This document shows, piece after piece, positions 1 through 64,000 of a stretch of 64,000 nucleotides of DNA (positions within the stretch are counted from its first letter, which is position 1; the number at the start of each line of letters is the position of its first letter). The notes beneath the pieces were generated by a model. That model had not been told where the DNA came from. It did no database searches and saw nothing but the letters and a program-made list of their open reading frames with translations. This stretch comes from Erythroxylum novogranatense (lineage: Eukaryota; Streptophyta; Magnoliopsida; Malpighiales; Erythroxylaceae). Position numbers and translations under genes: made by a program. The stretch spans positions 51,662,063 to 51,726,062 of the forward strand of contig CM057233.1 of assembly GCA_029891385.1 (NCBI GenBank), read 5' to 3'.

Positions 1-612
1 TGGCTACTCAATTACCTTCGAATACCTCAAACTGTACCCAATCACCACCCTACGAACGACCTCTATAAGGCAACAAGGAATGGAGTCAAAGCACAGAATT
101 AGTATCCAAGATATCCTTGAGCACCTCAAGTCTAAGGATATTTGCACCATTGCTATGATGAGATTATCACTGACATTAGAATAGGACATCCATGTGATGA
201 TCTCATAGCAGGTCATCCAATGTACTTACTACCTTTAGTAAGCATTCACATCTCAACTCTAAACATCTCATATTTACAGTTTCTGAGATCCACTGCTTGA
301 TCAAATCAAGGAGCTTGAGATGTGCTAGTCTCTCGGATTCGATGTCCAGCCAGAATCCTACAACTAGGGATAATTTAGATACTGACATAATTGCACATGG
401 TAGGAATCTCAGTAGTATGATCACATCATAATTTCCTTCATGCTATGTCATATATCACGGACTTCATTAATTTGCTTATTAATCAATATCAGTTCATAAA
501 TAATGAACATCAAATTAATAAAATATGCCTTTCTTTATTTATTCGGCAAGTATGTACACAACTTTGTACAAAACGCGCTAAAGGCGATTGCCTTTAGGGC
601 ACTACTCTAACA
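1..612 (-). repeat. E1 3' LTR (partial)
   Basis: This is the last third of a roughly 1.84-kb LTR, cut by the window start. On the plus strand it ends CTCTAACA, so on the element strand the LTR begins TGTTAGAG. It aligns to the same stretch of the complete copy ending at 8095. Confidence 0.95.
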
Positions 613-626
613 ATCTCCCACTTGAC
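613..626 (-). other. E1 polypurine tract
   Basis: On the minus strand the purine-rich AAGTGGGAGAT directly precedes the TGTTAGAG LTR start. It primes plus-strand DNA synthesis. The identical tract occurs in sister element E2 just before its 3' LTR. Confidence 0.85.
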
Positions 627-2034
627 CTAAAGCCAATTGCCTTGATATCTAATACCATAGGCGAGTACATGAGAATCAAAACTCTTATGTGATAATGGCT
701 TTGTCAACGGGTCAGTAATATTTTGCTCGGTGGGAATTCTCTCTATCTGGACCTCACCTCATCCAATGATCTCCCTAATCAGATGATATCTATGGAGTAC
801 GTGTTTGGATCGTTGATGAGACCTTGGTTCCTTCGCCTGCGCAATAGCCTCATTGTTGTCACAATACAACTGTATAGGACCATCACAGCTAGGAACCACA
901 CCATGTTCAGAAATGAACTTTTTTATCCAAACTGCTTCCTTTGTTGTGTCTGAAGCGGCAATATACTCTGCCTCGGTTGTTGAATCGACAGTTGTCTCTT
1001 GTTTGAAACTCTTCCAACTGACCGCCCCGCCGTTCAGTGTGAATATATAACCTGATTGAGATTTAGAATCATCCTTATTTGATTGAAAACTAGCATCTGT
1101 ATACCCGCTCACTTTGAGATCTCCATCTCCATATATCAAGAAAACATCCTTAGTCCTTCGCAAGTACTTGAGGATATTCTTGATAGCCACCCAGTGACCC
1201 TCACCAGGATTCGATTGGTATCTACTCGTAACACTTAGAGCATATGATACATCGAGTCTCGTACATAGCATAGCATACATGATAGATCCTACTACGGATG
1301 CATACGGGATCATATTCATTCGCATCCTCTCATCTTGTGTCTTAGGACACATAGATTTCGAGAGTGTTATCCCATGAGTAATGGGAAGGTACCCTCTCTT
1401 CGATTGCTCCATGCTAAACCTCTTTAGCATCTTGTCTATGTACGTTGATTGTGAAAGACCAAGCAATCTTTTTGTTCTATCTCTATAAATCTTTATCCCA
1501 AGGATATAAGTTGCTTCACCAAGGTCTTTCATGGAAAATTGTTTGGACAACCAAATCTTCACAGATTGTAACATAGAGATATCGTTTCCTAGTAATAATA
1601 TGTCATCTACATATAGCACAAGGAATACGATTGCAGTTCCACTAACCTTCTTATACACACAGTGTTCATCCGGATTTTGTGAGAAACCAAACTCTTTGAT
1701 TACCTCATCAAAACGGATATTCCAACTCCTGGATGCTTGTTTCAATCCATAGATGGATTTCTGAAGCTTGCATACCTTTTCGCCATCATAGGAGATGAAG
1801 CCCTCTGGTTGTGTCATATACACATCCTCAGCTAGATTTCCATTTAGGAAAGCTGTCTTCACATCCATTTGCCATATCTCATAATCATAATGAGTGGCAA
1901 TGGCTAGGAGTATTCTAATGGATTTAAGCATTGCTACTGGGCTGAAGGTCTCGTCGTAGTCAATTCCTTGTCTTTGACGAAAACCTTTATCCACAAGCCT
2001 TGCTTTATAGGTAATTATATTACCATCCATGTCC
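627..2034 (-). pseudogene. E1 pol: reverse transcriptase and RNase H
   Basis: This is the C-terminal half of a copia polyprotein, translated on the minus strand. A single frame of 423 codons runs from the RT fingers (KARLVDKGFRQ, then the first catalytic Asp in QMDVKTAFLNG) through the copia RT box LYVDDILLLG to RNase H (GYTDASF, STTEAEYIA, LYCDNNEAI). A TGA at 759-761 replaces an Arg codon (CGA to TGA) in the terminal REIIxRG motif. Beyond it the same frame continues for 43 more codons to the natural TAG at 627-629, next to the polypurine tract. Except for that stop the RT-RH core is intact, so this is the best preserved enzyme in the window. Confidence 0.93.
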
Positions 2035-2310
2035 GTTTTTTTTTTTGAAAACCCATTTACACCCTATGGGTTTTATTCCTTCGGGTGCCTCAACCAAAGT
2101 CCATACTTGGTTTTCATACATAGAATCCATTTCAGCCTTCATGGCTTGAAGCCATTTCTCAGACTCTGAACTCTTCAAAACCTCTTTATAGGTAGTAGGC
2201 TCATTATCTTCTATGAGCAATACGTCATTCTGTTCATTCACGAGAAATCCATATCTCTCGGGAACAGAGCGTATCCTACGTGACCTACAAACTTCATGTG
2301 TTGTAGAATG
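2035..2310 (-). pseudogene. E1 pol: linker and RT N-terminus
   Basis: This piece encodes the pre-RT segment with the conserved EKWLQAMKAEMDSMYENQ and CKWVFKKK motifs of copia RT. It is out of frame with the following RT because of an 11-nt A run on the minus strand (2036-2046 as T), where related elements have a mixed AAGAAGAAAAC. That is a homopolymer slippage or a sequencing slip. The stretch to 2310 is the weakly conserved linker between integrase and RT and contains stops. Confidence 0.85.
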
Positions 2311-2917
2311 TTAAACAGTTACTTCATCTGTATGAGTCCTAGTTTCAGGTTCAGGCAGTTGATCTGCGTCTGTTCGAGCATCTTGAACTTCTTCAAGTTC
2401 AATTTTGCTCTCACTGTCTTCTTGTAAAAGAAACTCTTTCTCTAAAAAGACAGCATGCTTTGAAACAAATACCTTTTGTTCCTCAGCAAGGTAGAATTGA
2501 TATCCCATTGTTCCTTTAGGATATCCTACAAACAAACACTTGTCAGACTTTGCATCAAGTTTATCTGACTGTATCCGCTTCACATAAGCAGGACAACCCC
2601 TAACTTTCAAATGAGTAAGATAGGGTCTTTTGTTAGACCACATCTCATATGGAGTAACATCAACTGTCTTTGATGGAACTCTGTTTAACAAATAAATAGT
2701 TGTCTCGAGTGCATACCCCCAAAAGGATTTTGGTAACTTTGCAAAGACCATCATCGACCGTACCATATCTAACAAGGTTCGATTTCTCCTTTCTGCCACA
2801 CCATTATGCTATGGTGTGTAAAGTGGAGTCCATTGAGATAAAATCCCATTATCTCTTAGATAATCTAAAAAATGTTGGTCTAAGTATTCCCCACCACGAT
2901 CGGATTGTAATGTTTTG
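2311..2917 (-). pseudogene. E1 pol: integrase C-terminal half
   Basis: The frame covers the second catalytic Asp (SDRGGEY), then the HNGVAERRNRTL motif with the catalytic Glu of the D,D-35-E triad, and the C-terminal region (NRVPSKTVDVTPYEMW, GCPAYVK). A TAG at 2809-2811 stands where the family has Gln before HNG (CAG to TAG). A frameshift near 2914-2920 separates it from the upstream integrase half. Confidence 0.9.
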
Positions 2918-3542
2918 ATACTTTTTCCAAGTTGTCTACTTCATTTCTGAATTGTTTGAACTTTTCAAATGCTTCAGATTTGTATCTCATCAGATACAGG
3001 TACCCATATCGAGAATAATCATCGATAAAGGTAAAAAAATAAAGACAACCACTTCTAGCATGGATGGACATCGGACCACATACATCTGAATGTATTAGGT
3101 CTAATACTCTAGTCGCTCGTTCACCTTTTCCCTTAAAGGGTAACTTAGTCATCTTGCCTAATAAACAAGATTCACATGTGTCATATGATTCATAATCAAA
3201 TGACCCTAAACTACCACTCTTATGGAGCTTAGCTATGTGTCTCTCATTTATATGGCCAAGGCGATAATGCCATAAGTAAGTTGATTTTAAATTATCTCGT
3301 TTACGTCTTTTTGTGTCATTGACATTCATAATTGGATGTGACATATCTAATATGTAAATGCCATTGCATAATGTACCAGTACCATAAAGTATTCCATTCA
3401 AACTAATAGAACAACCATTGTTACTAAAAGTCAAATGGAAACCAACTCTATTTAAACAAGAAACAGACAATATGTTCTTTGTTAAAACAAGTACAAAATA
3501 GCATTCATCCAGTTTAATTACAAGCCCACTGGGGAGTGACAC
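2880..3542 (-). pseudogene. E1 pol: GAG-pre-integrase and integrase N-terminal half
   Basis: The frame contains the zinc-binding pre-integrase domain (HYRLGHINERHIAKLH, then CESCLLGK, i.e. HHCC) and the start of the integrase core with the first catalytic Asp (LIHSDVCGPM) and FIDDYSRYGYLY. It is in frame with the upstream protease and gag, from which it is separated only by the TAG at 3639-3641. It loses frame just before the second catalytic Asp. Confidence 0.9.
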
Positions 3543-4133
3543 AAAATAAGTGCCTACGGCTAATGTAGCAACTCTTGCTCCATTTCCTACACGCAGGTCT
3601 AGTTCTCCCTTTATGAGCTGTCTACTGTCCCTGAGGCCCTACATATCATTGCATATGTGTGAGCCACAACCAGTATCTAATACCCATATGTTACGTTCAG
3701 AAATAGTATTAACCTCAATGACAAACATACCTGAAGGAGCCGAGGCATCTAATGCCTTCTTCTGCTTCAAGGATTCCAGATAGACTTTACAGTTTCGCTT
3801 CCAGTGGTCAGTCTTGCCACAATGGAAGCAAGTTCCTTTTGGTGCAGTTTCTTTGGTTTTCTTTTTGGCTGCACTTCCTTTTGGTTTCTTAGACCTTTTC
3901 TTCTTCAGTTTCTTTGGCTTTGAACCAGAAGAAGTAGAGTCCACCATGAGCACTGGCTTGCTATCCTTTTTGATAGCATCAACAGCAAGTGGATTAGGAA
4001 GTGGAACATCTAGGACATAGCCCAGTTCCTCAGATCTGAGAACAATTCTCAGATTTCTCAGCTAATCAAGAAAGTTGGGTCCAGTTAATTTATTAGAGTC
4101 CATAAGTGAGCGCATATTCACACTAGAAATCAT
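3543..4133 (-). pseudogene. E1 gag remnant, zinc knuckle and protease
   Basis: The start is the ATG at 4131-4133, placed like the gag ATG of E2 (MxSSVNxRSLMDxNKLTGPN). One frame runs to the integrase with two TAG stops: 4072-4074, replacing a conserved Trp, and 3639-3641, just after the protease active site. The CCHC knuckle CFHCGKTDHWKRNC is intact. The protease motif is VLDTGCGSHIC. Compared with E2, about 145-150 residues of the gag core are missing between LPNPL and KKDSK, and the deletion keeps the frame. The element cannot make a normal capsid protein. Confidence 0.9.
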
Positions 4134-4301
4134 CTTCAATCAACCTAAAGAGAAAGAGAGAAAGAATGTTAGAATAGAATTACATGCATGATAATAAGGA
4201 CTTGTATGACATGCATATGGCTCCCACTAGTTTCAAAGAATCCATAACCCTTATTACGAATCCAAGAAATATTATGACAAAATGTCCTAATGGGTCGATA
4301 T

Positions 4302-4474
4302 CCGACATTACTAAGGATAACCTTGGGTTTACCCAACAAGTCACCTTAGGTCAATCGGTAGGTATCGGTCATACCAATTGCATCTATTATCTGACATTGC
4401 TAAGAATGACGTTGGGTTTGCCCAATAAGGCACCTTAGGTCAATCAACAGGTATCGGACATACCAATTGCATCA
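4302..4474 (-). repeat. Two tandem repeats of about 88 bp in the E1 leader
   Basis: Units near 4302-4386 and 4390-4474 share the order: GACATT-CTAAG, hairpin TTGGG-loop-CCCAA, CACCTTAGGTCAATC, GGTATCGG-CATACCAATTGCATC. The E2 leader holds a diverged version at about 41936-42112. Each unit carries one of the covarying hairpins. Confidence 0.75.
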
Positions 4475-4911
4475 TAGATGCAACTATCGTCTAGTGCTAT
4501 CAACTCGTGATGTATGCACACACATTGGCTTATCAACTCTTGATGCGCGGACATCTGATGTACATTACCCAATTTCACCTCTGTCTACGTTGACCTTGAG
4601 TTTACTCAACAAATCAACGTTTCTAGTGAAAACCGACCCATTAATCCAAAAATCTTATTTCCATGGTTCGAACATATCCGTATAGAGTGAGCTTGGGTTT
4701 ACCCAACAATCTGAACTCTATAAGAACTCTGGTTCTCCCCATATTATTGGAAGGCGTTAGTTTTCATATTATATGTGAGGGATTTCAAACTCTGGTCTCA
4801 TCCAACCTTTAGGATTATAGTCACCATGGCTATATGGAATGATTGAGGCATTTCATCAATCACATTGAGTCCATACCTATAATCATCCATCATCCCACCT
4901 AAGCATGTTGT

Positions 4912-5127
4912 AAGTCGACTTACCTGAACATGCAAGTCGACTTATGCATGTGTAGGTCGACTTGTGCATGTGTAAGTCGACTTATGCTACTGTGCACATG
5001 CAAGTCGACTTATCTCATTGTGCAAGTCGACTTACCTGACTACTGTTCACGAGCAAGTCGACTTGTGCATGTGTAAGTCGACTTATGTGAGCATGCAAGT
5101 CGACTTATGCATGTATAAGTCGACTTA
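4912..5127. repeat. AAGTCGACTT palindrome array (10 units)
   Basis: Ten copies of the perfect palindrome AAGTCGACTT (one is AGGTCGACTT) start at 4912, 4934, 4954, 4974, 5002, 5024, 5055, 5075, 5097 and 5118. Spacings are 22, 20, 20, 28, 22, 31, 20, 22 and 21 nt. The DNA between units is variable, often TGCATGTG-like. The array lies in the element leader between primer site and gag. Confidence 0.95.
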
Positions 5128-6238
5128 TATTTAAAAATTGCTCTCTAATTGGCTAATTTCTCAATCCGTGCAGTTCCAATTCACAATACCAAGTGTAATA
5201 TACTTTACTTTGATGTACCAATGAAACACTTTCATTGTATCATGCTTACCATGTATAAACATACTATACTTGAAAAACTTGAAATTGATGAATACACTAT
5301 TATTCACTTAGATTTCCAAATAATTTTGCGAATATCAAACTATCACCCTAAGTATCTCTAGGTTGTCTACACTTTATCAAGACTACTTCGACACTAGTCA
5401 CAAAATTGGTGACGGCCAAAACAATCAAGATAAGGAAATATACTAACGAGACACTAATGAGACACATTTGACATCCGAAAATTTTTGGAAACCCAATTTC
5501 AAGAAAATCAGTTTGGCAAGAATGCAACATCAATTTAACATATTTTTAATCACATTAAAAATGATCCAAGGCATTGGAATTGAGAAATACACAATCAATC
5601 ATTCCAAACAAAACAGCTCCAACAACTTTCTCAAAACTGCCATGCTCTATCTTTTGCTTGAAAAACTCATTGAAACAATTTCAATAAATTCTGAAAAAAT
5701 TACTGAGGTTACAAAATGTTCACAACATGCACCATGAATTGTTTCAGGATTTATTTCCAACAAAAACTTAACCAACCTCAGCAACAAAGCCAATGTAGAA
5801 TCTGTGTTCCTCAACACAGTTATTCCCAAAAGCACACGATAAATTCTCAAATATATAGTAAATCACCTCGAAAACATTTCTCCATCCTCATAGACATTCA
5901 TAAACATCTTAGAGACATGTCGGTGAAAGAAAATCCAAAAAAAAAATTCTATAATTTATTCTCAAATTTATAAGCATGCCTGTTCAAGGAATGTACACAA
6001 ACACAGCAACCAGAACATTAGGGAATAAATTAGGAAAACCATATCAAACCACATTGATAAATTCTGTTCTTTCACAGACATATTCAAAAACATCTTATGA
6101 GCACATCTGTGTAAGAAAATTTTGAAAAAAATATTTCTATACTGATTTCGAATTTAACACAGTCAACATGCATTATCGTCACAACCAATAGGCAGCTACA
6201 ACCTTGTTATGATTTCTTCGTTATATATAACACAAGTA

Positions 6239-6250
6239 GCTCTGATACCA
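6239..6250 (-). other. E1 primer binding site (initiator tRNA-Met)
   Basis: On the minus strand TGGTATCAGAGC follows the 5' LTR end (...CCTACA) after one base. It is the complement of the 3' end of plant initiator tRNA-Met, the usual copia primer. Confidence 0.95.
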
Positions 6251-6251
6251 C

Positions 6252-8095
6252 TGTAGGAAAATCCCGGTGTGTGCATCACATACACACGATGCGAAAAAAC
6301 AAAAATTTTTGTTCCTGGACCTTCCCGAAAGCTAGGATCCATGTCTCCATATAACAAAGTCAAACCATAACGACCAAAGGAGACCGTCGCTAACGGTATC
6401 CACGCAGAGGTCGGAGAACCTAACCGGGGTAAACCCTTTGACCCGGGAATAGCTAGAACAAGGAAAAGAGTGCTAGCTCTTACCTTATTCTTGGAAAGCT
6501 AAGGAATCAACGATGGAGGAGAAGCTTGGAGATGATGAAGAAGAGAGACCTTTGATGAAAGATGAAGAAGAGATGAAAGCTTAGGATTTTAAACCCCTTT
6601 CAAAACCCACGATCATCAACTCTTTCATTTCTCTACATAAGCCATTTGTCTTTAACTCTTTTAAAGACATTAAATGCTAAAGTGGAATTACTTTCCACGT
6701 TAGCCTTTATATATATATATAAAAAAAAAAGTTAAAAAGGATAAGGCTTATCATTTGGTCTTCTCTCTTCATTCCACGTTAATCTCATATATATATATAT
6801 ATATATTAATTACTTAATTAATTAATAAGATATATATATACATAAATGCTAAAGTGGTCCAGTCACACTAGGGTCGGTCCTACCGAGTCCTGGTATGGAC
6901 AAAACACCGAAGACCTGTTTCAGCAATATCGATGTCGTGATCTCATCGGGACATATCTTGATCTCATTGGGATCCATTTAATCCTATTGCTCTCCATTTA
7001 TTGGATCTCTATCCAAAACTATTTTAGGAATTCTCCGAATCACTCTTATGCGTGTGACCCATTAGGTTTCCGGTTATGTTGGCCACTTAGATTAACACTT
7101 AATCCAAGCAAGTCATGAGCGGTATCTAGCAACACATCATGACCCCCAATTGACTGGAAAGTACTTGGTTTGACGAATGCACCTATGTTCATGATGAACC
7201 ATATCACGAAACTTTCCATAGACAATTACTGTGCAATTCGTCCTTTCACCATGCTATACCTCACTTGGTTATGAGTATGGGCAAAGTGTCAACTCTTACT
7301 AGACCGAGCACGCCAAATCTAGTCCAAGTGATATCGCTTCTCGCCCTAGACTCATTACTTTATATGTCATCAAGACATTCTTCATGACATATGAACTCCG
7401 GCCAGAGATTTCCAAGTAATGACCCTGACAAGAGGCCATGGGTATCATTTTTTGCTATTACAGAAGTGATGAATCCTTTATTGGCTACTCAATTACCTTC
7501 GAATACCTCAAACTGTACCCAATCACCACCCTACGAGCGACCTCTGTAAGGCAACAAGGAATGAAGTCAAAGCACAGAATCAGTATCCAAGATATCCTTG
7601 AGCACCTCAAGTATAAGGATATTTGCACCATTGTTATGATGAGATTATCACTGACATTAGAATAGGACATCCATGTGATGATCTCATAGCAGGTCATCCA
7701 ATGTACTTACTACCTCTAGTAAGCATTCACATCTCAACCCTAAACATCTCATATTTACGGTTTATGAGATCCATTGCTGATCAAATCAAGGAGCTTGAGA
7801 TGTGCTAGTCTCCGGATTCTGATGTCCAGGTTTGATAATCCTACGACTAGGGATAATTTGAATCTTGACATAATTGCACATGATAGGAATCTCAGTAGTA
7901 AGATCACATCATAATTTCCTTCATGCTATGTCATATATCAGGGACTTCATTAATTTGCTTATTGATCAATATCAGTTCATAAATAATGAACATCAAATTA
8001 ATGAAATATGTCTTTCTTTATTTATTCAGCAAGTATGTACACAACTTTGTACAAAACGCGCTAAAGGCGATTGCCTTTAGGGCACTACTCTAACA
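6252..8095 (-). repeat. E1 5' LTR (complete, 1844 bp)
   Basis: On the element strand the LTR runs from TGTTAGAG to CCTACA and is flanked by the primer site. Its 3' portion, as read on the plus strand near the left edge, includes the donor-like AAG|GTAAG at 6483 and TA-rich runs at about 6706-6730 and 6788-6840, where a TATA-type promoter could lie. It contains only short chance frames. The same LTR family occurs at 38356-40186, 57600-59435 and 63142-64000. Confidence 0.95.
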
Positions 8096-9040
8096 GATAT
8101 CTCTAAGTTGTCCTCCAATTTTGACATATCTTACAGAAATTAAGTTGTGTTGTATTTTTTTCTTGAATGAAGTGATTGTCAATTTCAATATGTTTAGTTC
8201 TTTTGTCAAACATTGGACTAAAAGCAATATGTGGAAGAACTTGATTATCACACCAAAATATTGCTGGTATTGAGGCTTTAAAACCAAATTCATATAATAG
8301 TTCATATATTTATATTATCTCTCATGTTGCCTATGCCATAACTTTGTATTTAGATTCTTCATTGAATCTAGATACAACATTTTGTTTGTTACTTTTCCAT
8401 GAGATCAAGTTTCCACTAGTAAAGATAAAAATAGCTAGTCATAAATTTTTGATCAATCTTGGAACCTACCTAGTCAACATCTATGAAGAATTCAATGTCA
8501 GTGTGTCCATGATTTTCAGATAGTATCCCTTGTCTAAGAGCTCCCTTTAGGTAACATATGACTTGTTTGAGATAATTCAATTTTTTTGACCAATCTTTGA
8601 TATTTTTCAAGATCTTCAAGCAAATCTCCATCTTTGGTGAATTTTAAATTATGAGGCATTGAGGTACTGTATGGTTTAGCTCCCAACTTTCCAACCTCAG
8701 TTAATAGATCAAGTACAAATTTTCTTTAGGACAAGAAAAATCCCTTTATTGCTTCTTGTTACTTCTACTTCCAGAAAAAATTTCAGAGTTCCTAGATCCT
8801 TCTTTTGAAACTAACTGTGAAGAAAGGATGGCCATAGAGTCACTTCTGGTTATGATAATAGCATCCATATAACAACAAGGAGAAAAATCCCATATTTAGA
8901 TTTTTTTTAGGATTAAGTGATCATATTTGCTATTTTTCAATCCAAACATTTCTATAACTTGATTAAATTTTCCAAACTAGTTATGTGAGCTTTGTTTCAA
9001 ACCATATAAAGACTTACACAGTTGACTAACTTTGTCATAC
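8096..9040 (-). pseudogene. C0 (old copia): RNase H and part of RT
   Basis: This is decayed copia pol on the minus strand, with many stops and frameshifts. Recognisable motifs are YVKxxxQLxDI at the end of pol (8096-8130), TKHIEI-like (near 8195), the RNase H stretch around SWKSNKQN (8340-8410) and the RT motif LYGLKQSSHNWFGKF (8960-9020). E1 breaks it on the left and E3 on the right. It differs strongly from E1/E2 pol, so it is a separate and older copia family. Confidence 0.8.
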
Positions 9041-9486
9041 TGTTGGCCCCTGAAATTTTATTTATTTATTTAAGCATGTCTAAATTATTTTGAAGTATTG
9101 TCCAAATTATTTTGAGGTTTTAGCTCTTAAGAAATGGAAGTTAAATGATGGATTAAGTGTAAATTAGAGTTGAATTAGTTGTTAGAAATTGAAAGGAATA
9201 AGATGGCTTAAGGGAAATTTGGGTAATTCACTTATGTGTGCCAAGGTAAAGGTTAAGAGAGAGGGGTCTTGTAGTCTTTTAATGCCATTAAATGAAAAAG
9301 GAGGGACTTAATTGTGTAGTAACCGTATGAATTGAAGAGGAAGCTAGGAAAAGATTAAGTTTTAAGAGGATGGCCAAAACTACGTAGTTTTGGAGAGTTT
9401 AGCTTAGGTTTTTAAATATAAAAACAAGTGTTAAGGCTATTGAAAGGAGGGGCACGAAAATTCTAGAAGGAAGAAAGGAGAGAGGG

Positions 9487-9573
9487 AGCTATCGTGGGAA
9501 AGAAGAAGAAGAGAAGAAGAAGAAGAAGAAGAGAAGAAGAAGAAGAAGAAGAAGAAGAAGAAGAGAGAAGAAA
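9487..9573. repeat. GAA-type microsatellite
   Basis: An imperfect (GAA)n / AGAAGA run of about 85 bp lies near the start of the E3 5' LTR. It is purine-rich on the plus strand, like the stretches at the same relative place in the E6 LTR (38300-38350 and 59441-59470). Confidence 0.9.
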
Positions 9574-10281
9574 AAAAAGATTAGAGCTTGGTTTATTCTT
9601 GCTCTAGAGAAGAGATGGATGAGCTCTTTGACAAGGAAATAGAAAAGGGAAGGTGGAGACTTTCATTAGAAGCCAAAGGAGATTTTCGTGGGTCTCTCCT
9701 TAAGGTAAGAAAAATATGATTTCTTTTGGAATTATGAAGGGGTTTTAGTGAAAATAGCTTAAGTTAGGTATGGGTAAAGTTAGATGGGATTAATTTCATG
9801 TTTTCATCTCCTTAAAATGGCCAATTTTAAGATCACATGCTTCCTATGGGATTTGTTGTTGTTTGATGAAGGTTAAGAGAAGGAATTGAAGTGAAGGGAA
9901 TGGCCATTGTCCAAGCTCCTAGCTAAAGGAATTGAGGTGGGTAATATTTTAATGATTGAGATAATAGGCTAGTTAATTGTTTTGAAATAAATGTCATTGA
10001 AGGTTTTTATTTTTGCCTATGACCTTTCATTTGTAAATGAGTTGCTTTTTATGATGGTTTAATCATGTATATGATGTTTTTGATGAAAATGCCTTATGGA
10101 AATGTTTGTTACTTTGTTTTATCAAGTGAAAGAGATTTTAAATGTGATATTTTAACGATTATGTGAAAATGATTTTGCCATTTGAGGCTAATGATCAAGA
10201 TTTGTGTGAATTATGTGATATACATGTTTGTTTGGGTTTGTAGTGGTCCCTCACGTGTGATAGGTGCACCTGTCAAAATTA

Positions 10282-10312
10282 TAGCCTTCTCCCGGCTGCC
10301 CGCTAGTGGCAA
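10282..10312 (+). other. Conserved LTR box (CCTTCTCCC-GCTGCCCGCT)
   Basis: The GC-rich box AGCCTTCTCCCGGCTGCCC with downstream CGCTAGTGGCAA stands out in AT-rich LTR sequence. A near-identical copy is at 60601-60632 in the E6 LTR, although the surrounding sequence has diverged. The role is unknown; a promoter or RNA element of this LTR group is possible. Confidence 0.7.
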
Positions 10313-11893
10313 TGGAGCTCCTTACGGACTCCCTCATGTGTTCACAACTACACATGACCGCTTTGCGAAAATGTGTAGTACGTCCTGTTTGGATCCACCC
10401 AAACCATCTTATATGTGATTATGTGATATGCTTATCTATGTTGTTTTTGTAAGTTATGTTGTTTGATAAATTGACTAATTTCTTTCTCTATGCTTATGTG
10501 ATCTTGATGTGTAATTGCTGGGATGAAATGAGTTTTCAACAAGGTTTTGATAAATTTATAAAGTTTTGATCAATGTGATATTGGTTTTGAAAACAAGGAG
10601 TTTTGATGAAGTGAAATTGTTTTGATCAATGTAAATTGGCCTTGATAAGTTTGAAAGATTTTTATCAATCTGAAAGTTTCTTTGAGAATGAAAAATAAAA
10701 AACGTTTTTGCTTATTTCTTAATTATTAAGCTGTTACCCACTGAGCCGTCGAGCTCACAGCACTTTTTCCCTCCACAGATAACGAGCGGGAACACGAGTT
10801 ACAGTATTGGGAGTGAGACACCACTTCAATGTTCTAAATTTAGAAGTCATTTTTTTTTATAAATGAAGTATTAGGTTGCATTTGGAGAGTTGCTTCACTT
10901 TGTACTTTGATTTTGATCTTTTGAATTGTAATCGAACTAAATGCCCTCTACAGTATTGTAATAACTCGGATTGTTCATGTAAATGCAAGAATGTTGGGTT
11001 TGAATGTAATCTATGTAATTTGCATATGTTTTATTCTAATGCACCATTGTATGGTTTGAATTAGCAAAAGAAGAAGGATTGAGATTGTATTGTTTTATAA
11101 TTTGGAATGGTATAGATATCTAGGAGTGTGGTTGTTGCCCTTGAATTGTATCTGGAGATAATTTGGAATTGAATTATGTTGTATGAGGTTGGATATTGAG
11201 TGTTATGCAGATGAGGGTAATTGAGTTGAAGTTTGGCTAGTTACATATACAGAGTAGATGCTATCAAATTTTTACAAAATTTGACAGAACTTCACTTAGG
11301 TTTTAGACTATCTTAGTGATGGAATTGAATTGAGGTTTCTTCTTGAAGAATGTAGCATATGTTTAGAGCTTTCAAATGTTATATGATGTGCCTTATTTGG
11401 AGTTAGGAGTAAAAACTTATGGGGGTTAAACCTATATCAGTTACTGTTCATAATTGCCATTTCACTGTTACATTGGTTTTTAGATGAGCAGTACCTTTGA
11501 GTGAGTTTTTGCCGCCTTTAATGATGGAATTGACTTTTACATCCTTCATAATATTTGTAGAAAATCTTGTTATCTTTCCATTGAGATATAATATACAACT
11601 ATTGGAATATGGAGTAAGAAGTTATGAAGATTGGAAGTAAACAGTTAAAGTCATTTTGTTGTTCATATAGCTTGTGAGGTTAAGTTAGATTTGAGGACTA
11701 AGGATCGAAATTCATGATTTGATGGATAAATTAAGTTGAAATTTGTGAATTTGGTAAGTGAACTTGGAATTTGAAGTGTTATGAAGTGTTTATGCTTTAG
11801 AATAAATTAAATTTGGAAAGTATTCAAGTGGTTATGAAGTTAGGTTGAAGGTGAGATGCTTAGAAGAGGAATTGGAGTTTTGGCAAATGGCAT

Positions 11894-12091
11894 GTTCGTT
11901 AAATGGACATGGATGTCTGTTAAACGGACCATGTCCATTTAACGGACAGCCTTAGGTGCAAAAACACCCCTTAGCCTGCCCATGTCCATTAGACGGACTT
12001 ACATGTCCGTTTAACGGACATTCTCAAAGCATTTGGGCCACTTTCACCCAAACGTGTCCGTTAAACGGACATGGATGTCCTTTTAATGGAC
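11894..12091. repeat. GTCCGTTTAACGGAC palindrome array (7 units)
   Basis: Seven 15-nt near-palindromes of the form GTCCRTTWAACGGAC start at 11894, 11915, 11933, 11984, 12005, 12056 and 12077 (spacings 21, 18, 51, 21, 51, 21). Some half-sites are mutated. Flanks repeat CATG/ATGGAT. It lies in the downstream part of the E3 5' LTR. Confidence 0.92.
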
Positions 12092-12775
12092 AGCTACAGA
12101 AAAGATTGTCAATTTGGACAAAGTTAGAGGCTGAATACCGTTTTGAGGTCTTCATTAGCATTTTAGCTCTAGATGTCTTCTTTCTAATGGTTAAAGAACG
12201 AACTCAATCCGACATCTAGATTAAAAGTTATGATAATCGCGCCAAAAGAGTTTCAATTTGATTTTGGAAGTGAACATAGTCTATTACTTTGGGCATAACT
12301 CCCTCATCCGACCTTCAATTGAGGTACGACTTGAACCATTAGATTTATAAGACATATATATTTCTCTCCACAAAAATTGGTACCATTTAGAGTTAAATTG
12401 AAGAAGTTTTTATTAAAATAATTGAGAGGTCGGTTTGGAGATCATATTTGGAGTATGAGCTCTTTTAGTTTGTTTAAGTATAACTTGAGTTATACAACTC
12501 TGTTTGAGGTGATTCTTGTTTCAAATTGAACTTGAGACTTAAGGCTACATTTGGTATGAGTAAATCAACTCATGATTTTAGTGATTAATTGGTGTACGAT
12601 CGCCGCGAATGTTGAATTACAGCTAACGACCCTGCAAGGAAATAAGCACAAGGCTTTAGGACTCCAGAAATTAGGCTCTGGAAACGGGTCCAACAGATGG
12701 GATATCCGAGCAAGAGTAAGAGTGTTAAGTTATAAGCAGTTGGGGTCTGGTCTCCAGATCGGGTTCCAACATTTA

Positions 12776-12787
12776 TGGTATCAGAGC
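12776..12787 (+). other. E3 primer binding site (initiator tRNA-Met)
   Basis: TGGTATCAGAGC lies four bases after the LTR end CCAACA and fixes the 5' LTR boundary and the element's orientation. Confidence 0.92.
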
Positions 12788-15345
12788 GCCAGAATTGAGA
12801 TCTTACATGGGTGCATGTGTATAAGTTGCTCAGATAAGAAATTGTTAAGAGTTTGGATTGACCGAATTAGTGAGGACAATGATAATTTTTCATTGAATAA
12901 ATGGAAATATGAAATAGCATATGGGTGATGCAGTGTATGGCATTATGGTGATATATCCCCGAATGTGAAATAGATGTAAATGTATAGACATGGCTTGTCT
13001 GAGGAAGACAAGGATATAAGTGGAAAAGGTGAGCTTAAAGTGAACAAGTGAAATGTATAGAAAACAAAGATTCTTATGGTCTAAAGAGTATGAAATTGGA
13101 ACCTCAGTGGGTACAAGCTTATAATTTGAGTAATGAGCCGTTAAGTTTTCTTTTCCCAATCAAGAAACAAAAGTTTGTTTTTGAATCAAGAGAATGAAAT
13201 GCTTTCAATTACTTGAAAAATGTTGTTTTTCCTGCTTGTGATTGATTTGAAAAATGTGCTATATGTTTGATATGTAAGTTGTGTGATGATTTTTCTTACA
13301 TTTATAAATTGTGTGATGATTTTTTTTAAATAAATGGTGAATTGATATATGTCAGATGTAATGTGAGGGATAATGGGAAGGGTATATGAATGAAGGTGAT
13401 ATTAGTACAAGTCCAAGACGGTTAAATAGTTGTTATTGTGAGTATCTGTATGATGACCCTTCATCATACACAAGTGAGTATATTAAGCACGTAGGTAATA
13501 CATAGATATATATATATATATATATATATAAATGTGTGGAGATGATAGAGGAAGAAACTTATGACTTATTGGATAATTGTTAGTCATAGCTCCCATAGTC
13601 TAAAGTTTGAGGGGAAATTAGAGTAACATATGAAGGTGCTTATAATGATCATGTGGGGTTAGTTTGAGATTTGTTAAAGATGTCACAATGAGAAATAAAT
13701 TGATTTGAGAAGAATATTGTCTGGGGTTAATTGAGACCAATGAATTGGTAAGTGGTCAAAATAGGATGAATTTGATAACGCTACCTAAGCATGTGCGACA
13801 ATAAGTATGTTCTTTACTCCCTTGGGTTTAGGGGTGTTTTAAACATTATGACCTTGTGAGGGAGATAGAAATTGGTCTTCCCGCGATATTACGACTAGTT
13901 GGTAATAAATGATTGATCAAGAATGTATAAAGAGTATAGATGATGGTAGCAAGACACCCTCTGTTGAAGAAAATTTTTTGTTAAGTTTGAATAAGCAGAT
14001 AAGATAGTTTATATTAGGGATGATCAATGAAAGAACTGATCATAAAGGAAAATAGAATGATTCAAAAGTGAGTACACTCCCTAATAGAGCATCAAGCAGG
14101 GAGGTGGAATATGTTATAGATTCACGAATTTGCTAGTATGAGGAGTATGTATGTTCAAGTTACATTATGTGAAAATATGTTGAGGAGATATTGATTTCAA
14201 AAATGAGGAGTATATAGGTTCGTGGTATATCCTGTGTAAATATGTTCGGGAGATACAAGATCTGTCTTGATAAAATGTCTTAAAATCAAGAAGTTAAGTT
14301 TGAAAATAAATTACAATGTGTGGAGAAATTAGTATGAATGAACAAACATGAAAATAAGTCCAAGAGAGATATGAGGAAATTCAAGGAATGGAGAAAATCA
14401 TTCGCGAAAGGAAGTCAAGTAGGCAATTGAAAAGAAAGCGAGACAATGTACCTTATTAAGGATCAGTTATTTAAGAAATCACGAGAGCTAATCAAAAGGC
14501 ATATGAAATTTGATAATAATTGCTTGAGTTCACAAATATCTAATAGCACTATGGTATTGGAGACTAAAGAGATTCAAGATTTGAGGGTGTATTGAAGGCA
14601 TTCGAAGAATTGAGAAAAATAGTTTGAATACATGGAGAAAAATGTGAAAAGCATATGAGTGACGTGAGTAAAGATAATTTTGAAGGAACTAGGCTAAGGT
14701 AAATTATATCATATAGATTTGGAGATTTTATAGTATACACTGATGTTGTATAAGACGTTTGGCTGAAATCCAATGTAGCGTAATAAAGTGATTTCATATT
14801 TAGGGAAACAATTGAAGTCCTATGAGTTGACTATTTGATACATGATTTAGAACTGCTACATTAATGATTATTTTGAAAGTTTGAAGACAGTATATGTACA
14901 AGAATATCTTCAATATACATATGCAAGTGTAGATCGTAAAAGTTTGAGTCAATCAATGAATTGGGGGAAGTAGTTATAAGACGCAGGGGATTGAGATAAA
15001 TGCTAAAAGGCTATGATTGTTCTAGCGAGAAAGTCCAAGTGAAACTAACTGGTGTATCAGATGCCTTAAGTAAAAATGCGATATTGAGGCTATCAGGACT
15101 AATACAAAAGAAAGCATAGAATAGAGGATTTGTTTTACCTCAAATTAAGGATTAAGAGAATGTGAGATTGAAAACAGATATGAGTGTCAAGTTTGAATGA
15201 GAAGAAGGATATAGGGCGAGTGAATAAAAAGTATGTGAAATCAACAAAGATGCTTGAGTTGAAAGAATTGAATATGAGAGTGAGGCAATAGATAGAGTTA
15301 TTCGAAGGATTATGATTGTATAAGTGAGTGCTATACTGGTAAAGC
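12788..15345 (+). other. E3 interior, first part: non-coding
   Basis: AT-rich sequence with stops in all frames. I find no gag, protease, integrase or RT motif. A TA dinucleotide run is at about 13505-13530. This is the interior expected of a LARD-like element, which would need proteins from a relative to move. Confidence 0.7.
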
Positions 15346-16436
15346 TAGTGTGTAACATCCCGTCATCGATGGGATGGGTACAGTTCATTGCATACGTATT
15401 TGACATGCTCATGCATGATTTATTTATGTATAATTGAAAATGATTATATTGGCATTTGTACGTACATACATGTATGACATATTTCCGATTTGATTTGGAT
15501 AATTTGGATTTGGAGATGATTAAGGCATGTGTGATAATTAGGTCATAATAGGCTCAAAAATTGAATTTGAGTTAGAAATGAAAGTTAAGAAATTGAATTA
15601 TGAAATTGGAGTATACAATTATGATTTTTTATTTTTGAGGATTTATAGAAATTTTTCTGAAATTTTTGGAGCAATAGGCTCGGACCGAAAAATTGATCAA
15701 TGACTGGTTAATTGAATTTTCGGTTTTGAAATTGATTATCCAATGGCTCGGATAGATTAGAAATTTGATTCGAGGAATTAGGATTTAGCCATTAGAATTC
15801 GGGAGAAATTAGAATTAGAAACTGATTCGAGGTGGTTCGGATTCGGACTTGTGGCAAATGAAATTACCAAACAAGCATTAGCAATCCATTAATATATAAA
15901 ACTTAATCTTTGAAATTGCCTTCCACGACACCTCCTTAATCCTTTGAAAAGAAATTGCTCCTTGTTTTCTCTTCTCCATCGTGGATCTTCCTTGTGATTT
16001 CTCCTTGCTTTTGGTTTCCTCTTCCATCCTTGAATCTTTCCCTTTGGATTGTGTAAAGAAGAGTTGAAGATGGGTTTGAGTTTGGTGATTGTCGTGGGTG
16101 TCGTTGAGCTTTGATTTGGTGCGATCCTTGGAGATTTGAGGTTATTAATCAAGTAAGCTCTTTCTTTCTTACCTTATATAGTTTGATTGGTTGGTTTATA
16201 GAGTTATTTGGATGATTTAATTTGTATATTTGAGGATTTGACATTTAGGGTTTCCGATGGTTATTTTCGTTGATTTTAGGGTTGAAATTTTGGGAATAAT
16301 GGTTGTTTGATGAAATAGAAGTTAAGGATTAGTTGTATGATATGTATGGAATTATTTAGGAGTGGTTTGAAAGGAGAAAATCTGGATTTGGAGTTGCTAT
16401 CAGTCGAAAATCTGGAAATTTCTGGATTTTCTGGGC

Positions 16437-16680
16437 GTGTCTACGATTGCATGCCATGGCAAGACGAAGAACACACCGCTGGCGAAAGCAGATTGTTCCA
16501 GCACGCCGCGACGAAGAGAAGGCGCTTGCGACGACGAGCGCAGCGCGCTTGCGACGAGCTGGAGAGTGCGTCGCGACGTACACGATCGTCGCCACCGCGA
16601 AGGACGCGTGGTTCGCCGCGGCGAGGCTTGTGTACGCATGCAAGACGAAGAAAAAGGGAGCTTCGCCATGGCGGGAAGGC
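16437..16680. repeat. GC-rich palindrome island in B1
   Basis: A 240-bp GC-rich block lies in AT-rich LTR. Recognisable unit copies CGCCGCGACG, CTTGCGACGA, CTTGCGACGA, CGTCGCGACG and CGCCGCGGCG start near 16504, 16525, 16548, 16569 and 16614, mostly 21-23 nt apart. The open frames on both strands here are a by-product of high GC and few stops. They have no domain similarity I recognise. Confidence 0.8.
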
Positions 16681-16992
16681 TGATTCAAAGTGAAATTTTA
16701 GGTTTTAAGATTTGGGGAATTAGGAATTTGACAATTCAATTAGTTATGGATGGATTTCAATTTGGAGATTATGAATTCGAAAATTAGAATTTGAGATCGG
16801 GAAAATTCGGATTTGTGTCGAAAATGTCATACCATGTATAGTACGTACATTATTCGATTTATATGCATCATTGAACATTGAAATGGATACAATTAGTAAT
16901 GTTATTATGTTTTGATTGTTATAGAGGTGCCAGTAGACCGCCGATTGTCTGACGTAAGCGAGACTTCCCGGCAGTAGCTCGGAAGTTCTCAG

Positions 16993-17666
16993 GTGAGTAA
17001 CCTAGTTGGTTTCTCAACCTATATGTGTTTAATTCTATGCAATATGCCATGTGGAGTTAAGGATGGATTCTATGTGTTTGATTTGATTGATTTCGGACCA
17101 CAGGTGTTCGAAATAATTGGACTGTGCTATAGAAGCGTTAATTGTGTATAAATTGCTATAATTGGTTTCAATTGGTGAGAATTAGGCATATATAGATTTA
17201 GTGTGATGCATGTATGGTAATTGGACATGTGCATACATGCATAACAAAGATGATCGAGATAAAAGCAGTTGTGACCGGTGTAGCCACCGTATTCAGAGCT
17301 TTAAGCTCAACGCATAGGGCTTCGTGCCCAACGATTTGCAGAGCTTTATGCTCAACGTATTAGGGCTTTTGAGCCCAATATTTTTAGAGCCAATGGCTCA
17401 ACGTATATGAGCTCAGGTGCACGGTCACAACAACGAAAGAAAAATGAAAGAGTCACATGCACATTGCATATATGAATGTTTACATGTGAATTGTGTGAAA
17501 GGCATATCGCCTTATAAATGTGAAATTGATTGCATGTGATTTCTTGTTTATGATATATATACGATATTGTGTGATTGTTTGGTTATACATGAGTTGGGTG
17601 GACCATCGATGATGGTTTCTCACTGAGTTCGCAAACTCACCCAACATTGCATCTAAATTTTTTCAG
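16993..17666 (+). other. Predicted LTR intron in B1
   Basis: The donor CTCAG|GTGAGTAACCTAG and acceptor AATTTTTTCAG|GACAG enclose 674 bp. The same donor context (GTGAGTRACCTAG) and acceptor context occur at corresponding places in E4, D and both F LTRs. The equivalent interval in F is 676-678 bp. Splicing is inferred from sequence only. Confidence 0.5.
17296..17399 (+). repeat. Ladder of five mini-hairpins in B1
   Basis: Five 4-bp stems with 5-6-nt loops start at 17296, 17317, 17341, 17363 and 17387 (spacing 21, 24, 22, 24). Stems alternate GAGC/GCTC, GGGC/GCCC, GAGC/GCTC, GGGC/GCCC, GAGC/GCTC. Stems covary between units while loops vary. E4 (about 21663-21730), D (about 27467-27605) and F have similar hairpins at the corresponding place. 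Confidence 0.8.
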
Positions 17667-17670
17667 GACA
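17601..17670 (+). other. Conserved LTR box with ACCATCGATGATGGT
   Basis: The palindrome-like ACCATCGATGATGGT is followed by CTCACTGAGTTCGCAAACTC, ACCCAA, TTGCATCT and TTTTTTCAGG. The order and much of the sequence recur at 21411-21480 and 27216-27290 (minus), 45978-46050 and 53451-53525 (minus). It is the best conserved block among these LTR families and ends in the acceptor-like site. Confidence 0.8.
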
Positions 17671-18052
17671 GTGATAGAGTGAGTCCTAGCTCCGATCAGT
17701 GAGACTTTTCCTGCTGTGAGTGCCGGCGAGAGGAGCATGGCCCACAGGTCTGTCAGCTGGGGATCTTTTGGAATATTTTGTGGATGACTTATCTAGGAGT
17801 TGTATTAGTTCTTTTGGGCTTGTACAGTGTATGTATATGATTGAGGATGTACTTACGGTTTTATGAAATGAATGAAAAGGGATCTTTGAGGTTTTAAAAT
17901 TTAGTGAATGTGATATTACTGCTTTCTTATATTGATGCCATGAGGGGTATAGAAATGATCGAATCGTAGTGCACCCTCGTCGTAGGTTATGCATCGGTAT
18001 GACCTACGGGCGCCCCGGTGTATACTCTACGGTGAGGGGGCGCTACATAGTG

Positions 18053-19354
18053 TTTTGATTAGATGCATTTAATAAAGAAATAAATAGCAGTGTGTCATAA
18101 ATTTGGATTTTTGAGGTTATTAAATGTAGTGTAGTAAAGAATGTAGAATGTGGAATTGATTTTTTTTAAACAAAATTTTTAGTCACAGAAAGTTTAGATC
18201 AGTTCTTATGAACCAAGCCCAAATTGAAGATTCAGAATTGTGAATCTTACTAAGAAATTGGAAATGAGTATGAATTTTGAGTTCGAGTAGGAAAAATGAT
18301 GCTGGGTAATTAAGATAAGAAGTATGCGTACCGACAAAGATGATTAAGCAAAGAGTCTGTGAGAAAAGTAATGGTGATTTAAGTTATACATCTTAGAAGA
18401 AATATGTTAAGTGACTGAAAGTCTGAATTATCGACGATTTTAACTGTCGGAGATATGCTTAAAGTTTATAGTTTAAAGTTAGCAGGAGCATGAGATCAAT
18501 GTGTAGTTCTATTTGACTTTAAGCATCACAATCGTTGTCATAGTGTTTTCAGTAGAATACTGTATGAGGAGTTAGAAGATAGAAAAAGTTATCGCTTTTG
18601 TATTATGATGACTAAGGCCTAAAGATGATTAAATATCAGATCGATTGAAGAGGTATTAGAAATTAAGTGATCAAGAAAGATGAATGAATTAGGTGGATTT
18701 CACGGCAAAGATATGGAATACAGGACATTGACATAAGAGTTACATGAAATGAGACTAAAGTGATGTGAATTATTAAGTGAAAATTGATTTGTCTCTAAAG
18801 GTATCACCTTGCTCAGGTGTGCTCAAGTTAGGAAAAAGAATTCGCTAAACTGCTATGAATTGATTCGTATAAACATATTATGAGTTAATGCTACAGACAA
18901 AAGGATTTAAAGTATGATATATGTGAACATATTAAGGAAATATTGATGTGATAAGATTATGGTGTTATCGACACAAGAAGTGAAAAAAAAAATAATATAT
19001 ATTTGTGAGTGATCTAAAGCATAAGGAGGAACTAGTTAAGAAAGTAAATGATGAAATAACGAATTGAAATACCGAATGAGTCTACTGAATATTCTCATTT
19101 GAAAGAAAGTTTTCGAGTGATGAAGTTAAATGAGAAACGGAGGAGCATCCTACACTCCTAATCAATTCGATAAGAAATACAAGTGTGTTGGATATGATAT
19201 GGATGGTGTTAAGATAATAGGTGAAAAACATTATGAATATATGTGGTGAGAAATTTGAAAATGCGAATGACTAGGATCATTTGGAAGACATGAGTAAAGA
19301 AATAGTATTGCTTGGCGTTTGGTTAAATATGAATTTCTAGGACGAAATTCTTTT
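18053..19354 (+). other. E3 interior, second part: non-coding
   Basis: AT-rich sequence with stops in all frames and no recognisable domain. Just before the polypurine tract it ends with GAATTTCTAGGACGAAATTC, the remnant of a chromovirus-type pol terminus that is also seen in F. Confidence 0.7.
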
Positions 19355-19368
19355 AAGAGGGGGAGAAA
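19355..19368 (+). other. E3 polypurine tract
   Basis: AAGAGGGGGAGAAA lies directly before the TGTTAGCCCC start of the 3' LTR. Confidence 0.88.
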
Positions 19369-19681
19369 TGTTAGCCCCTAAAATTTTTATTTATTTATTT
19401 AAGCATGTCTAAATTATTTTGAAGTATTGTCCAAATTATTTTGAGGTTTTAGCTCTTAAGAAATGGAAGTTAAATGATGGATTAAGTGTAAATTAGAGTT
19501 GAATTAGTTGTTAGAAATTGAAAGGAATAAGATGGCTTAAGGGCAATTTGGGTAATTCACTTATGTGTGCCAAGTTAAAGGTTAAGAGAGAGGGGTCTTG
19601 TAGTCTTTTAATGCCATTAAATGAAAAAGGAGGGACTTAATTGTGTAGTAACCGTATGAATTGAAAAGGAAGCTAGGAAAA
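19369..19681 (+). repeat. E3 3' LTR remnant
   Basis: It is nearly identical to 9041-9352 and then stops abruptly at an A run (about 19678-19685). The other 3.4 kb of the LTR is gone. The following DNA is C0 integrase-side sequence, not the RT sequence that flanks E3 on the left, so the deletion also removed C0 sequence. Confidence 0.88.
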
Positions 19682-21014
19682 AAAACATGAGAAGGAAGAC
19701 AAAAGATCGTAAAAAACAAAAAAGGAAATAAGAAAAGTGCATTGGCCTCTACATTTGCAAAGGCCAATTTGGAGATCATATAATTTTAGAAATGATATCA
19801 AAGAAGAAACGTGCAATAAACTCGTACAGGATGATTTTATCTTCTGTAATAGACCAAATGACTAAGTAGTGATTATGAAGGTAACATTATTAATCTGATA
19901 GGCATCCTCATAAATCAATAGACCATTTTTGGCCTTTGTAGATACTAAAGGAGTAGGAAAGAAAGAAATATGTTTGAAAAAGGTAACATTAGCAAACACA
20001 AGAAATTTGTTAAGGGTTGGGTAATAGCATCGATATCATTTTTGTAGATGAGAGTAGCCTAAAAATATACATTTCAAATATTTTAAGACCTAATTTGGTG
20101 ACCTGAGGGCAAACATCATGAATAAGACAAATACTGCCAAAAATCGTGGGATAAGAGAGAACAGTAGTTTAGAAAGAAAAAAGAAGTTATAAGGAATCTC
20201 ACCCTAAAGAAAAGATGGCATATGGTTGATCAAAAAACAAGTTGTGGAGATTGCTTTTGCCCAAAATTATTTGGAAAATTTATTTTGAATAAGGGCTCTT
20301 TGGCAGTTTTAAGCAAATGATGACTTATACCATTTTGCAATGGTGTGTCAACATATAAAGATTGATGAAGAATACCCTCTTGAAGCATGTAGTGTTGGAA
20401 TGTGGCAGAAAAGTATTTTTTGGTGTTGTCACTTCTCAGAGGATAGAAAGATTACACTATGTTTTGATTTAAGTAAAAAAGAAGTAGTAAAACAGGAGAA
20501 TAGTTTGAAATGATTTTTCATTAGATAAAGCCAAGTCATATAGAATGTGCCAATTTGGGAGCTAGTTTTAAAAGCCGCAAGGCAAGGACCCCAAATATCA
20601 AAATGTACCAATTTGGAATGAAAACTAGATCATTTATTAATCTATAAAAGAGGAGACACATAATGGTGTTTGGTGAATTGATAAGACTCACATTTTAAAT
20701 TAAAACTATTTTGAAATTGAGGACATAACTTCTTCAATAAAGGTTAAAAAAAGTTATTCTAACTAAAAATGAGTTTCAAAGGAGATTGAGACATTATAAG
20801 AGGCTATAAGTTGAGTCACCTAGATATCTAGAATATAGAGACCTCTTGATTCAAGTCCTTTGCTAGTAATCTTCTTTGTTATAAGATTATGAAAAATGAA
20901 ATAATCAAGAAATAATGAGATATAATAAGTTAAGGCATGAAGAGTTTAGTCACATATAGTAAATTAAATGAGAATACATGTATAAACCAGTTATGAGTAC
21001 AAATAACATAAAGA
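19682..21014 (-). pseudogene. C0 (old copia): integrase region
   Basis: Minus-strand decayed copia. Around 20610-20580 the start of the integrase core is recognisable (VHFDIWGPC, family HSDxWGP). Downstream, in broken frames, are the integrase C-terminal motif FANVTFFKHISFFPTPL (near 19975-20010) and an RT-proximal linker. No frame is longer than about 65 codons without a stop. Left neighbour: the truncated E3 LTR. Right neighbour: solo LTR E4, whose TSD is 21015-21019. Confidence 0.7.
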
Positions 21015-21973
21015 AATATTGTAGCGCCCCTTACCGCAGGGTACACACCGGGACGCCCGTAGGTCATTCCGATACATATCCTACGATAAGGGTGAGCTAT
21101 GAATGGTCACTACTATACTTCACATGGCATCATAATAATAAAACATCAATATAAAAATCACTAATTTTTGAAACCAACTTTTTCCTCATTTCATTCATCA
21201 AAATTAAGAAGTTTATACATCTATCATTCTATACTATCTGTACATCACTCCAAAAACCTAGTACAAAATGTTATATAAAAAGGAAAATACATCACCCTAA
21301 CTAGATCATCCCAAAAATCCCAGCTGACCGACCTGTGACCCATGATTTCTCTTGCCAACACGATCTACACGGCAGGAAAAGTCCCTCTGGAGCTAGAAGT
21401 CTACTCTCGGTCCTGAAAAATATGTTGCAATTTTGGGTGAGTTTGCGAACTCAGTGAGGTAACCATCATCAATGGTTCACTCAATTCATACAACACTCAA
21501 GCATAACATAGTTATTTCATAAACCCACATTCAGAAGTACCACATGATTGTTAGCACACAAGTATAAGGCATTTTGCCTTTCACTCAATCAAAGAGATTA
21601 AATCAAATGTATATGAAATGCGTATGTGACACTTTTCCAATTTATTACAGTGTTGTGACCGAGCGCCCAAACTGTCCCAATATGGGCGCATTAATCGTTG
21701 AGCCTGAGGCTCTGAATCACTGTGGGCTCGATCAGTATCCACAAAAAATATGCAAAGCTTGGCCATTCAAAATAAAGCGTTAAAAGCCTATATTCGACCT
21801 CCTCCTAAAAATCTGAATCCTTCGAGGCAAATTCTGAACTTCCCTTCTTCATACAACTTGTAATCCTTGATCTCTAGTTCACAATGAATCCAAAATCACC
21901 TCAATTGGACATCTACACCAAAAGATATGCCCAAAAATATATCAAAATCATATTTCAGAAAACAAGGGGGGCT

Positions 21974-22144
21974 CGCCGCGGCGAAGGGACGCTCGCCGCG
22001 ACGTCGGCCTGGCTCGCCACGGCGAAGGCCAGGCTTGCCGCGGCGAGCACAAATGTGTGCGTCGCGACGTGCTCCCCTCATGCACGTCGTGAAGTGCACA
22101 TTTGTGCGCCGCGGTGTGCACATCACCATGTGCATGCCGCGACG
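21974..22144. repeat. CGCCGCGGCG / CGTCGCGACG palindrome array (8 units)
   Basis: Units start at 21974, 21994, 22015, 22036, 22060, 22085, 22108 and 22135 (spacing 20, 21, 21, 24, 25, 23, 27). Cores switch between CCGCGG and TCGCGA types. Linkers include GCACAAATGTGTG-like text. It is in the E6-type part of E4. Confidence 0.9.
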
Positions 22145-22499
22145 TGCACTATGTGCATGAGGCATCCCATTCACTCACTTGCCAAGGCGTGCTCTTGCAA
22201 GACGTCATGACGTCTTGGTCGAATCATGCGACTCAACCCCAGATTTCTGCAATTTCCAACTTCAATCTCTTCCCAAATCCAAATGCAACACAACCAAACG
22301 ATAGATCAAGTCTCAAACTACATTTCTAACCCATTAACAACTTAAAACCATGCACAAAACTAGTAACCCAACGAAATCTCACCATTTATGCCTTAAATCC
22401 CTAAAACCGTCGATTCTAACACAATCAAGCCATCTTAGGTTTTAATCTAGCCACAATACAAAGGGATGAAGATAAACTTACCCGGAAATAGCTTCAAAC

Positions 22500-22640
22500 T
22501 GTCGGAAAACTTCAACGATCGAAATCTCTCTTCTCTTCTCCTTCCTTCACCGACGGCGCCACTCCTCGTCTTTCTCTTCTTCCTTTCTTTCTTTTTCCTC
22601 TTCTTTCTTTTTCTAATTTCTTTCTCTTAAACCTAAAGGA
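22500..22640 (-). repeat. Purine/pyrimidine tract in the E6-type segment of E4
   Basis: The plus strand is CT-rich (TTCTCTTCTCCTTCC, CTTTCTTTCTTTTTCC). It corresponds to the GA-rich stretch near the start of the E6 and E3 LTRs (plus-oriented there) and so marks homologous positions in the three LTRs. Confidence 0.7.
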
Positions 22641-23474
22641 ATGGGACAAAGACCGTAATACCCCTCTTAGCTAAGCCCAAATCCATTCCAACTCAAGTAA
22701 ACTTCCCAAAATGCCCTCATAAACTTTTACCCTATAATCCCCATAGAAAACCACATCATAACGAATTAATCTCAAATAAACCAAAATTATCCACCAATAC
22801 TCTCAAATTAATCAAACTAAGGCATAATCACTCAATTATCAAAATTTATGCTTAATGACATCATAAATAAAAAATTCGGGGTCTAACATTATAGCTCCCC
22901 AATACATCGGACCTTCTATCCGGAATCCACAATCCCACCATTATTCACCACAGAATTATAAGCAAATAATAATTGAGGAACCGTCTAGGTCACTCACCAA
23001 TAGCTTCCGAGCTAATGCTTGGACGTCTCGGCAATGTCGGTGGGTTGACGTTCCAAATGCGCCTCTATAACAATTAAAATACACAAACATTACCAAATGT
23101 ACAATCAGAAATATTTAAAAATGCACATGTAGCAATTAAAATGTGTACAATGCATGTTCGTGACATTCCCGGTATTATTCCATAAATATTTATCACAAAA
23201 TTTTCTCTAAATATTAGGAATCCAAAGACACCAAAATCACTCAATTCGGACCTCTATAGGTCCAATTATTGATAAAACACAGACCAGAAAAATAAATACC
23301 TGGTCCTCTCAATTTGACCTAATTAAACCACATCAATTTCATCTCTAAAAAATCACAATTTCACATAGAAATGAAATTAAAGGACTCACGAATCCAATGC
23401 CTCGAGAATCAGGTCAATCGGAGGTCAGATGGAAAAGTTATACACAAAAGAATGAAAGAGGGCTTGGGTTGGGC

Positions 23475-23512
23475 CGGATCGCGAGGCATCGCCCTCGCGA
23501 GCCTGCCAAATT
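23475..23512. repeat. Short CG palindrome block in the B part of E4
   Basis: Two neighbouring self-complementary words (TCGCGAGGCATCG and CCCTCGCGAGCC) resemble the longer CCTCGCGAGG island of F at the same place in the LTR. Confidence 0.65.
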
Positions 23513-25917
23513 CCAAATCCCTTTTTTTAATAAAACACTTAATTTCCTTCTCTCCTTTCCCAAACCCTATCTTTTAACACAAGTAACCAAAAATCACAAA
23601 AGAGGTCTCATTGGAAAGATCACAGAAAACCCTACAAGTTTCATAAGGGCTTGAAAACCAATTTCACCTCTAAGGGTGTCAAAAACGCAATCAAAGTTTC
23701 TGCCTACTCAATATCATCCAAAACAGTGCAACATTCTTCCAAAAATCATATCTTCCCATTCCCTTTGCCAAAAATTCCAAGCTTTATATCAAAAGAAAGA
23801 TCAAAACATATTATACAACTTTCATGAACAGCTTGAAAGAAAATTCAACCTCTACATGGGTCAATTTCTCAACCAAAGCTTCTGCCCATATAAGTGTCAT
23901 CCTAACAGTAACACAATCTTCTCAAACTCATAACTTCCTATCTCATTGTCCAAAAATTCCTTGCTTTCTATCAATGAAAAGATCAGAAAACATGCTACAA
24001 TTCTCATGAAGGACTCAGGAACAAATTCCACTTCTAACTAGGTCAAATTCGCCCATGATTGTGGTTGCCCTGTTAAAGATTGTTAAATCAACATATCACC
24101 TAAACCATATCCATACTTTAGAAATCCATAACTTACAATTCTTACATCCAAAATTAGCATATTATACCTCATTACAAAGCTAAGACATTCCTCTATAACT
24201 TTCCATAAGATCACTTTAGCTAATTTAAACCACAACAGTCCTGAAGTGGCTTCAGAACACAATAATCACAAAACCTATACACTTAAGGACATTTACACAC
24301 AAAACACATTAATACATGAATTACCATCTGAAAGTTAACAAGTCATAACTTCCAACCTAAAAATAGAAAAATGTCATACTTAGTGGCGATAGAAAGATAA
24401 AAAGAAAATATTCAACTTTCATGAAGACTAATTTCACAAAATCTGTCTACTTTAGCCTAGAAAAATTCCCCAAAGTTTCAGGTCACAAATCATGCAATGT
24501 TAGAAACAACACTATTCACCCTACATATATTGCCCACATTCAAGGCAAAATTCAGAACCCTTGAAGCCACAATTGGACAGAATTCCTTCATAAAAATTCT
24601 ATCCAAACTTCTCAAGTTTAATTCAAGCCAAACCTCACCTCAATAGCATAACCATATCAAAAGTTATGAACCAAACATTGAAACATACTCACATTCTATT
24701 TTCTAGCTTTTACACCTAACTCTACTCCTATCATTCCAATACCATTTCTACACCCATAAGCATCCAATTTAATCACTAACTCAGCCAAAATTTAATCAAG
24801 ACCTTCACTTGAACACTTAGCCACAAAATGGCAGCATACACACACAATTTTCTTTCTTTAATAAATGCTCATCTAACATCATCAAACTTAATCCAAAACA
24901 CTTAATTCACATACTACACATGCTATATCATTCATCTTCAATCAATCTTAAATCCACCAAGAAAATAACCTACCCATATACACCAAACACAAGTTCATGC
25001 AATTAATGCACAAGACATCACAATAAATGCATCTAACTACCAATTTAAGAACATAAAACATAGGCCTTACCTATTTAGCTTCTAACTCTTCAACTCTTCA
25101 ATTCTTCAACTATACATCAAATCCCCTACTTCTCTTCACCAACCACGGGCACCATCTTCTTTAAAGGGAAAAGTTTATGCTAGGCTGTTTTAGGAGAGTT
25201 AAAGGAAGAGCAAACAAAGAGGAAAAGAGTAGAAAAGATTAGCAAAATTGTCAAAGTAGCAAAGAAGAAGAAGACCAACGAAGAAAAGGAGAGGAGAAGC
25301 TATGTATGAGAGCAATTTTCAAAGGAGAATGGAAGCATCGTGAATAACTTGAATGACTTAAGAAATAAGACTTTTATATCACATGTATACATTATGGTGG
25401 CATGATAGGCAAGTGACATATGTCATTTGCCACGTGTCACCCTCTCAATTTTTTTCACTTAATTTACTTCCAATTTCTTGTCCAATTTCTCCTCAAAATT
25501 CCAATGGCTCAAAGTAAGAAATCCTAAAATCATGTACCTAATTTCCAGTGCCATTGGACAGTCATTTCCAGCACCAGAAACCAATCAGTCTGCCACTTGG
25601 CAATTTTTTCGGTCCAGAAATTTTCTCCGAAAATTTCTAGAAAAATTTCTAAAATTCTCCAAAAATGTAAAACACACAAAAATCCACTCCAATTCAATTT
25701 TCAAGCACAAAATCATATTTTTCACAATAAACACATTTATAGACACATATGCCGGGAAATGTCATGAATGTATATACAATCATGTGCATGTGCAAAAATT
25801 TCTATTCATGTATATATGGAAGCCATATCATGTATGATTATGCCGAGATAAGTTTACACACTCATAACCCATTCCAAATTACTATTTTACCCTTCCCATC
25901 GGTGATGGGATGTTACA

Positions 25918-26489
25918 AATATAACCAATATTTATTAGAAAAAGCAACCCCAAAGATATGGGTCCAAAAGTAGTTAGTGGGGACCATTTAATAAGTTTCT
26001 TCAAGTAATCGTTTTTATACATCGAATCGATTTGGTCTTATACATATACGAGGAAGGTAATCAAAAAAGAAAGAAGATGGGTTCTTCTTTCTATTATCAC
26101 CTAGGAGCTATGTGAGATAAAAGTCTCATGCAAGGTTTTGATTGAGAGAAAGAAGTGATGAATCTTCTTTTTGACTCTAACCCTCCCACTCTAGTTTTTG
26201 TTTTTCTTTTTATTACTTCGAAAGCAGTTGCCTCAGCTTCAACCACTTGAATTTTTGACAAAGGATAATGATAATAATGAAGTAAGGTTAACAATGCTAA
26301 AGCTAATAATAGAGGAAGTAGATCCATCTACTAAGGTAACATGGGAAGGAGATAAGTGTTTATGGAAAGTAGAAAAAAGATTGGAATTACTTGTTATATG
26401 ATCTGAGGCACCAAAATCAATGACCCATTAGGAGGAAGAGGAAAGAAGACATGTAGGTGTGTTTCCTGAATCAACAATAGTAGTGATAG
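25918..26489 (-). pseudogene. C0 (old copia): protease and post-knuckle region
   Basis: On the minus strand, near 26395-26440, broken frames read SSSSNG and then DFGASDHIT, the copia protease motif (normally DSGASDH). Upstream, past the E5 insertion, come VDEFAKFPQYQE (near 36640), usual for the segment before the protease in many plant copias. This shows that E5 inserted into C0 and restores continuity across it. Confidence 0.72.
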
Positions 26490-26919
26490 TAGCACGCTCC
26501 ACAGAATTGAAAGATGTAAAAGTTTGGATTCAAAGAAGGAAGAAGATGATAGATTCGAATTAACGAAAACTAAATCTGATATGCAGGGTTTCAAATTTAC
26601 CTACTAGACCTCACGAAGAACTTGTCTCAAGCAACTTAGATAATGAGTAAAGAACAAACCAAGGAAGTTGGTAGGATTAAAATCATGACACAATCTGATT
26701 CAATTAATAAGTGAATTTTAATTCCTAAGTTGAAAAAAACAAAAGGGTGTTCTCCTCTCAATATGGCTGATAACTCACAGAAAACAATATGATCAAAGTT
26801 GTGTTATGAAAAACCCTAAAACATAAGTATTTATACCTAGGCTTAATGCCAAAAGACTTAGGTTTAAAATAAATGGTAGCCCAAAATGGAAGCCCAAAAT
26901 ATAATTATAACTTAAAACA
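26490..26919 (-). repeat. E5 3' LTR, distal part
   Basis: It matches 35755-36195 of the 5' LTR with moderate divergence (for example CGCTCCACAGAATTGAAAGA in both). It ends at the insertion site of D, whose left TSD copy AAACA is 26915-26919. The LTR resumes at 30160. Confidence 0.9.
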
Positions 26920-27706
26920 TGTAACACCCTACTCCCGTAAGACCCGGACCCTGCGAGCATGGGATGCTACCTCTCTCAGTTAAAACACAGTACCAAAAAT
27001 TTTGTTTTGAAACAATCATACACTTACATATATGTATGTTGCGAAAAACAGTTTACATAGCCAATCTGGTAGATACAATGACCACGGGGGTCCTCATAGA
27101 AATACACAATAACGTATAAGCAAAGTCTTCACTCTAATGCAGACGCAACTGATCCCGTCCTCATCTGGCACTCCACGATCACTATACACCCGTTACCAAA
27201 CGGAGTATTCTTCTGAGTCCTGAAAAACAATTGCAAATTTTGGATGAGTTTTTGCAAACTCAATAAGTGACCATCATCGATGGTCTACTCACTCAAGTAC
27301 ATAATCAAATCATAACTTATGTTCTCATTCTTTCTCTTTGGTCTCATTTTCCAATTCCCATAGATCTATCTCTATCTCGTAATACATTTTCTCAAACATT
27401 CCCCATTTACACATTTACAGAAATCTATATTCATACATCCCATTTGGCTGTGACCTAGTGCCTAAACCGTCCCATCGAAGGGCTCAATAATATCTGACCC
27501 TTATCCAATACTGGATACTGGGTTCATAATATGTTGAGCCTAAGGCTCTGAATCAGTCATGAAGTCGAAGTTCATTTTCGCACGTTGAGCTAAAAGCTCT
27601 AATATTACATACGACACTAAGCATATCACAATCAGTCATACATTCTATAATTAGGAGTACCCCATAACTGTTTTCACACCAGTATATGGAATTTCACCTA
27701 TCATTC

Positions 27707-27927
27707 AATCAAACATATCAGAATAATGGTAGTTTGTACCCATTATCAATAATCAAACGTATCAGAATAATCGTAGTCTGAACCCATTAACAATAATCAA
27801 ACATATCAGAATAATCGTAGTCTGAACCCATTATCAATAATCAAACATATCAGAATAATCGTAGTCTATACCAATTATCAATTATCAAACATATCAGAAT
27901 AACTGCAGTCTGTACCCATTATCAATT
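27707..27927 (-). repeat. 44-bp tandem repeat, 5 copies
   Basis: Units begin AATCAAACATATCAGAATAA at 27707, 27751, 27795, 27839 and 27883. The period is exactly 44 bp and differences are few. It is absent from the other LTRs of this group. Confidence 0.92.
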
Positions 27928-27956
27928 TATATCAGTGTGGTGACCAAGCATCTATA

Positions 27957-28378
27957 CTGTCCCGATAAGGGCACATTAATCAGTGAATGCATCTTAGGGG
28001 TAGGAGAGCCCTCTGGGTATGCACTACTTCCCACGCGTCTTAGAGATAGGAGAGCCCTCTGGGTATCCACTAACTCATCAATAGTTGAGCTTTTTGCTCT
28101 AAAACTGTCCCGTCAAGGGCTCATTAATCAGTGAACGCGTTTTAGGGGTAGGAGAGCCCTCTGGGTATGCACTACTTCCCACGCGTCTTAGAGATAGGAG
28201 AGCCCTCTGGGTATGCACTAACTCATCAATCGTTGAGCTTTTCGCTCTGAAACTGTCCCGTCAAGGGCTCATTAATCAGTGAACACGTCTTAGGGGTAGG
28301 AGAGCCCTCTGGGTATGCACTACTTCCCACGTGTCTTAGAGATAGGAGAGCCCTCTGGGTATGCACTACTCCCTTTCG
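27957..28378 (-). repeat. 148-bp tandem repeat, almost 3 copies
   Basis: Units start CTGTCCCG at 27957, 28105 and 28253, each 148 bp, the last incomplete. Each unit holds two sub-copies of TAGGAGAGCCCTCTGGGTAT about 57 bp apart and one mini-hairpin (GAGC-loop-GCTC). The array therefore amplifies the hairpin region. Confidence 0.92.
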
Positions 28379-29105
28379 AGCTCGAGGCTCTTTTTCAATA
28401 GTCGAGCTTGTAGCTCTGATCAGTATATCACAGTCATTTCTAATCTATTCCAGATTTTCACATCACAAACACAATTACACTTTCACATTCGCATAATGTT
28501 TCTGTATACTATCACTTCAATACTCCGAACCTTCTATTTGGAGTTCACATTCAATATTATCTCATCATTTTACTTCAGAGAATTTAAATTACTTAAATAT
28601 AACATTTAATGCTCTGAGAACTGTCTAGGTCACTCACCTGGCTTCCGCGCTAATGCCTGGAAGTCTCAGAAATGTCAGAAGCTGACTTTCCAAATGCCCA
28701 TATCACAATTCAAACACCCTAAGTTTACACATTGCCCTTTCAGAATAAAACTCATGTAGTTGTTTACAAAAATAAACGTATCACGCACTTTAGTGACATT
28801 CCCGGCACTAACCCAATATTTCACCCTCAAAATCTTCCTTAAAAATCAGAATTCAGTTGATACCTAAATCAGTCAATTCGTTTCAGAAATCCCAAAGTTA
28901 TTCTCCAACATATAACCATATCTTTCACTAAACCACTATTCCAGATTTCAAGCCTTTACAGACCGATTTAACATTTCCCCTCTTCATAAAGCATGAAGAC
29001 CTTTGTCTCGAGCTCATAACAAATCAGAAATTATCTCATTTGAATATAGATATAAAAAGTTATGGCTTAAAAACTAAAACATATTCATTCAGGAATAGGG
29101 GTCCT

Positions 29106-29253
29106 CGCCGCGGCGAAGAGAAGGTCGTCGCGGCGTGCTCCCTCATTCACGTCGCGACGTGTGGTCCTGCACTCGTCGCGACGTGCGGCCCTGCGTTCGT
29201 CGAGACGTGCACAAATTCGTGCGCCGTGACGTGCACATGAGCACTTCGCGACG
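29106..29253. repeat. CGTCGCGACG palindrome array in D (7 units)
   Basis: Units start at 29106, 29126, 29150, 29174, 29198, 29222 and 29244. The spacing is 24 in four consecutive steps. Most are CGTCGCGACG or one change away; the first is CGCCGCGGCG. Confidence 0.92.
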
Positions 29254-30159
29254 TGCAGGTCGTCTCCTTCCCCGAATCCAGTTTTTCACCATTCTCAAAC
29301 CAACTCTTCCAAACTACACAACACACAATTCATCTCTATTCCAAATTAACACTCATACATCATTTTCCAACTCAAAACCAACCCATATCATTTACAATTC
29401 ATCAGAAATCTACCCTATGTTCGGAAACCCTAAACCAACATATACATAACCCAATCTTTACCCATATCACTCAAAACATAAATCAATCAACAAATCAAGA
29501 GGAAGGATACTTAAACTTACTTGATTTAGCTCACAAACTCCATAAGCCCTTCATGATTTCATCGAAAATCCTTTTCTTCTCCTCTTCTTCTCTCCCATGG
29601 CATCTCCCCATTTCTTTTCTTTCATCAACCCTAATTTCCCTTTTTATACCCATTTTAATAATGAAAAGTCCATTTTGCCCCCTTCCTTTAACTTTAAGCC
29701 TTTTTCTCTTAAGTATCTTGCCCAAATTGCCCTCATACCAAATTCTTACAACTTTACTATTACAATTCGGGAGTTCCGACTCTTAGGGACTGATTTGAAA
29801 TTCAACTCTTCCGAATCACTGCTTTCATGCCCATCAATTTTCCAATTCAATCATTTCATTTATTTTGACTTTCATAAATCTTTCTAAAATTCAATAACGA
29901 GAATTCCTAAATCATGTCTTTAATTGGAGTGTCAATGGTACAGTCATTGTACCGGAAATCTCATCGATACCCATTTTAAAATTTTCTAGAGAATTCCCAT
30001 AAAGCACTCCAATTCAATTTCTCAATTACACAATTTCACATTTTTTGCAAAAATACCAAAGCAGGGAATTATCACAAATGCTTGCACAATTTTGTGTACA
30101 GAAACACAACCCAATCCAAATTTACTATTTATCCTTCCCATCGGTGACAGGATGCTACA

Positions 30160-30527
30160 AAACAAGTCTAAAATAGAATAATAAAAACACGTCTAAGCCT
30201 AGCCTAAAGCGCTTCTAAGTCTGATCATAGACGCACCTCTCCTCTTGGCTTCAGTGATGCTAAATAGCCCAATACAATGGTCTTCAAGTCCCAAGTGAGT
30301 CCAATCCAAGGATTTGAGATAAATGAATCAAATTGGGCTATGATTCAGATAACTCCCCTCCAATTGGCTCGGTGCACTCCATTCTCTCCACAAATTGGCC
30401 CACATGCGCATAGAGATCCTCCTTGAGTCTCTCGGTGCTAGCTTTGGACATAGGTCCAACTAGAATAACAAACTCGCCCCCATCACGCATGCCATCTCCA
30501 TGGTAATCCTTACTCCTGCTCACATCA
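30160..30527 (-). repeat. E5 3' LTR, proximal part
   Basis: The LTR continues after D and ends at CTCACATCA, i.e. TGATGTGAG on the element strand, next to the polypurine tract. The integrase frame of E5 reads through it to a stop at 30338-30340. Confidence 0.9.
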
Positions 30528-30799
30528 ATCCCTCCCTCCTCAAGAAGATTCGTCCTTGAATCTAAATCCATATTAAAAGGAGAAAGATCAGTAATATTAA
30601 AAGTTGCAGAAACAAAATACTCACCTAGCAGGTCAATATTATAGGTATTGTCATTTTTCTTCTCGAACACCTGGAACGGACCATCACCCCTAAGATCTAA
30701 CTTGGATTTTCGCTAGGTAGAAAACCTCTCCTTCCTCAGATGCACCCAATCCCAATCACCAGGTTTAAAAGTCACCAACTTTCGCCCCTTGTTGGCTTG
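30338..30799 (-). pseudogene. E5 integrase C-terminal tail, crossing into the LTR
   Basis: The minus-strand frame 30670-30338 (110 codons) starts in the integrase C-terminal segment (YNIDLLGEYFVSATFNITDLSPF), passes the polypurine tract (coding for EEGG) and continues about 60 codons into the 3' LTR, with GPMSKASTERLKEDLYAHV, similar to GPxTRxRxxxL tails of gypsy integrases. Codons between 30671 and 30799 contain frame breaks. The 5' LTR copy keeps the start of the same tail (36370-36564) with a frameshift. This arrangement is known for CRM elements. Confidence 0.75.
30528..30541 (-). other. E5 polypurine tract
   Basis: GAGGAGGGAGGGAT on the minus strand immediately precedes the LTR start TGATGTGAGC. 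Confidence 0.85.
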
Positions 30800-31648
30800 T
30801 TAATTAGCATACACTTTGTTTATATGCTCAATGTACTGTTTCACCTTCACATGTAATTCCTTTACCATCTTGACTTTCCTCTTTCCATCTCTACCAAACA
30901 ACTCAAACAAGGGTAAAGGCACCAAATCTAAGACAGTCAAAGGATTAAAACCATATACAAGCTCAAAAGGTGAGTAACCTGTGGTGGAATGCACACAACT
31001 ATTATAAGCAAACTCAATAAATGACAAACAATCACCCCAAGTTTTCAAATTTTTACCAATTACAGCACGTAATAAGGTACCTAAGGTTTTATTAACAACC
31101 TCAGTCTGTCCATTTGTCTGTGGATGACAAGTAGTATAATAAAGCAATTTAGTACCCAACTTTCCCCACAGAACACACCAAAAGTGGCTCAAAAATTTAT
31201 CATCTCGATCCAAAACAATAGACCTAGGAATACCATGCAATCTAACAATATCCCTAAAAAATAAATCAGTAACATACACAACATCATCAGTCTTATGGCA
31301 TGCAATGAAATGCGCTATCTTATTAAATCGATCAATAACAACAAAGATGCTATCATACCCCTTCTTTGTTCTAGGCAGTCCTAAAATAAAATCTATAGAA
31401 ATATCAACCCAAGGTTCAGAAGGCACAGGTAAAGGGGTATACAATCCATGGGGTTTAACGGTAGATTTTACCTGTCTACATGCAATGCATTTGGCATATA
31501 CACGCTCAACATCCTTACGCATACCAGGCTGATAGAAATGTTCATGCAAAATATCCAAAGTTTTAGTAACCCCAAAATGATCCATCAAACCACCACTATG
31601 GGTCTCATGCACAAACAAAGTACACAAAGAACAATTAGGCACACACAA
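30800..31648 (-). pseudogene. E5 integrase
   Basis: A 282-codon minus-strand frame with no internal stop. It contains the end of the zinc-binding domain (CIACRQVK) and the catalytic core: first Asp in [14 protein letters not shown], second Asp in [15 protein letters not shown], Glu in [16 protein letters not shown], then [24 protein letters not shown]. All three catalytic residues are present. It ends near the C-terminal domain at a stop and is continued by the tail in another frame. The core looks functional but the element around it is broken. Confidence 0.9.
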
Positions 31649-33680
31649 CTAATTACCATGATACAAATATCCATCATGCCTATAAAATTTCAAGAATACA
31701 ACATGCTCACAAGCAGCATAAACATTAGCAAAATCATCATCAGAAGTATATATGTCCTTAAGCTACCACATTTTCCTTCCCTTACTTGTAATGTAACACA
31801 TACAGAAACGTCTCTAGAAACTCCATCCAAGTGGCATGTCTCTTGTTCAGCTTACCCTATCCCTTCAAGTGCTTTAGGAATTCATGATCCGTCCAAATGA
31901 CAAACTCTCTGGGTTGAACATAATGTTTCCATACTTCCAATGCTCTCACCACAACATAAAGCTCCTTCTCATAGGTTGGATAGTTGAGATGTGCACTACT
32001 CAGCTTCTCACTAAATTATGTTAATGGTTTGTTTTCCTGTAAAAGCATAGCACCTATACCAATCCTAGAAGCATCACATTCAACTTCAAAAGCCTTATCA
32101 AAATTAGGCAAACACAAAATAGAAGCAGAACATTTTTTTTCAATAATGTAAATGCATGCTCTTGTTCCTCACCCCCATGCAAACCTTTTCTCCTTCTTGA
32201 CTATTTCAGTCAAAGGAGCAACACTGATAGAGAAATCTTTCACAATCCTCCTATAAAAACTAGCAAGCCAGTGAAAACTCCTCACCTCACTCACACTCTT
32301 AGGTGCCGGCCATTCCTAGATAGTCTTCACCTTCTCCTCATCCACCTCAACTCCCCTAGAACTGACTACAAATCCCAAGAATACAAGCTTATCAATGCAT
32401 AAAGTACACTTCTTAAGGTTTGCTTACAGTTTCTCCCATCTCAACACATCCAAGACACACTTCACATGCATAATATGCTCATTAAAATTAGTGCTATATA
32501 TCAAGATGTCATCAAAGTAAGCAACCATAAAATTTCCAAGAAATGCACGCAAGACATGATTTATCAACCTCATAAAAGTGCTGGGTGCATTAGTTAAACC
32601 AAATAGCATGACTAAGCACTCATACAACCCATATTTAGTTTTAAAAACAATTTTTCATTCATCTCTTAGTTTCATTCTAATTTGGTGGCATCCACTTTTC
32701 AAGTCAATTTTTGTAAAGATACATGCACCATGCAATTCATCAAGCGTATCATCTAACCTAGGGATAGTGTGGTGATACTTTACTGTGATTTTGTTAATAG
32801 CTCTGCAGTCCACACACATCCTCCAAGTTCCATCTTTTTAGGCACCAGCAACACTAGCACTGCACACAGGCACAAGCTCTCCCTCACATGTCCCTTTTCT
32901 AGCAATTCATCAACCTGCTTTCGAAGCTCCTTTATCTCCTCAGGATTACTCCTATAGGCTAGGCATTTTGGAATTTGAGCTCCGGGCACAAAATCAATCT
33001 AGTGCTCGATGCCTTAAGGATGGCAGTCCCTTGAGCATCTCCTCAAGAAATACATCTGAATAATCATGTAAAAGAGAAACAAAAACACTAGGTGAAGCAT
33101 TAAGAGGGTTAGTGTAAGAAACTAAACACTCTATGTATCTCACCACTACTAGTGCTCTTTTCTTCCAGTTACTCTCCTCAAGTCTTTTCCTTTAACAAAC
33201 AAGCTCACTTTTCTCTTTTTCTTTTTGCTCTTCTTTTCTCTTTCTGAGCTATCTCACTTTCTTTTCCTCACTTGTGCAGTTACTCATCATTGGGCTAAAC
33301 TCATTTTTCTTTTAGGCCTCTTTTCTGTCTTCCTTTTTTTCTGTTCTCACTACCCGAGCCTTCCTCACTTTTACTTGATTTGATCTGGTCCAGGTACAAT
33401 TCATGAGGTAATAAAGGTAGTACAATAAAGTTCCTACCCTTAAACTTAAAGGAGTACCTATTGGTATACCCATCATATGCTACCCTCCTGTCAAACTACC
33501 ATGGTCTCCCAAGTAACCTATGACCAGCCTCCCTTGGTACCACATCACATAACACCTCTTCCTCATATCTCCCTACTAAAAATGGCACTACACCTGCCTA
33601 GTCAACTTCACACTAGCACTATCATTGAACCACTGTAAATTGTATGGCTCCGGATGTTTCCTGCATGCCAAACCCAATTT
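31649..33680 (-). pseudogene. E5 protease end, reverse transcriptase and RNase H (decayed)
   Basis: Fragments on the minus strand in order: LLGRPW followed by a stop (33496-33498), the RT N-terminus RKQVDELLEKGHVRES and LLVPKK (32780-32989), LFGLTNAPSTFMRLINHVLRAF and the catalytic box AYFDDILIYS (32424-32627), and RNase H pieces [18 protein letters not shown] and [14 protein letters not shown] (about 31880-32110). Frames are broken by several stops and indels; many stops are TAG where Gln is expected. The FDD catalytic pair itself is intact. Confidence 0.85.
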
Positions 33681-34976
33681 CTATACCATAGTCCAACTAG
33701 TTGCATTAGTGTAACTACCCCCATCAATGATCAAATTGCATACTTTCCCACCAACTAAACACCTCGAATGAAAAAGATTTTCTCTCTGATCTATAACCTC
33801 ATAAGTGGCCCTAGCACTCAGTACCCTCCTAACTACTAGTGCTTCCCCTGTAATAGCTCTCTCAAAGCAATTATCATCCTCAAAATCATGATCAACAGCA
33901 ACCTTAGATTCACTACTACTATCCTCCGAATCAATCATCCTATTATCCCTCATAATCATGACTTTCTTATTTGGACATTGAGATGTAATATGGCCAGTAA
34001 CCAAGCATTTAAAACATTTTATAGATGATTTTTTACTAGAAGTAGCTTGGTTGTTGGAAGTGCCTTTATGTTCAAATCCCCCAATCGACTTCTTAGATGC
34101 TTCTTTGAAGTCCACTCCTTTTTCCTTTGACTTCTCCTCCTTTTTAGGCCATTTGGAGTTCCATGAGTAGCGAGAGCTTGCTCCACTCCTCACTTTCATT
34201 CTAGCTTTGAGCTGTCTCTCCACCTTTATAGCCATGTTCACCATGTCCTCAATCTCTAAGTAGTGCTACAACTCCACAACATTGGCTATCTCCCTATTGA
34301 GTCCACTAAAAAATTTGGCCATTGTAGCCTGTGGGTCCTCTATATTGGCTCGGATCATAGCCACCTCCATTTCCTTGTGGTAGTCCTCCACTGATTTCAA
34401 CCCCTGAGTGAGACTTTGAAGTTTCTAGTGTATCCCCCTATAATAGTAAGAAGGCACAAACCACTTCCTCATGCATGCCTTCATATCGTCCCAAGTAGTA
34501 ATTGGCACCTCTCCATTTTTCCTCTTAGATGTCACCAACTGATCCCACCATATTAGTGCATAATCTATAAATTCAAAAGTGGCCAGTTTTACTTTTTTAT
34601 CTTCAGAAAAATTGTGGCACTCAAAAACCAAGTGCACCTTCCTTTCCCAATCTAGGTAAGCCTCTGTATCATTTCTTCCCTTGAAGGCTAGGATCTGCAT
34701 CTTGATAGATTTGAGGTCTCCATCTCTCCTGTTAAATGGCTCAACTCTCTGAGCTCTCCTAGGTCTGCATACCTCAAACTCCTCCTCCTCCTCAAAGTCA
34801 TCCTCCTCTGGCTCGTATCGAGGGAGGGGTCTACGAGGTGGTGGTTGCTGTTGACATACACCTGCACACCTGCCTTGACATTCCTCGCATCTCCCTTGTC
34901 TAAGTTCATCCATTTGTCCCCTAGCCTCATTTAAGGCTAGATTGAACCTCTCAAATTGTTGCTGCATGGCTCTCAA
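33681..34976 (-). pseudogene. E5 gag and start of protease
   Basis: A minus-strand frame from 34976 contains a Pro/Glu-rich N-terminal segment and the Retrotrans_gag-type region (AYLDWERKVHLVFECHNF, ALIWWDQL, MRKWFVPSYYYR). The frame is interrupted only by TAG at 34425-34427 and TAG at 34266-34268. It then runs through the CCHC knuckle CFKCLVTGHITSQCP to the protease active-site region (CNLIIDGGSYTNATS; the usual DSG or DGG type), ending in TAG at 33681-33683. All three TAGs stand where relatives carry Gln. Confidence 0.87.
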
Positions 34977-35739
34977 AGTGAAAGCGATATTTGCATCTCC
35001 CCCTTAGTTTTCATCATTACTACCTCCCTATGACATTGTAGATAAAATGATATACTTGCAAAACAAGGTTAGTAATAAACAATTTCACACACTCCCTCAC
35101 GTGTTTCACTCAAATGATGTCACTCCTCTCATGTTTACGTCACGACAATAACTCCCTCAAATAAACTCACAGACTCTTGCCTTTTACCACTCAATCCCCT
35201 TTGAAATTCGATTCACCACTTAGAATCAATTCTCAACCGATCAAAAAAATCAAGTGGGCGTATACATTTTGAACCAACTAGCAAGTACGAGTATGACGAA
35301 AAGAAAAAGAAAAGAATTTTTTTGAAATTTTTTCAGTTTCTCATACTTTTTTTGGACCTTTTTTTTAACTTTTTTTTGAAAAAAAATTTCAGAACTTTTT
35401 TCCATATCCTTTTTTTAAAATTTTTTCATAGCCTTTTTTTGAAACTTTTTGGAACTTTTTTTAATGTTTTGGATTTTTTCTAGATTTTTAACTTTTTTCG
35501 AATTTTTTCTAGATTTTTTGAACTTTTTTTTTAATATAGACCGAAAGTTTCACAAAAGAACCAAGAAAAATAATTGAAAGCCTTAACTAAAGGAAAACAA
35601 ATAGAACAAAAAGAAAGATTGAATTCCAGACTGAAAGTTAATTCACACCTAAATTAATGAACCAACGATAATTAGATGGTAATGGACAGCGGTTTCTTGA
35701 GTTCTGATGGAGTTGAATAAGAATTCTCCTCCACATCGA
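34977..35739 (-). other. E5 leader with T-rich block
   Basis: Non-coding leader between primer site and gag. At 35310-35545 the plus strand is a run of T7-T9 tracts separated by GAA or GGAAC (A-rich on the element strand), a low-complexity expansion. I see no other feature. Confidence 0.7.
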
Positions 35740-35752
35740 GGCTTTAATACCA
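35740..35752 (-). other. E5 primer binding site (probable)
   Basis: TGGTATTAAAGCC on the minus strand follows the LTR end by two or three bases. It differs from the initiator-Met complement TGGTATCAGAGCC at two positions, both explicable as transitions. Confidence 0.7.
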
Positions 35753-35754
35753 AA

Positions 35755-36568
35755 TAATGCGCTCCACAGAATTGAAAGATGTAAAAGTTCAGATTCAAAG
35801 AAGGAAGAAGAGGATAGATTCGAATTAACGAAAACTAAATCTGATATGCAGGGTTTCAAATTTACCTACTAGACCTCACGAAGAACTTGTCTCGAGCAAC
35901 CTAGATAATGAGTAAAGAACAAACCAAGAAAGTTGATAGGTTCAAAATCATGCCACAATTTGATTTGATTGATAAGTGAAGTTTAATTCCTAAGTTGAAA
36001 AGGATAAGAGTGAAGTTTAATTCCTAAGTTGAAAAGAATAAAAGGGTTTTCTCCTCTCAATATGGCCGACGGCTCACAAAAAATAATATGATCAAAGTTG
36101 TGTTCTGAAAAACCCTAAAACATAAGTATTTATACCTAGGTTTAATGCTAAAAGACTTAGGCTTAAAATATATGGAAGCCCAAAATATAATTATAACTAA
36201 AAACAAGTCCAAAGTAAAATAATAAAAACACGTCTAAGCCTAGCCTAACGCGCTTCCAAGTCTGATCATAGATGTGCCTCTCCTATTGGGCTTCAGTGAT
36301 GCTATGTAGCCCAATAAAATGGTCTTCAAATCCCAAGTAAGTCCAATCCAAGGATTTGAGATAAATGAATCAATTTGGGCTGTGATTCAGATAGCTCTTC
36401 TCCAATAGGCTTGGTGCACTCCATTCTCTCCATAAATTGGCCCATATGCTCATAAAGAGCCTCCTTGAGTCTCTCGGTCCTAGTTTGGACGTAGGTTCAA
36501 TTGGAATGGCAAACTCTCCCCTATCACGTATGCCTTCTCCATGGTGATCCTTGCTTCTGCTCACATCA
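35755..36568 (-). repeat. E5 5' LTR (814 bp)
   Basis: The complete LTR on the element strand reads TGATGTGAGC...GGAGCGCATTA. It is followed on the right by the TSD-like GATAA. Divergence from the 3' copy is visible throughout, which suggests an older insertion than E2 or F. Confidence 0.9.
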
Positions 36569-36650
36569 GATAAGGTGAGATGAATTTTTTAATATTTCTT
36601 GGTATTGAGGGAATTTGGCAAATTCATCCACAAAAATTATAATTGTCTTC
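36569..36650 (-). pseudogene. C0 (old copia): segment before the protease
   Basis: Minus-strand translation gives VDEFAKFPQYQEILKNSSHL, a motif typical of the copia stretch between the zinc knuckle and protease. It joins to the C0 piece at 26395-26485 when E5 is removed. Confidence 0.7.
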
Positions 36651-37300
36651 CCAATAGATAAGCTAGATGGTATAGTATAATTGCGACATAAATTGAAAGG
36701 ATTTTTAGATTTTTATTTTGTAGCTTTCGATAAGTGAATTCAATGTGACCCAGTTCATAATAATATTGACAAATGATTCCTCCTATATCTTGGTTAAAAT
36801 TTCATTTTTCTTCTTTATTAGTATTCCTTGGATGATTTTACATGGTTATAACCAATGTTTCGACTCACAAGAGCAATTGAGGTTTAAGTGGTAGGAGCAA
36901 CAAATGCGCTGGTGTCTGTATAGAGTATTTGAGCAAAGACCTTATACATGGAGGAAATTTAAGCTTTATAAAGAATCTAAAACTTGCAATCTCGAACTTT
37001 AAGTTAAGTCAAGCTAAAAAACTTGTAATTGCCTTATGCTCTTATTGGGCTGGCTAGACATTAATATTAGGCCCACATGATAACAAAGCATATAATTCTT
37101 TGCAGATCTTCTTAAAGTCCATAAAATAGGCTTAAAAGGGATTAGTATGGTTGTTCAACCCGATAAAATCCCTTACACACTTCGTAAATTTGAGAAATGT
37201 TTCCTTTTCAATAACAAAAACAATAATATTTCTTTTTTTTAAATGTGTTAGTTACCACCAAATCAAATGCTTCCAAAAAAATTGAATGACACAATCTCAC
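36651..37300. other. AT-rich stretch without a recognisable gene
   Basis: It probably holds the decayed gag and leader of C0. The minus strand near 37130-37205 contains an inverted pair (AAGGGATT / AATCCCTT) that could be near an LTR end, but I find no partner LTR in the window. The last eight bases (37293-37300) are the MITE target duplication. Confidence 0.4.
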
Positions 37301-38030
37301 TAGGGATGACAGTGGGTTTTCAACCAGATTAACATCCGCACTACCTGACTCGAAAAAATAGACATGGAGGCTAAAAAATAAATTTTAAATGGATGTTGAA
37401 AATTGGATTTGGATTTGGATATGGGTGTAGTGATAACCTGAACCATGGATACCCATATCCTACCCATTTTTATTAACCCTATTTTTCTGTTTTTTTCTTG
37501 AATATTTATGGTTAAATATAATAAAGTATTAATATTGTATGAGAAAAAACAACTTTAAAATCCTCACTTTACTCCTCAGTACTCACCTTTTTCATCATAT
37601 TTTATTTTCTTATAGAATGATAATAATGCAAGTAATATAGAGATGGAGTTTTGAATATTGTGGAGTTCACGCAAAGACAATTTGAAACTTTGGATATTTC
37701 AGTCTTTGTTCTAGTTCTTAATTGTGAAATTATATATTGTCTTTGTAGTAGATATTATGATTTTATTGTTCCAATTTTATAGTTTTTAAGATATACAAAT
37801 CAAAATCTTGATTTATTATTATTAAAATAATTTTGATTTGGAGCGTCAAAAATCTATTCTTTATATTTTCTATTTAGAAATTATATTTTTATATGTTATA
37901 CAACCCAATGGATAACCAAAAACTCGAACAATCCAATGGATTTGGATATGGGTAGTAAATTGTAAAAACCGATAGATATGGATATGGATAGAATAACACC
38001 CGAATCGAACCCTACCTATTGCTATCCCTA
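37301..38030. mobile_element. hAT-like MITE (730 bp)
   Basis: The termini form an imperfect inverted repeat: TAGGGATGACAGTGGGT on the left and TAGGGATAGCAATAGGTAGG as the reverse complement of the right end. A perfect 8-bp TSD, AATCTCAC, flanks it (37293-37300 and 38031-38038), the length typical of hAT transposition. No transposase is encoded. The interior is AT-rich with repeated GGATATGG-type words near both ends. It is non-autonomous. Confidence 0.88.
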
Positions 38031-38098
38031 AATCTCACTATCATTCCTATCTCTATACCTGAAACTATCATGAGCATAAGAATACTCGTTTGAGGTTG

Positions 38099-38355
38099 TG
38101 TTGGATCCCGAATTTTTTTAATGATGTTATCAAGCATGAATTGTGTTAATTATGTGTTTATGGATAACTAAGGTTTAATTGTGGTTAAGTGAGAATTAAA
38201 AGGGTAAAAGAACATGAGGGCATTTTGGGAAGATTACTTAGGTTGGAGTGGTTTAAGCTTTGCTAAGAGGGGTAAGTTGGTCTTTAGACTTAAGTAAGAA
38301 AGAGTTAGAAAGAAATAGAAGAAAGAAAGAAGAGAAAAGAAGAAGGAGAAGAGTC
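38099..38355 (+). repeat. E6 5' LTR, first part
   Basis: It matches the minus strand of E4 from 22888 leftward (shared GAGGGCATTTTGGGAAG and a GA-rich run). It ends with GAGTC (38351-38355), the left TSD copy of E2. Confidence 0.88.
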
Positions 38356-40186
38356 TGTTAGAGTAGTGCCCTAAAGGCAATCCCCTTTAGCGCATTTTGT
38401 TCATAGTCATGTACAGACTTTATGAATAAATAAAGCAAGGCATATTTCATTTATTTGATATTCATTTTATTATGAATTGATAATGATCTTTAATCAAATT
38501 AATGAAGTCCCTGATACATGACATAGCATGAAGGAAATTATGATGCGATCATACTACTGAGATTCCTATCATGTGCAATTATGTCAGTATCTAAATTCTC
38601 CCTAGTCATAGGATTAACGAGACTGGACATCGTTAATCCGGATAGACTAGCACATGTCAAACTTCTTGATTGGATCAAGCAGTGGATCTCAGAAAACTGT
38701 AAATATTGAGATATTTAGCTTTGACATGTGGATGCTTACTAGTGGTAGTAAGTACATTGGATGACCTGCTATGAGATCATCACATGGATGTCCTATACAA
38801 ATGTCAGTGATAATCTCATCATAGCAATGGTGCAAGTATCCTTAGACTTGAAGTACTCAAGGATATCTTGCACTTGATTCTGTACTTTGACTCCATTCCT
38901 TGTTGCCTTTCGAGGTCGCTCATAGGGTGGTGATTGGGTGCGACTTGAGGTATTCAAGGTAATTGAGTAGCCAATAGAGGATTCACCACTTCATTATAGC
39001 GGAAGAGATACCCATGGCCTCTTATCGGGATCATTACTTTGAAGTCTCTGGCGCCGAGATACATATGTCATGAAGATGGTCTTCATGGACATATAAAGTA
39101 ATGCGTCCTAGACGAGAACCGATTACACTTGGACTAGATTTGATCGTCGATCTAGTAAGAGTTGACACATTGCCCATACTCAAACCAAGTGGGGTATAGC
39201 ATGGTGAAAGGACGAATTGCACGGTAATTGTCTATGGAAGGGTTCGTGATATGGTTTCATTAGTCAAACCAATTACTTTCCGGTCAATTGGGGGTCATGA
39301 TGTGTTGCTAGATACCGCTCATGACTTGCTCAGATTAAGTGTTAATCTAAGTGGCCAACATAACCGGGAACCTAATGGGTCACACGCATAAGAGTGACTC
39401 GGAGAATCTGTAAAATAGTTTCGGACAGAGATCCGATATCTGGAGAGCAATAGGATTAAATGGATCCCAATGAGATCGCGACATCGACATTGCTGAAAAC
39501 CATTTCCGGTGATTTTTCGCCGGCAGGGCTTGGCAGGCCGGTAGGACCGACCCCAGTTTGACTGGATCACTTCAGCAATTATATATATTAATTAATTAAG
39601 TAAATAATTAATTAATTATATATAAATTGATGTTGATTTTCGGTGGAGCCATTAAATGGAGAAGAGAAGTTGGTTTGAAAAGTCAAACCTAATCATCATT
39701 TAGCATTTTAAGGCATTTTATGCCTCCTACGTGGATGAGCATCCACCAAGCCCTTTTATATGTGTCTTAAGTGTTAAATATACATAGAAGAAGGATTGGA
39801 AAAAAGCTTGGTCGTGGGTTTTAGAAGGAAGAACCGAAAGCTTAAAAGTTAAGCTTTGAAAATCTTGTTTTCATCTTCTTCCTCTCATCATCTCAAATTG
39901 CTTCTACTTCTCCAAGGCTCCACCAAGATCATTTCATTTGCTCTCCAAGGCTAAGGTAAGAGCTAGCACTCTTTTCTTTAGTCTAGCTATTCCCGGGTCA
40001 AAAGAGTTTGTTCCGGTTAGGTTTTTCGACCTCTGCGTGGATACCGTTAGAGACGGTCTCCTTTGGTCGTTATGGTTTGATTGTTTGTACTTACACATGG
40101 ATCCTGGCTTTCGGGAATGTCCCGGGACTCAAAATTTTAAATTCCGAACTGTGGGCATGTGATGCCTACCCCGGGATTTTCCTACA
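38356..40186 (+). repeat. E2 5' LTR (1831 bp)
   Basis: It runs TGTTAGAG...CCTACA. A TA-rich block at 39572-39625 ends in TATATATAAAT. A donor-like GCTAAG|GTAAGAGC is at 39955/39956. The short frames inside it (for example 39938-40235) have no domain and recur in the 3' LTR. Confidence 0.95.
39606..39626 (+). promoter_or_regulatory. Candidate TATA region of E2
   Basis: The AT block ending TATATATAAAT lies about 330 bp upstream of the donor-like site, in the part of the LTR where a U3 promoter is expected. The E1 and E8 LTRs have TA runs of different length here, so the exact box is uncertain. Confidence 0.3.
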
Positions 40187-40187
40187 G

Positions 40188-40198
40188 TGGTATCAGAG
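40188..40198 (+). other. E2 primer binding site (initiator tRNA-Met)
   Basis: TGGTATCAGAG follows the LTR end CCTACA after one G. Eleven bases match the initiator-Met complement; the next base differs (A instead of C). Confidence 0.93.
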
Positions 40199-41325
40199 AC
40201 ACTTGTGTTGTATAAACAGTCGAAATGATAACTAGGTCGGAGTTCCTTAGTGAATTGAGCTGCTGATGCATGTTATTTGTGTGAATTTCAAATCAGTATA
40301 GAGATGCATTTTTTCAAAATTTCTTGCTCAGAATTGTTCATAACATGTTATAGAATATGTTTGTGAAAAATGAGAATTTATCAATTTGATTTGATATGGT
40401 TTTGCTATTTAATTCCCTCAAGTTTCGGATGCTGTCTTGTTGAACGTTTCTGAAACAGGTATGCTTGTAAATTCGAGAATAAATTCTAGAAAAAAAACTT
40501 TTCGGATTGGTTTTCACCGACATGTCCCTAAGATGTTTTTGAATGTCTCTGTGGATGGAAAATTGTTTTCAAGGTGATTTACTATTTATTTCCGAATTTC
40601 TTGTGTGCTGTTGGGAATGTCTGTGTTGGAGAACACAGATTCTGGTTCGACTAGATTGCTGAGTTTCAATGAGTTTTTTTGGGAAATAAATCCTGGAAAA
40701 ATTCATGGAGCATTTTGGGAATATTTTTTAACCTCTGTAATTTTATCAGTATTTATTGAAAGTGTTTCAATGGTCATTTTGAGCAGAATGTTGAGCTTAG
40801 CAGTTTTGAGAAACTTGCTGGGGCTGTTTTGTTTGGAATGATTGGTTGTGTAATTTTCAGTTCCAATGCCTTGAATCATTTTTATAGTGATTAAAAATGT
40901 GTTATATTGATGTGGCATGCATGCCAAGTTGAGATTCTTGAATTTAGGTTTCCAATAATTTTTTGGATATCGAATAGGTCACTTTAGCGTCTCGTTAGCT
41001 TATTCCGTTATCTTGGTTATTTTGGCCGTCGCAATTTTTGTGACAAGTGCCGGAGTAATCTTGATAACGTGTAGCCTACCTAGAGATACTTAGCATAATT
41101 ATTTGGTGTCCTTGAATTATGTGGAAATCTAGTGATTAATGGTGGATTAATCGGTTTCAAGGTTTTCATATATAGTTAGACTATATGGCATGCATGAGTT
41201 GATAAAAATGTTTCATTAGCACATTAATATAAAGGTTTATATACTTGTTATATTGGTGTTGTGAATTGGAAATGCCTGGATTGAGAATTAGCCGATTAGA
41301 TAGCAATTCCAAATGCATGATGAAC

Positions 41326-41497
41326 AAGTCGACTTATATGTTCATAAGTCGACTTGTTTGGTGCATCAGATTAATAAGTCGACTTGCATAATGGTACAAG
41401 TCGACTTGTTCATGCATTAAGGCACAAGTCGACTTACACATGCATAAGTCGACTTATATAGAGCCATAAGTCGACTTATACATATACAAGTCGACTT
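41326..41497. repeat. AAGTCGACTT palindrome array in E2 (8 units)
   Basis: Eight exact AAGTCGACTT copies start at 41326, 41346, 41376, 41398, 41426, 41446, 41468 and 41488 (spacing 20, 30, 22, 28, 20, 22, 20). Unit number and linkers differ from E1, but the core word is unchanged. Confidence 0.95.
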
Positions 41498-41700
41498 ATA
41501 TCATGCCTTAGTGGGATGATGGGTGATTTTCGTATAAATTCAATGTGATTGATGCAATGCCCTAAATCGCACCATATAGTCATGGTGACTATGATCCTTG
41601 GATGAAATTTATTAGATGAGACCTAAAATCCTCACTTAAAATATGAAAACTAACGCCTTCCATTAATATGGTAAGAACCGAGTTCTTATAGGTCGGGTTG

Positions 41701-42085
41701 TTGAGCTAACCTCAAGCTCACTCTATACTTAATATGTTCAAACCATGAAAATATGATTTTCAGATTAATGGGTCGGTTTTCCTAGAAGCGTTGATTTGTT
41801 GAGCTAACCTCAAGGTCAACGTGGACAGAGGCGAAGTTGGGTAGTGTACATCAGATGTACACGCATCAAGTGTTGATAATCCAATGTATGTGCATACATC
41901 AACTGTTGATAGCACTGGGCGATAGTTGCATTGAAGATGTAATTGGTATGTCTGATACCTCCCGAGACATAAGATGGCTTGTTGAGCTAACCTCAAGGTC
42001 ATTCTTAATGTCGGTCATCGATGATGCAATTGGTATGACTGATACCTACCGATTGACCTAAGGTGACTTGTTGAGTTAACCTCAA
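41701..42085 (+). repeat. Four leader hairpins of E2 (TTGAG-loop-CTCAA)
   Basis: TTGAGCTAACCTCAA or TTGAGTTAACCTCAA occurs at 41701, 41799, 41982 and 42071. In E1 the corresponding hairpins (plus strand 4323, 4412, 4596, 4693) are TTGGG/CCCAA three times and TTGAG/CTCAA once, so stem positions change in pairs. Confidence 0.8.
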
Positions 42086-42275
42086 GGTCATTCTTAGCAA
42101 TGTCGGATATCGACCCACTAGGTCAATGTGCCATTTTGTTTCATGGATTCATGATGAGGGTTATGGATTCTATTGAAACTAGTGGGAGCCATACGTATGT
42201 CATTTAAGTCCTTATGAGCATACATTTAATTCTATTCTAACTTTCTCTCTCTCTCTATGTTTAGGTTGGTTGAAG

Positions 42276-42854
42276 ATGTCGACTAGTGTGAATCTTCGCT
42301 CACTAATGGATGCAAACAAATTAACCGGACCAAATTTTCTTGATTGGCTGCGGAATCTGAGAATTGTTCTCAGATCTGAGGATCTAGGATACATCCTTGA
42401 TTTTCTGCTTCCGGATCCACTTCCTGAAGGAGCTTCTGATGATGATCAGAAGGCATATCGTAAGCATCTAAAGGACAGTGACATAGCTACCTGCATTATG
42501 CTTGCATCGATGTCACCTGAGCTGCAGAAGCAACACGAGTCTATGGATGCTCACACGATAGTGTTTCATCTTAGAGAGTTGTTTGATGAGCAAGCACGGT
42601 CCGAACGGTTCGAGACCTCAAGGTTGCTCTTTACAACGAAGATGACTCCTGGTTCATCTGCAGTGCAATATGCATTGAAGATGAATGGCTATATTGAGAG
42701 GTTGGTCGTCTTAGGTTTTGTGAGGGATTCTGAGTTAAGTATAGACTTAATTCTTGTTGGTTTGTCAGATAGTTATTCACAGTTTGTGTTGAACTATCGA
42801 ATGAACCAAATATCCACCACAATTCCCGAGCTGATCAATCCGCCAAGACAATGA
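42276..42854 (+). CDS. E2 Gag (copia capsid-type protein)
   Basis: An open frame of 192 codons starts at the ATG at 42276 (MSTSVNLRSLMDANKLTGPN). It contains the copia gag region with NFLDWLRNLRIVLRSEDLGYIL near residues 21-41, then a helical region with Leu-rich segments (AYRKHLKDSDIATCIMLASM, FHLRELFDEQARSERF). It ends at a TGA 11 codons before the conserved KQDSKALLLVDSSSSGSK stretch, so the stop (or a base change) separates it from the zinc knuckle. A TTG six bases upstream is in frame but unlikely to be the start. The protein would form the particle, but it lacks the nucleic-acid-binding knuckle. Confidence 0.82.
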   Translation: MSTSVNLRSLMDANKLTGPNFLDWLRNLRIVLRSEDLGYILDFLLPDPLPEGASDDDQKAYRKHLKDSDIATCIMLASMSPELQKQHESMDAHTIVFHLRELFDEQARSERFETSRLLFTTKMTPGSSAVQYALKMNGYIERLVVLGFVRDSELSIDLILVGLSDSYSQFVLNYRMNQISTTIPELINPPRQ

Positions 42855-43322
42855 GAACAAGTCAAGCAAGATAGCAAGGCGTTGTTATTGGTGGATTCTT
42901 CTTCCTCTGGTTCCAAGAAGAGAAACAGAAGAAGAAAAAGGCTCGAAGCGAAAGGAAGTGCAGCGAAAGGCAAGAAAAAAAACCAAAGAGATCGCACTAA
43001 AAGGTACCGCTTCCATTGCGGTAAGACCGGTCATTGGAGGCGAATCGCAAAATCTATCTGGAAGAATCAAGCGTAAAGAAGGCATCACCGCCTCGACTTC
43101 TTCGTATGTTTGTCATTGAGGTTAATATCGCTTCGATCATAACATATGGGTATTAGATACCGTTGTGGCTCACATATGCAATGATATCGCAGGCCTCGGG
43201 GACGATGGCGACTCATAAAGGAGAAATGGACCTGCGTGTTGGCAATGGAGCAAGAGTTCTTGCATTAGCCGTAGGGACTTATGTTTTGACACTCCCAAAG
43301 GGCTTGTACTTAACTTGGATGA
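42855..43322 (+). pseudogene. E2 zinc knuckle and protease (decayed)
   Basis: The frame at 42882-43076 gives LLVDSSSSGSKKRNRRRKR and FHCGKTGHWRR; the knuckle has lost its first and last Cys (CxxCxxxxHxxxxC reduced to xxxCxxxxHxxxxx). The protease region near 43140-43220 retains NxWVLDT and ICNDI in different frames. E1 keeps both motifs intact, so damage here is element-specific or a sequence-quality effect. Confidence 0.75.
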
Positions 43323-44500
43323 TTGTTATTTTGTACCGTGTTAACAAAGAACATACTGCCTATTTCTTGTTTAAATAGAGCTGGTTTCCATTTGTCTTTT
43401 AGTAACAATGGTTGTTCTATTAGTTCAAATGGAATGCTTTATGGTACTGGTACATTATGCAATGGAATTTACATATTAGATATGTCACATCAGGTTATGA
43501 ATGTCAATGACGCTAAAAGACATAAAAGAGATAATTTAAAATCAACTTACTTATGGTATTGTCGCCGGCCATATAAATGAGAGACGATCGCTAAGCTCCA
43601 CAAGAGTGGAAGTTTAGGGTCATTCGATTATGAATCATATGACACATGTGAATCTTGTTTATTAGGCAAGATGACTAAGTTACCTTTAAGGAAAGGGTGA
43701 ACGAGCGATCGGATTATTAGACCTAATACATTCGGATGTATGTGGTCCGATATCCATCCATGCCGTAAGTGGTTGCTGTTATTTCATTACCTTTATCGAT
43801 GATTATTCTCGATATGGGTACCAGATTCGATGAGATACAAATCAAGCGTTTGAAAAGTTCAAACAATTCAGAAATGAAGTAGAAAACAACTTGGTAAAAG
43901 TATCAAAACATTACGATCCGATCGTGGTGGTGAATACTTAGACCAAGAGTTTTGGATTATCTCGTAGATAATGGGATTTTATCTCAAGGACCCCTCCTTA
44001 CACACCACAAAGATAATGGTGTGGCGAAAGGAGAAATTGAACCTTGTTGGACATGGTACGATCTATGATGGGCTTTGCGAGATTACCAAAATCCTTTTGG
44101 GATATGCACTGAGACAAATTGTTTACTTGTTAAACGAGTTCCATCAAAGACGATTGATGTTACTCCATATGAGATGTGGACTAACAAGAAACCTTATCTT
44201 TCTTATTTGAAAGTATGGGGTTGTCCTGCTTATGTGAAGCGGACACGCTTAGATAAGCTTGAAGCAAAATCGACAAGTGCTTGTTCGTAGGATATCCTAA
44301 AGAAACAAGAGGATATCAATTCTACTCACGAGGAACAAAAGGTGTTTGTTTCGATGCATGCTGTCTTTTAGAGAAAGAGTTTCTTTTAAAAGAGGACGAT
44401 GGGAGCAAAGTTGAACTTGAAGAAGTTCAAGATGCTCGGACACGACGCAGATCAATCGCTGAACTCAAAATCAGAATCTCATACGTATGAGGTAACAGTC
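43323..44500 (+). pseudogene. E2 pre-integrase and integrase (decayed)
   Basis: Fragments in order: pre-integrase start LTKNILPISCLNRAGFHLSF (43323-43580), HIN-RR and CESCLLGK near 43560-43680, core pieces FIDDYSR near 43790, GGEYLD near 43925, GVAKGEI-like text instead of GVAERRN near 44020, and VPSKTIDVTPYEMWTNKKPY (44075-44290). At least eight frameshifts occur relative to E1. The integrase cannot be produced from this sequence as given. Confidence 0.8.
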
Positions 44501-45577
44501 AACCTTCTACTACACATGAAATTGTGAGGTCAAGTAGGATACGACCGCTCCCCGATAGATATGGATTTCTCATGAGTGAACAGAATGACGATTGCTCATA
44601 GAGGATGATGAGCCTACCACCTATGAAGAGGTTCAAGAGTTCAGAGTTCGAAAAATGGCTTCGTGCCATGAAATCAAATGGATTCCATGTACGAAAACCA
44701 AGTATGGACTTTGGTCGATGCACCAAGGATAAAACCTATAGGGTGCAAATGGGTTTTCAAGAAGAAAATTGACTTGGATGGTAATGTGATTACCTATAAA
44801 GCAAGGCTTGTGGTTAAAGGCTTTAAATCCGAGACAAGGAGTTGACTATGACGAGACCTTCATCGATAGCAATGCTTAAATCCATTAGATACTCCTAGCC
44901 ATTGCAGCCATTATGATTATGAGATATGGCAATGGATGTGAAGACGACTTTCCTAAATGGAAATCGGCCGAGGATGTGTACATGACACAACCCGAGGGCT
45001 TCATTTCCACTGATGGCGAAAAGGTATGCAAGCTTCAGAAATCCATTTATGGATTGAAGCAAGCATCCAGGAGTTGGAATATCCGTTTTGATGAGACAAT
45101 CAAAGAGTTTGGTTTCTCACAAAATCCGGATGAACACTGTGTGTAGAAGAAAGTTAATGGAACTGTGATCGTATTCCTTGTGTTATATGTAGATGACATA
45201 TTGTTACTAGGAAACGATGTCTCAAACAATTTGCCATGAAAGACCTTGGAAAAGCAACTTATATCCTTGGGATAAATATTTATAGAGATAGATCGAAGAG
45301 GTTGCTTGGTCTTTCACAGTCAACGTACATAGACAAGGTGCTAAAGAGGTTTAGCATGGAGCAATCCAAGAGAGGGTTTCTTCCCATTACTCATGGGATA
45401 ACACTCTCGAAGTCCATGTGTCCTCGGACACAGGATGAGAGGATACGTATGAATATGATTTCGTATGCGTCTGAAGTAGGATCTATTATGTACGCAATGC
45501 TATGTACGAGACCCGATGTATCATATGCTCTAAGTGTTACGAAAGCATACCAATCGGATCCTCGGTGAGGGTCATCG
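44501..45577 (+). pseudogene. E2 reverse transcriptase (decayed, cut by F)
   Basis: Fragments: WTLVDAPRIKPIGCKWVF-like text near 44705-44760, ITYKARLVVKGF near 44790, EDVYMTQPEGF to DEHCV (44960-45143) ending in a TAG, the catalytic LYVDDILLLGND near 45180-45220, then KDLGKATYILGINIYRDR to VSYALSV (45236-45540). F interrupts within the GEGHWVAIKN motif at 45577/57035. Confidence 0.85.
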
Positions 45578-45982
45578 TGTAACACCCCACTCCCAGAAGA
45601 CCAACCCGATATCGTTGGTGATATCCGAGTCTCAGGTCCCACGAGAGTGGCGTCTTACATCACCGATTTAAAATTCAGTATACATTTTTTTTCTTTTATA
45701 GCCATTAACTTCACGCTCACACGGCAAACACAAGAAGTAAATAAAATCCGTATTCAAGATAAACCTGCTTCAGCTTATTACGGTCCATCCAAAGAATAAT
45801 TACAATCACCAATGCAAAACATTAATACCACAATGGCTCAAGAAAATATAAAGCCTTGTTATACAAAGGATTGCGGAATACAATTTACTAAAACACTAAT
45901 ACGTATACCTAACCGATCCCGACCTCTAACCTTTACTCGCTCTACGGAGACATACTCCGTGTCAACCGGGTATTCTTCAGAC

Positions 45983-46658
45983 CTGAAAATAGATGCAAAT
46001 TTTGGGTGAATTTTGCGAACTCAAAGAGAAACCATCATCGATGGTTCACTTAAATCATGCATTACGCCCATGGCGTGCAATCTGACAAGAATCATCAATT
46101 ACCAAGAATAGTCAATAACGATATCCAAGAATATAGAAACATTCACAGAATTCATCCCATCACGAAAGTAGAACTTATCACATAACATTATTTATGCGAA
46201 TGCAATGCATATGTGACTCTTTCCAGCTTATTCAAGATTGCCCCAAGTGCTCGGCCAAGATTCGGGGGGGCGCGTGTGATTTCTCCCTCGGGCTCGTGGG
46301 TCTGTCCAAGACAAAGATGAGAGCTCAAGCTCTTATCGATAATAATAGCAACTTGGGGCACGCCCATTATCCGATCATGCAATTATGCATGCGGGCAAGA
46401 TTTAGTAAATATGCGATTTTGGCTATAAAGCCCAAAGTATCGCTGAATCAATGATATGGCTATAAAGCCCAAAGGTATCGATCGATGTTGAAGATGATGG
46501 CTATAAAGCCCACCTATCAAGACGGTAAAATCATATAATACAATCCCATACATTACATGCCAAGATTCATACAAAGGATCATTCAATTCACTTTTGCACG
46601 TAATTCACGTTAAGCATGTAAACAACCAGAAATTTGAGAAACCAACTAGGTTACTCAC
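45983..46658 (-). other. Predicted LTR intron in F 3' LTR
   Basis: The donor ATAG|GTGAGTAACCTAG and acceptor TCTATTTTCAG|GTCTG enclose 676 bp. The other F LTR has the same at 53456-54133 (678 bp), and B1 has 674 bp. Confidence 0.5.
46421..46510 (-). repeat. Three GGCTATAAAGCC hairpins in F
   Basis: GGCT-ATAA-AGCC occurs at 46421, 46458 and 46499, and again in the other LTR at about 53897, 53934 and 53973. They occupy the place of the GAGC/GCTC hairpins of B1 inside the predicted intron. Confidence 0.8.
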
Positions 46659-47130
46659 CTATTACTCCGAGCTAATGCCGAAAGTCTCGTGACGCTCGGT
46701 CAATCGACGCCCAATTGGGCCTCTATATGAATCGAAAAAATGCGAGTCACTAAATATAAAATTTGTGCTCATGATGATGAGATATGCATGTTCATGAATT
46801 CCGGTCCCAATTCAATATTTTCCCATAATAAAATTCTATGAAAAATTAGAAATCCATAGGCGCCGACGGCATGCAATTCGACCTCTATAGGTCCTCAATT
46901 AAATAAAGCAGTGTTTACATGATCCGTCAATAGGGGCTACGCCAAATTCCGCCTAAAATTCCCGCTTTCATAATATGAAATTAAATATTCAACGAATCCG
47001 ATGCCTCTGGAATCAGGTCAATCGGACGTCGGACGGGAAAGAAATTGACAAAAGAACAATCGGATCAATTTATGCCAAATAATAAGCAAAACAATAATAT
47101 ATATATATATATATATATTCGAATCTCACT

Positions 47131-47245
47131 CATGGGCGAGATGCCGCCCTCGCGAGGCTGATTTACCCTTTAAATGAGGGCGAGGCGTCGCCTCGCGATC
47201 GCCCGATAATCTCGCCGCGAGGCGAGATGTCGCCTCATGAGCCGC
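47131..47245. repeat. CG palindrome island in F 3' LTR
   Basis: It holds self-complementary words such as CCCTCGCGAGG, GGCGAGGCGTCGCCTCGCG and CTCGCCGCGAGGCGAG, with linker GAGATGxCGCC. It follows a TA dinucleotide run at 47099-47118. The sister copy is at 54600-54728. The word differs from the CGTCGCGACG of D and E6. Confidence 0.85.
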
Positions 47246-49544
47246 GAGTTTCCCTCATCCGCTTTGCCCTTTTTTCCAAATTTCAATCCCAATTTCTAAC
47301 TACTCTAATTCTTAGCACACAAATCAGAAAAATACCCACTATACCTCATTGGAAAGCTTATGAAAAGCTCTACAATTCTCAAGAAGACCAAAAAATTCAA
47401 ATCCAACCTTAAGAGTCTCAAATAATCCATCAAACCTTCTGCCTAATCAATTTCCCTCAACACTGGGCAGTACATTGACAATTGCATAATTCACTGATTC
47501 CTTAGTAATAAATTACCAAACAAATATGGTCAATAAGTTCACAATGTCCTCTACAACTTTCATGAACAATCCAAAATCAAATTCTATTTCTAAACCAGTC
47601 AATTAATTCATTCAATGTCACTGTCCCTGAAATCCTTCACTTTGTGCAGTAATTTTACAAGAAGCATAACTTCCAGTATATAAGTCAATAAAATCAGAAC
47701 TTTATATCCTTGTAAAGATAACATCATAAACTTCATTTTTGATGAAGCACTCAACCTCCAATTCAATCTCTAACAATTTCAAAACTGTTATGGAAGTTTC
47801 TGTTATCATCAGCCATTCATAACCTAATGTAGGATCAGTTTTGAAAATCATATCTCCCAATTCTGACTTCTAAAATTACATACCAAATATAAATTTCAAG
47901 ATAATCTCTTCCTCTACAACTTTTCAGAAGCTCACTCACACCAATTCAGTCCACATAAAATGTTAAAATTGCCTCAAATCAGTAAACTCACAAAATCACA
48001 CTTAAACTAGGTTTCATCCAAAATGCTCAAAACCAGCCATTAGTAATCAATTCATATCTCCCAATACACAATTCTAAAATAACAAGATCAGTAGCAATGG
48101 AAAGATAATCAAATATGCTACAACTTCCATGAAGACCATTCTCCTAATTCCATCTCAATTAATTCATAAAATCAGTAAACTCAGATGTCATGGTTGCAGT
48201 TACTGTTCACAGACAATGGAACAGTAACTTTCCATGCAAAATTTCACCCTTCTATCATTGGAATTCAACAACACCTATTTCACACTAAATTAAAGCCAAC
48301 ATCCCAAAGTTTCAGTGGCCACTAACCTTACCTCATTTACATTTCTCCACAATGAGTTATGCTCAAATCAGTATACTAAGTCAAAATCAATTTTCAGCTT
48401 TACTTCACCAATTCACTTCCTATCATACCAATTCAATTCCTACTACCATAGGCATCTCATTTTAACACAAAATCAGTACTTACAATATTCATACATTCAC
48501 TAGGGCTAATAGTCACATTTTGGCAGCATTAATTTCTCAATTCCTATGCACAATTCATCATCAAAAATGCAATTATAATCAAGCTAAAACCATTCATCAC
48601 TCATCCTACTTTCAATTCATAACTAACCCTAATCTTATACCCATTAATTCAAGCAATAATTATCATCAATTTAATGCATCAAGAATCATAATAAATGCAC
48701 CAAATCCCCCATTCAATGTTTCTACCTACCATGATTCATAAATTCAAACTTAAGCATCATTGAAAACTTAATTAACCTTCCTTACCTAATTAGCTTTTCC
48801 ACTTCAAGGCACACCAATTCTACTTTCTTCTAACATCAAACATGTATATCATCATCATGAGAAGAACATAACTTGATGGCATGAAGAAGTTCTTATGTTT
48901 GGAGGAAGGTTTGATGAAAGAAGAAGAAAATCAATGGTGGTGGCAAAGAGATGAGTTTTCTTCGGTGGAAGCAAAAATCCAAGCCATTCAAGCTTGTTTT
49001 AATTCTTTTCTAAGTGATAACCGTGGGTGAGATGATAAGGGTGCCTTAAATGCAACTTTTTGGTGGCCAAATCTAATTGGTATTTTAAAAGAAAAGTCAA
49101 ACTAATCATATTTTAATCCAGATCAAAAATTTAACCCAATCGACTCCAATGACTCTAATTTCAATTCCAAAATAATATACCCAATATTACAGTGCCATTG
49201 GGTAGAAATTTTCGCCATCAAAAAAATAATCGATTCGCTAATTGGCGATTTTTCCGATCCGAAATTTTCTCCGAAAAATTCCAGAAAAATTCCTAAAATC
49301 CTAAAATGTAAAACGCTCAATGGCGCTTTAGAATAATTTTTCAAATCCCATAACCACGTTAATCACAATAAATGCCGTTAGGCCCAATTTCCGGGAATGT
49401 CATGAATGCATTTACCGTAATTCCATATACACAATTGATACTGTGTATCGATCCTATTATGCATGAACAGTAATGATTATTCCTTATCAATCCCATCCTA
49501 TGCCAAATTTACTATTTTTCCTTCCGGGAGGGGTGGATGTTACA

Positions 49545-49556
49545 ATTCTCCTCCTT
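49545..49556 (-). other. F polypurine tract
   Basis: AAGGAGGAGAAT on the minus strand directly precedes the LTR start TGTAACATCC. Upstream lies TTCGAGGACGAAATTCTTAT, the pol-terminus remnant also seen in E3. Confidence 0.85.
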
Positions 49557-52500
49557 ATAAGAATTTCGTCCTCGAAATTTCCAAATAACTGCTCACTATG
49601 ACAATAATCATATGAGTCTATATATCCCATATACTTTTCCACTTAATGATCCACTTTTGGAGTGATCGCAGAATCACTCTCATCTGCATCGCCATTATGG
49701 CTAACTCATTATCACTTAAGACAAGAAACTGATTCGACAAGACTATCGCTTGACGATCTCATTTTTCTTAGCTATCTCACTTACCATTTCTAGAATTGTC
49801 ACTACCTTTGGTTTCGATATTTAACTCGATTCAAGATTTTCTAACCTATTCACTTATCACATTTTATTCCTCTAATACCTTTTTCCCCAATGTTATATAG
49901 TCCAACTTATGTTCCAATGAGTACGTCTCCATTTCTTTGATATCTCTTTAATCACGCCGGGGGCGATTTATATTCCTTTGGTACCAATACGGTGACATTT
50001 AACTCCACTTCACTATAATCAAGAATAACGATCTAATGCGGTCACTTATCATATGCCATTCACTTTATGTTCAAATTGATTCTCGTAAGACACTTCATCG
50101 TTCTATAGTGTTCACACACTTCATCCGGATATACAGCTTTACTCGCCTCATTTGTCCAATCCAAATTCCACTTTAGCTAACCATGCGAGCTTCCTAAGTC
50201 ACTTTCCTTTTTCTCACACATTTTAGTTTCAAATCCATTATGGTCTTTAACTCTCAAGAGGCACTATGCGAAGGTAACAAGATATATTTTCCAAAGGAAT
50301 CAAAACTCTATTACAAGAACATAATCAAACCTTTTCTTATTAGACATTCAATCTATAAACTCTCGAGCCAAGAATCACTTCATTCTATACCTACAATTAC
50401 TCAATTTCACTTTTCACATATGCTTATTAGAATGTCTAACTTCAACTGCTCACTTTCTTGTTCTAGTACCCTTTTATCTGCTCCACATACTTAGACTTTT
50501 GTTCACTATAGTTTTCCAATTCCATTAGTATATTCAAACTCATCATAAAAAAATTCCCTTTACTTTCTACACTCTTAACCTTTCTTATCACTATTCTTAC
50601 AACTTCTTTTTTTCTTTTTTTTTTTTTTTTAAACACCTCACTATTACCCATAATCGCTTGACAATCATTGAAAATCCCAATATCTGTAATTAACTGCTCA
50701 TTGCAAGATTATCGTATTTATACCGCCTCTTCCCTCAAATTAACACAAGGTATGATTATAGGAATCTACAGCCTCCAAGGCTTTCAATAATGAGAATGGC
50801 ACTAATACCATTTATCACAAATACCAATTTATTTCATACTTGTTCAACATATTGTCGCAGTTCAATACTCACTACCCACTCTTCCCATGTATGTATATCA
50901 TCAGTATCAGATTCCTCAATTAATCCTATCGTTCTTTTTACTTTTCACTGTTCCACGATTCCAAACACATTCTATCTCTAATCACCACTACTACCATTTA
51001 CTTACTTCGCATAAATCCCTATTAGGGTCTTATTGACTTTACCATACATCTTTTACCCTTTTTATTGAGTCTACAATGAGTGTATCTACAATTTCTTTAT
51101 GAAGGTGTCACTACATCACCTCATTGTCAGTTTCCTTTTTTTTGACCCTCTTGTCTCTATTCAATTACTCTTTTTCATTTTCTCTTCTCAACAGTTTTCA
51201 TATCATTTATATCAACATATGTTGATACCTTGTCATCCATATTTAAACCTCCAAAAATTTTCCATTTTTTTATTTTAGTCTCTCACAATTCTCAGTTCGG
51301 GACTCTTTTAGTCTTCGTTTCAAATCTAGATTCCTCAACAGTTTTACATCATAACTGGAGATCGATTCACTTTACATTGCAATTGAATCTCCTCAAATTA
51401 AAATCTCACTCATATGTAATTCTTTACATTTCTGTACATACAATGCGATAATCTCAAAGATGAGCTATGACCCAATTTCACTTTTAATTTTGTCCACAAA
51501 AGTCTCATCAACCAATGATTATTCCTAATTGTGTTTCAATCCTTCTTCACTATACGCATAATCTCAATCAAGACACTCTTATGTCTTCATTTAACAGATC
51601 GTAACATTCCTTTCACAAGGTTCCTTGTGATACCACTTAAACGCTTTCTTTACCACTTATTTAGTAATCTATACCGTAATCACTTTTCGCCTTCCTCTCA
51701 TACAGGTACACTCACCAATTTGTCTTACTTTAACCTCTTAAGAACTTCACACTTTAATCACTCTAAACATTTACCGCCATTTCCTCTATAATTTCCATAT
51801 ATCCGCCACATACATTTCATTAGTCACAATCAACATTATCGTCCAATAGATATCCCTAACAAGAATTCACTTTAAATGCAATAGCTTTTCATATACCACT
51901 ATGGTGGTTTCATTCTTTTCAAGATCTTTATTTCATTCTCACCATATCATTAAACCGTATGTCTCATTCCCTATCCGTTATGCGTAACTTGACCTTGTAA
52001 GGTCATAACAATTTGGCTTCTCATCTTATGATCTTTATTCCTTTTTTTTTCTTTTCGCTACTTATCTTCTATTTTCCTCAAATAGTTTATGATCGGTGTT
52101 CACAAATCCCCAATACCCGACAAAATCGTTGATACCACTCCATTTTATCTCTATCTATATACGTATCCATTTACCATTTTCGTGTCCATATACACCTAAT
52201 TCAAGATTTCCGATATACCATCAAGAGAAATTATCTCGTCTGCTTTTTCCTTTATGATTTTATCATACGAATTTCCAACCTCGAAGCACAATAGTCACAT
52301 AATCATTTCAGTTTCAAGCATATGCGGTCCAAATCCTAATCATTTCACGAATTCTTCAGTTTATCAATACACTTTTATCTCACTCTAATAGGCACTGGGC
52401 ATCTTATTATTTTTTTCGATTCTTTCAGTTCTCGATAATCCGTTACAGTACTCTATTGGGCTTCTTTCCATCTCACTATCATCATCTAGCTTATAATATC

Positions 52501-53036
52501 TACTGATCTCTAACTCAAATACAGTGAATCAAAATATGCCCGATTGGACCATCAATATTTTACTCAATTTCAATATTTCCCCTTTCATGACATATACAGT
52601 CAGAACTGTAATTACCTAACCATCCCGAGCTTTTAATCTCACTTAGATCTACTATAACCAATAAGCTTCCCATATCTCTAATGGACTTCTCCCGCCTCAA
52701 CATCTGCATTTTTCATCACCATAATATTATCAATTTAATTCGAAATTTTAATCGCCTAGCCAACACACTATTCGGCTATCACTTATAAGGGTTTCTAACC
52801 CAAGACAATTTTCAATCTTCTTATCCATTTTCCTTTATCCTTTCCTAATTGATTATCCCTTCGATTTACACTCTAATCCAAAGATCACTCTTCTCTCACT
52901 TAATCACTGACACTTATGCACCCGTAGGATTTATCCTCGAGCGACTCGACTAGGATCGCTTACCACGGTCTGCAATGACACAACTCAAATGCATGAAACC
53001 TATGTTCCAAATCGCGCCTGATACATTACGCATCAT
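49557..53036 (-). other. F interior: non-coding
   Basis: About 3.5 kb, pyrimidine-rich on the plus strand, with stops in all frames. I recognise no gag, protease, RT or integrase motif. A T run is at 50607-50629. The size and lack of coding content fit a LARD-like element that depends on a coding relative. Confidence 0.75.
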
Positions 53037-53051
53037 CTGGGCTCGATACCA
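53037..53051 (-). other. F primer binding site (probable initiator tRNA-Met)
   Basis: TGGTATCGAGCCCAG on the minus strand resembles TGGTATCAGAGCCCAG with one base missing. It lies about seven bases from the LTR end. Confidence 0.72.
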
Positions 53052-53455
53052 CCTAAATAACAACACCATCTCCGTAAGACCCAACCCGATATCGCTGGTG
53101 ATATCCGAGTCCGTGTCCCACGAGAGGCGCATTACATCACGATTTAAAATTCAGTATACATTTTTTTTCTTTATAGCCATTAACTTCACGCTCACACGGC
53201 AAATACAAGAAGTAAATAAAACCAGATTCAAGATAAACCTGCTTCAGCTTATTACAACCATCCAAAGAATAATTACAATCACCAATGCAAGAAACATTAA
53301 TACCACAATGGCTCAAGAAAATATAAAGCCTTGTTATACAAAGTGATTGCGAATACAATTTACTAAAACACTAATATGCATACCGAACCGATCCCACCTC
53401 TAACCTTTACTCGCCTACAGAGACATACTCCCGTGTCAACCGGTATTCTTCAGAC

Positions 53456-54133
53456 CTGAAAAATAGATGCAAATTTTGGGTGAGTTTTATGAACTCAAAG
53501 GAGAAACCATCATCGATGGTTCACTCAAATCACGCATTACGCCCATGGCATGACAAGACAAGACAAGAATCATCAATTACCAAGAATAGTCAATAACGAT
53601 ATCCAAGAATAATAAAACATTCACAAGAATTCATCCCATCACGAAAGTAGAACTTATCACATAACAAGCATTTATGCGAATGCAATGCATATGTGACTCT
53701 TTCCATTATTCAAGACAGCCCAAGTGCTCAACAAGATTCGGTGGGGACGATCGTGATTTCTCCCTCGGGCTCGTGGGTCTGTCCAAGACAAGATGAGAGC
53801 TCAAGCTCTTATCGATAATAATAGCAACTGGGGCACGCCCATTATCCGATCATGCAATTATGCATGCGGTGCAAGATTTAGTAAATATGCGATTTGGCTA
53901 TAAAGCCCAAAGGTATCGCTGAATCAATGATATGGCTATAAAGCCCAAAGTATCACCGTTGTTCAAGATGATGGCTATAAAGCCCAGTCTATCAGTATCA
54001 GTAAAATCATATAATACAATCCCATACATTACATGCCAGTATTCATACAGTGATCATTCAATTCACTTTTGCACGTAATTCACGTTAAGCATGTAAACAA
54101 CCAGAAATTTGAGAAACCAACTAGGTTACTCAC
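53456..54133 (-). other. Predicted LTR intron in F 5' LTR
   Basis: It has the same donor (GTGAGTAACCTAG) and acceptor (TCTATTTTTCAG|GTCTG) as the other F LTR, 678 bp apart. It contains the three GGCTATAAAGCC hairpins. This is the LTR that would drive transcription. Confidence 0.5.
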
Positions 54134-54599
54134 CTATTACTTCCGAGCTAATGCCGGAAAGTCTCTATGACGTCGGTCAATCGACGCTCCAATTGGGCCT
54201 CTATATGAATCAGAAAAGTACGAGTCACTAAATATGAAATTTGTGCTCATGATGATGAGATATGCATGTTCATGAATTCCAGGTCCCAATTCAATATTTT
54301 CCCATAATAAAATTCTATGAAAAATTAGAAATCCATAGGCGCTGACGGTGCGCAATTCGGACCTCTATAGGTCCTCAATTAAATAAAACAGTGTTTACAT
54401 GATCCGTCAATAGGGGCTACGCCAAATTCCGCCTAAAATTCCCGTTTTTCATAATATGAAATTAAATATTCAACGAATCCGATGCCTCTGGAATCAGGTC
54501 AATCGGACGTCGGACGGGAAAGAAATTGACAAAAGAACAATCGGATCAATTTATGCCAAATAATAAGCAAAACAATAATATATATATATATATTCGGAA

Positions 54600-54728
54600 G
54601 CCTGCCTCGCGGGGGCGAGATGCCGCCCTCGCGAGGCTGATTTACCCTGCTTGTCATGAGGGCGAGGCGTCGCCTCGCGATCGCTCACATCTCGCCTCGA
54701 GGCGAGATGTCGCCTCATGAGCCGCGAA
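54600..54728. repeat. CG palindrome island in F 5' LTR
   Basis: Sister of 47131-47245, with several indels between the two. It contains CCTCGCGGGGGCGAG, CCCTCGCGAGG, GGCGAGGCGTCGCCTCGCG and TCGCCTCGAGGCGAG. A TA run precedes it at 54577-54592. Confidence 0.85.
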
Positions 54729-57034
54729 GTTTCCCTCTTTTGCCCTTTTTTTCCAAATTTCAATCCCAATTTCCAACTACTCTAATTCTTAGCACACAAA
54801 TCAGAAAAATACCCACTATACCTCATTGGAAAGCTTATGAAAAGCTCTACAATTCTCAAGAAGACCAAAAAATTCAAATCCAACCTTAAGAGTCTCAAAT
54901 AATCCATCAAACCTTCTGCCTAATCAATTTCCTCAACACTGGGCAGTACATTGACAATTGCATAATTCACTGATTCCTTAGTAATAAATTACCACAAAAA
55001 TATGGTCAATAAGTTCACAATGTCCTCTACAACTTTCATGAACAATCCAAAATCAAATTCTATTTCTAAACCAGTCAATTAATTCATTCAATGTCACTGT
55101 CCCTGAAATCCTTCACTTTGTGCAGTAATCTTACAAGAAGCATAACTTCCAGTATATAAGTCAATAAAATCAGAACGTTATATCCTTGTAAAGATAACAT
55201 CATAAACTTCATTTTTCATGAAGCACTCAACCTCCAATTCAATCTCTAACAATTTCAGAACTGTTATGGAATTTTCTGTTATCATCAGCCATTCATAACC
55301 TAATGTAGGATCAGTTTTTGAAAAATCATATCTCCCAATTCTGACTTCTAAAAATTACATACCAAATATCAATTTCAAGATAATCTCTTCCTCTACAACT
55401 TTTCAGAAGCTCACTCACACCAATTCAGTCCACATAAAATGTTAAAATTGCCTCAAATCAGTAAACTCACAAAATCACACTTAAACTAGGTTTCATCCAA
55501 AATGCTCAAAACCAGCCATTAGTAATCAATTCATATCTCCCAATACACAATTCTAAAAATAACAAGATCAGTAGCAATGGAAAGATAATCAAATATGCTA
55601 CAACTTCCATGAAGACCATTCTCCCTAATTCCATCTCAATTAATTCATAAAAATCAGTAAAACTCAGATGTCATGGTTGCAGTTACTGTTCACAGACAAT
55701 GGAACAGTAACTTTCCATGCAAAATTTCACCCTTCTGTCATTGGAATTCAACAACACCTATTTCACACTAAATTAAAGCCAACATCCCAAAGTTTCAGTG
55801 GCCACTAACCTTACCTCATTTACATTTCTCCACAATGAGTTATGCTCAAATCAGTATACTAAGTCAAAAATCAATTTTCAGCTTTACTTCACCAATTCAC
55901 TTCCTATCATACCAATTCAATTCCTACTACCATAGGCATCTCATTTTAACACAAAATCAGTACTTACAATATTCATACATTCACTAGGGCTAATAGTCAC
56001 ATTTTGGCAGCATTAATTTCTCAATTCCTATGCACAATTCATCATCAAAAATGCAATTATAATCAAGCTAAAACCATTCATCACTCATCCTACTTTCAAT
56101 TCATAACTAACCCTAATCTTATACCCATTAATTCAAGCAATAATTATCATCAATTTAATGCATCAAGAATCATAATAAATGCACCAAATCCCCCATTCAA
56201 TGTTTCTACCTACCATGATTCATAAATTCAAACTTAAGCATCATTGAAAACTTAATTAACCTTCCTTACCTAATTAGCTTTTCCACTTCAAGGCACACCA
56301 ATTCTACTTTCTTCTAACATCAAACATGTATATCATCATCATGAGAAGAACATAACTTGATGGCATGAAGAAGTTCTTATGTTTGGAGGAAGGTTTGATG
56401 AAAGAAGAAGAAAATCAATGGTGGTGGCAAAGAGATGAGTTTTCTTCGGTGGAAGCAAAATCCAAGCCATTCAAGCTTGTTTTAATTCTTTTCTAAGTGA
56501 TAACCGTGGGTGAGATGATAAGGGTGCCTTAAATGCAACTTTTTGGTGGCCAAATCTAATTGGTATTTTAAAAGAAAAGTCAAATTAATCATATTTTAAT
56601 CCAGATCAAAAATTTAACCCAATCGACTCCAATGACTCTAATTTCAATTCCAAAATAATATACCCAATATTATAGTGCCATTGGGTAGAAATTTTAAGCA
56701 TCTAAAAATCGAATCGATTCGCTAATTGGCGATTTTTCCGTCCGAAATTTTCTCCGAAAATTCCAGAAAAATTCCTATAAATCCTAAAAAATGTAAAACG
56801 CTCAATGGCGCACTCAGAATAATTTTTCAAATCCCATAACCACGTTAATCACAATAAAATGCCGTTAGGCCCAATTTCCGGGAATGTCATGAATGCATTT
56901 ACCGTAATTCCATATACACAATTGATACTGTGTATCGATCCTATTATGCATGAACAGTAATGATTATTCCTTATCAATCCCATCCTATGCCAATTTTACT
57001 ATTTTACCCTTCCAGGAGGGGGTGGGATGTTACA

Positions 57035-57585
57035 CTGGGTGGCTGTTAAGAATATCCTAAAGTACTTGCGAAGAACTAAGGATGTTTTCTTGATATATGG
57101 AGATGCAAGTCTCCAAGTGAGCGGGCATACAGATGCCAGTTTTCAATCTGATAAGGACGACTCCAAGTCCCAATCAGTTATGTTTTCACACTAAATGGCG
57201 AGCGATCGGTTGAAGAGTTCCAAATAGAGACGATCGCGATTCAACGATCGAGGCAGAGTACATTGCCGCATCGACGCAAATAAAGGAAGCAGCTTGATAA
57301 AGAAGTTCATTTCGAACTTGGTGTGGTTCCTAGTCGTGATGGACCCATACTGCTTGTATTGGACAACAATGGAGCTATCACAGTAAAGGAACCAAGGTCT
57401 CATCAACGATCCAAACACGCATCTACCGATACCATTTGATTCGGGAGATCATTGCTCGAGGTGATGTCCCGATAGAGAGAATTCCACAGCGTAATATATT
57501 CGATCCGCTGACAAAGCCGCCACGTAAGAATTTTGATTCTCATGTACTCGCTTATGGTATTAGATACCAAGGCGATTGGCTTTAG
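57035..57585 (+). pseudogene. E2 RNase H and end of pol
   Basis: Pol resumes after F with WVAVKNILKYLRRTKDVFLIYGD and GHTDASFQSDKDDSKSQS, then loses frame. Pieces of STTEAEYIA, LDNNGAITV and KEPRSHQRSKH follow in different frames. The terminal YGIRYQGDWL-stop (TAG 57583-57585) is preserved next to the polypurine tract. Compared with E1, several CGATCG words replace family sequence here. Confidence 0.83.
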
Positions 57586-57588
57586 GTC

Positions 57589-57599
57589 AAGTGGGAGAT
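57589..57599 (+). other. E2 polypurine tract
   Basis: AAGTGGGAGAT immediately before the TGTTGAGTAG start of the 3' LTR. It is the same as in E1. Confidence 0.88.
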
Positions 57600-59435
57600 T
57601 GTTGAGTAGTGCCCTATAGGCAATCCCTTTAGCGCATTTTGTTCATAGTCATGTATGCACTTTATGAATAAATAAAGCAAGGCATATTTCATTTATTTGA
57701 TATTCATTTTATTATGAATTGATAATGATCTTTAATCAAATTAATGAAGTCCTCGATACATGACATAGCATGAAGGAAATTATGATGCGATCATACTACC
57801 GAGATTCCTATCATGTGCAATTATGTCAAGATTCAAATTCTCCTAGTCATAGGATTAACGAGACCGACATCGTTAATCCGGATAGACTAGCACATGTCAA
57901 ACTTCTTGATCGATCAAGCAAAGGATCTCGTAAAACTGTAAATATTGAGATATTTAGCTTTGACACGTGGATGCTTACTAGTGGTAGTAAGTACATTGAT
58001 GACCTGCTATGAGATCATCACATGGATGTCCTATACAAATGTCGCTGATAATCTCATCATAGCAATGGTGCAAGTATCCTTAGACTCGAGGTACTCAAGG
58101 ATATCTTGGTACCGATTCGTATTTTGACTCCATTCCTTGTTGCCTTTCGAGGTCGCCATAGGGTGGTGATTGGGTGCACTTGAGGTATTCAAGGTAATTG
58201 AGTAGCCAATAGAGGATTCACCACTTCATTATAGCGTAAGAGATACCCATGGCCTCTTATCGGGATCATTACTTTGAAGTCTCTGGCCGAAAGATACATA
58301 TGTCATGAAGATGGTCTTCATGGACATATAAAGTAATGCGTCCCCAGACGAGAACCGATTACACTTGGACTAGATTTGATCCGATCAGCCTAGTAAGAGT
58401 TGACACATTGCCCATACTCAAACCAAGTGGGGTATAGCATGGTGAAAGGACTAATTGCACAGAATTGTCTATGGAAGGGTTCGTGATATGGTTTCATTAG
58501 TCAAACCAATTACTTTCCGGTCAATTGGGGTCATGATGTGTTGCTAGATACCGCTCATGACTTGCTCAGATTAAGTGTTAATCTAAGTGGTCAACATAAC
58601 CGGAACCTAATGGGTCACACGATAAGAGTGACTCGAGAATCAGAAATAGTTTCTACGTAGATCCGATATCCGGAGAGCAATAGGATTAAATGGATCCCGA
58701 TGAGATTGGGATATGTCCCGATGAGATTGCGACATCGACATTCTTTGAAAACCGCTTCCGGTGATTTTCACCTACGGGGCTGCAGCAGTAGGAGGACCAA
58801 TTCCAGCTTGATCGACCACTTCAGCAATTATATATATATATTAATTAAGTAAATAATTAATTAAGTATATATAAAAAGATGTTGATTTTCGGTGGAGCCA
58901 TTAAATGGAGAAGTGAAGTTGGTTTGAAAAGTCAAACCTAATCATCATTTAGCATTTTAAGGCATTTTATGCCTCCTACGTGGATGAGCATCCACCAAGC
59001 CCTTTTATATGTGTCTTAAGTGTTAAATATACATAGAAGAAGGATTGGAAAAAAGCTTGGTCGTGGGTTTTAGAAGGAAGAACCGAAAGCTTAAAAGTTA
59101 AGCTTTGAAAATCTTGTTTTCATCTTCTTCCTCTCATCATCTCAAATTGCTTCTACTTCTCCAAGGCTCCACCAAGATCATTTCATTTGCTCTCCAAGGC
59201 TAAGGTAAGAGCTAGCACTCTTTTCTTTAGTCTAGCTATTCCCGGGTCAAAAGAGTTTGTCCCGGTTAGGTTTTCCGACCTCTGCGTGGATACTGTTAGA
59301 GACGGTCTCCTTTGGTCGTTATGGTTTGATTGTTTGTACTTACACATGGATCCTGGCTTTCGGGAATGTCCCGGGACTCAAAATTTTAAATTCCGCACTG
59401 TGGGCATGTGATGCCTACCCCGGGATTTTCCTACA
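57600..59435 (+). repeat. E2 3' LTR (1836 bp)
   Basis: It starts TGTTGAGTAG (the 5' copy has TGTTAGAGTAG) and ends CCTACA, followed by TSD GAGTC. The last 450 bp are nearly identical to the 5' LTR. At 57820-58810 there are many small differences, often CGATC-type. Confidence 0.95.
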
Positions 59436-59782
59436 GAGTCGTGGGAGAGGGAGAAGAGAAGAGAAGAGGGATTTCGATCTTTGAGGATTTCTGACAGATT
59501 CGAAGTATTTGTGGGTAAGTTTCGCTTTGTTTAAACTTGTTTTGGTTAGATTAAACTTAGAGGATGTGGAATGTAGTAGAATCGGTGGTTTTAGGGTTTT
59601 AGGGTAAAAATGGTTAGATTTCGTGGGTTGATGTGTTTATGACTGATTTTGAGTTGTTGCTGGGTTAGAAATGTAGTATAAGACATGATCTAAGGCTTAG
59701 GTGTGTTGCATTTGAGTTTGGGAAATGATTGAAGTTGGAAAATGCTGGAAATCGGGTTTCGGAGTCGAGCTCCAGACCCGCA

Positions 59783-60003
59783 CGTCGCGACGTGCATTTG
59801 AACACGCCGCAACGTGGAGTTCGTCGCGACGTATAATAATTAAATTCGTCGCGACAAGCGGGGAAACGTTCGTCGCGACGTGCGAGAGAAGCGTTCATCG
59901 CGACGTGCGAGAGGGGTGACGTCGCGACGTGCGAATGGGGCGAGATCGCAACATGCGAAGAAGGCTCGTCACGACGTGCGAAGAGATTTGGCTCGCCGCG
60001 GCG
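59783..60003. repeat. CGTCGCGACG palindrome array in E6 LTR (10 units)
   Basis: Units start at 59783, 59805, 59822, 59847, 59871, 59896, 59920, 59944, 59967 and 59994 (spacing 22, 17, 25, 24, 25, 24, 24, 23, 27). Four are exact CGTCGCGACG; others differ by one to three bases, often by C-to-T or G-to-A changes. The last is CGCCGCGGCG. Confidence 0.93.
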
Positions 60004-60600
60004 AACATCCAATTTTTCCGAAGGAGATTTTTGGACATATCTTGGGTTGTAGATGTCCAATTAAGGTGATTTTAGATTTGTTGTGAACTAGAAATAAAGG
60101 GCTACAAGTTTTATGAAGAAGGGAAGTTCGGAATCAGCCTTTAAGGGTTCAGGAATTTAGATGAAAGTCGGATGTAGACTTTTAGTGCTTTACTTTTGAT
60201 TGTCAAGCTTTATGGAATATTTCTTTTGGATATTGATTGAATGAGAACTTGGTTTATTATAGGAAACCAAGCCAACCTGACCCAATCGTAAGAGGGAGGA
60301 CACTAGTGAGTCGGATACTCGAGCAATATTAGGTGGGTAATATGTTTATAGTTGTTGTGTGTATGGGCAAATTGCCTTATGTATGCTTGCTTGCATTGTG
60401 TGACATTACTTGTGTTGAAATATTGAACATGCATTGTGATTATGATTATGCATGACCTTGATAGGCCTTATGGCATTTTGTGAGAATGAAAAGAATGAAA
60501 ATTATGAAAGCTTTGAAAAATGCTTTGAACATGAAACGAATGGTTATGTGTATTGTTTGGGTGAGAGAGTTACGGATGGAGTCACGTGCACGTTGACATA

Positions 60601-60632
60601 AAGCCTTCTCCCTGCTGCCCGCTTGAGGCAAC
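60601..60632 (+). other. Conserved LTR box, E6 copy
   Basis: AGCCTTCTCCCTGCTGCCC followed by GCTTGAGGCAA corresponds to 10282-10312 in E3. The flanks do not align well, so the box has been kept while the rest diverged. Confidence 0.7.
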
Positions 60633-61304
60633 AAGATCCTTGAGAAATTGGATACGGATAGTTTACGATATAAACTTCGGTTTATCCGGATCGTTTTACG
60701 GAACTCTCGAACCATTTGTGTGCATTCATGATTGATTTGACAGAAATGATGCATAATAATCGTTATGTTATGGCATGACATATGTTTATATGAATGTGAA
60801 TTGTTTGATGAATTTGGAGTTGCTATATATATGTACATATTGCTTGATTGTGTGGCTCGTTGCCAATGGCTATAAACGTATATGCCACTAAGCTTCGCAG
60901 CTCACCCCATTACTCTCCCCTCCTCAGGTGCAGAATGAGACGATCGTTGATCTTGCAAGGCATCGGAAACTTCAAACTAGTTAGGAGTTGTGTATTAAGT
61001 TAGTATTTTGGTTAGCCCGCCAGCATATCATCATGGAGCATACTCATGTATTTTGGATTTAAATTCTATTTTGTATTATGCTATATCTAAGAATAGTTGC
61101 TGCATTTCCTTTGGATTGTTATGATATGAAGCCCTTGCTATATGGGGTGTTTAATTATGTTTTAATGTGTGCGAAAAATGTTTATGTGAATCGAACTTAT
61201 GTATTGATGTTGGGATTGGGTCCGACATTATGAGGCGCCCGTCGCCGGTGCAGCCCGAGGGGCCGCCTCCGGAATAGGGATCCTGGACCCAGGCCCAACA
61301 TGTT

Positions 61305-61322
61305 TGGTATCAGAGCCAGGTT
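61305..61322 (+). other. E6 primer binding site (initiator tRNA-Met)
   Basis: TGGTATCAGAGCCAGGTT lies four bases after the LTR end CCCAACA. It gives the longest match to the initiator-Met complement in the window. Confidence 0.95.
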
Positions 61323-61473
61323 TAGTGTCCTCGGCTTATAATCCATATAGGACGAGTTGTTTGATATTTGCTTATTGTTGCATTTGATTGAGTGCATTAA
61401 GTGACATGCATATCATGCATACATGTAGATTGACTTGTAGCTAATCCTTAGTATTTCCATTTGAAGGAGTACG

Positions 61474-62612
61474 ATGCCACCTCGTAGAAGGACACGAGGA
61501 GTTATGCAAGGATCTGTTGCACCTGACTCTCCGATGGGAGATGAGAGGACTGATGAGTCAAGAGTCTCTGTGAAATGCCGAGGCTTCAGAGGACTAGGTT
61601 GTGAGCCCGCTCGTCAGAGACTCGAGGAGTCGCTAGTTCCATGATGTGAAAGTGCCTCCATTGGATCCGAGGCTATTTGTGCATTCACTCGGGCATTTGT
61701 TCAAAGCATGGGTCGATGCCACGCCTTTCGCTTCAAATTTCAGCTAAGAAAGGCAGACGGTTTGACAGATTGATGAAGTATGGAGCAGTGGATTTCTACG
61801 GGACCACTGACCCTGAGGAAGCTGAGACCTGGCTGAGAAAGACTGAAAGGGTGCTAGATCAGATGGAGTGTGAGGATGACAAGAGAGTTATTTATGCTGC
61901 CAGTTTGCTTCAGGGAGATGCTCTGCATTGGTGGGAGACTGTACCAGGGAGTCAGATGAGGCCAGTAGGGTTGGCATGGCAGGACTTCCTTGCTGCCTTC
62001 AGGAAGAAATATCTGTCTGAGATGTACATTCATCAGAAGCAGAGGGAGTTCCTCAGTCTTACTCAGAGGGAGATGACGGTTAGTGAGTATGAGCGTTGGT
62101 TCACTCAGTTGGCGAGGTATGATTCGGATTTGATGCTGAGTGAGGCTGCTAGGTGTCGCCGATTTGAGTCGGGTCTGCACTTGGCCATCAGAGAGAAAGT
62201 GATAGTGCAGAATTTCTGTGATTTTCAGCAGTTGGTTGAGGCAACACTGAGCATTGAGAATATTGAGAATATCAAGAGTGCAGTGAACAAGAAGAGAAAA
62301 GGAAGAGAGCAGTTCAAGAGGGGAGGCAGTACTAGTACTCCTATGCCTGACAGGAGTGCTAGGAGCTTCCCTGTTCAGTCTGAGGAGAGGAGCAGTGGTG
62401 CGAGCCGATCTCGACCGGTAAGGACTTCCACTGTTTCTCACCAAGCCTCAACGGTGGGCGGCAGTAGAAGGGTAAATGGGGATAGGCCATTCGTCCCGAA
62501 GTGTGAGCATTGCGGGAGACCCCATAGAGGAGAGTGCTACAGATTGACGGGAGCTTGCATTAACTGTGAAGAGAAGGGGCACATTGCTAGAGAGTGTCCT
62601 CAGCCTCCGTGA
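61474..62612 (+). pseudogene. E6 Gag (frameshifted near the N-terminus)
   Basis: The ATG at 61474 opens a 56-codon frame (MPPRRRTRGVMQG) that stops at 61642-61644. The main gag continues in another frame, with 311 codons open from 61677 to 62612. It has the Retrotrans_gag region (ETWLRKTERVLDQMECEDDK, ALHWWETV, FRKKYLSE, SEYERWFTQLARY), a basic Ser-rich linker and two zinc-binding motifs: CEHCGRPHRGEC and CINCEEKGHIAREC. It forms the particle and binds RNA in active relatives. One frameshift between about 61600 and 61680 is the main defect. Confidence 0.88.
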
Positions 62613-63141
62613 CAAGAGAGAAGTCAAATGCAAGTTCCTAGGAGAGCAGAGACTGTGGGTCAGAGGACTATAACAGAAGTGGGCAGTTCAGATGTAACTA
62701 AGAGAGTGAGCATTCTGGGAAACCTGTAAGGTGCCGACTGCTAGTGTTCATGATGACTCGGGAGGATGCAGAGACCGCTCCTGATGTAGTCACTGGTATG
62801 GTTCGACTCTTTTATGATGATGAGATTGCTTTGATTGATCCGGATTCTACTCATTCGTTTGTTTCTTCGAGAAGACCTGTGTGTGATAGAATTGTGAGCC
62901 CTTTGGATACTCCGCTGATGGTGAGTACTCCAATCGGCCAGTATATTATTGTTATTCAAGTATTTAGAGGTTGTGAGATTTGTATTGGTGGAGAACTTCT
63001 AGTGATCGACTTGATGCCACTGAAGATGGGAGGTTTGGATGTGATTTTGGGCATGGATACGTTAGAGAAGTACAATGCTCGTTTGGATTGCAAGCGGAAG
63101 ACAATGGAATTTGAATTGGATCATGGTAGAAGAGTAGTGTT
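62613..63141 (+). pseudogene. E6 protease (retropepsin-like), cut by E8
   Basis: The open frame from 62744 carries the gypsy protease fold: GMVRLFYDDEIALIDPDSTHSFVSS, where the usual D-S/T-G active site plus THSF is altered to DPDSTHSF, then VIDLMPLKMGGLDVILGMDTLEKYNARLDCK. The catalytic Asp is present but the following S-G is changed. The copia LTR E8 enters at 63142 after RVVFV, so RT and integrase are displaced beyond the window. Confidence 0.85.
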
Positions 63142-64000
63142 TGTAGGAAAATCCCGGTGTGAGCATCACATGCCCACGGTGCGGAAAACAAAAATTTTTG
63201 TTCCGGGACCTTCCCGAAAGCCAGGATCCATGTGACTATATAACAAAGTCGAACCAAAACGACCAAAGGAGACCGTCTCTAAAGGTATCCACGCAGAGAT
63301 CGGAGAACCTAACCGGGACAAACCCTTTGACCCGGGAATAGCTAGAACAAATTAAAGAGTGCTAGCTCTTACCTTTGTCCTTGGAGAGCTTGGAAGAATC
63401 GATGGAGGAAGATGAAAATTGGAGAAGAAGAAAGCTTGATCGTTGGTGAGAAGAGAGAAACAATTTCTCATAGGTTTTTCAAAACCTTTCTCATGTCTTT
63501 TATCAAAGCCAACGACCACCTCCTCATTTTTGTCTTTTTTCATTTAATATATTAATGACTAAGCAAAAATGGAACCTTCTTCTCCCATCCACGTTAGCTT
63601 CATTATATATATATATATATATATAAAGTTAAAGCTTCCTCTCTCCTTCTCCCACGTATAACAAATATATATATATATCTATATATATATATATTAATTC
63701 TTTAATTAATTATATATATATATATATATATATAAATGTCAAGTGGTCCAACACATCGGGTCGGTCTATCGGCCTCTAGGGTCCCGGTATGGGAAAACCC
63801 CGAAACCTTTTTCAGCAATATCAATGTCGCGATCTCATCGGGACATATCTCGATCTCATCAGGATCCATTTAATTCGATTGCTCTCCATTTATTGGATCT
63901 CTGTCCAAAACTATTTTATGAGTTCTCCGAGACACTCTTATGCGTGTGACCCATTAGGTTCCCGGTTATGTTGGCCACTTAGATCAACACTTAATCTAAG
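63142..64000 (-). repeat. E8: copia LTR of the E1/E2 family, truncated by window end
   Basis: It begins TGTAGGAAAATCCCGGTG on the plus strand, like 6252-7110 of the E1 5' LTR, so it is the left end of a minus-strand LTR (3' LTR of an element or a solo LTR). GTGTT (63137-63141) is the candidate left TSD copy. It has long TA runs at 63604-63626 and 63665-63735. About 860 of an expected 1840 bp are in the window. Confidence 0.92.

Follow-up and report, generated by a model that had tools for sequence, protein, structure and literature searches.

Palindrome arrays and their host elements

The 64,000-nucleotide stretch of Erythroxylum novogranatense DNA analysed here (the window) contains nested LTR retrotransposons in which we located seven arrays of short palindromes (Table 1). 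The vocabulary of these arrays comes to three words, namely AAGTCGACTT, the pair CGTCGCGACG/CGCCGCGGCG, and GTCCGTTTAACGGAC. The E1 array is placed between the 5' LTR (8114..6251) and the gag region of its element, and the E4 element has its 5' LTR at 38356-40187 and a gag frame at 42183-42854. The E2 element, with an LTR start at 9041 and TGGTATCAGAGC at 12776, carries an array whose units are seven half-sites of the GTCCGTT type. Array I is hosted by an F-like LTR piece nested inside the E3 LTR, and array D by a solo LTR (about 26921-30158, TSD TGTTT). Element F encodes gag (61650-62612, Ty3_capsid/Retrotrans_gag) and protease (62702-63235, RVP_2); as gypsy elements, it and the related LTRs may belong to the Tekay/chromovirus lineage, to judge from LTR length and ends.

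Table 1. Positions of the palindrome arrays and of one associated module in the window
Feature	Position	Strand	Content
E1 copia leader array	4912..5126	-	10 AAGTCGACTT units, 9 exact
E2 LTR array	11894..12091	+	7 units of GTCCGTTTAACGGAC type
C LTR array	16504..16670	+	degenerate CGTCGCGACG/CGCCGCGGCG, 7 units with at most 3 mismatches
I array	21974..22212	-	CGCCGCGGCG/CGTCGCGACG, 9 units
D array	29106..29253	-	7 units, in solo LTR
E4 copia leader array	41326..41497	+	8 of 8 AAGTCGACTT units exact
F gypsy LTR array	59783..60003	+	CGTCGCGACG, 9 units, the last CGCCGCGGCG
Module 3' of F array	60020..60160	+	conserved; recurs next to I and D and, inverted, next to E2

The CGTCGCGACG arrays consist of degenerate tandem repeats of 24-25 bp, in which 9 units (F), 7 (D), 9 (I) and 7 (C) depart from the word by at most three mismatches and 4, 2, 1 and 1 units, respectively, are exact. 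Four of the 11 CpG islands called in the window coincide with them (16361-16740, 21861-22300, 29041-29360 and 59681-60080), and none of the 11 coincides with the E1, E4 or E2 arrays. The module that follows the F array scores 178 (F-I), 95 (F-D) and 97 (I-D) against shuffle maxima of 56, 61 and 51, and in inverted orientation 59 (I-E2) and 49 (F-E2) against maxima of 47 and 45; it had no match in C, and the inverted D-E2 comparison did not rise above the shuffles.

Palindrome excess and spacing

Two tests were used to compare the arrays with chance. In the first, even palindromes of at least 8 nt were counted against 2000 dinucleotide shuffles of the same stretch: E1 has 10 where 1.29 are expected and E4 has 8 where 1.00 are expected (0/2000 shuffles reach either count), followed by I (7 against 1.99, 14/2000), F (6 against 2.38, 88/2000) and, weakly, C (5 against 1.92, 150/2000) and D (3 against 1.51, 399/2000). 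E2, in which the palindromes are odd in length, has none. In the second test, inverted repeats with arms of at least 5 and a loop of at most 4 were counted against 1000 shuffles, which reached the observed value in 0/1000 cases for E1, E4 and I, 10/1000 for F, 18/1000 for E2, 41/1000 for C and 188/1000 for D. The largest clusters with a single core held 9 (GTCGAC) and 5 (TCGCGA) copies, whereas no such cluster in 100 block shuffles exceeded 3. By comparison with shuffled sequence, the check by which the sequence-only reading had proposed to be judged, the arrays go beyond chance, D and C being weak as palindromes. The palindromic nature of the words is not independent evidence, because the arrays were picked for being palindromic. 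Among six further tandem arrays in the window that served as controls, none was enriched in 8-nt palindromes.

That reading had counted at least seven elements with such arrays. Seven arrays were found, the match of its labels to them being uncertain, and B1, a would-be eighth (46420-46512 and 53891-53986, with TGGCTATAAAGCCCA three times per LTR), was set aside for showing no palindrome excess (139/1000 and 433/1000).

The proposed spacing of about 20-25 nt holds roughly, with extremes of 17 and 31 and gaps of up to 68. Successive units are 22, 20, 20, 28, 22, 31, 20, 22 and 20 nt apart in E1 and 20, 30, 22, 28, 20, 22 and 20 nt apart in E4, and the half-sites of E2 are 18-21 nt apart inside groups that are themselves about 51 nt apart. 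Phasing of the sites along the helix, also proposed, is suggested in E1, E4 and E2 (P 0.010, 0.012 and 0.018, E1 and E4 being homologous), but not in F, D or I (P 0.95, 0.73 and 0.16), and we have dropped it as a general rule.

Conservation of the cores

When E1 is aligned with E4, 79/80 core positions match, against 48/90 in spacers and 1553/1914 in the rest of the leader, and when seven copia copies are aligned with E4, 534/541 positions of the 10-mer cores match, against 619/804 to 797/825 in flanks (77-97%) and 46/92 to 81/92 in spacers (50-88%), and spacers fall below flanks in 7/7 comparisons; in both sets core identity is inflated and spacer identity lowered by the tendency of aligners to pair repeated words. 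Counted free of alignment, 68 copia units comprise 61 exact copies, 5 with one mismatch and 2 with two, units with more having been dropped. CpG dinucleotides were retained between E1 and E4 at 8/8 sites in cores, 0/1 in spacers and 14/52 elsewhere. This low loss is confined to the E1-E4 pair: in the two youngest comparisons cores (6/7 and 7/8) kept CpG no better than flanks (19/20 and 15/18). Positions 3 and 8 of CGTCGCGACG show symmetric covariation (combined p 0.00015, among units related by descent), which counts against the interpretation that we prefer below, because RNA or DNA hairpins would also yield it.

One word in several element types

The claim that each family has its own word is contradicted by a sample of 18 AAGTCGACTT arrays in 15 stretches fetched from the assembly of the window. 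Their carriers are of five types, from both copia and gypsy: a Sirevirus-like element (L007), the non-Sirevirus copia of the window, an E2-type LTR and, from gypsy, family G1 and an LTR of F type. A degenerate 14-mer, AYAAGTCGACTTRY, is common to all five; two of them carry it in opposite orientation, in one it precedes a TATA box, and in another it lies within the leader. Among 97 distinct exact AAGTCGACTT units the flanks also agree across types (-2 A 82/97, -1 Y 96/97, +1 R 95/97, +2 Y 95/97). In a piecewise comparison of four of the five types, cross-type matches are confined to the arrays, except for one 49-bp match. Taken in opposite orientations, the arrays of L007 and G1 can be aligned for about 200 bp at 75%, and their spacers match as well (75 and 87 against shuffle maxima of 46 and 45); other cross-type spacer matches are mostly slightly above shuffles or not above them at all.

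Words may also be interleaved, as in one F-type LTR (L016) where a block of four AAGTCGACTT stands among CGTCGCGACG units. Such mixed arrays are uncommon, since 0/20 CGTCGCGACG loci picked from the first 7.4 Mb of C1 had AAGTCGACTT or AAGTCGAGTT. Close pairs number 64,744 for AAGTCGACTT and 8,448 for CGTCGCGACG across the assembly, against 0 and 0 for the reversed-word controls; some fetched copies have fewer AAGTCGACTT units (L012, for example, has 5 exact), and in a random survey of five 10-kb stretches neither word was clustered, the only triplets being of CAATTG and GACGTC. On these sequence comparisons, the words are shared or swapped between elements and not private to families.

The arrays might instead be neutral minisatellites, functionless units amplified by slippage and recombination and occasionally copied from one element to another. 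The tandem-repeat character of the CGTCGCGACG arrays and the shared spacers of L007 and G1 are compatible with such an origin, and the selection of arrays for their palindromes deprives that property of weight against it. Slippage, however, would homogenise spacers along with cores, which is contrary to the seven copia comparisons, and both the CpG retention in E1-E4 cores and the ordinary palindrome content of the six control arrays speak against an account that we consider decidedly improbable.

Position of the arrays and identity of the copia elements

L007 carries its array in the LTR, on the 5' side of the TATA box. The E1 and E4 arrays are in the internal leader and not in the LTR upstream of TATA; the G1 array is 3' of TATA-like stretches; the D, C and E2 LTRs have a TATA-like site 5' of the array, and none of the form searched was found 5' of the array in F or I. 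Most gypsy LTRs, then, do not have their array ahead of a TATA box.

L007 has the Sirevirus hallmarks at both ends: AGGGGGAG occurs at 6599, 6645, 6723 and 6826, the last 10 bp before the 3' LTR (from 6836) and followed by AT/TG, and the 5' junction reads CA/ATTGG/TATCAGAGC with a C-rich signal near the LTR end. It had no match at 1e-5 to nine query proteins. E1 and E4 were rejected as Sireviruses on these same two hallmarks, the 600 bp before the E4 3' LTR holding 0 copies of the PPT octamer AGGGGGAG and one of AGTGGGAG, which E1 carries as well, and the junction of both being CA/GTGG followed by TATCAGAG.

Predicted RNA folding

Very strong sense-RNA folds are predicted for 4/7 arrays (z -9.95 for E1, -12.36 for E4, -12.91 for E2 and -6.50 for I), and weak ones for F (-2.31) and C (-0.75). 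In 6/7 arrays the antisense fold is at least as strong as the sense fold, as a palindrome at the DNA level would give. We do not take the folds to prove a function at the RNA level, since folding is common to all palindrome arrays, is weak in C and F and is as good in antisense as in sense, and since a non-array segment (40921-41140) has a z of -10.5.

These folds bear on two of the roles offered by the sequence-only reading. If the words served RNA dimerisation and packaging, they would pair genomic RNAs with one another through kissing or extended duplexes, a role consistent with the location of the copia arrays between primer-binding site and gag, the extreme sense folds of E1, E4, E2 and I, and the covariation in CGTCGCGACG. 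Copia and gypsy types nevertheless have one word in common, which therefore cannot be a family tag, and the proposal of kissing-loop tags for family-specific packaging is disfavoured. Complementary bases are not favoured among the Y/R pairs that flank the units (TA 25, TG 34, CA 27, CG 8, AG 1, TT 2; within copia TA 19, TG 18, CA 8, CG 8), and G-U wobble excuses the TG flanks but not CA; moreover, one element has its array upstream of the TATA box, and the folds of F and C are weak. We regard dimerisation as unlikely.

It seems equally unlikely that the palindromes exist as silencing templates, giving rise to hairpin RNAs and 21-24-nt small RNAs by which the host would recognise the elements. 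The strong predicted folds, and the reported small-RNA hotspots at maize Sirevirus palindromes (as cited in PMC10760457 and PMC5311732), would suit such templates, but they leave unexplained why elements conserve the cores and why several types have exactly the same word, and stems between neighbouring units reach only about 10-14 bp. Small-RNA silencing could possibly be a consequence of the interpretation to which we now turn.

A regulatory interpretation

Among the three roles, sites for dimeric DNA-binding proteins fit best. We think it somewhat probable that the arrays are homotypic clusters of putative sites for dimeric host proteins, which copia and gypsy elements keep and exchange. One dimeric host factor might bind AYAAGTCGACTTRY and probably another CGTCGCGACG/CGCCGCGGCG; for the double CCGTT/AACGG of E2 a MYB-type factor may be involved. 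Binding of the host protein would take effect on transcription, arrays in LTRs or leaders tuning the expression of the element as proposed for the RM boxes of Sireviruses, and the words might owe their spread to convergent gain combined with either template switching or recombination. Likely consequences of the arrays would then be strong folding of the RNA and small RNAs.

A wider proposition, which we advance tentatively and with somewhat less than even confidence, is that unrelated copia and gypsy elements keep and trade a small palindromic vocabulary as orientation-free cassettes in thousands of arrays, that a single host factor governs elements of several families at once, and that exchanges of word at a given site in the LTR record switches of host factor. 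If true, this would provide an example of regulatory cassettes that pass from one superfamily to another. What activates plant retrotransposons becomes a concrete question, namely which protein binds AYAAGTCGACTTRY and whether all carriers respond together, and the arrays provide a setting for asking why palindromes persist though they may attract small RNAs.

Comparison with known systems

A literature search by the array words returned, among the matches listed, only titles that we judged to be unrelated. The dimer-initiation sites of retroviruses are self-complementary palindromes in the leader before gag, where the copia arrays of E1 and E4 likewise lie; the arrays described here differ in having 8 to 10 copies of a shared word and in occurring also in LTRs. 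Symmetric activator sites are represented by box I of Tnt1 and by an activator in the 5' UTR of the copia element, both as mentioned in PMC2829016; they are not known to be common to more than one superfamily. The maize Sirevirus palindromes (2016 work, as cited in PMC10760457 and PMC5311732) are similar as clusters with strong predicted structure, from which the present arrays differ in extending beyond Sireviruses.

The closest relatives are the RM boxes of Sireviruses (Bousios 2010, PMC2829016), and the earlier statement that no named feature exists was mistaken. As that paper describes them, RM boxes are short, CpG-rich palindromic words, present in many copies per element and varying from element to element, mostly with a CGG-CCG core (Tnd-1 being an exception); they are called Sirevirus-specific, are situated ahead of env and, within LTRs, ahead of the TATA box, and are proposed sites for nuclear factors that tune element transcription. 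The likeness to that description includes the location of the L007 array, the palindromic dyad in at least 8 copies per element (10 in E1, 8 in E4) and the CpG islands of the CGTCGCGACG arrays. In contrast, AAGTCGACTT has no CGG-CCG core, and arrays occur here in a non-Sirevirus copia leader and in gypsy-type LTRs as well. The palindromic cis array, earlier described as a hallmark of Sireviruses, is found here with one word spanning a Sirevirus-like element, another copia element and gypsy elements.

Elements and palindrome arrays

The window consists of nested LTR-retrotransposon DNA. The copia elements E1 and E4 form a single family, with aligned blocks about 79-88% identical and frames matching the Pfam entries RVT_2, gag_pre-integrs, zf-CCHC and Retrotran_gag_2. 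A GAGTC target duplication was identified for E4, and TGGTATCAGAG lies immediately inside its LTR. The remaining LTRs are of two sorts, distinguished by their opening bases. Gypsy gag and protease are present in F, and E2, C, I and the solo LTR D are named gypsy-type, without protein evidence, because their LTRs resemble F or one another. Family labels and TATA sites are based on sequence features; Tekay is the putative lineage of F and the related LTRs. Element B1, inserted in E4, has two LTRs of about 3.95 kb each that are 95% identical, and an interior of about 3.5 kb with few long frames.

Features of the window (sort of LTR by opening bases)
Feature	Position	Strand	Remark
E1 5'LTR	8114..6251	minus	copia
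E4 5'LTR	38356-40187	plus	copia
C LTR	15351		TGTA[AG]CATCC
E3 LTR	25917	minus	TGTA[AG]CATCC
D LTR	about 30158	minus	TGTA[AG]CATCC
B1 LTR	57034	minus	TGTA[AG]CATCC
E2 LTR	9041		TGTTRG
I LTR	about 22896	minus	TGTTRG
F LTR			TGTTRG; interrupted by E4 insertion
B1 element	45578-57034		
Palindrome in one B1 LTR	54687-54710		ACATCTCGCCTCGAGGCGAGATGT, perfect, 24-bp
Tandem arrays in D	27699-28368		44-bp and 148-bp
GTAAG in F	about 59531		splice-donor-like
Module in F	60020-60160		CATATCTTT...ATGTCCAATTGAGGTGATTTT
E4 leader hairpin	40880-41330		directly 5' of array

Seven palindrome arrays were found in the window. Those of E1 and E4 consist of AAGTCGACTT units in the leader, about 1.1-1.3 kb beyond the 5'LTR, and the others lie within LTRs, with CGTCGCGACG and its variant CGCCGCGGCG in C, I, D and F and GTCCGTTTAACGGAC units in E2. 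Support against shuffles is strong for E1, E4 and I, moderate for F and E2 and weak for C and D; B1, which the sequence-only reading had counted among the carriers, failed the shuffle tests. Many palindromes are expected in GC-rich arrays from composition alone, where recurrence of one word is more telling. Shuffled sequence did not equal the strong arrays in palindrome density, an equality that the same reading had named as grounds for abandoning its proposal. A conserved module adjoins the array in F, and likewise those of I and D, and is inverted beside that of E2. By eye, the splice-donor-like GTAAG was seen after a purine-rich run in each of the seven gypsy-type LTRs inspected (D, C, E3, B1, F, I, E2), 5' of the array wherever the LTR has one.

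Distribution of the words in the assembly

In the assembly of the window (1,300,216,121 bases, 267 contigs), two copies of AAGTCGACTT are separated by 5-35 bases in 64,744 cases, against none for the reversed word, which is likewise a palindrome of identical composition; for CGTCGCGACG there are 8,448 pairs and 0 for its reversed control, both figures being counts of pairs and not of arrays. Fifteen stretches (149 kb) fetched around listed AAGTCGACTT sites, all in the first 2.84 Mb at one end of the single contig C1, contain 18 AAGTCGACTT arrays (at least four exact units, gaps of at most 120 bp). Six belong to the E1/E4 copia family, six to three pairs of LTRs of the gypsy family G1, two to one pair of E2-type LTRs, one to an F-type LTR and three to the element L007 (two LTRs, one internal). 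The proposal that each family has its own word thus does not hold for AAGTCGACTT. Frames for gypsy gag, protease or integrase are matched by the G1 stretches, all six of which have the G1 LTR sequence in common; loci L013 and L014 are labelled E2-type from 78% identity over about 425 bp lying 3' of the array. A random survey of 50 kb was too small to estimate the fraction of families with arrays.

Apparent word swaps were seen within LTRs. The F-type LTR of L016, alignable to F on both flanks, has four AAGTCGACTT units amid CGTCGCGACG-type units, and L013 and L014 have AAGTCGACTT/AAGTCGAGTT units in place of the GTCCGTTTAACGGAC of E2, with clear homology in the 3' flank only. Among 20 sampled CGTCGCGACG loci, 19 match a window or G1 LTR query (L040 matches none, and at L039 there is an additional match to the copia LTR nearby). 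The F/I/D module lies at most 130 bp from the array in 15 of the 20, and none contains AAGTCGACTT.

Several other short words were observed: the one-sided variant AAGTCGAGTT (8 distinct units in E2-type arrays, 3 in G1; L013 4457-4650, L014, L005), AAGTCGACTA (6 distinct units in L007), GACGTC clusters that also have units resembling CAGACGATACATC, and repeats rich in GGCGAGGCG (L021 8865-9035; L012 9300-9600).

Conservation and probable exchange

Outside the array, the E1 and E4 leaders agree at 1553/1914 positions, and CpG is kept at 8/8 sites in cores and 14/52 elsewhere. An alignment-free count gives 61/68 exact copia units. Selection acting on the 10-mer seems a better account of this pattern than homogenisation of tandem units.

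Identity to the E4 leader (gapped positions excluded; alignment steered by the repeated words)
Leader	Core	Flanks	Spacers
E1	79/80	661/808	48/90
L008	80/80	655/810	62/92
L009	74/75	674/812	55/81
L012	65/66	792/821	54/62
L015	77/80	666/810	66/88
L016	80/80	619/804	46/92
L019	79/80	797/825	81/92

In a piecewise comparison of four types (L007, G1, the E2-type LTR and, for copia, the leader and LTR of E4; the F-type locus L016 was left out), matches between types at 1e-3 were confined to arrays, except for one of 49 bp between G1 and the E2-type LTR, 3' of the array. The L007 and G1 arrays can be aligned over about 200 bp (75%), in opposite orientation relative to their elements, and with cores masked they scored 75 and 87 against shuffle maxima of 46 and 45. 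Among the other masked cross-type pairs, five scored 1 to 7 points above the highest of 200 shuffles and the remainder did not exceed it (90 comparisons). One array exchange, between L007 and G1, is well supported, and the other resemblances may reflect exchange or convergence.

Protein site or RNA pairing

The 97 distinct exact AAGTCGACTT units of five types have the flank consensus A, Y 5' of the core and R, Y 3' of it, and show no preference for complementary bases at -1/+1 (TA 25, TG 34, CA 27, CG 8, AG 1, TT 2; copia only, TA 19, TG 18, CA 8, CG 8, AG 1), which suggests that a dimeric protein site fits better than hairpins. The pooled table leans the opposite way (p 0.0013) as a result of differences between types. 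Positions 3/8 of CGTCGCGACG covary symmetrically (p 0.00015, among units related by descent), with TA 95, TG 24, CA 21 and CG 23, one AG unit being excluded. Predicted sense-RNA folds, with antisense values in brackets, have z of -9.95 (-12.32) for E1, -12.36 (-15.70) for E4, -12.91 (-11.04) for E2, -6.50 (-9.31) for I, -3.06 (-3.59) for D, -2.31 (-4.44) for F and -0.75 (-2.70) for C, against a background mean of -1.01 (sd 2.01, 290 windows). The E4 leader also contains a highly stable predicted RNA hairpin (z -10.5 in an array-free 220-nt window).

Relation to known elements

On balance we consider it somewhat more likely than not that the arrays are sites bound by a host factor; small RNAs may arise from them as a result. 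Searches of open-licence literature, outside which most subscription papers lie, listed no report of copia elements sharing a palindromic word with gypsy elements, or of one word replacing another. PMC2829016 describes palindromic repeated-motif (RM) boxes in 13 Sireviruses, states that classic copia elements lack them and proposes them as sites for nuclear factors. L007 matches none of nine query proteins, and it has the Sirevirus hallmarks as given there: four AGGGGGAG octamers, the final one 10 bp 5' of the 3'LTR, the junction CA/ATTGG/TATCAGAGC and a C-run close to the LTR end. A further hallmark is the position of its array, upstream of TATAAATAG. L007 lacks the CGG-CCG core that most of the RM boxes described there have.
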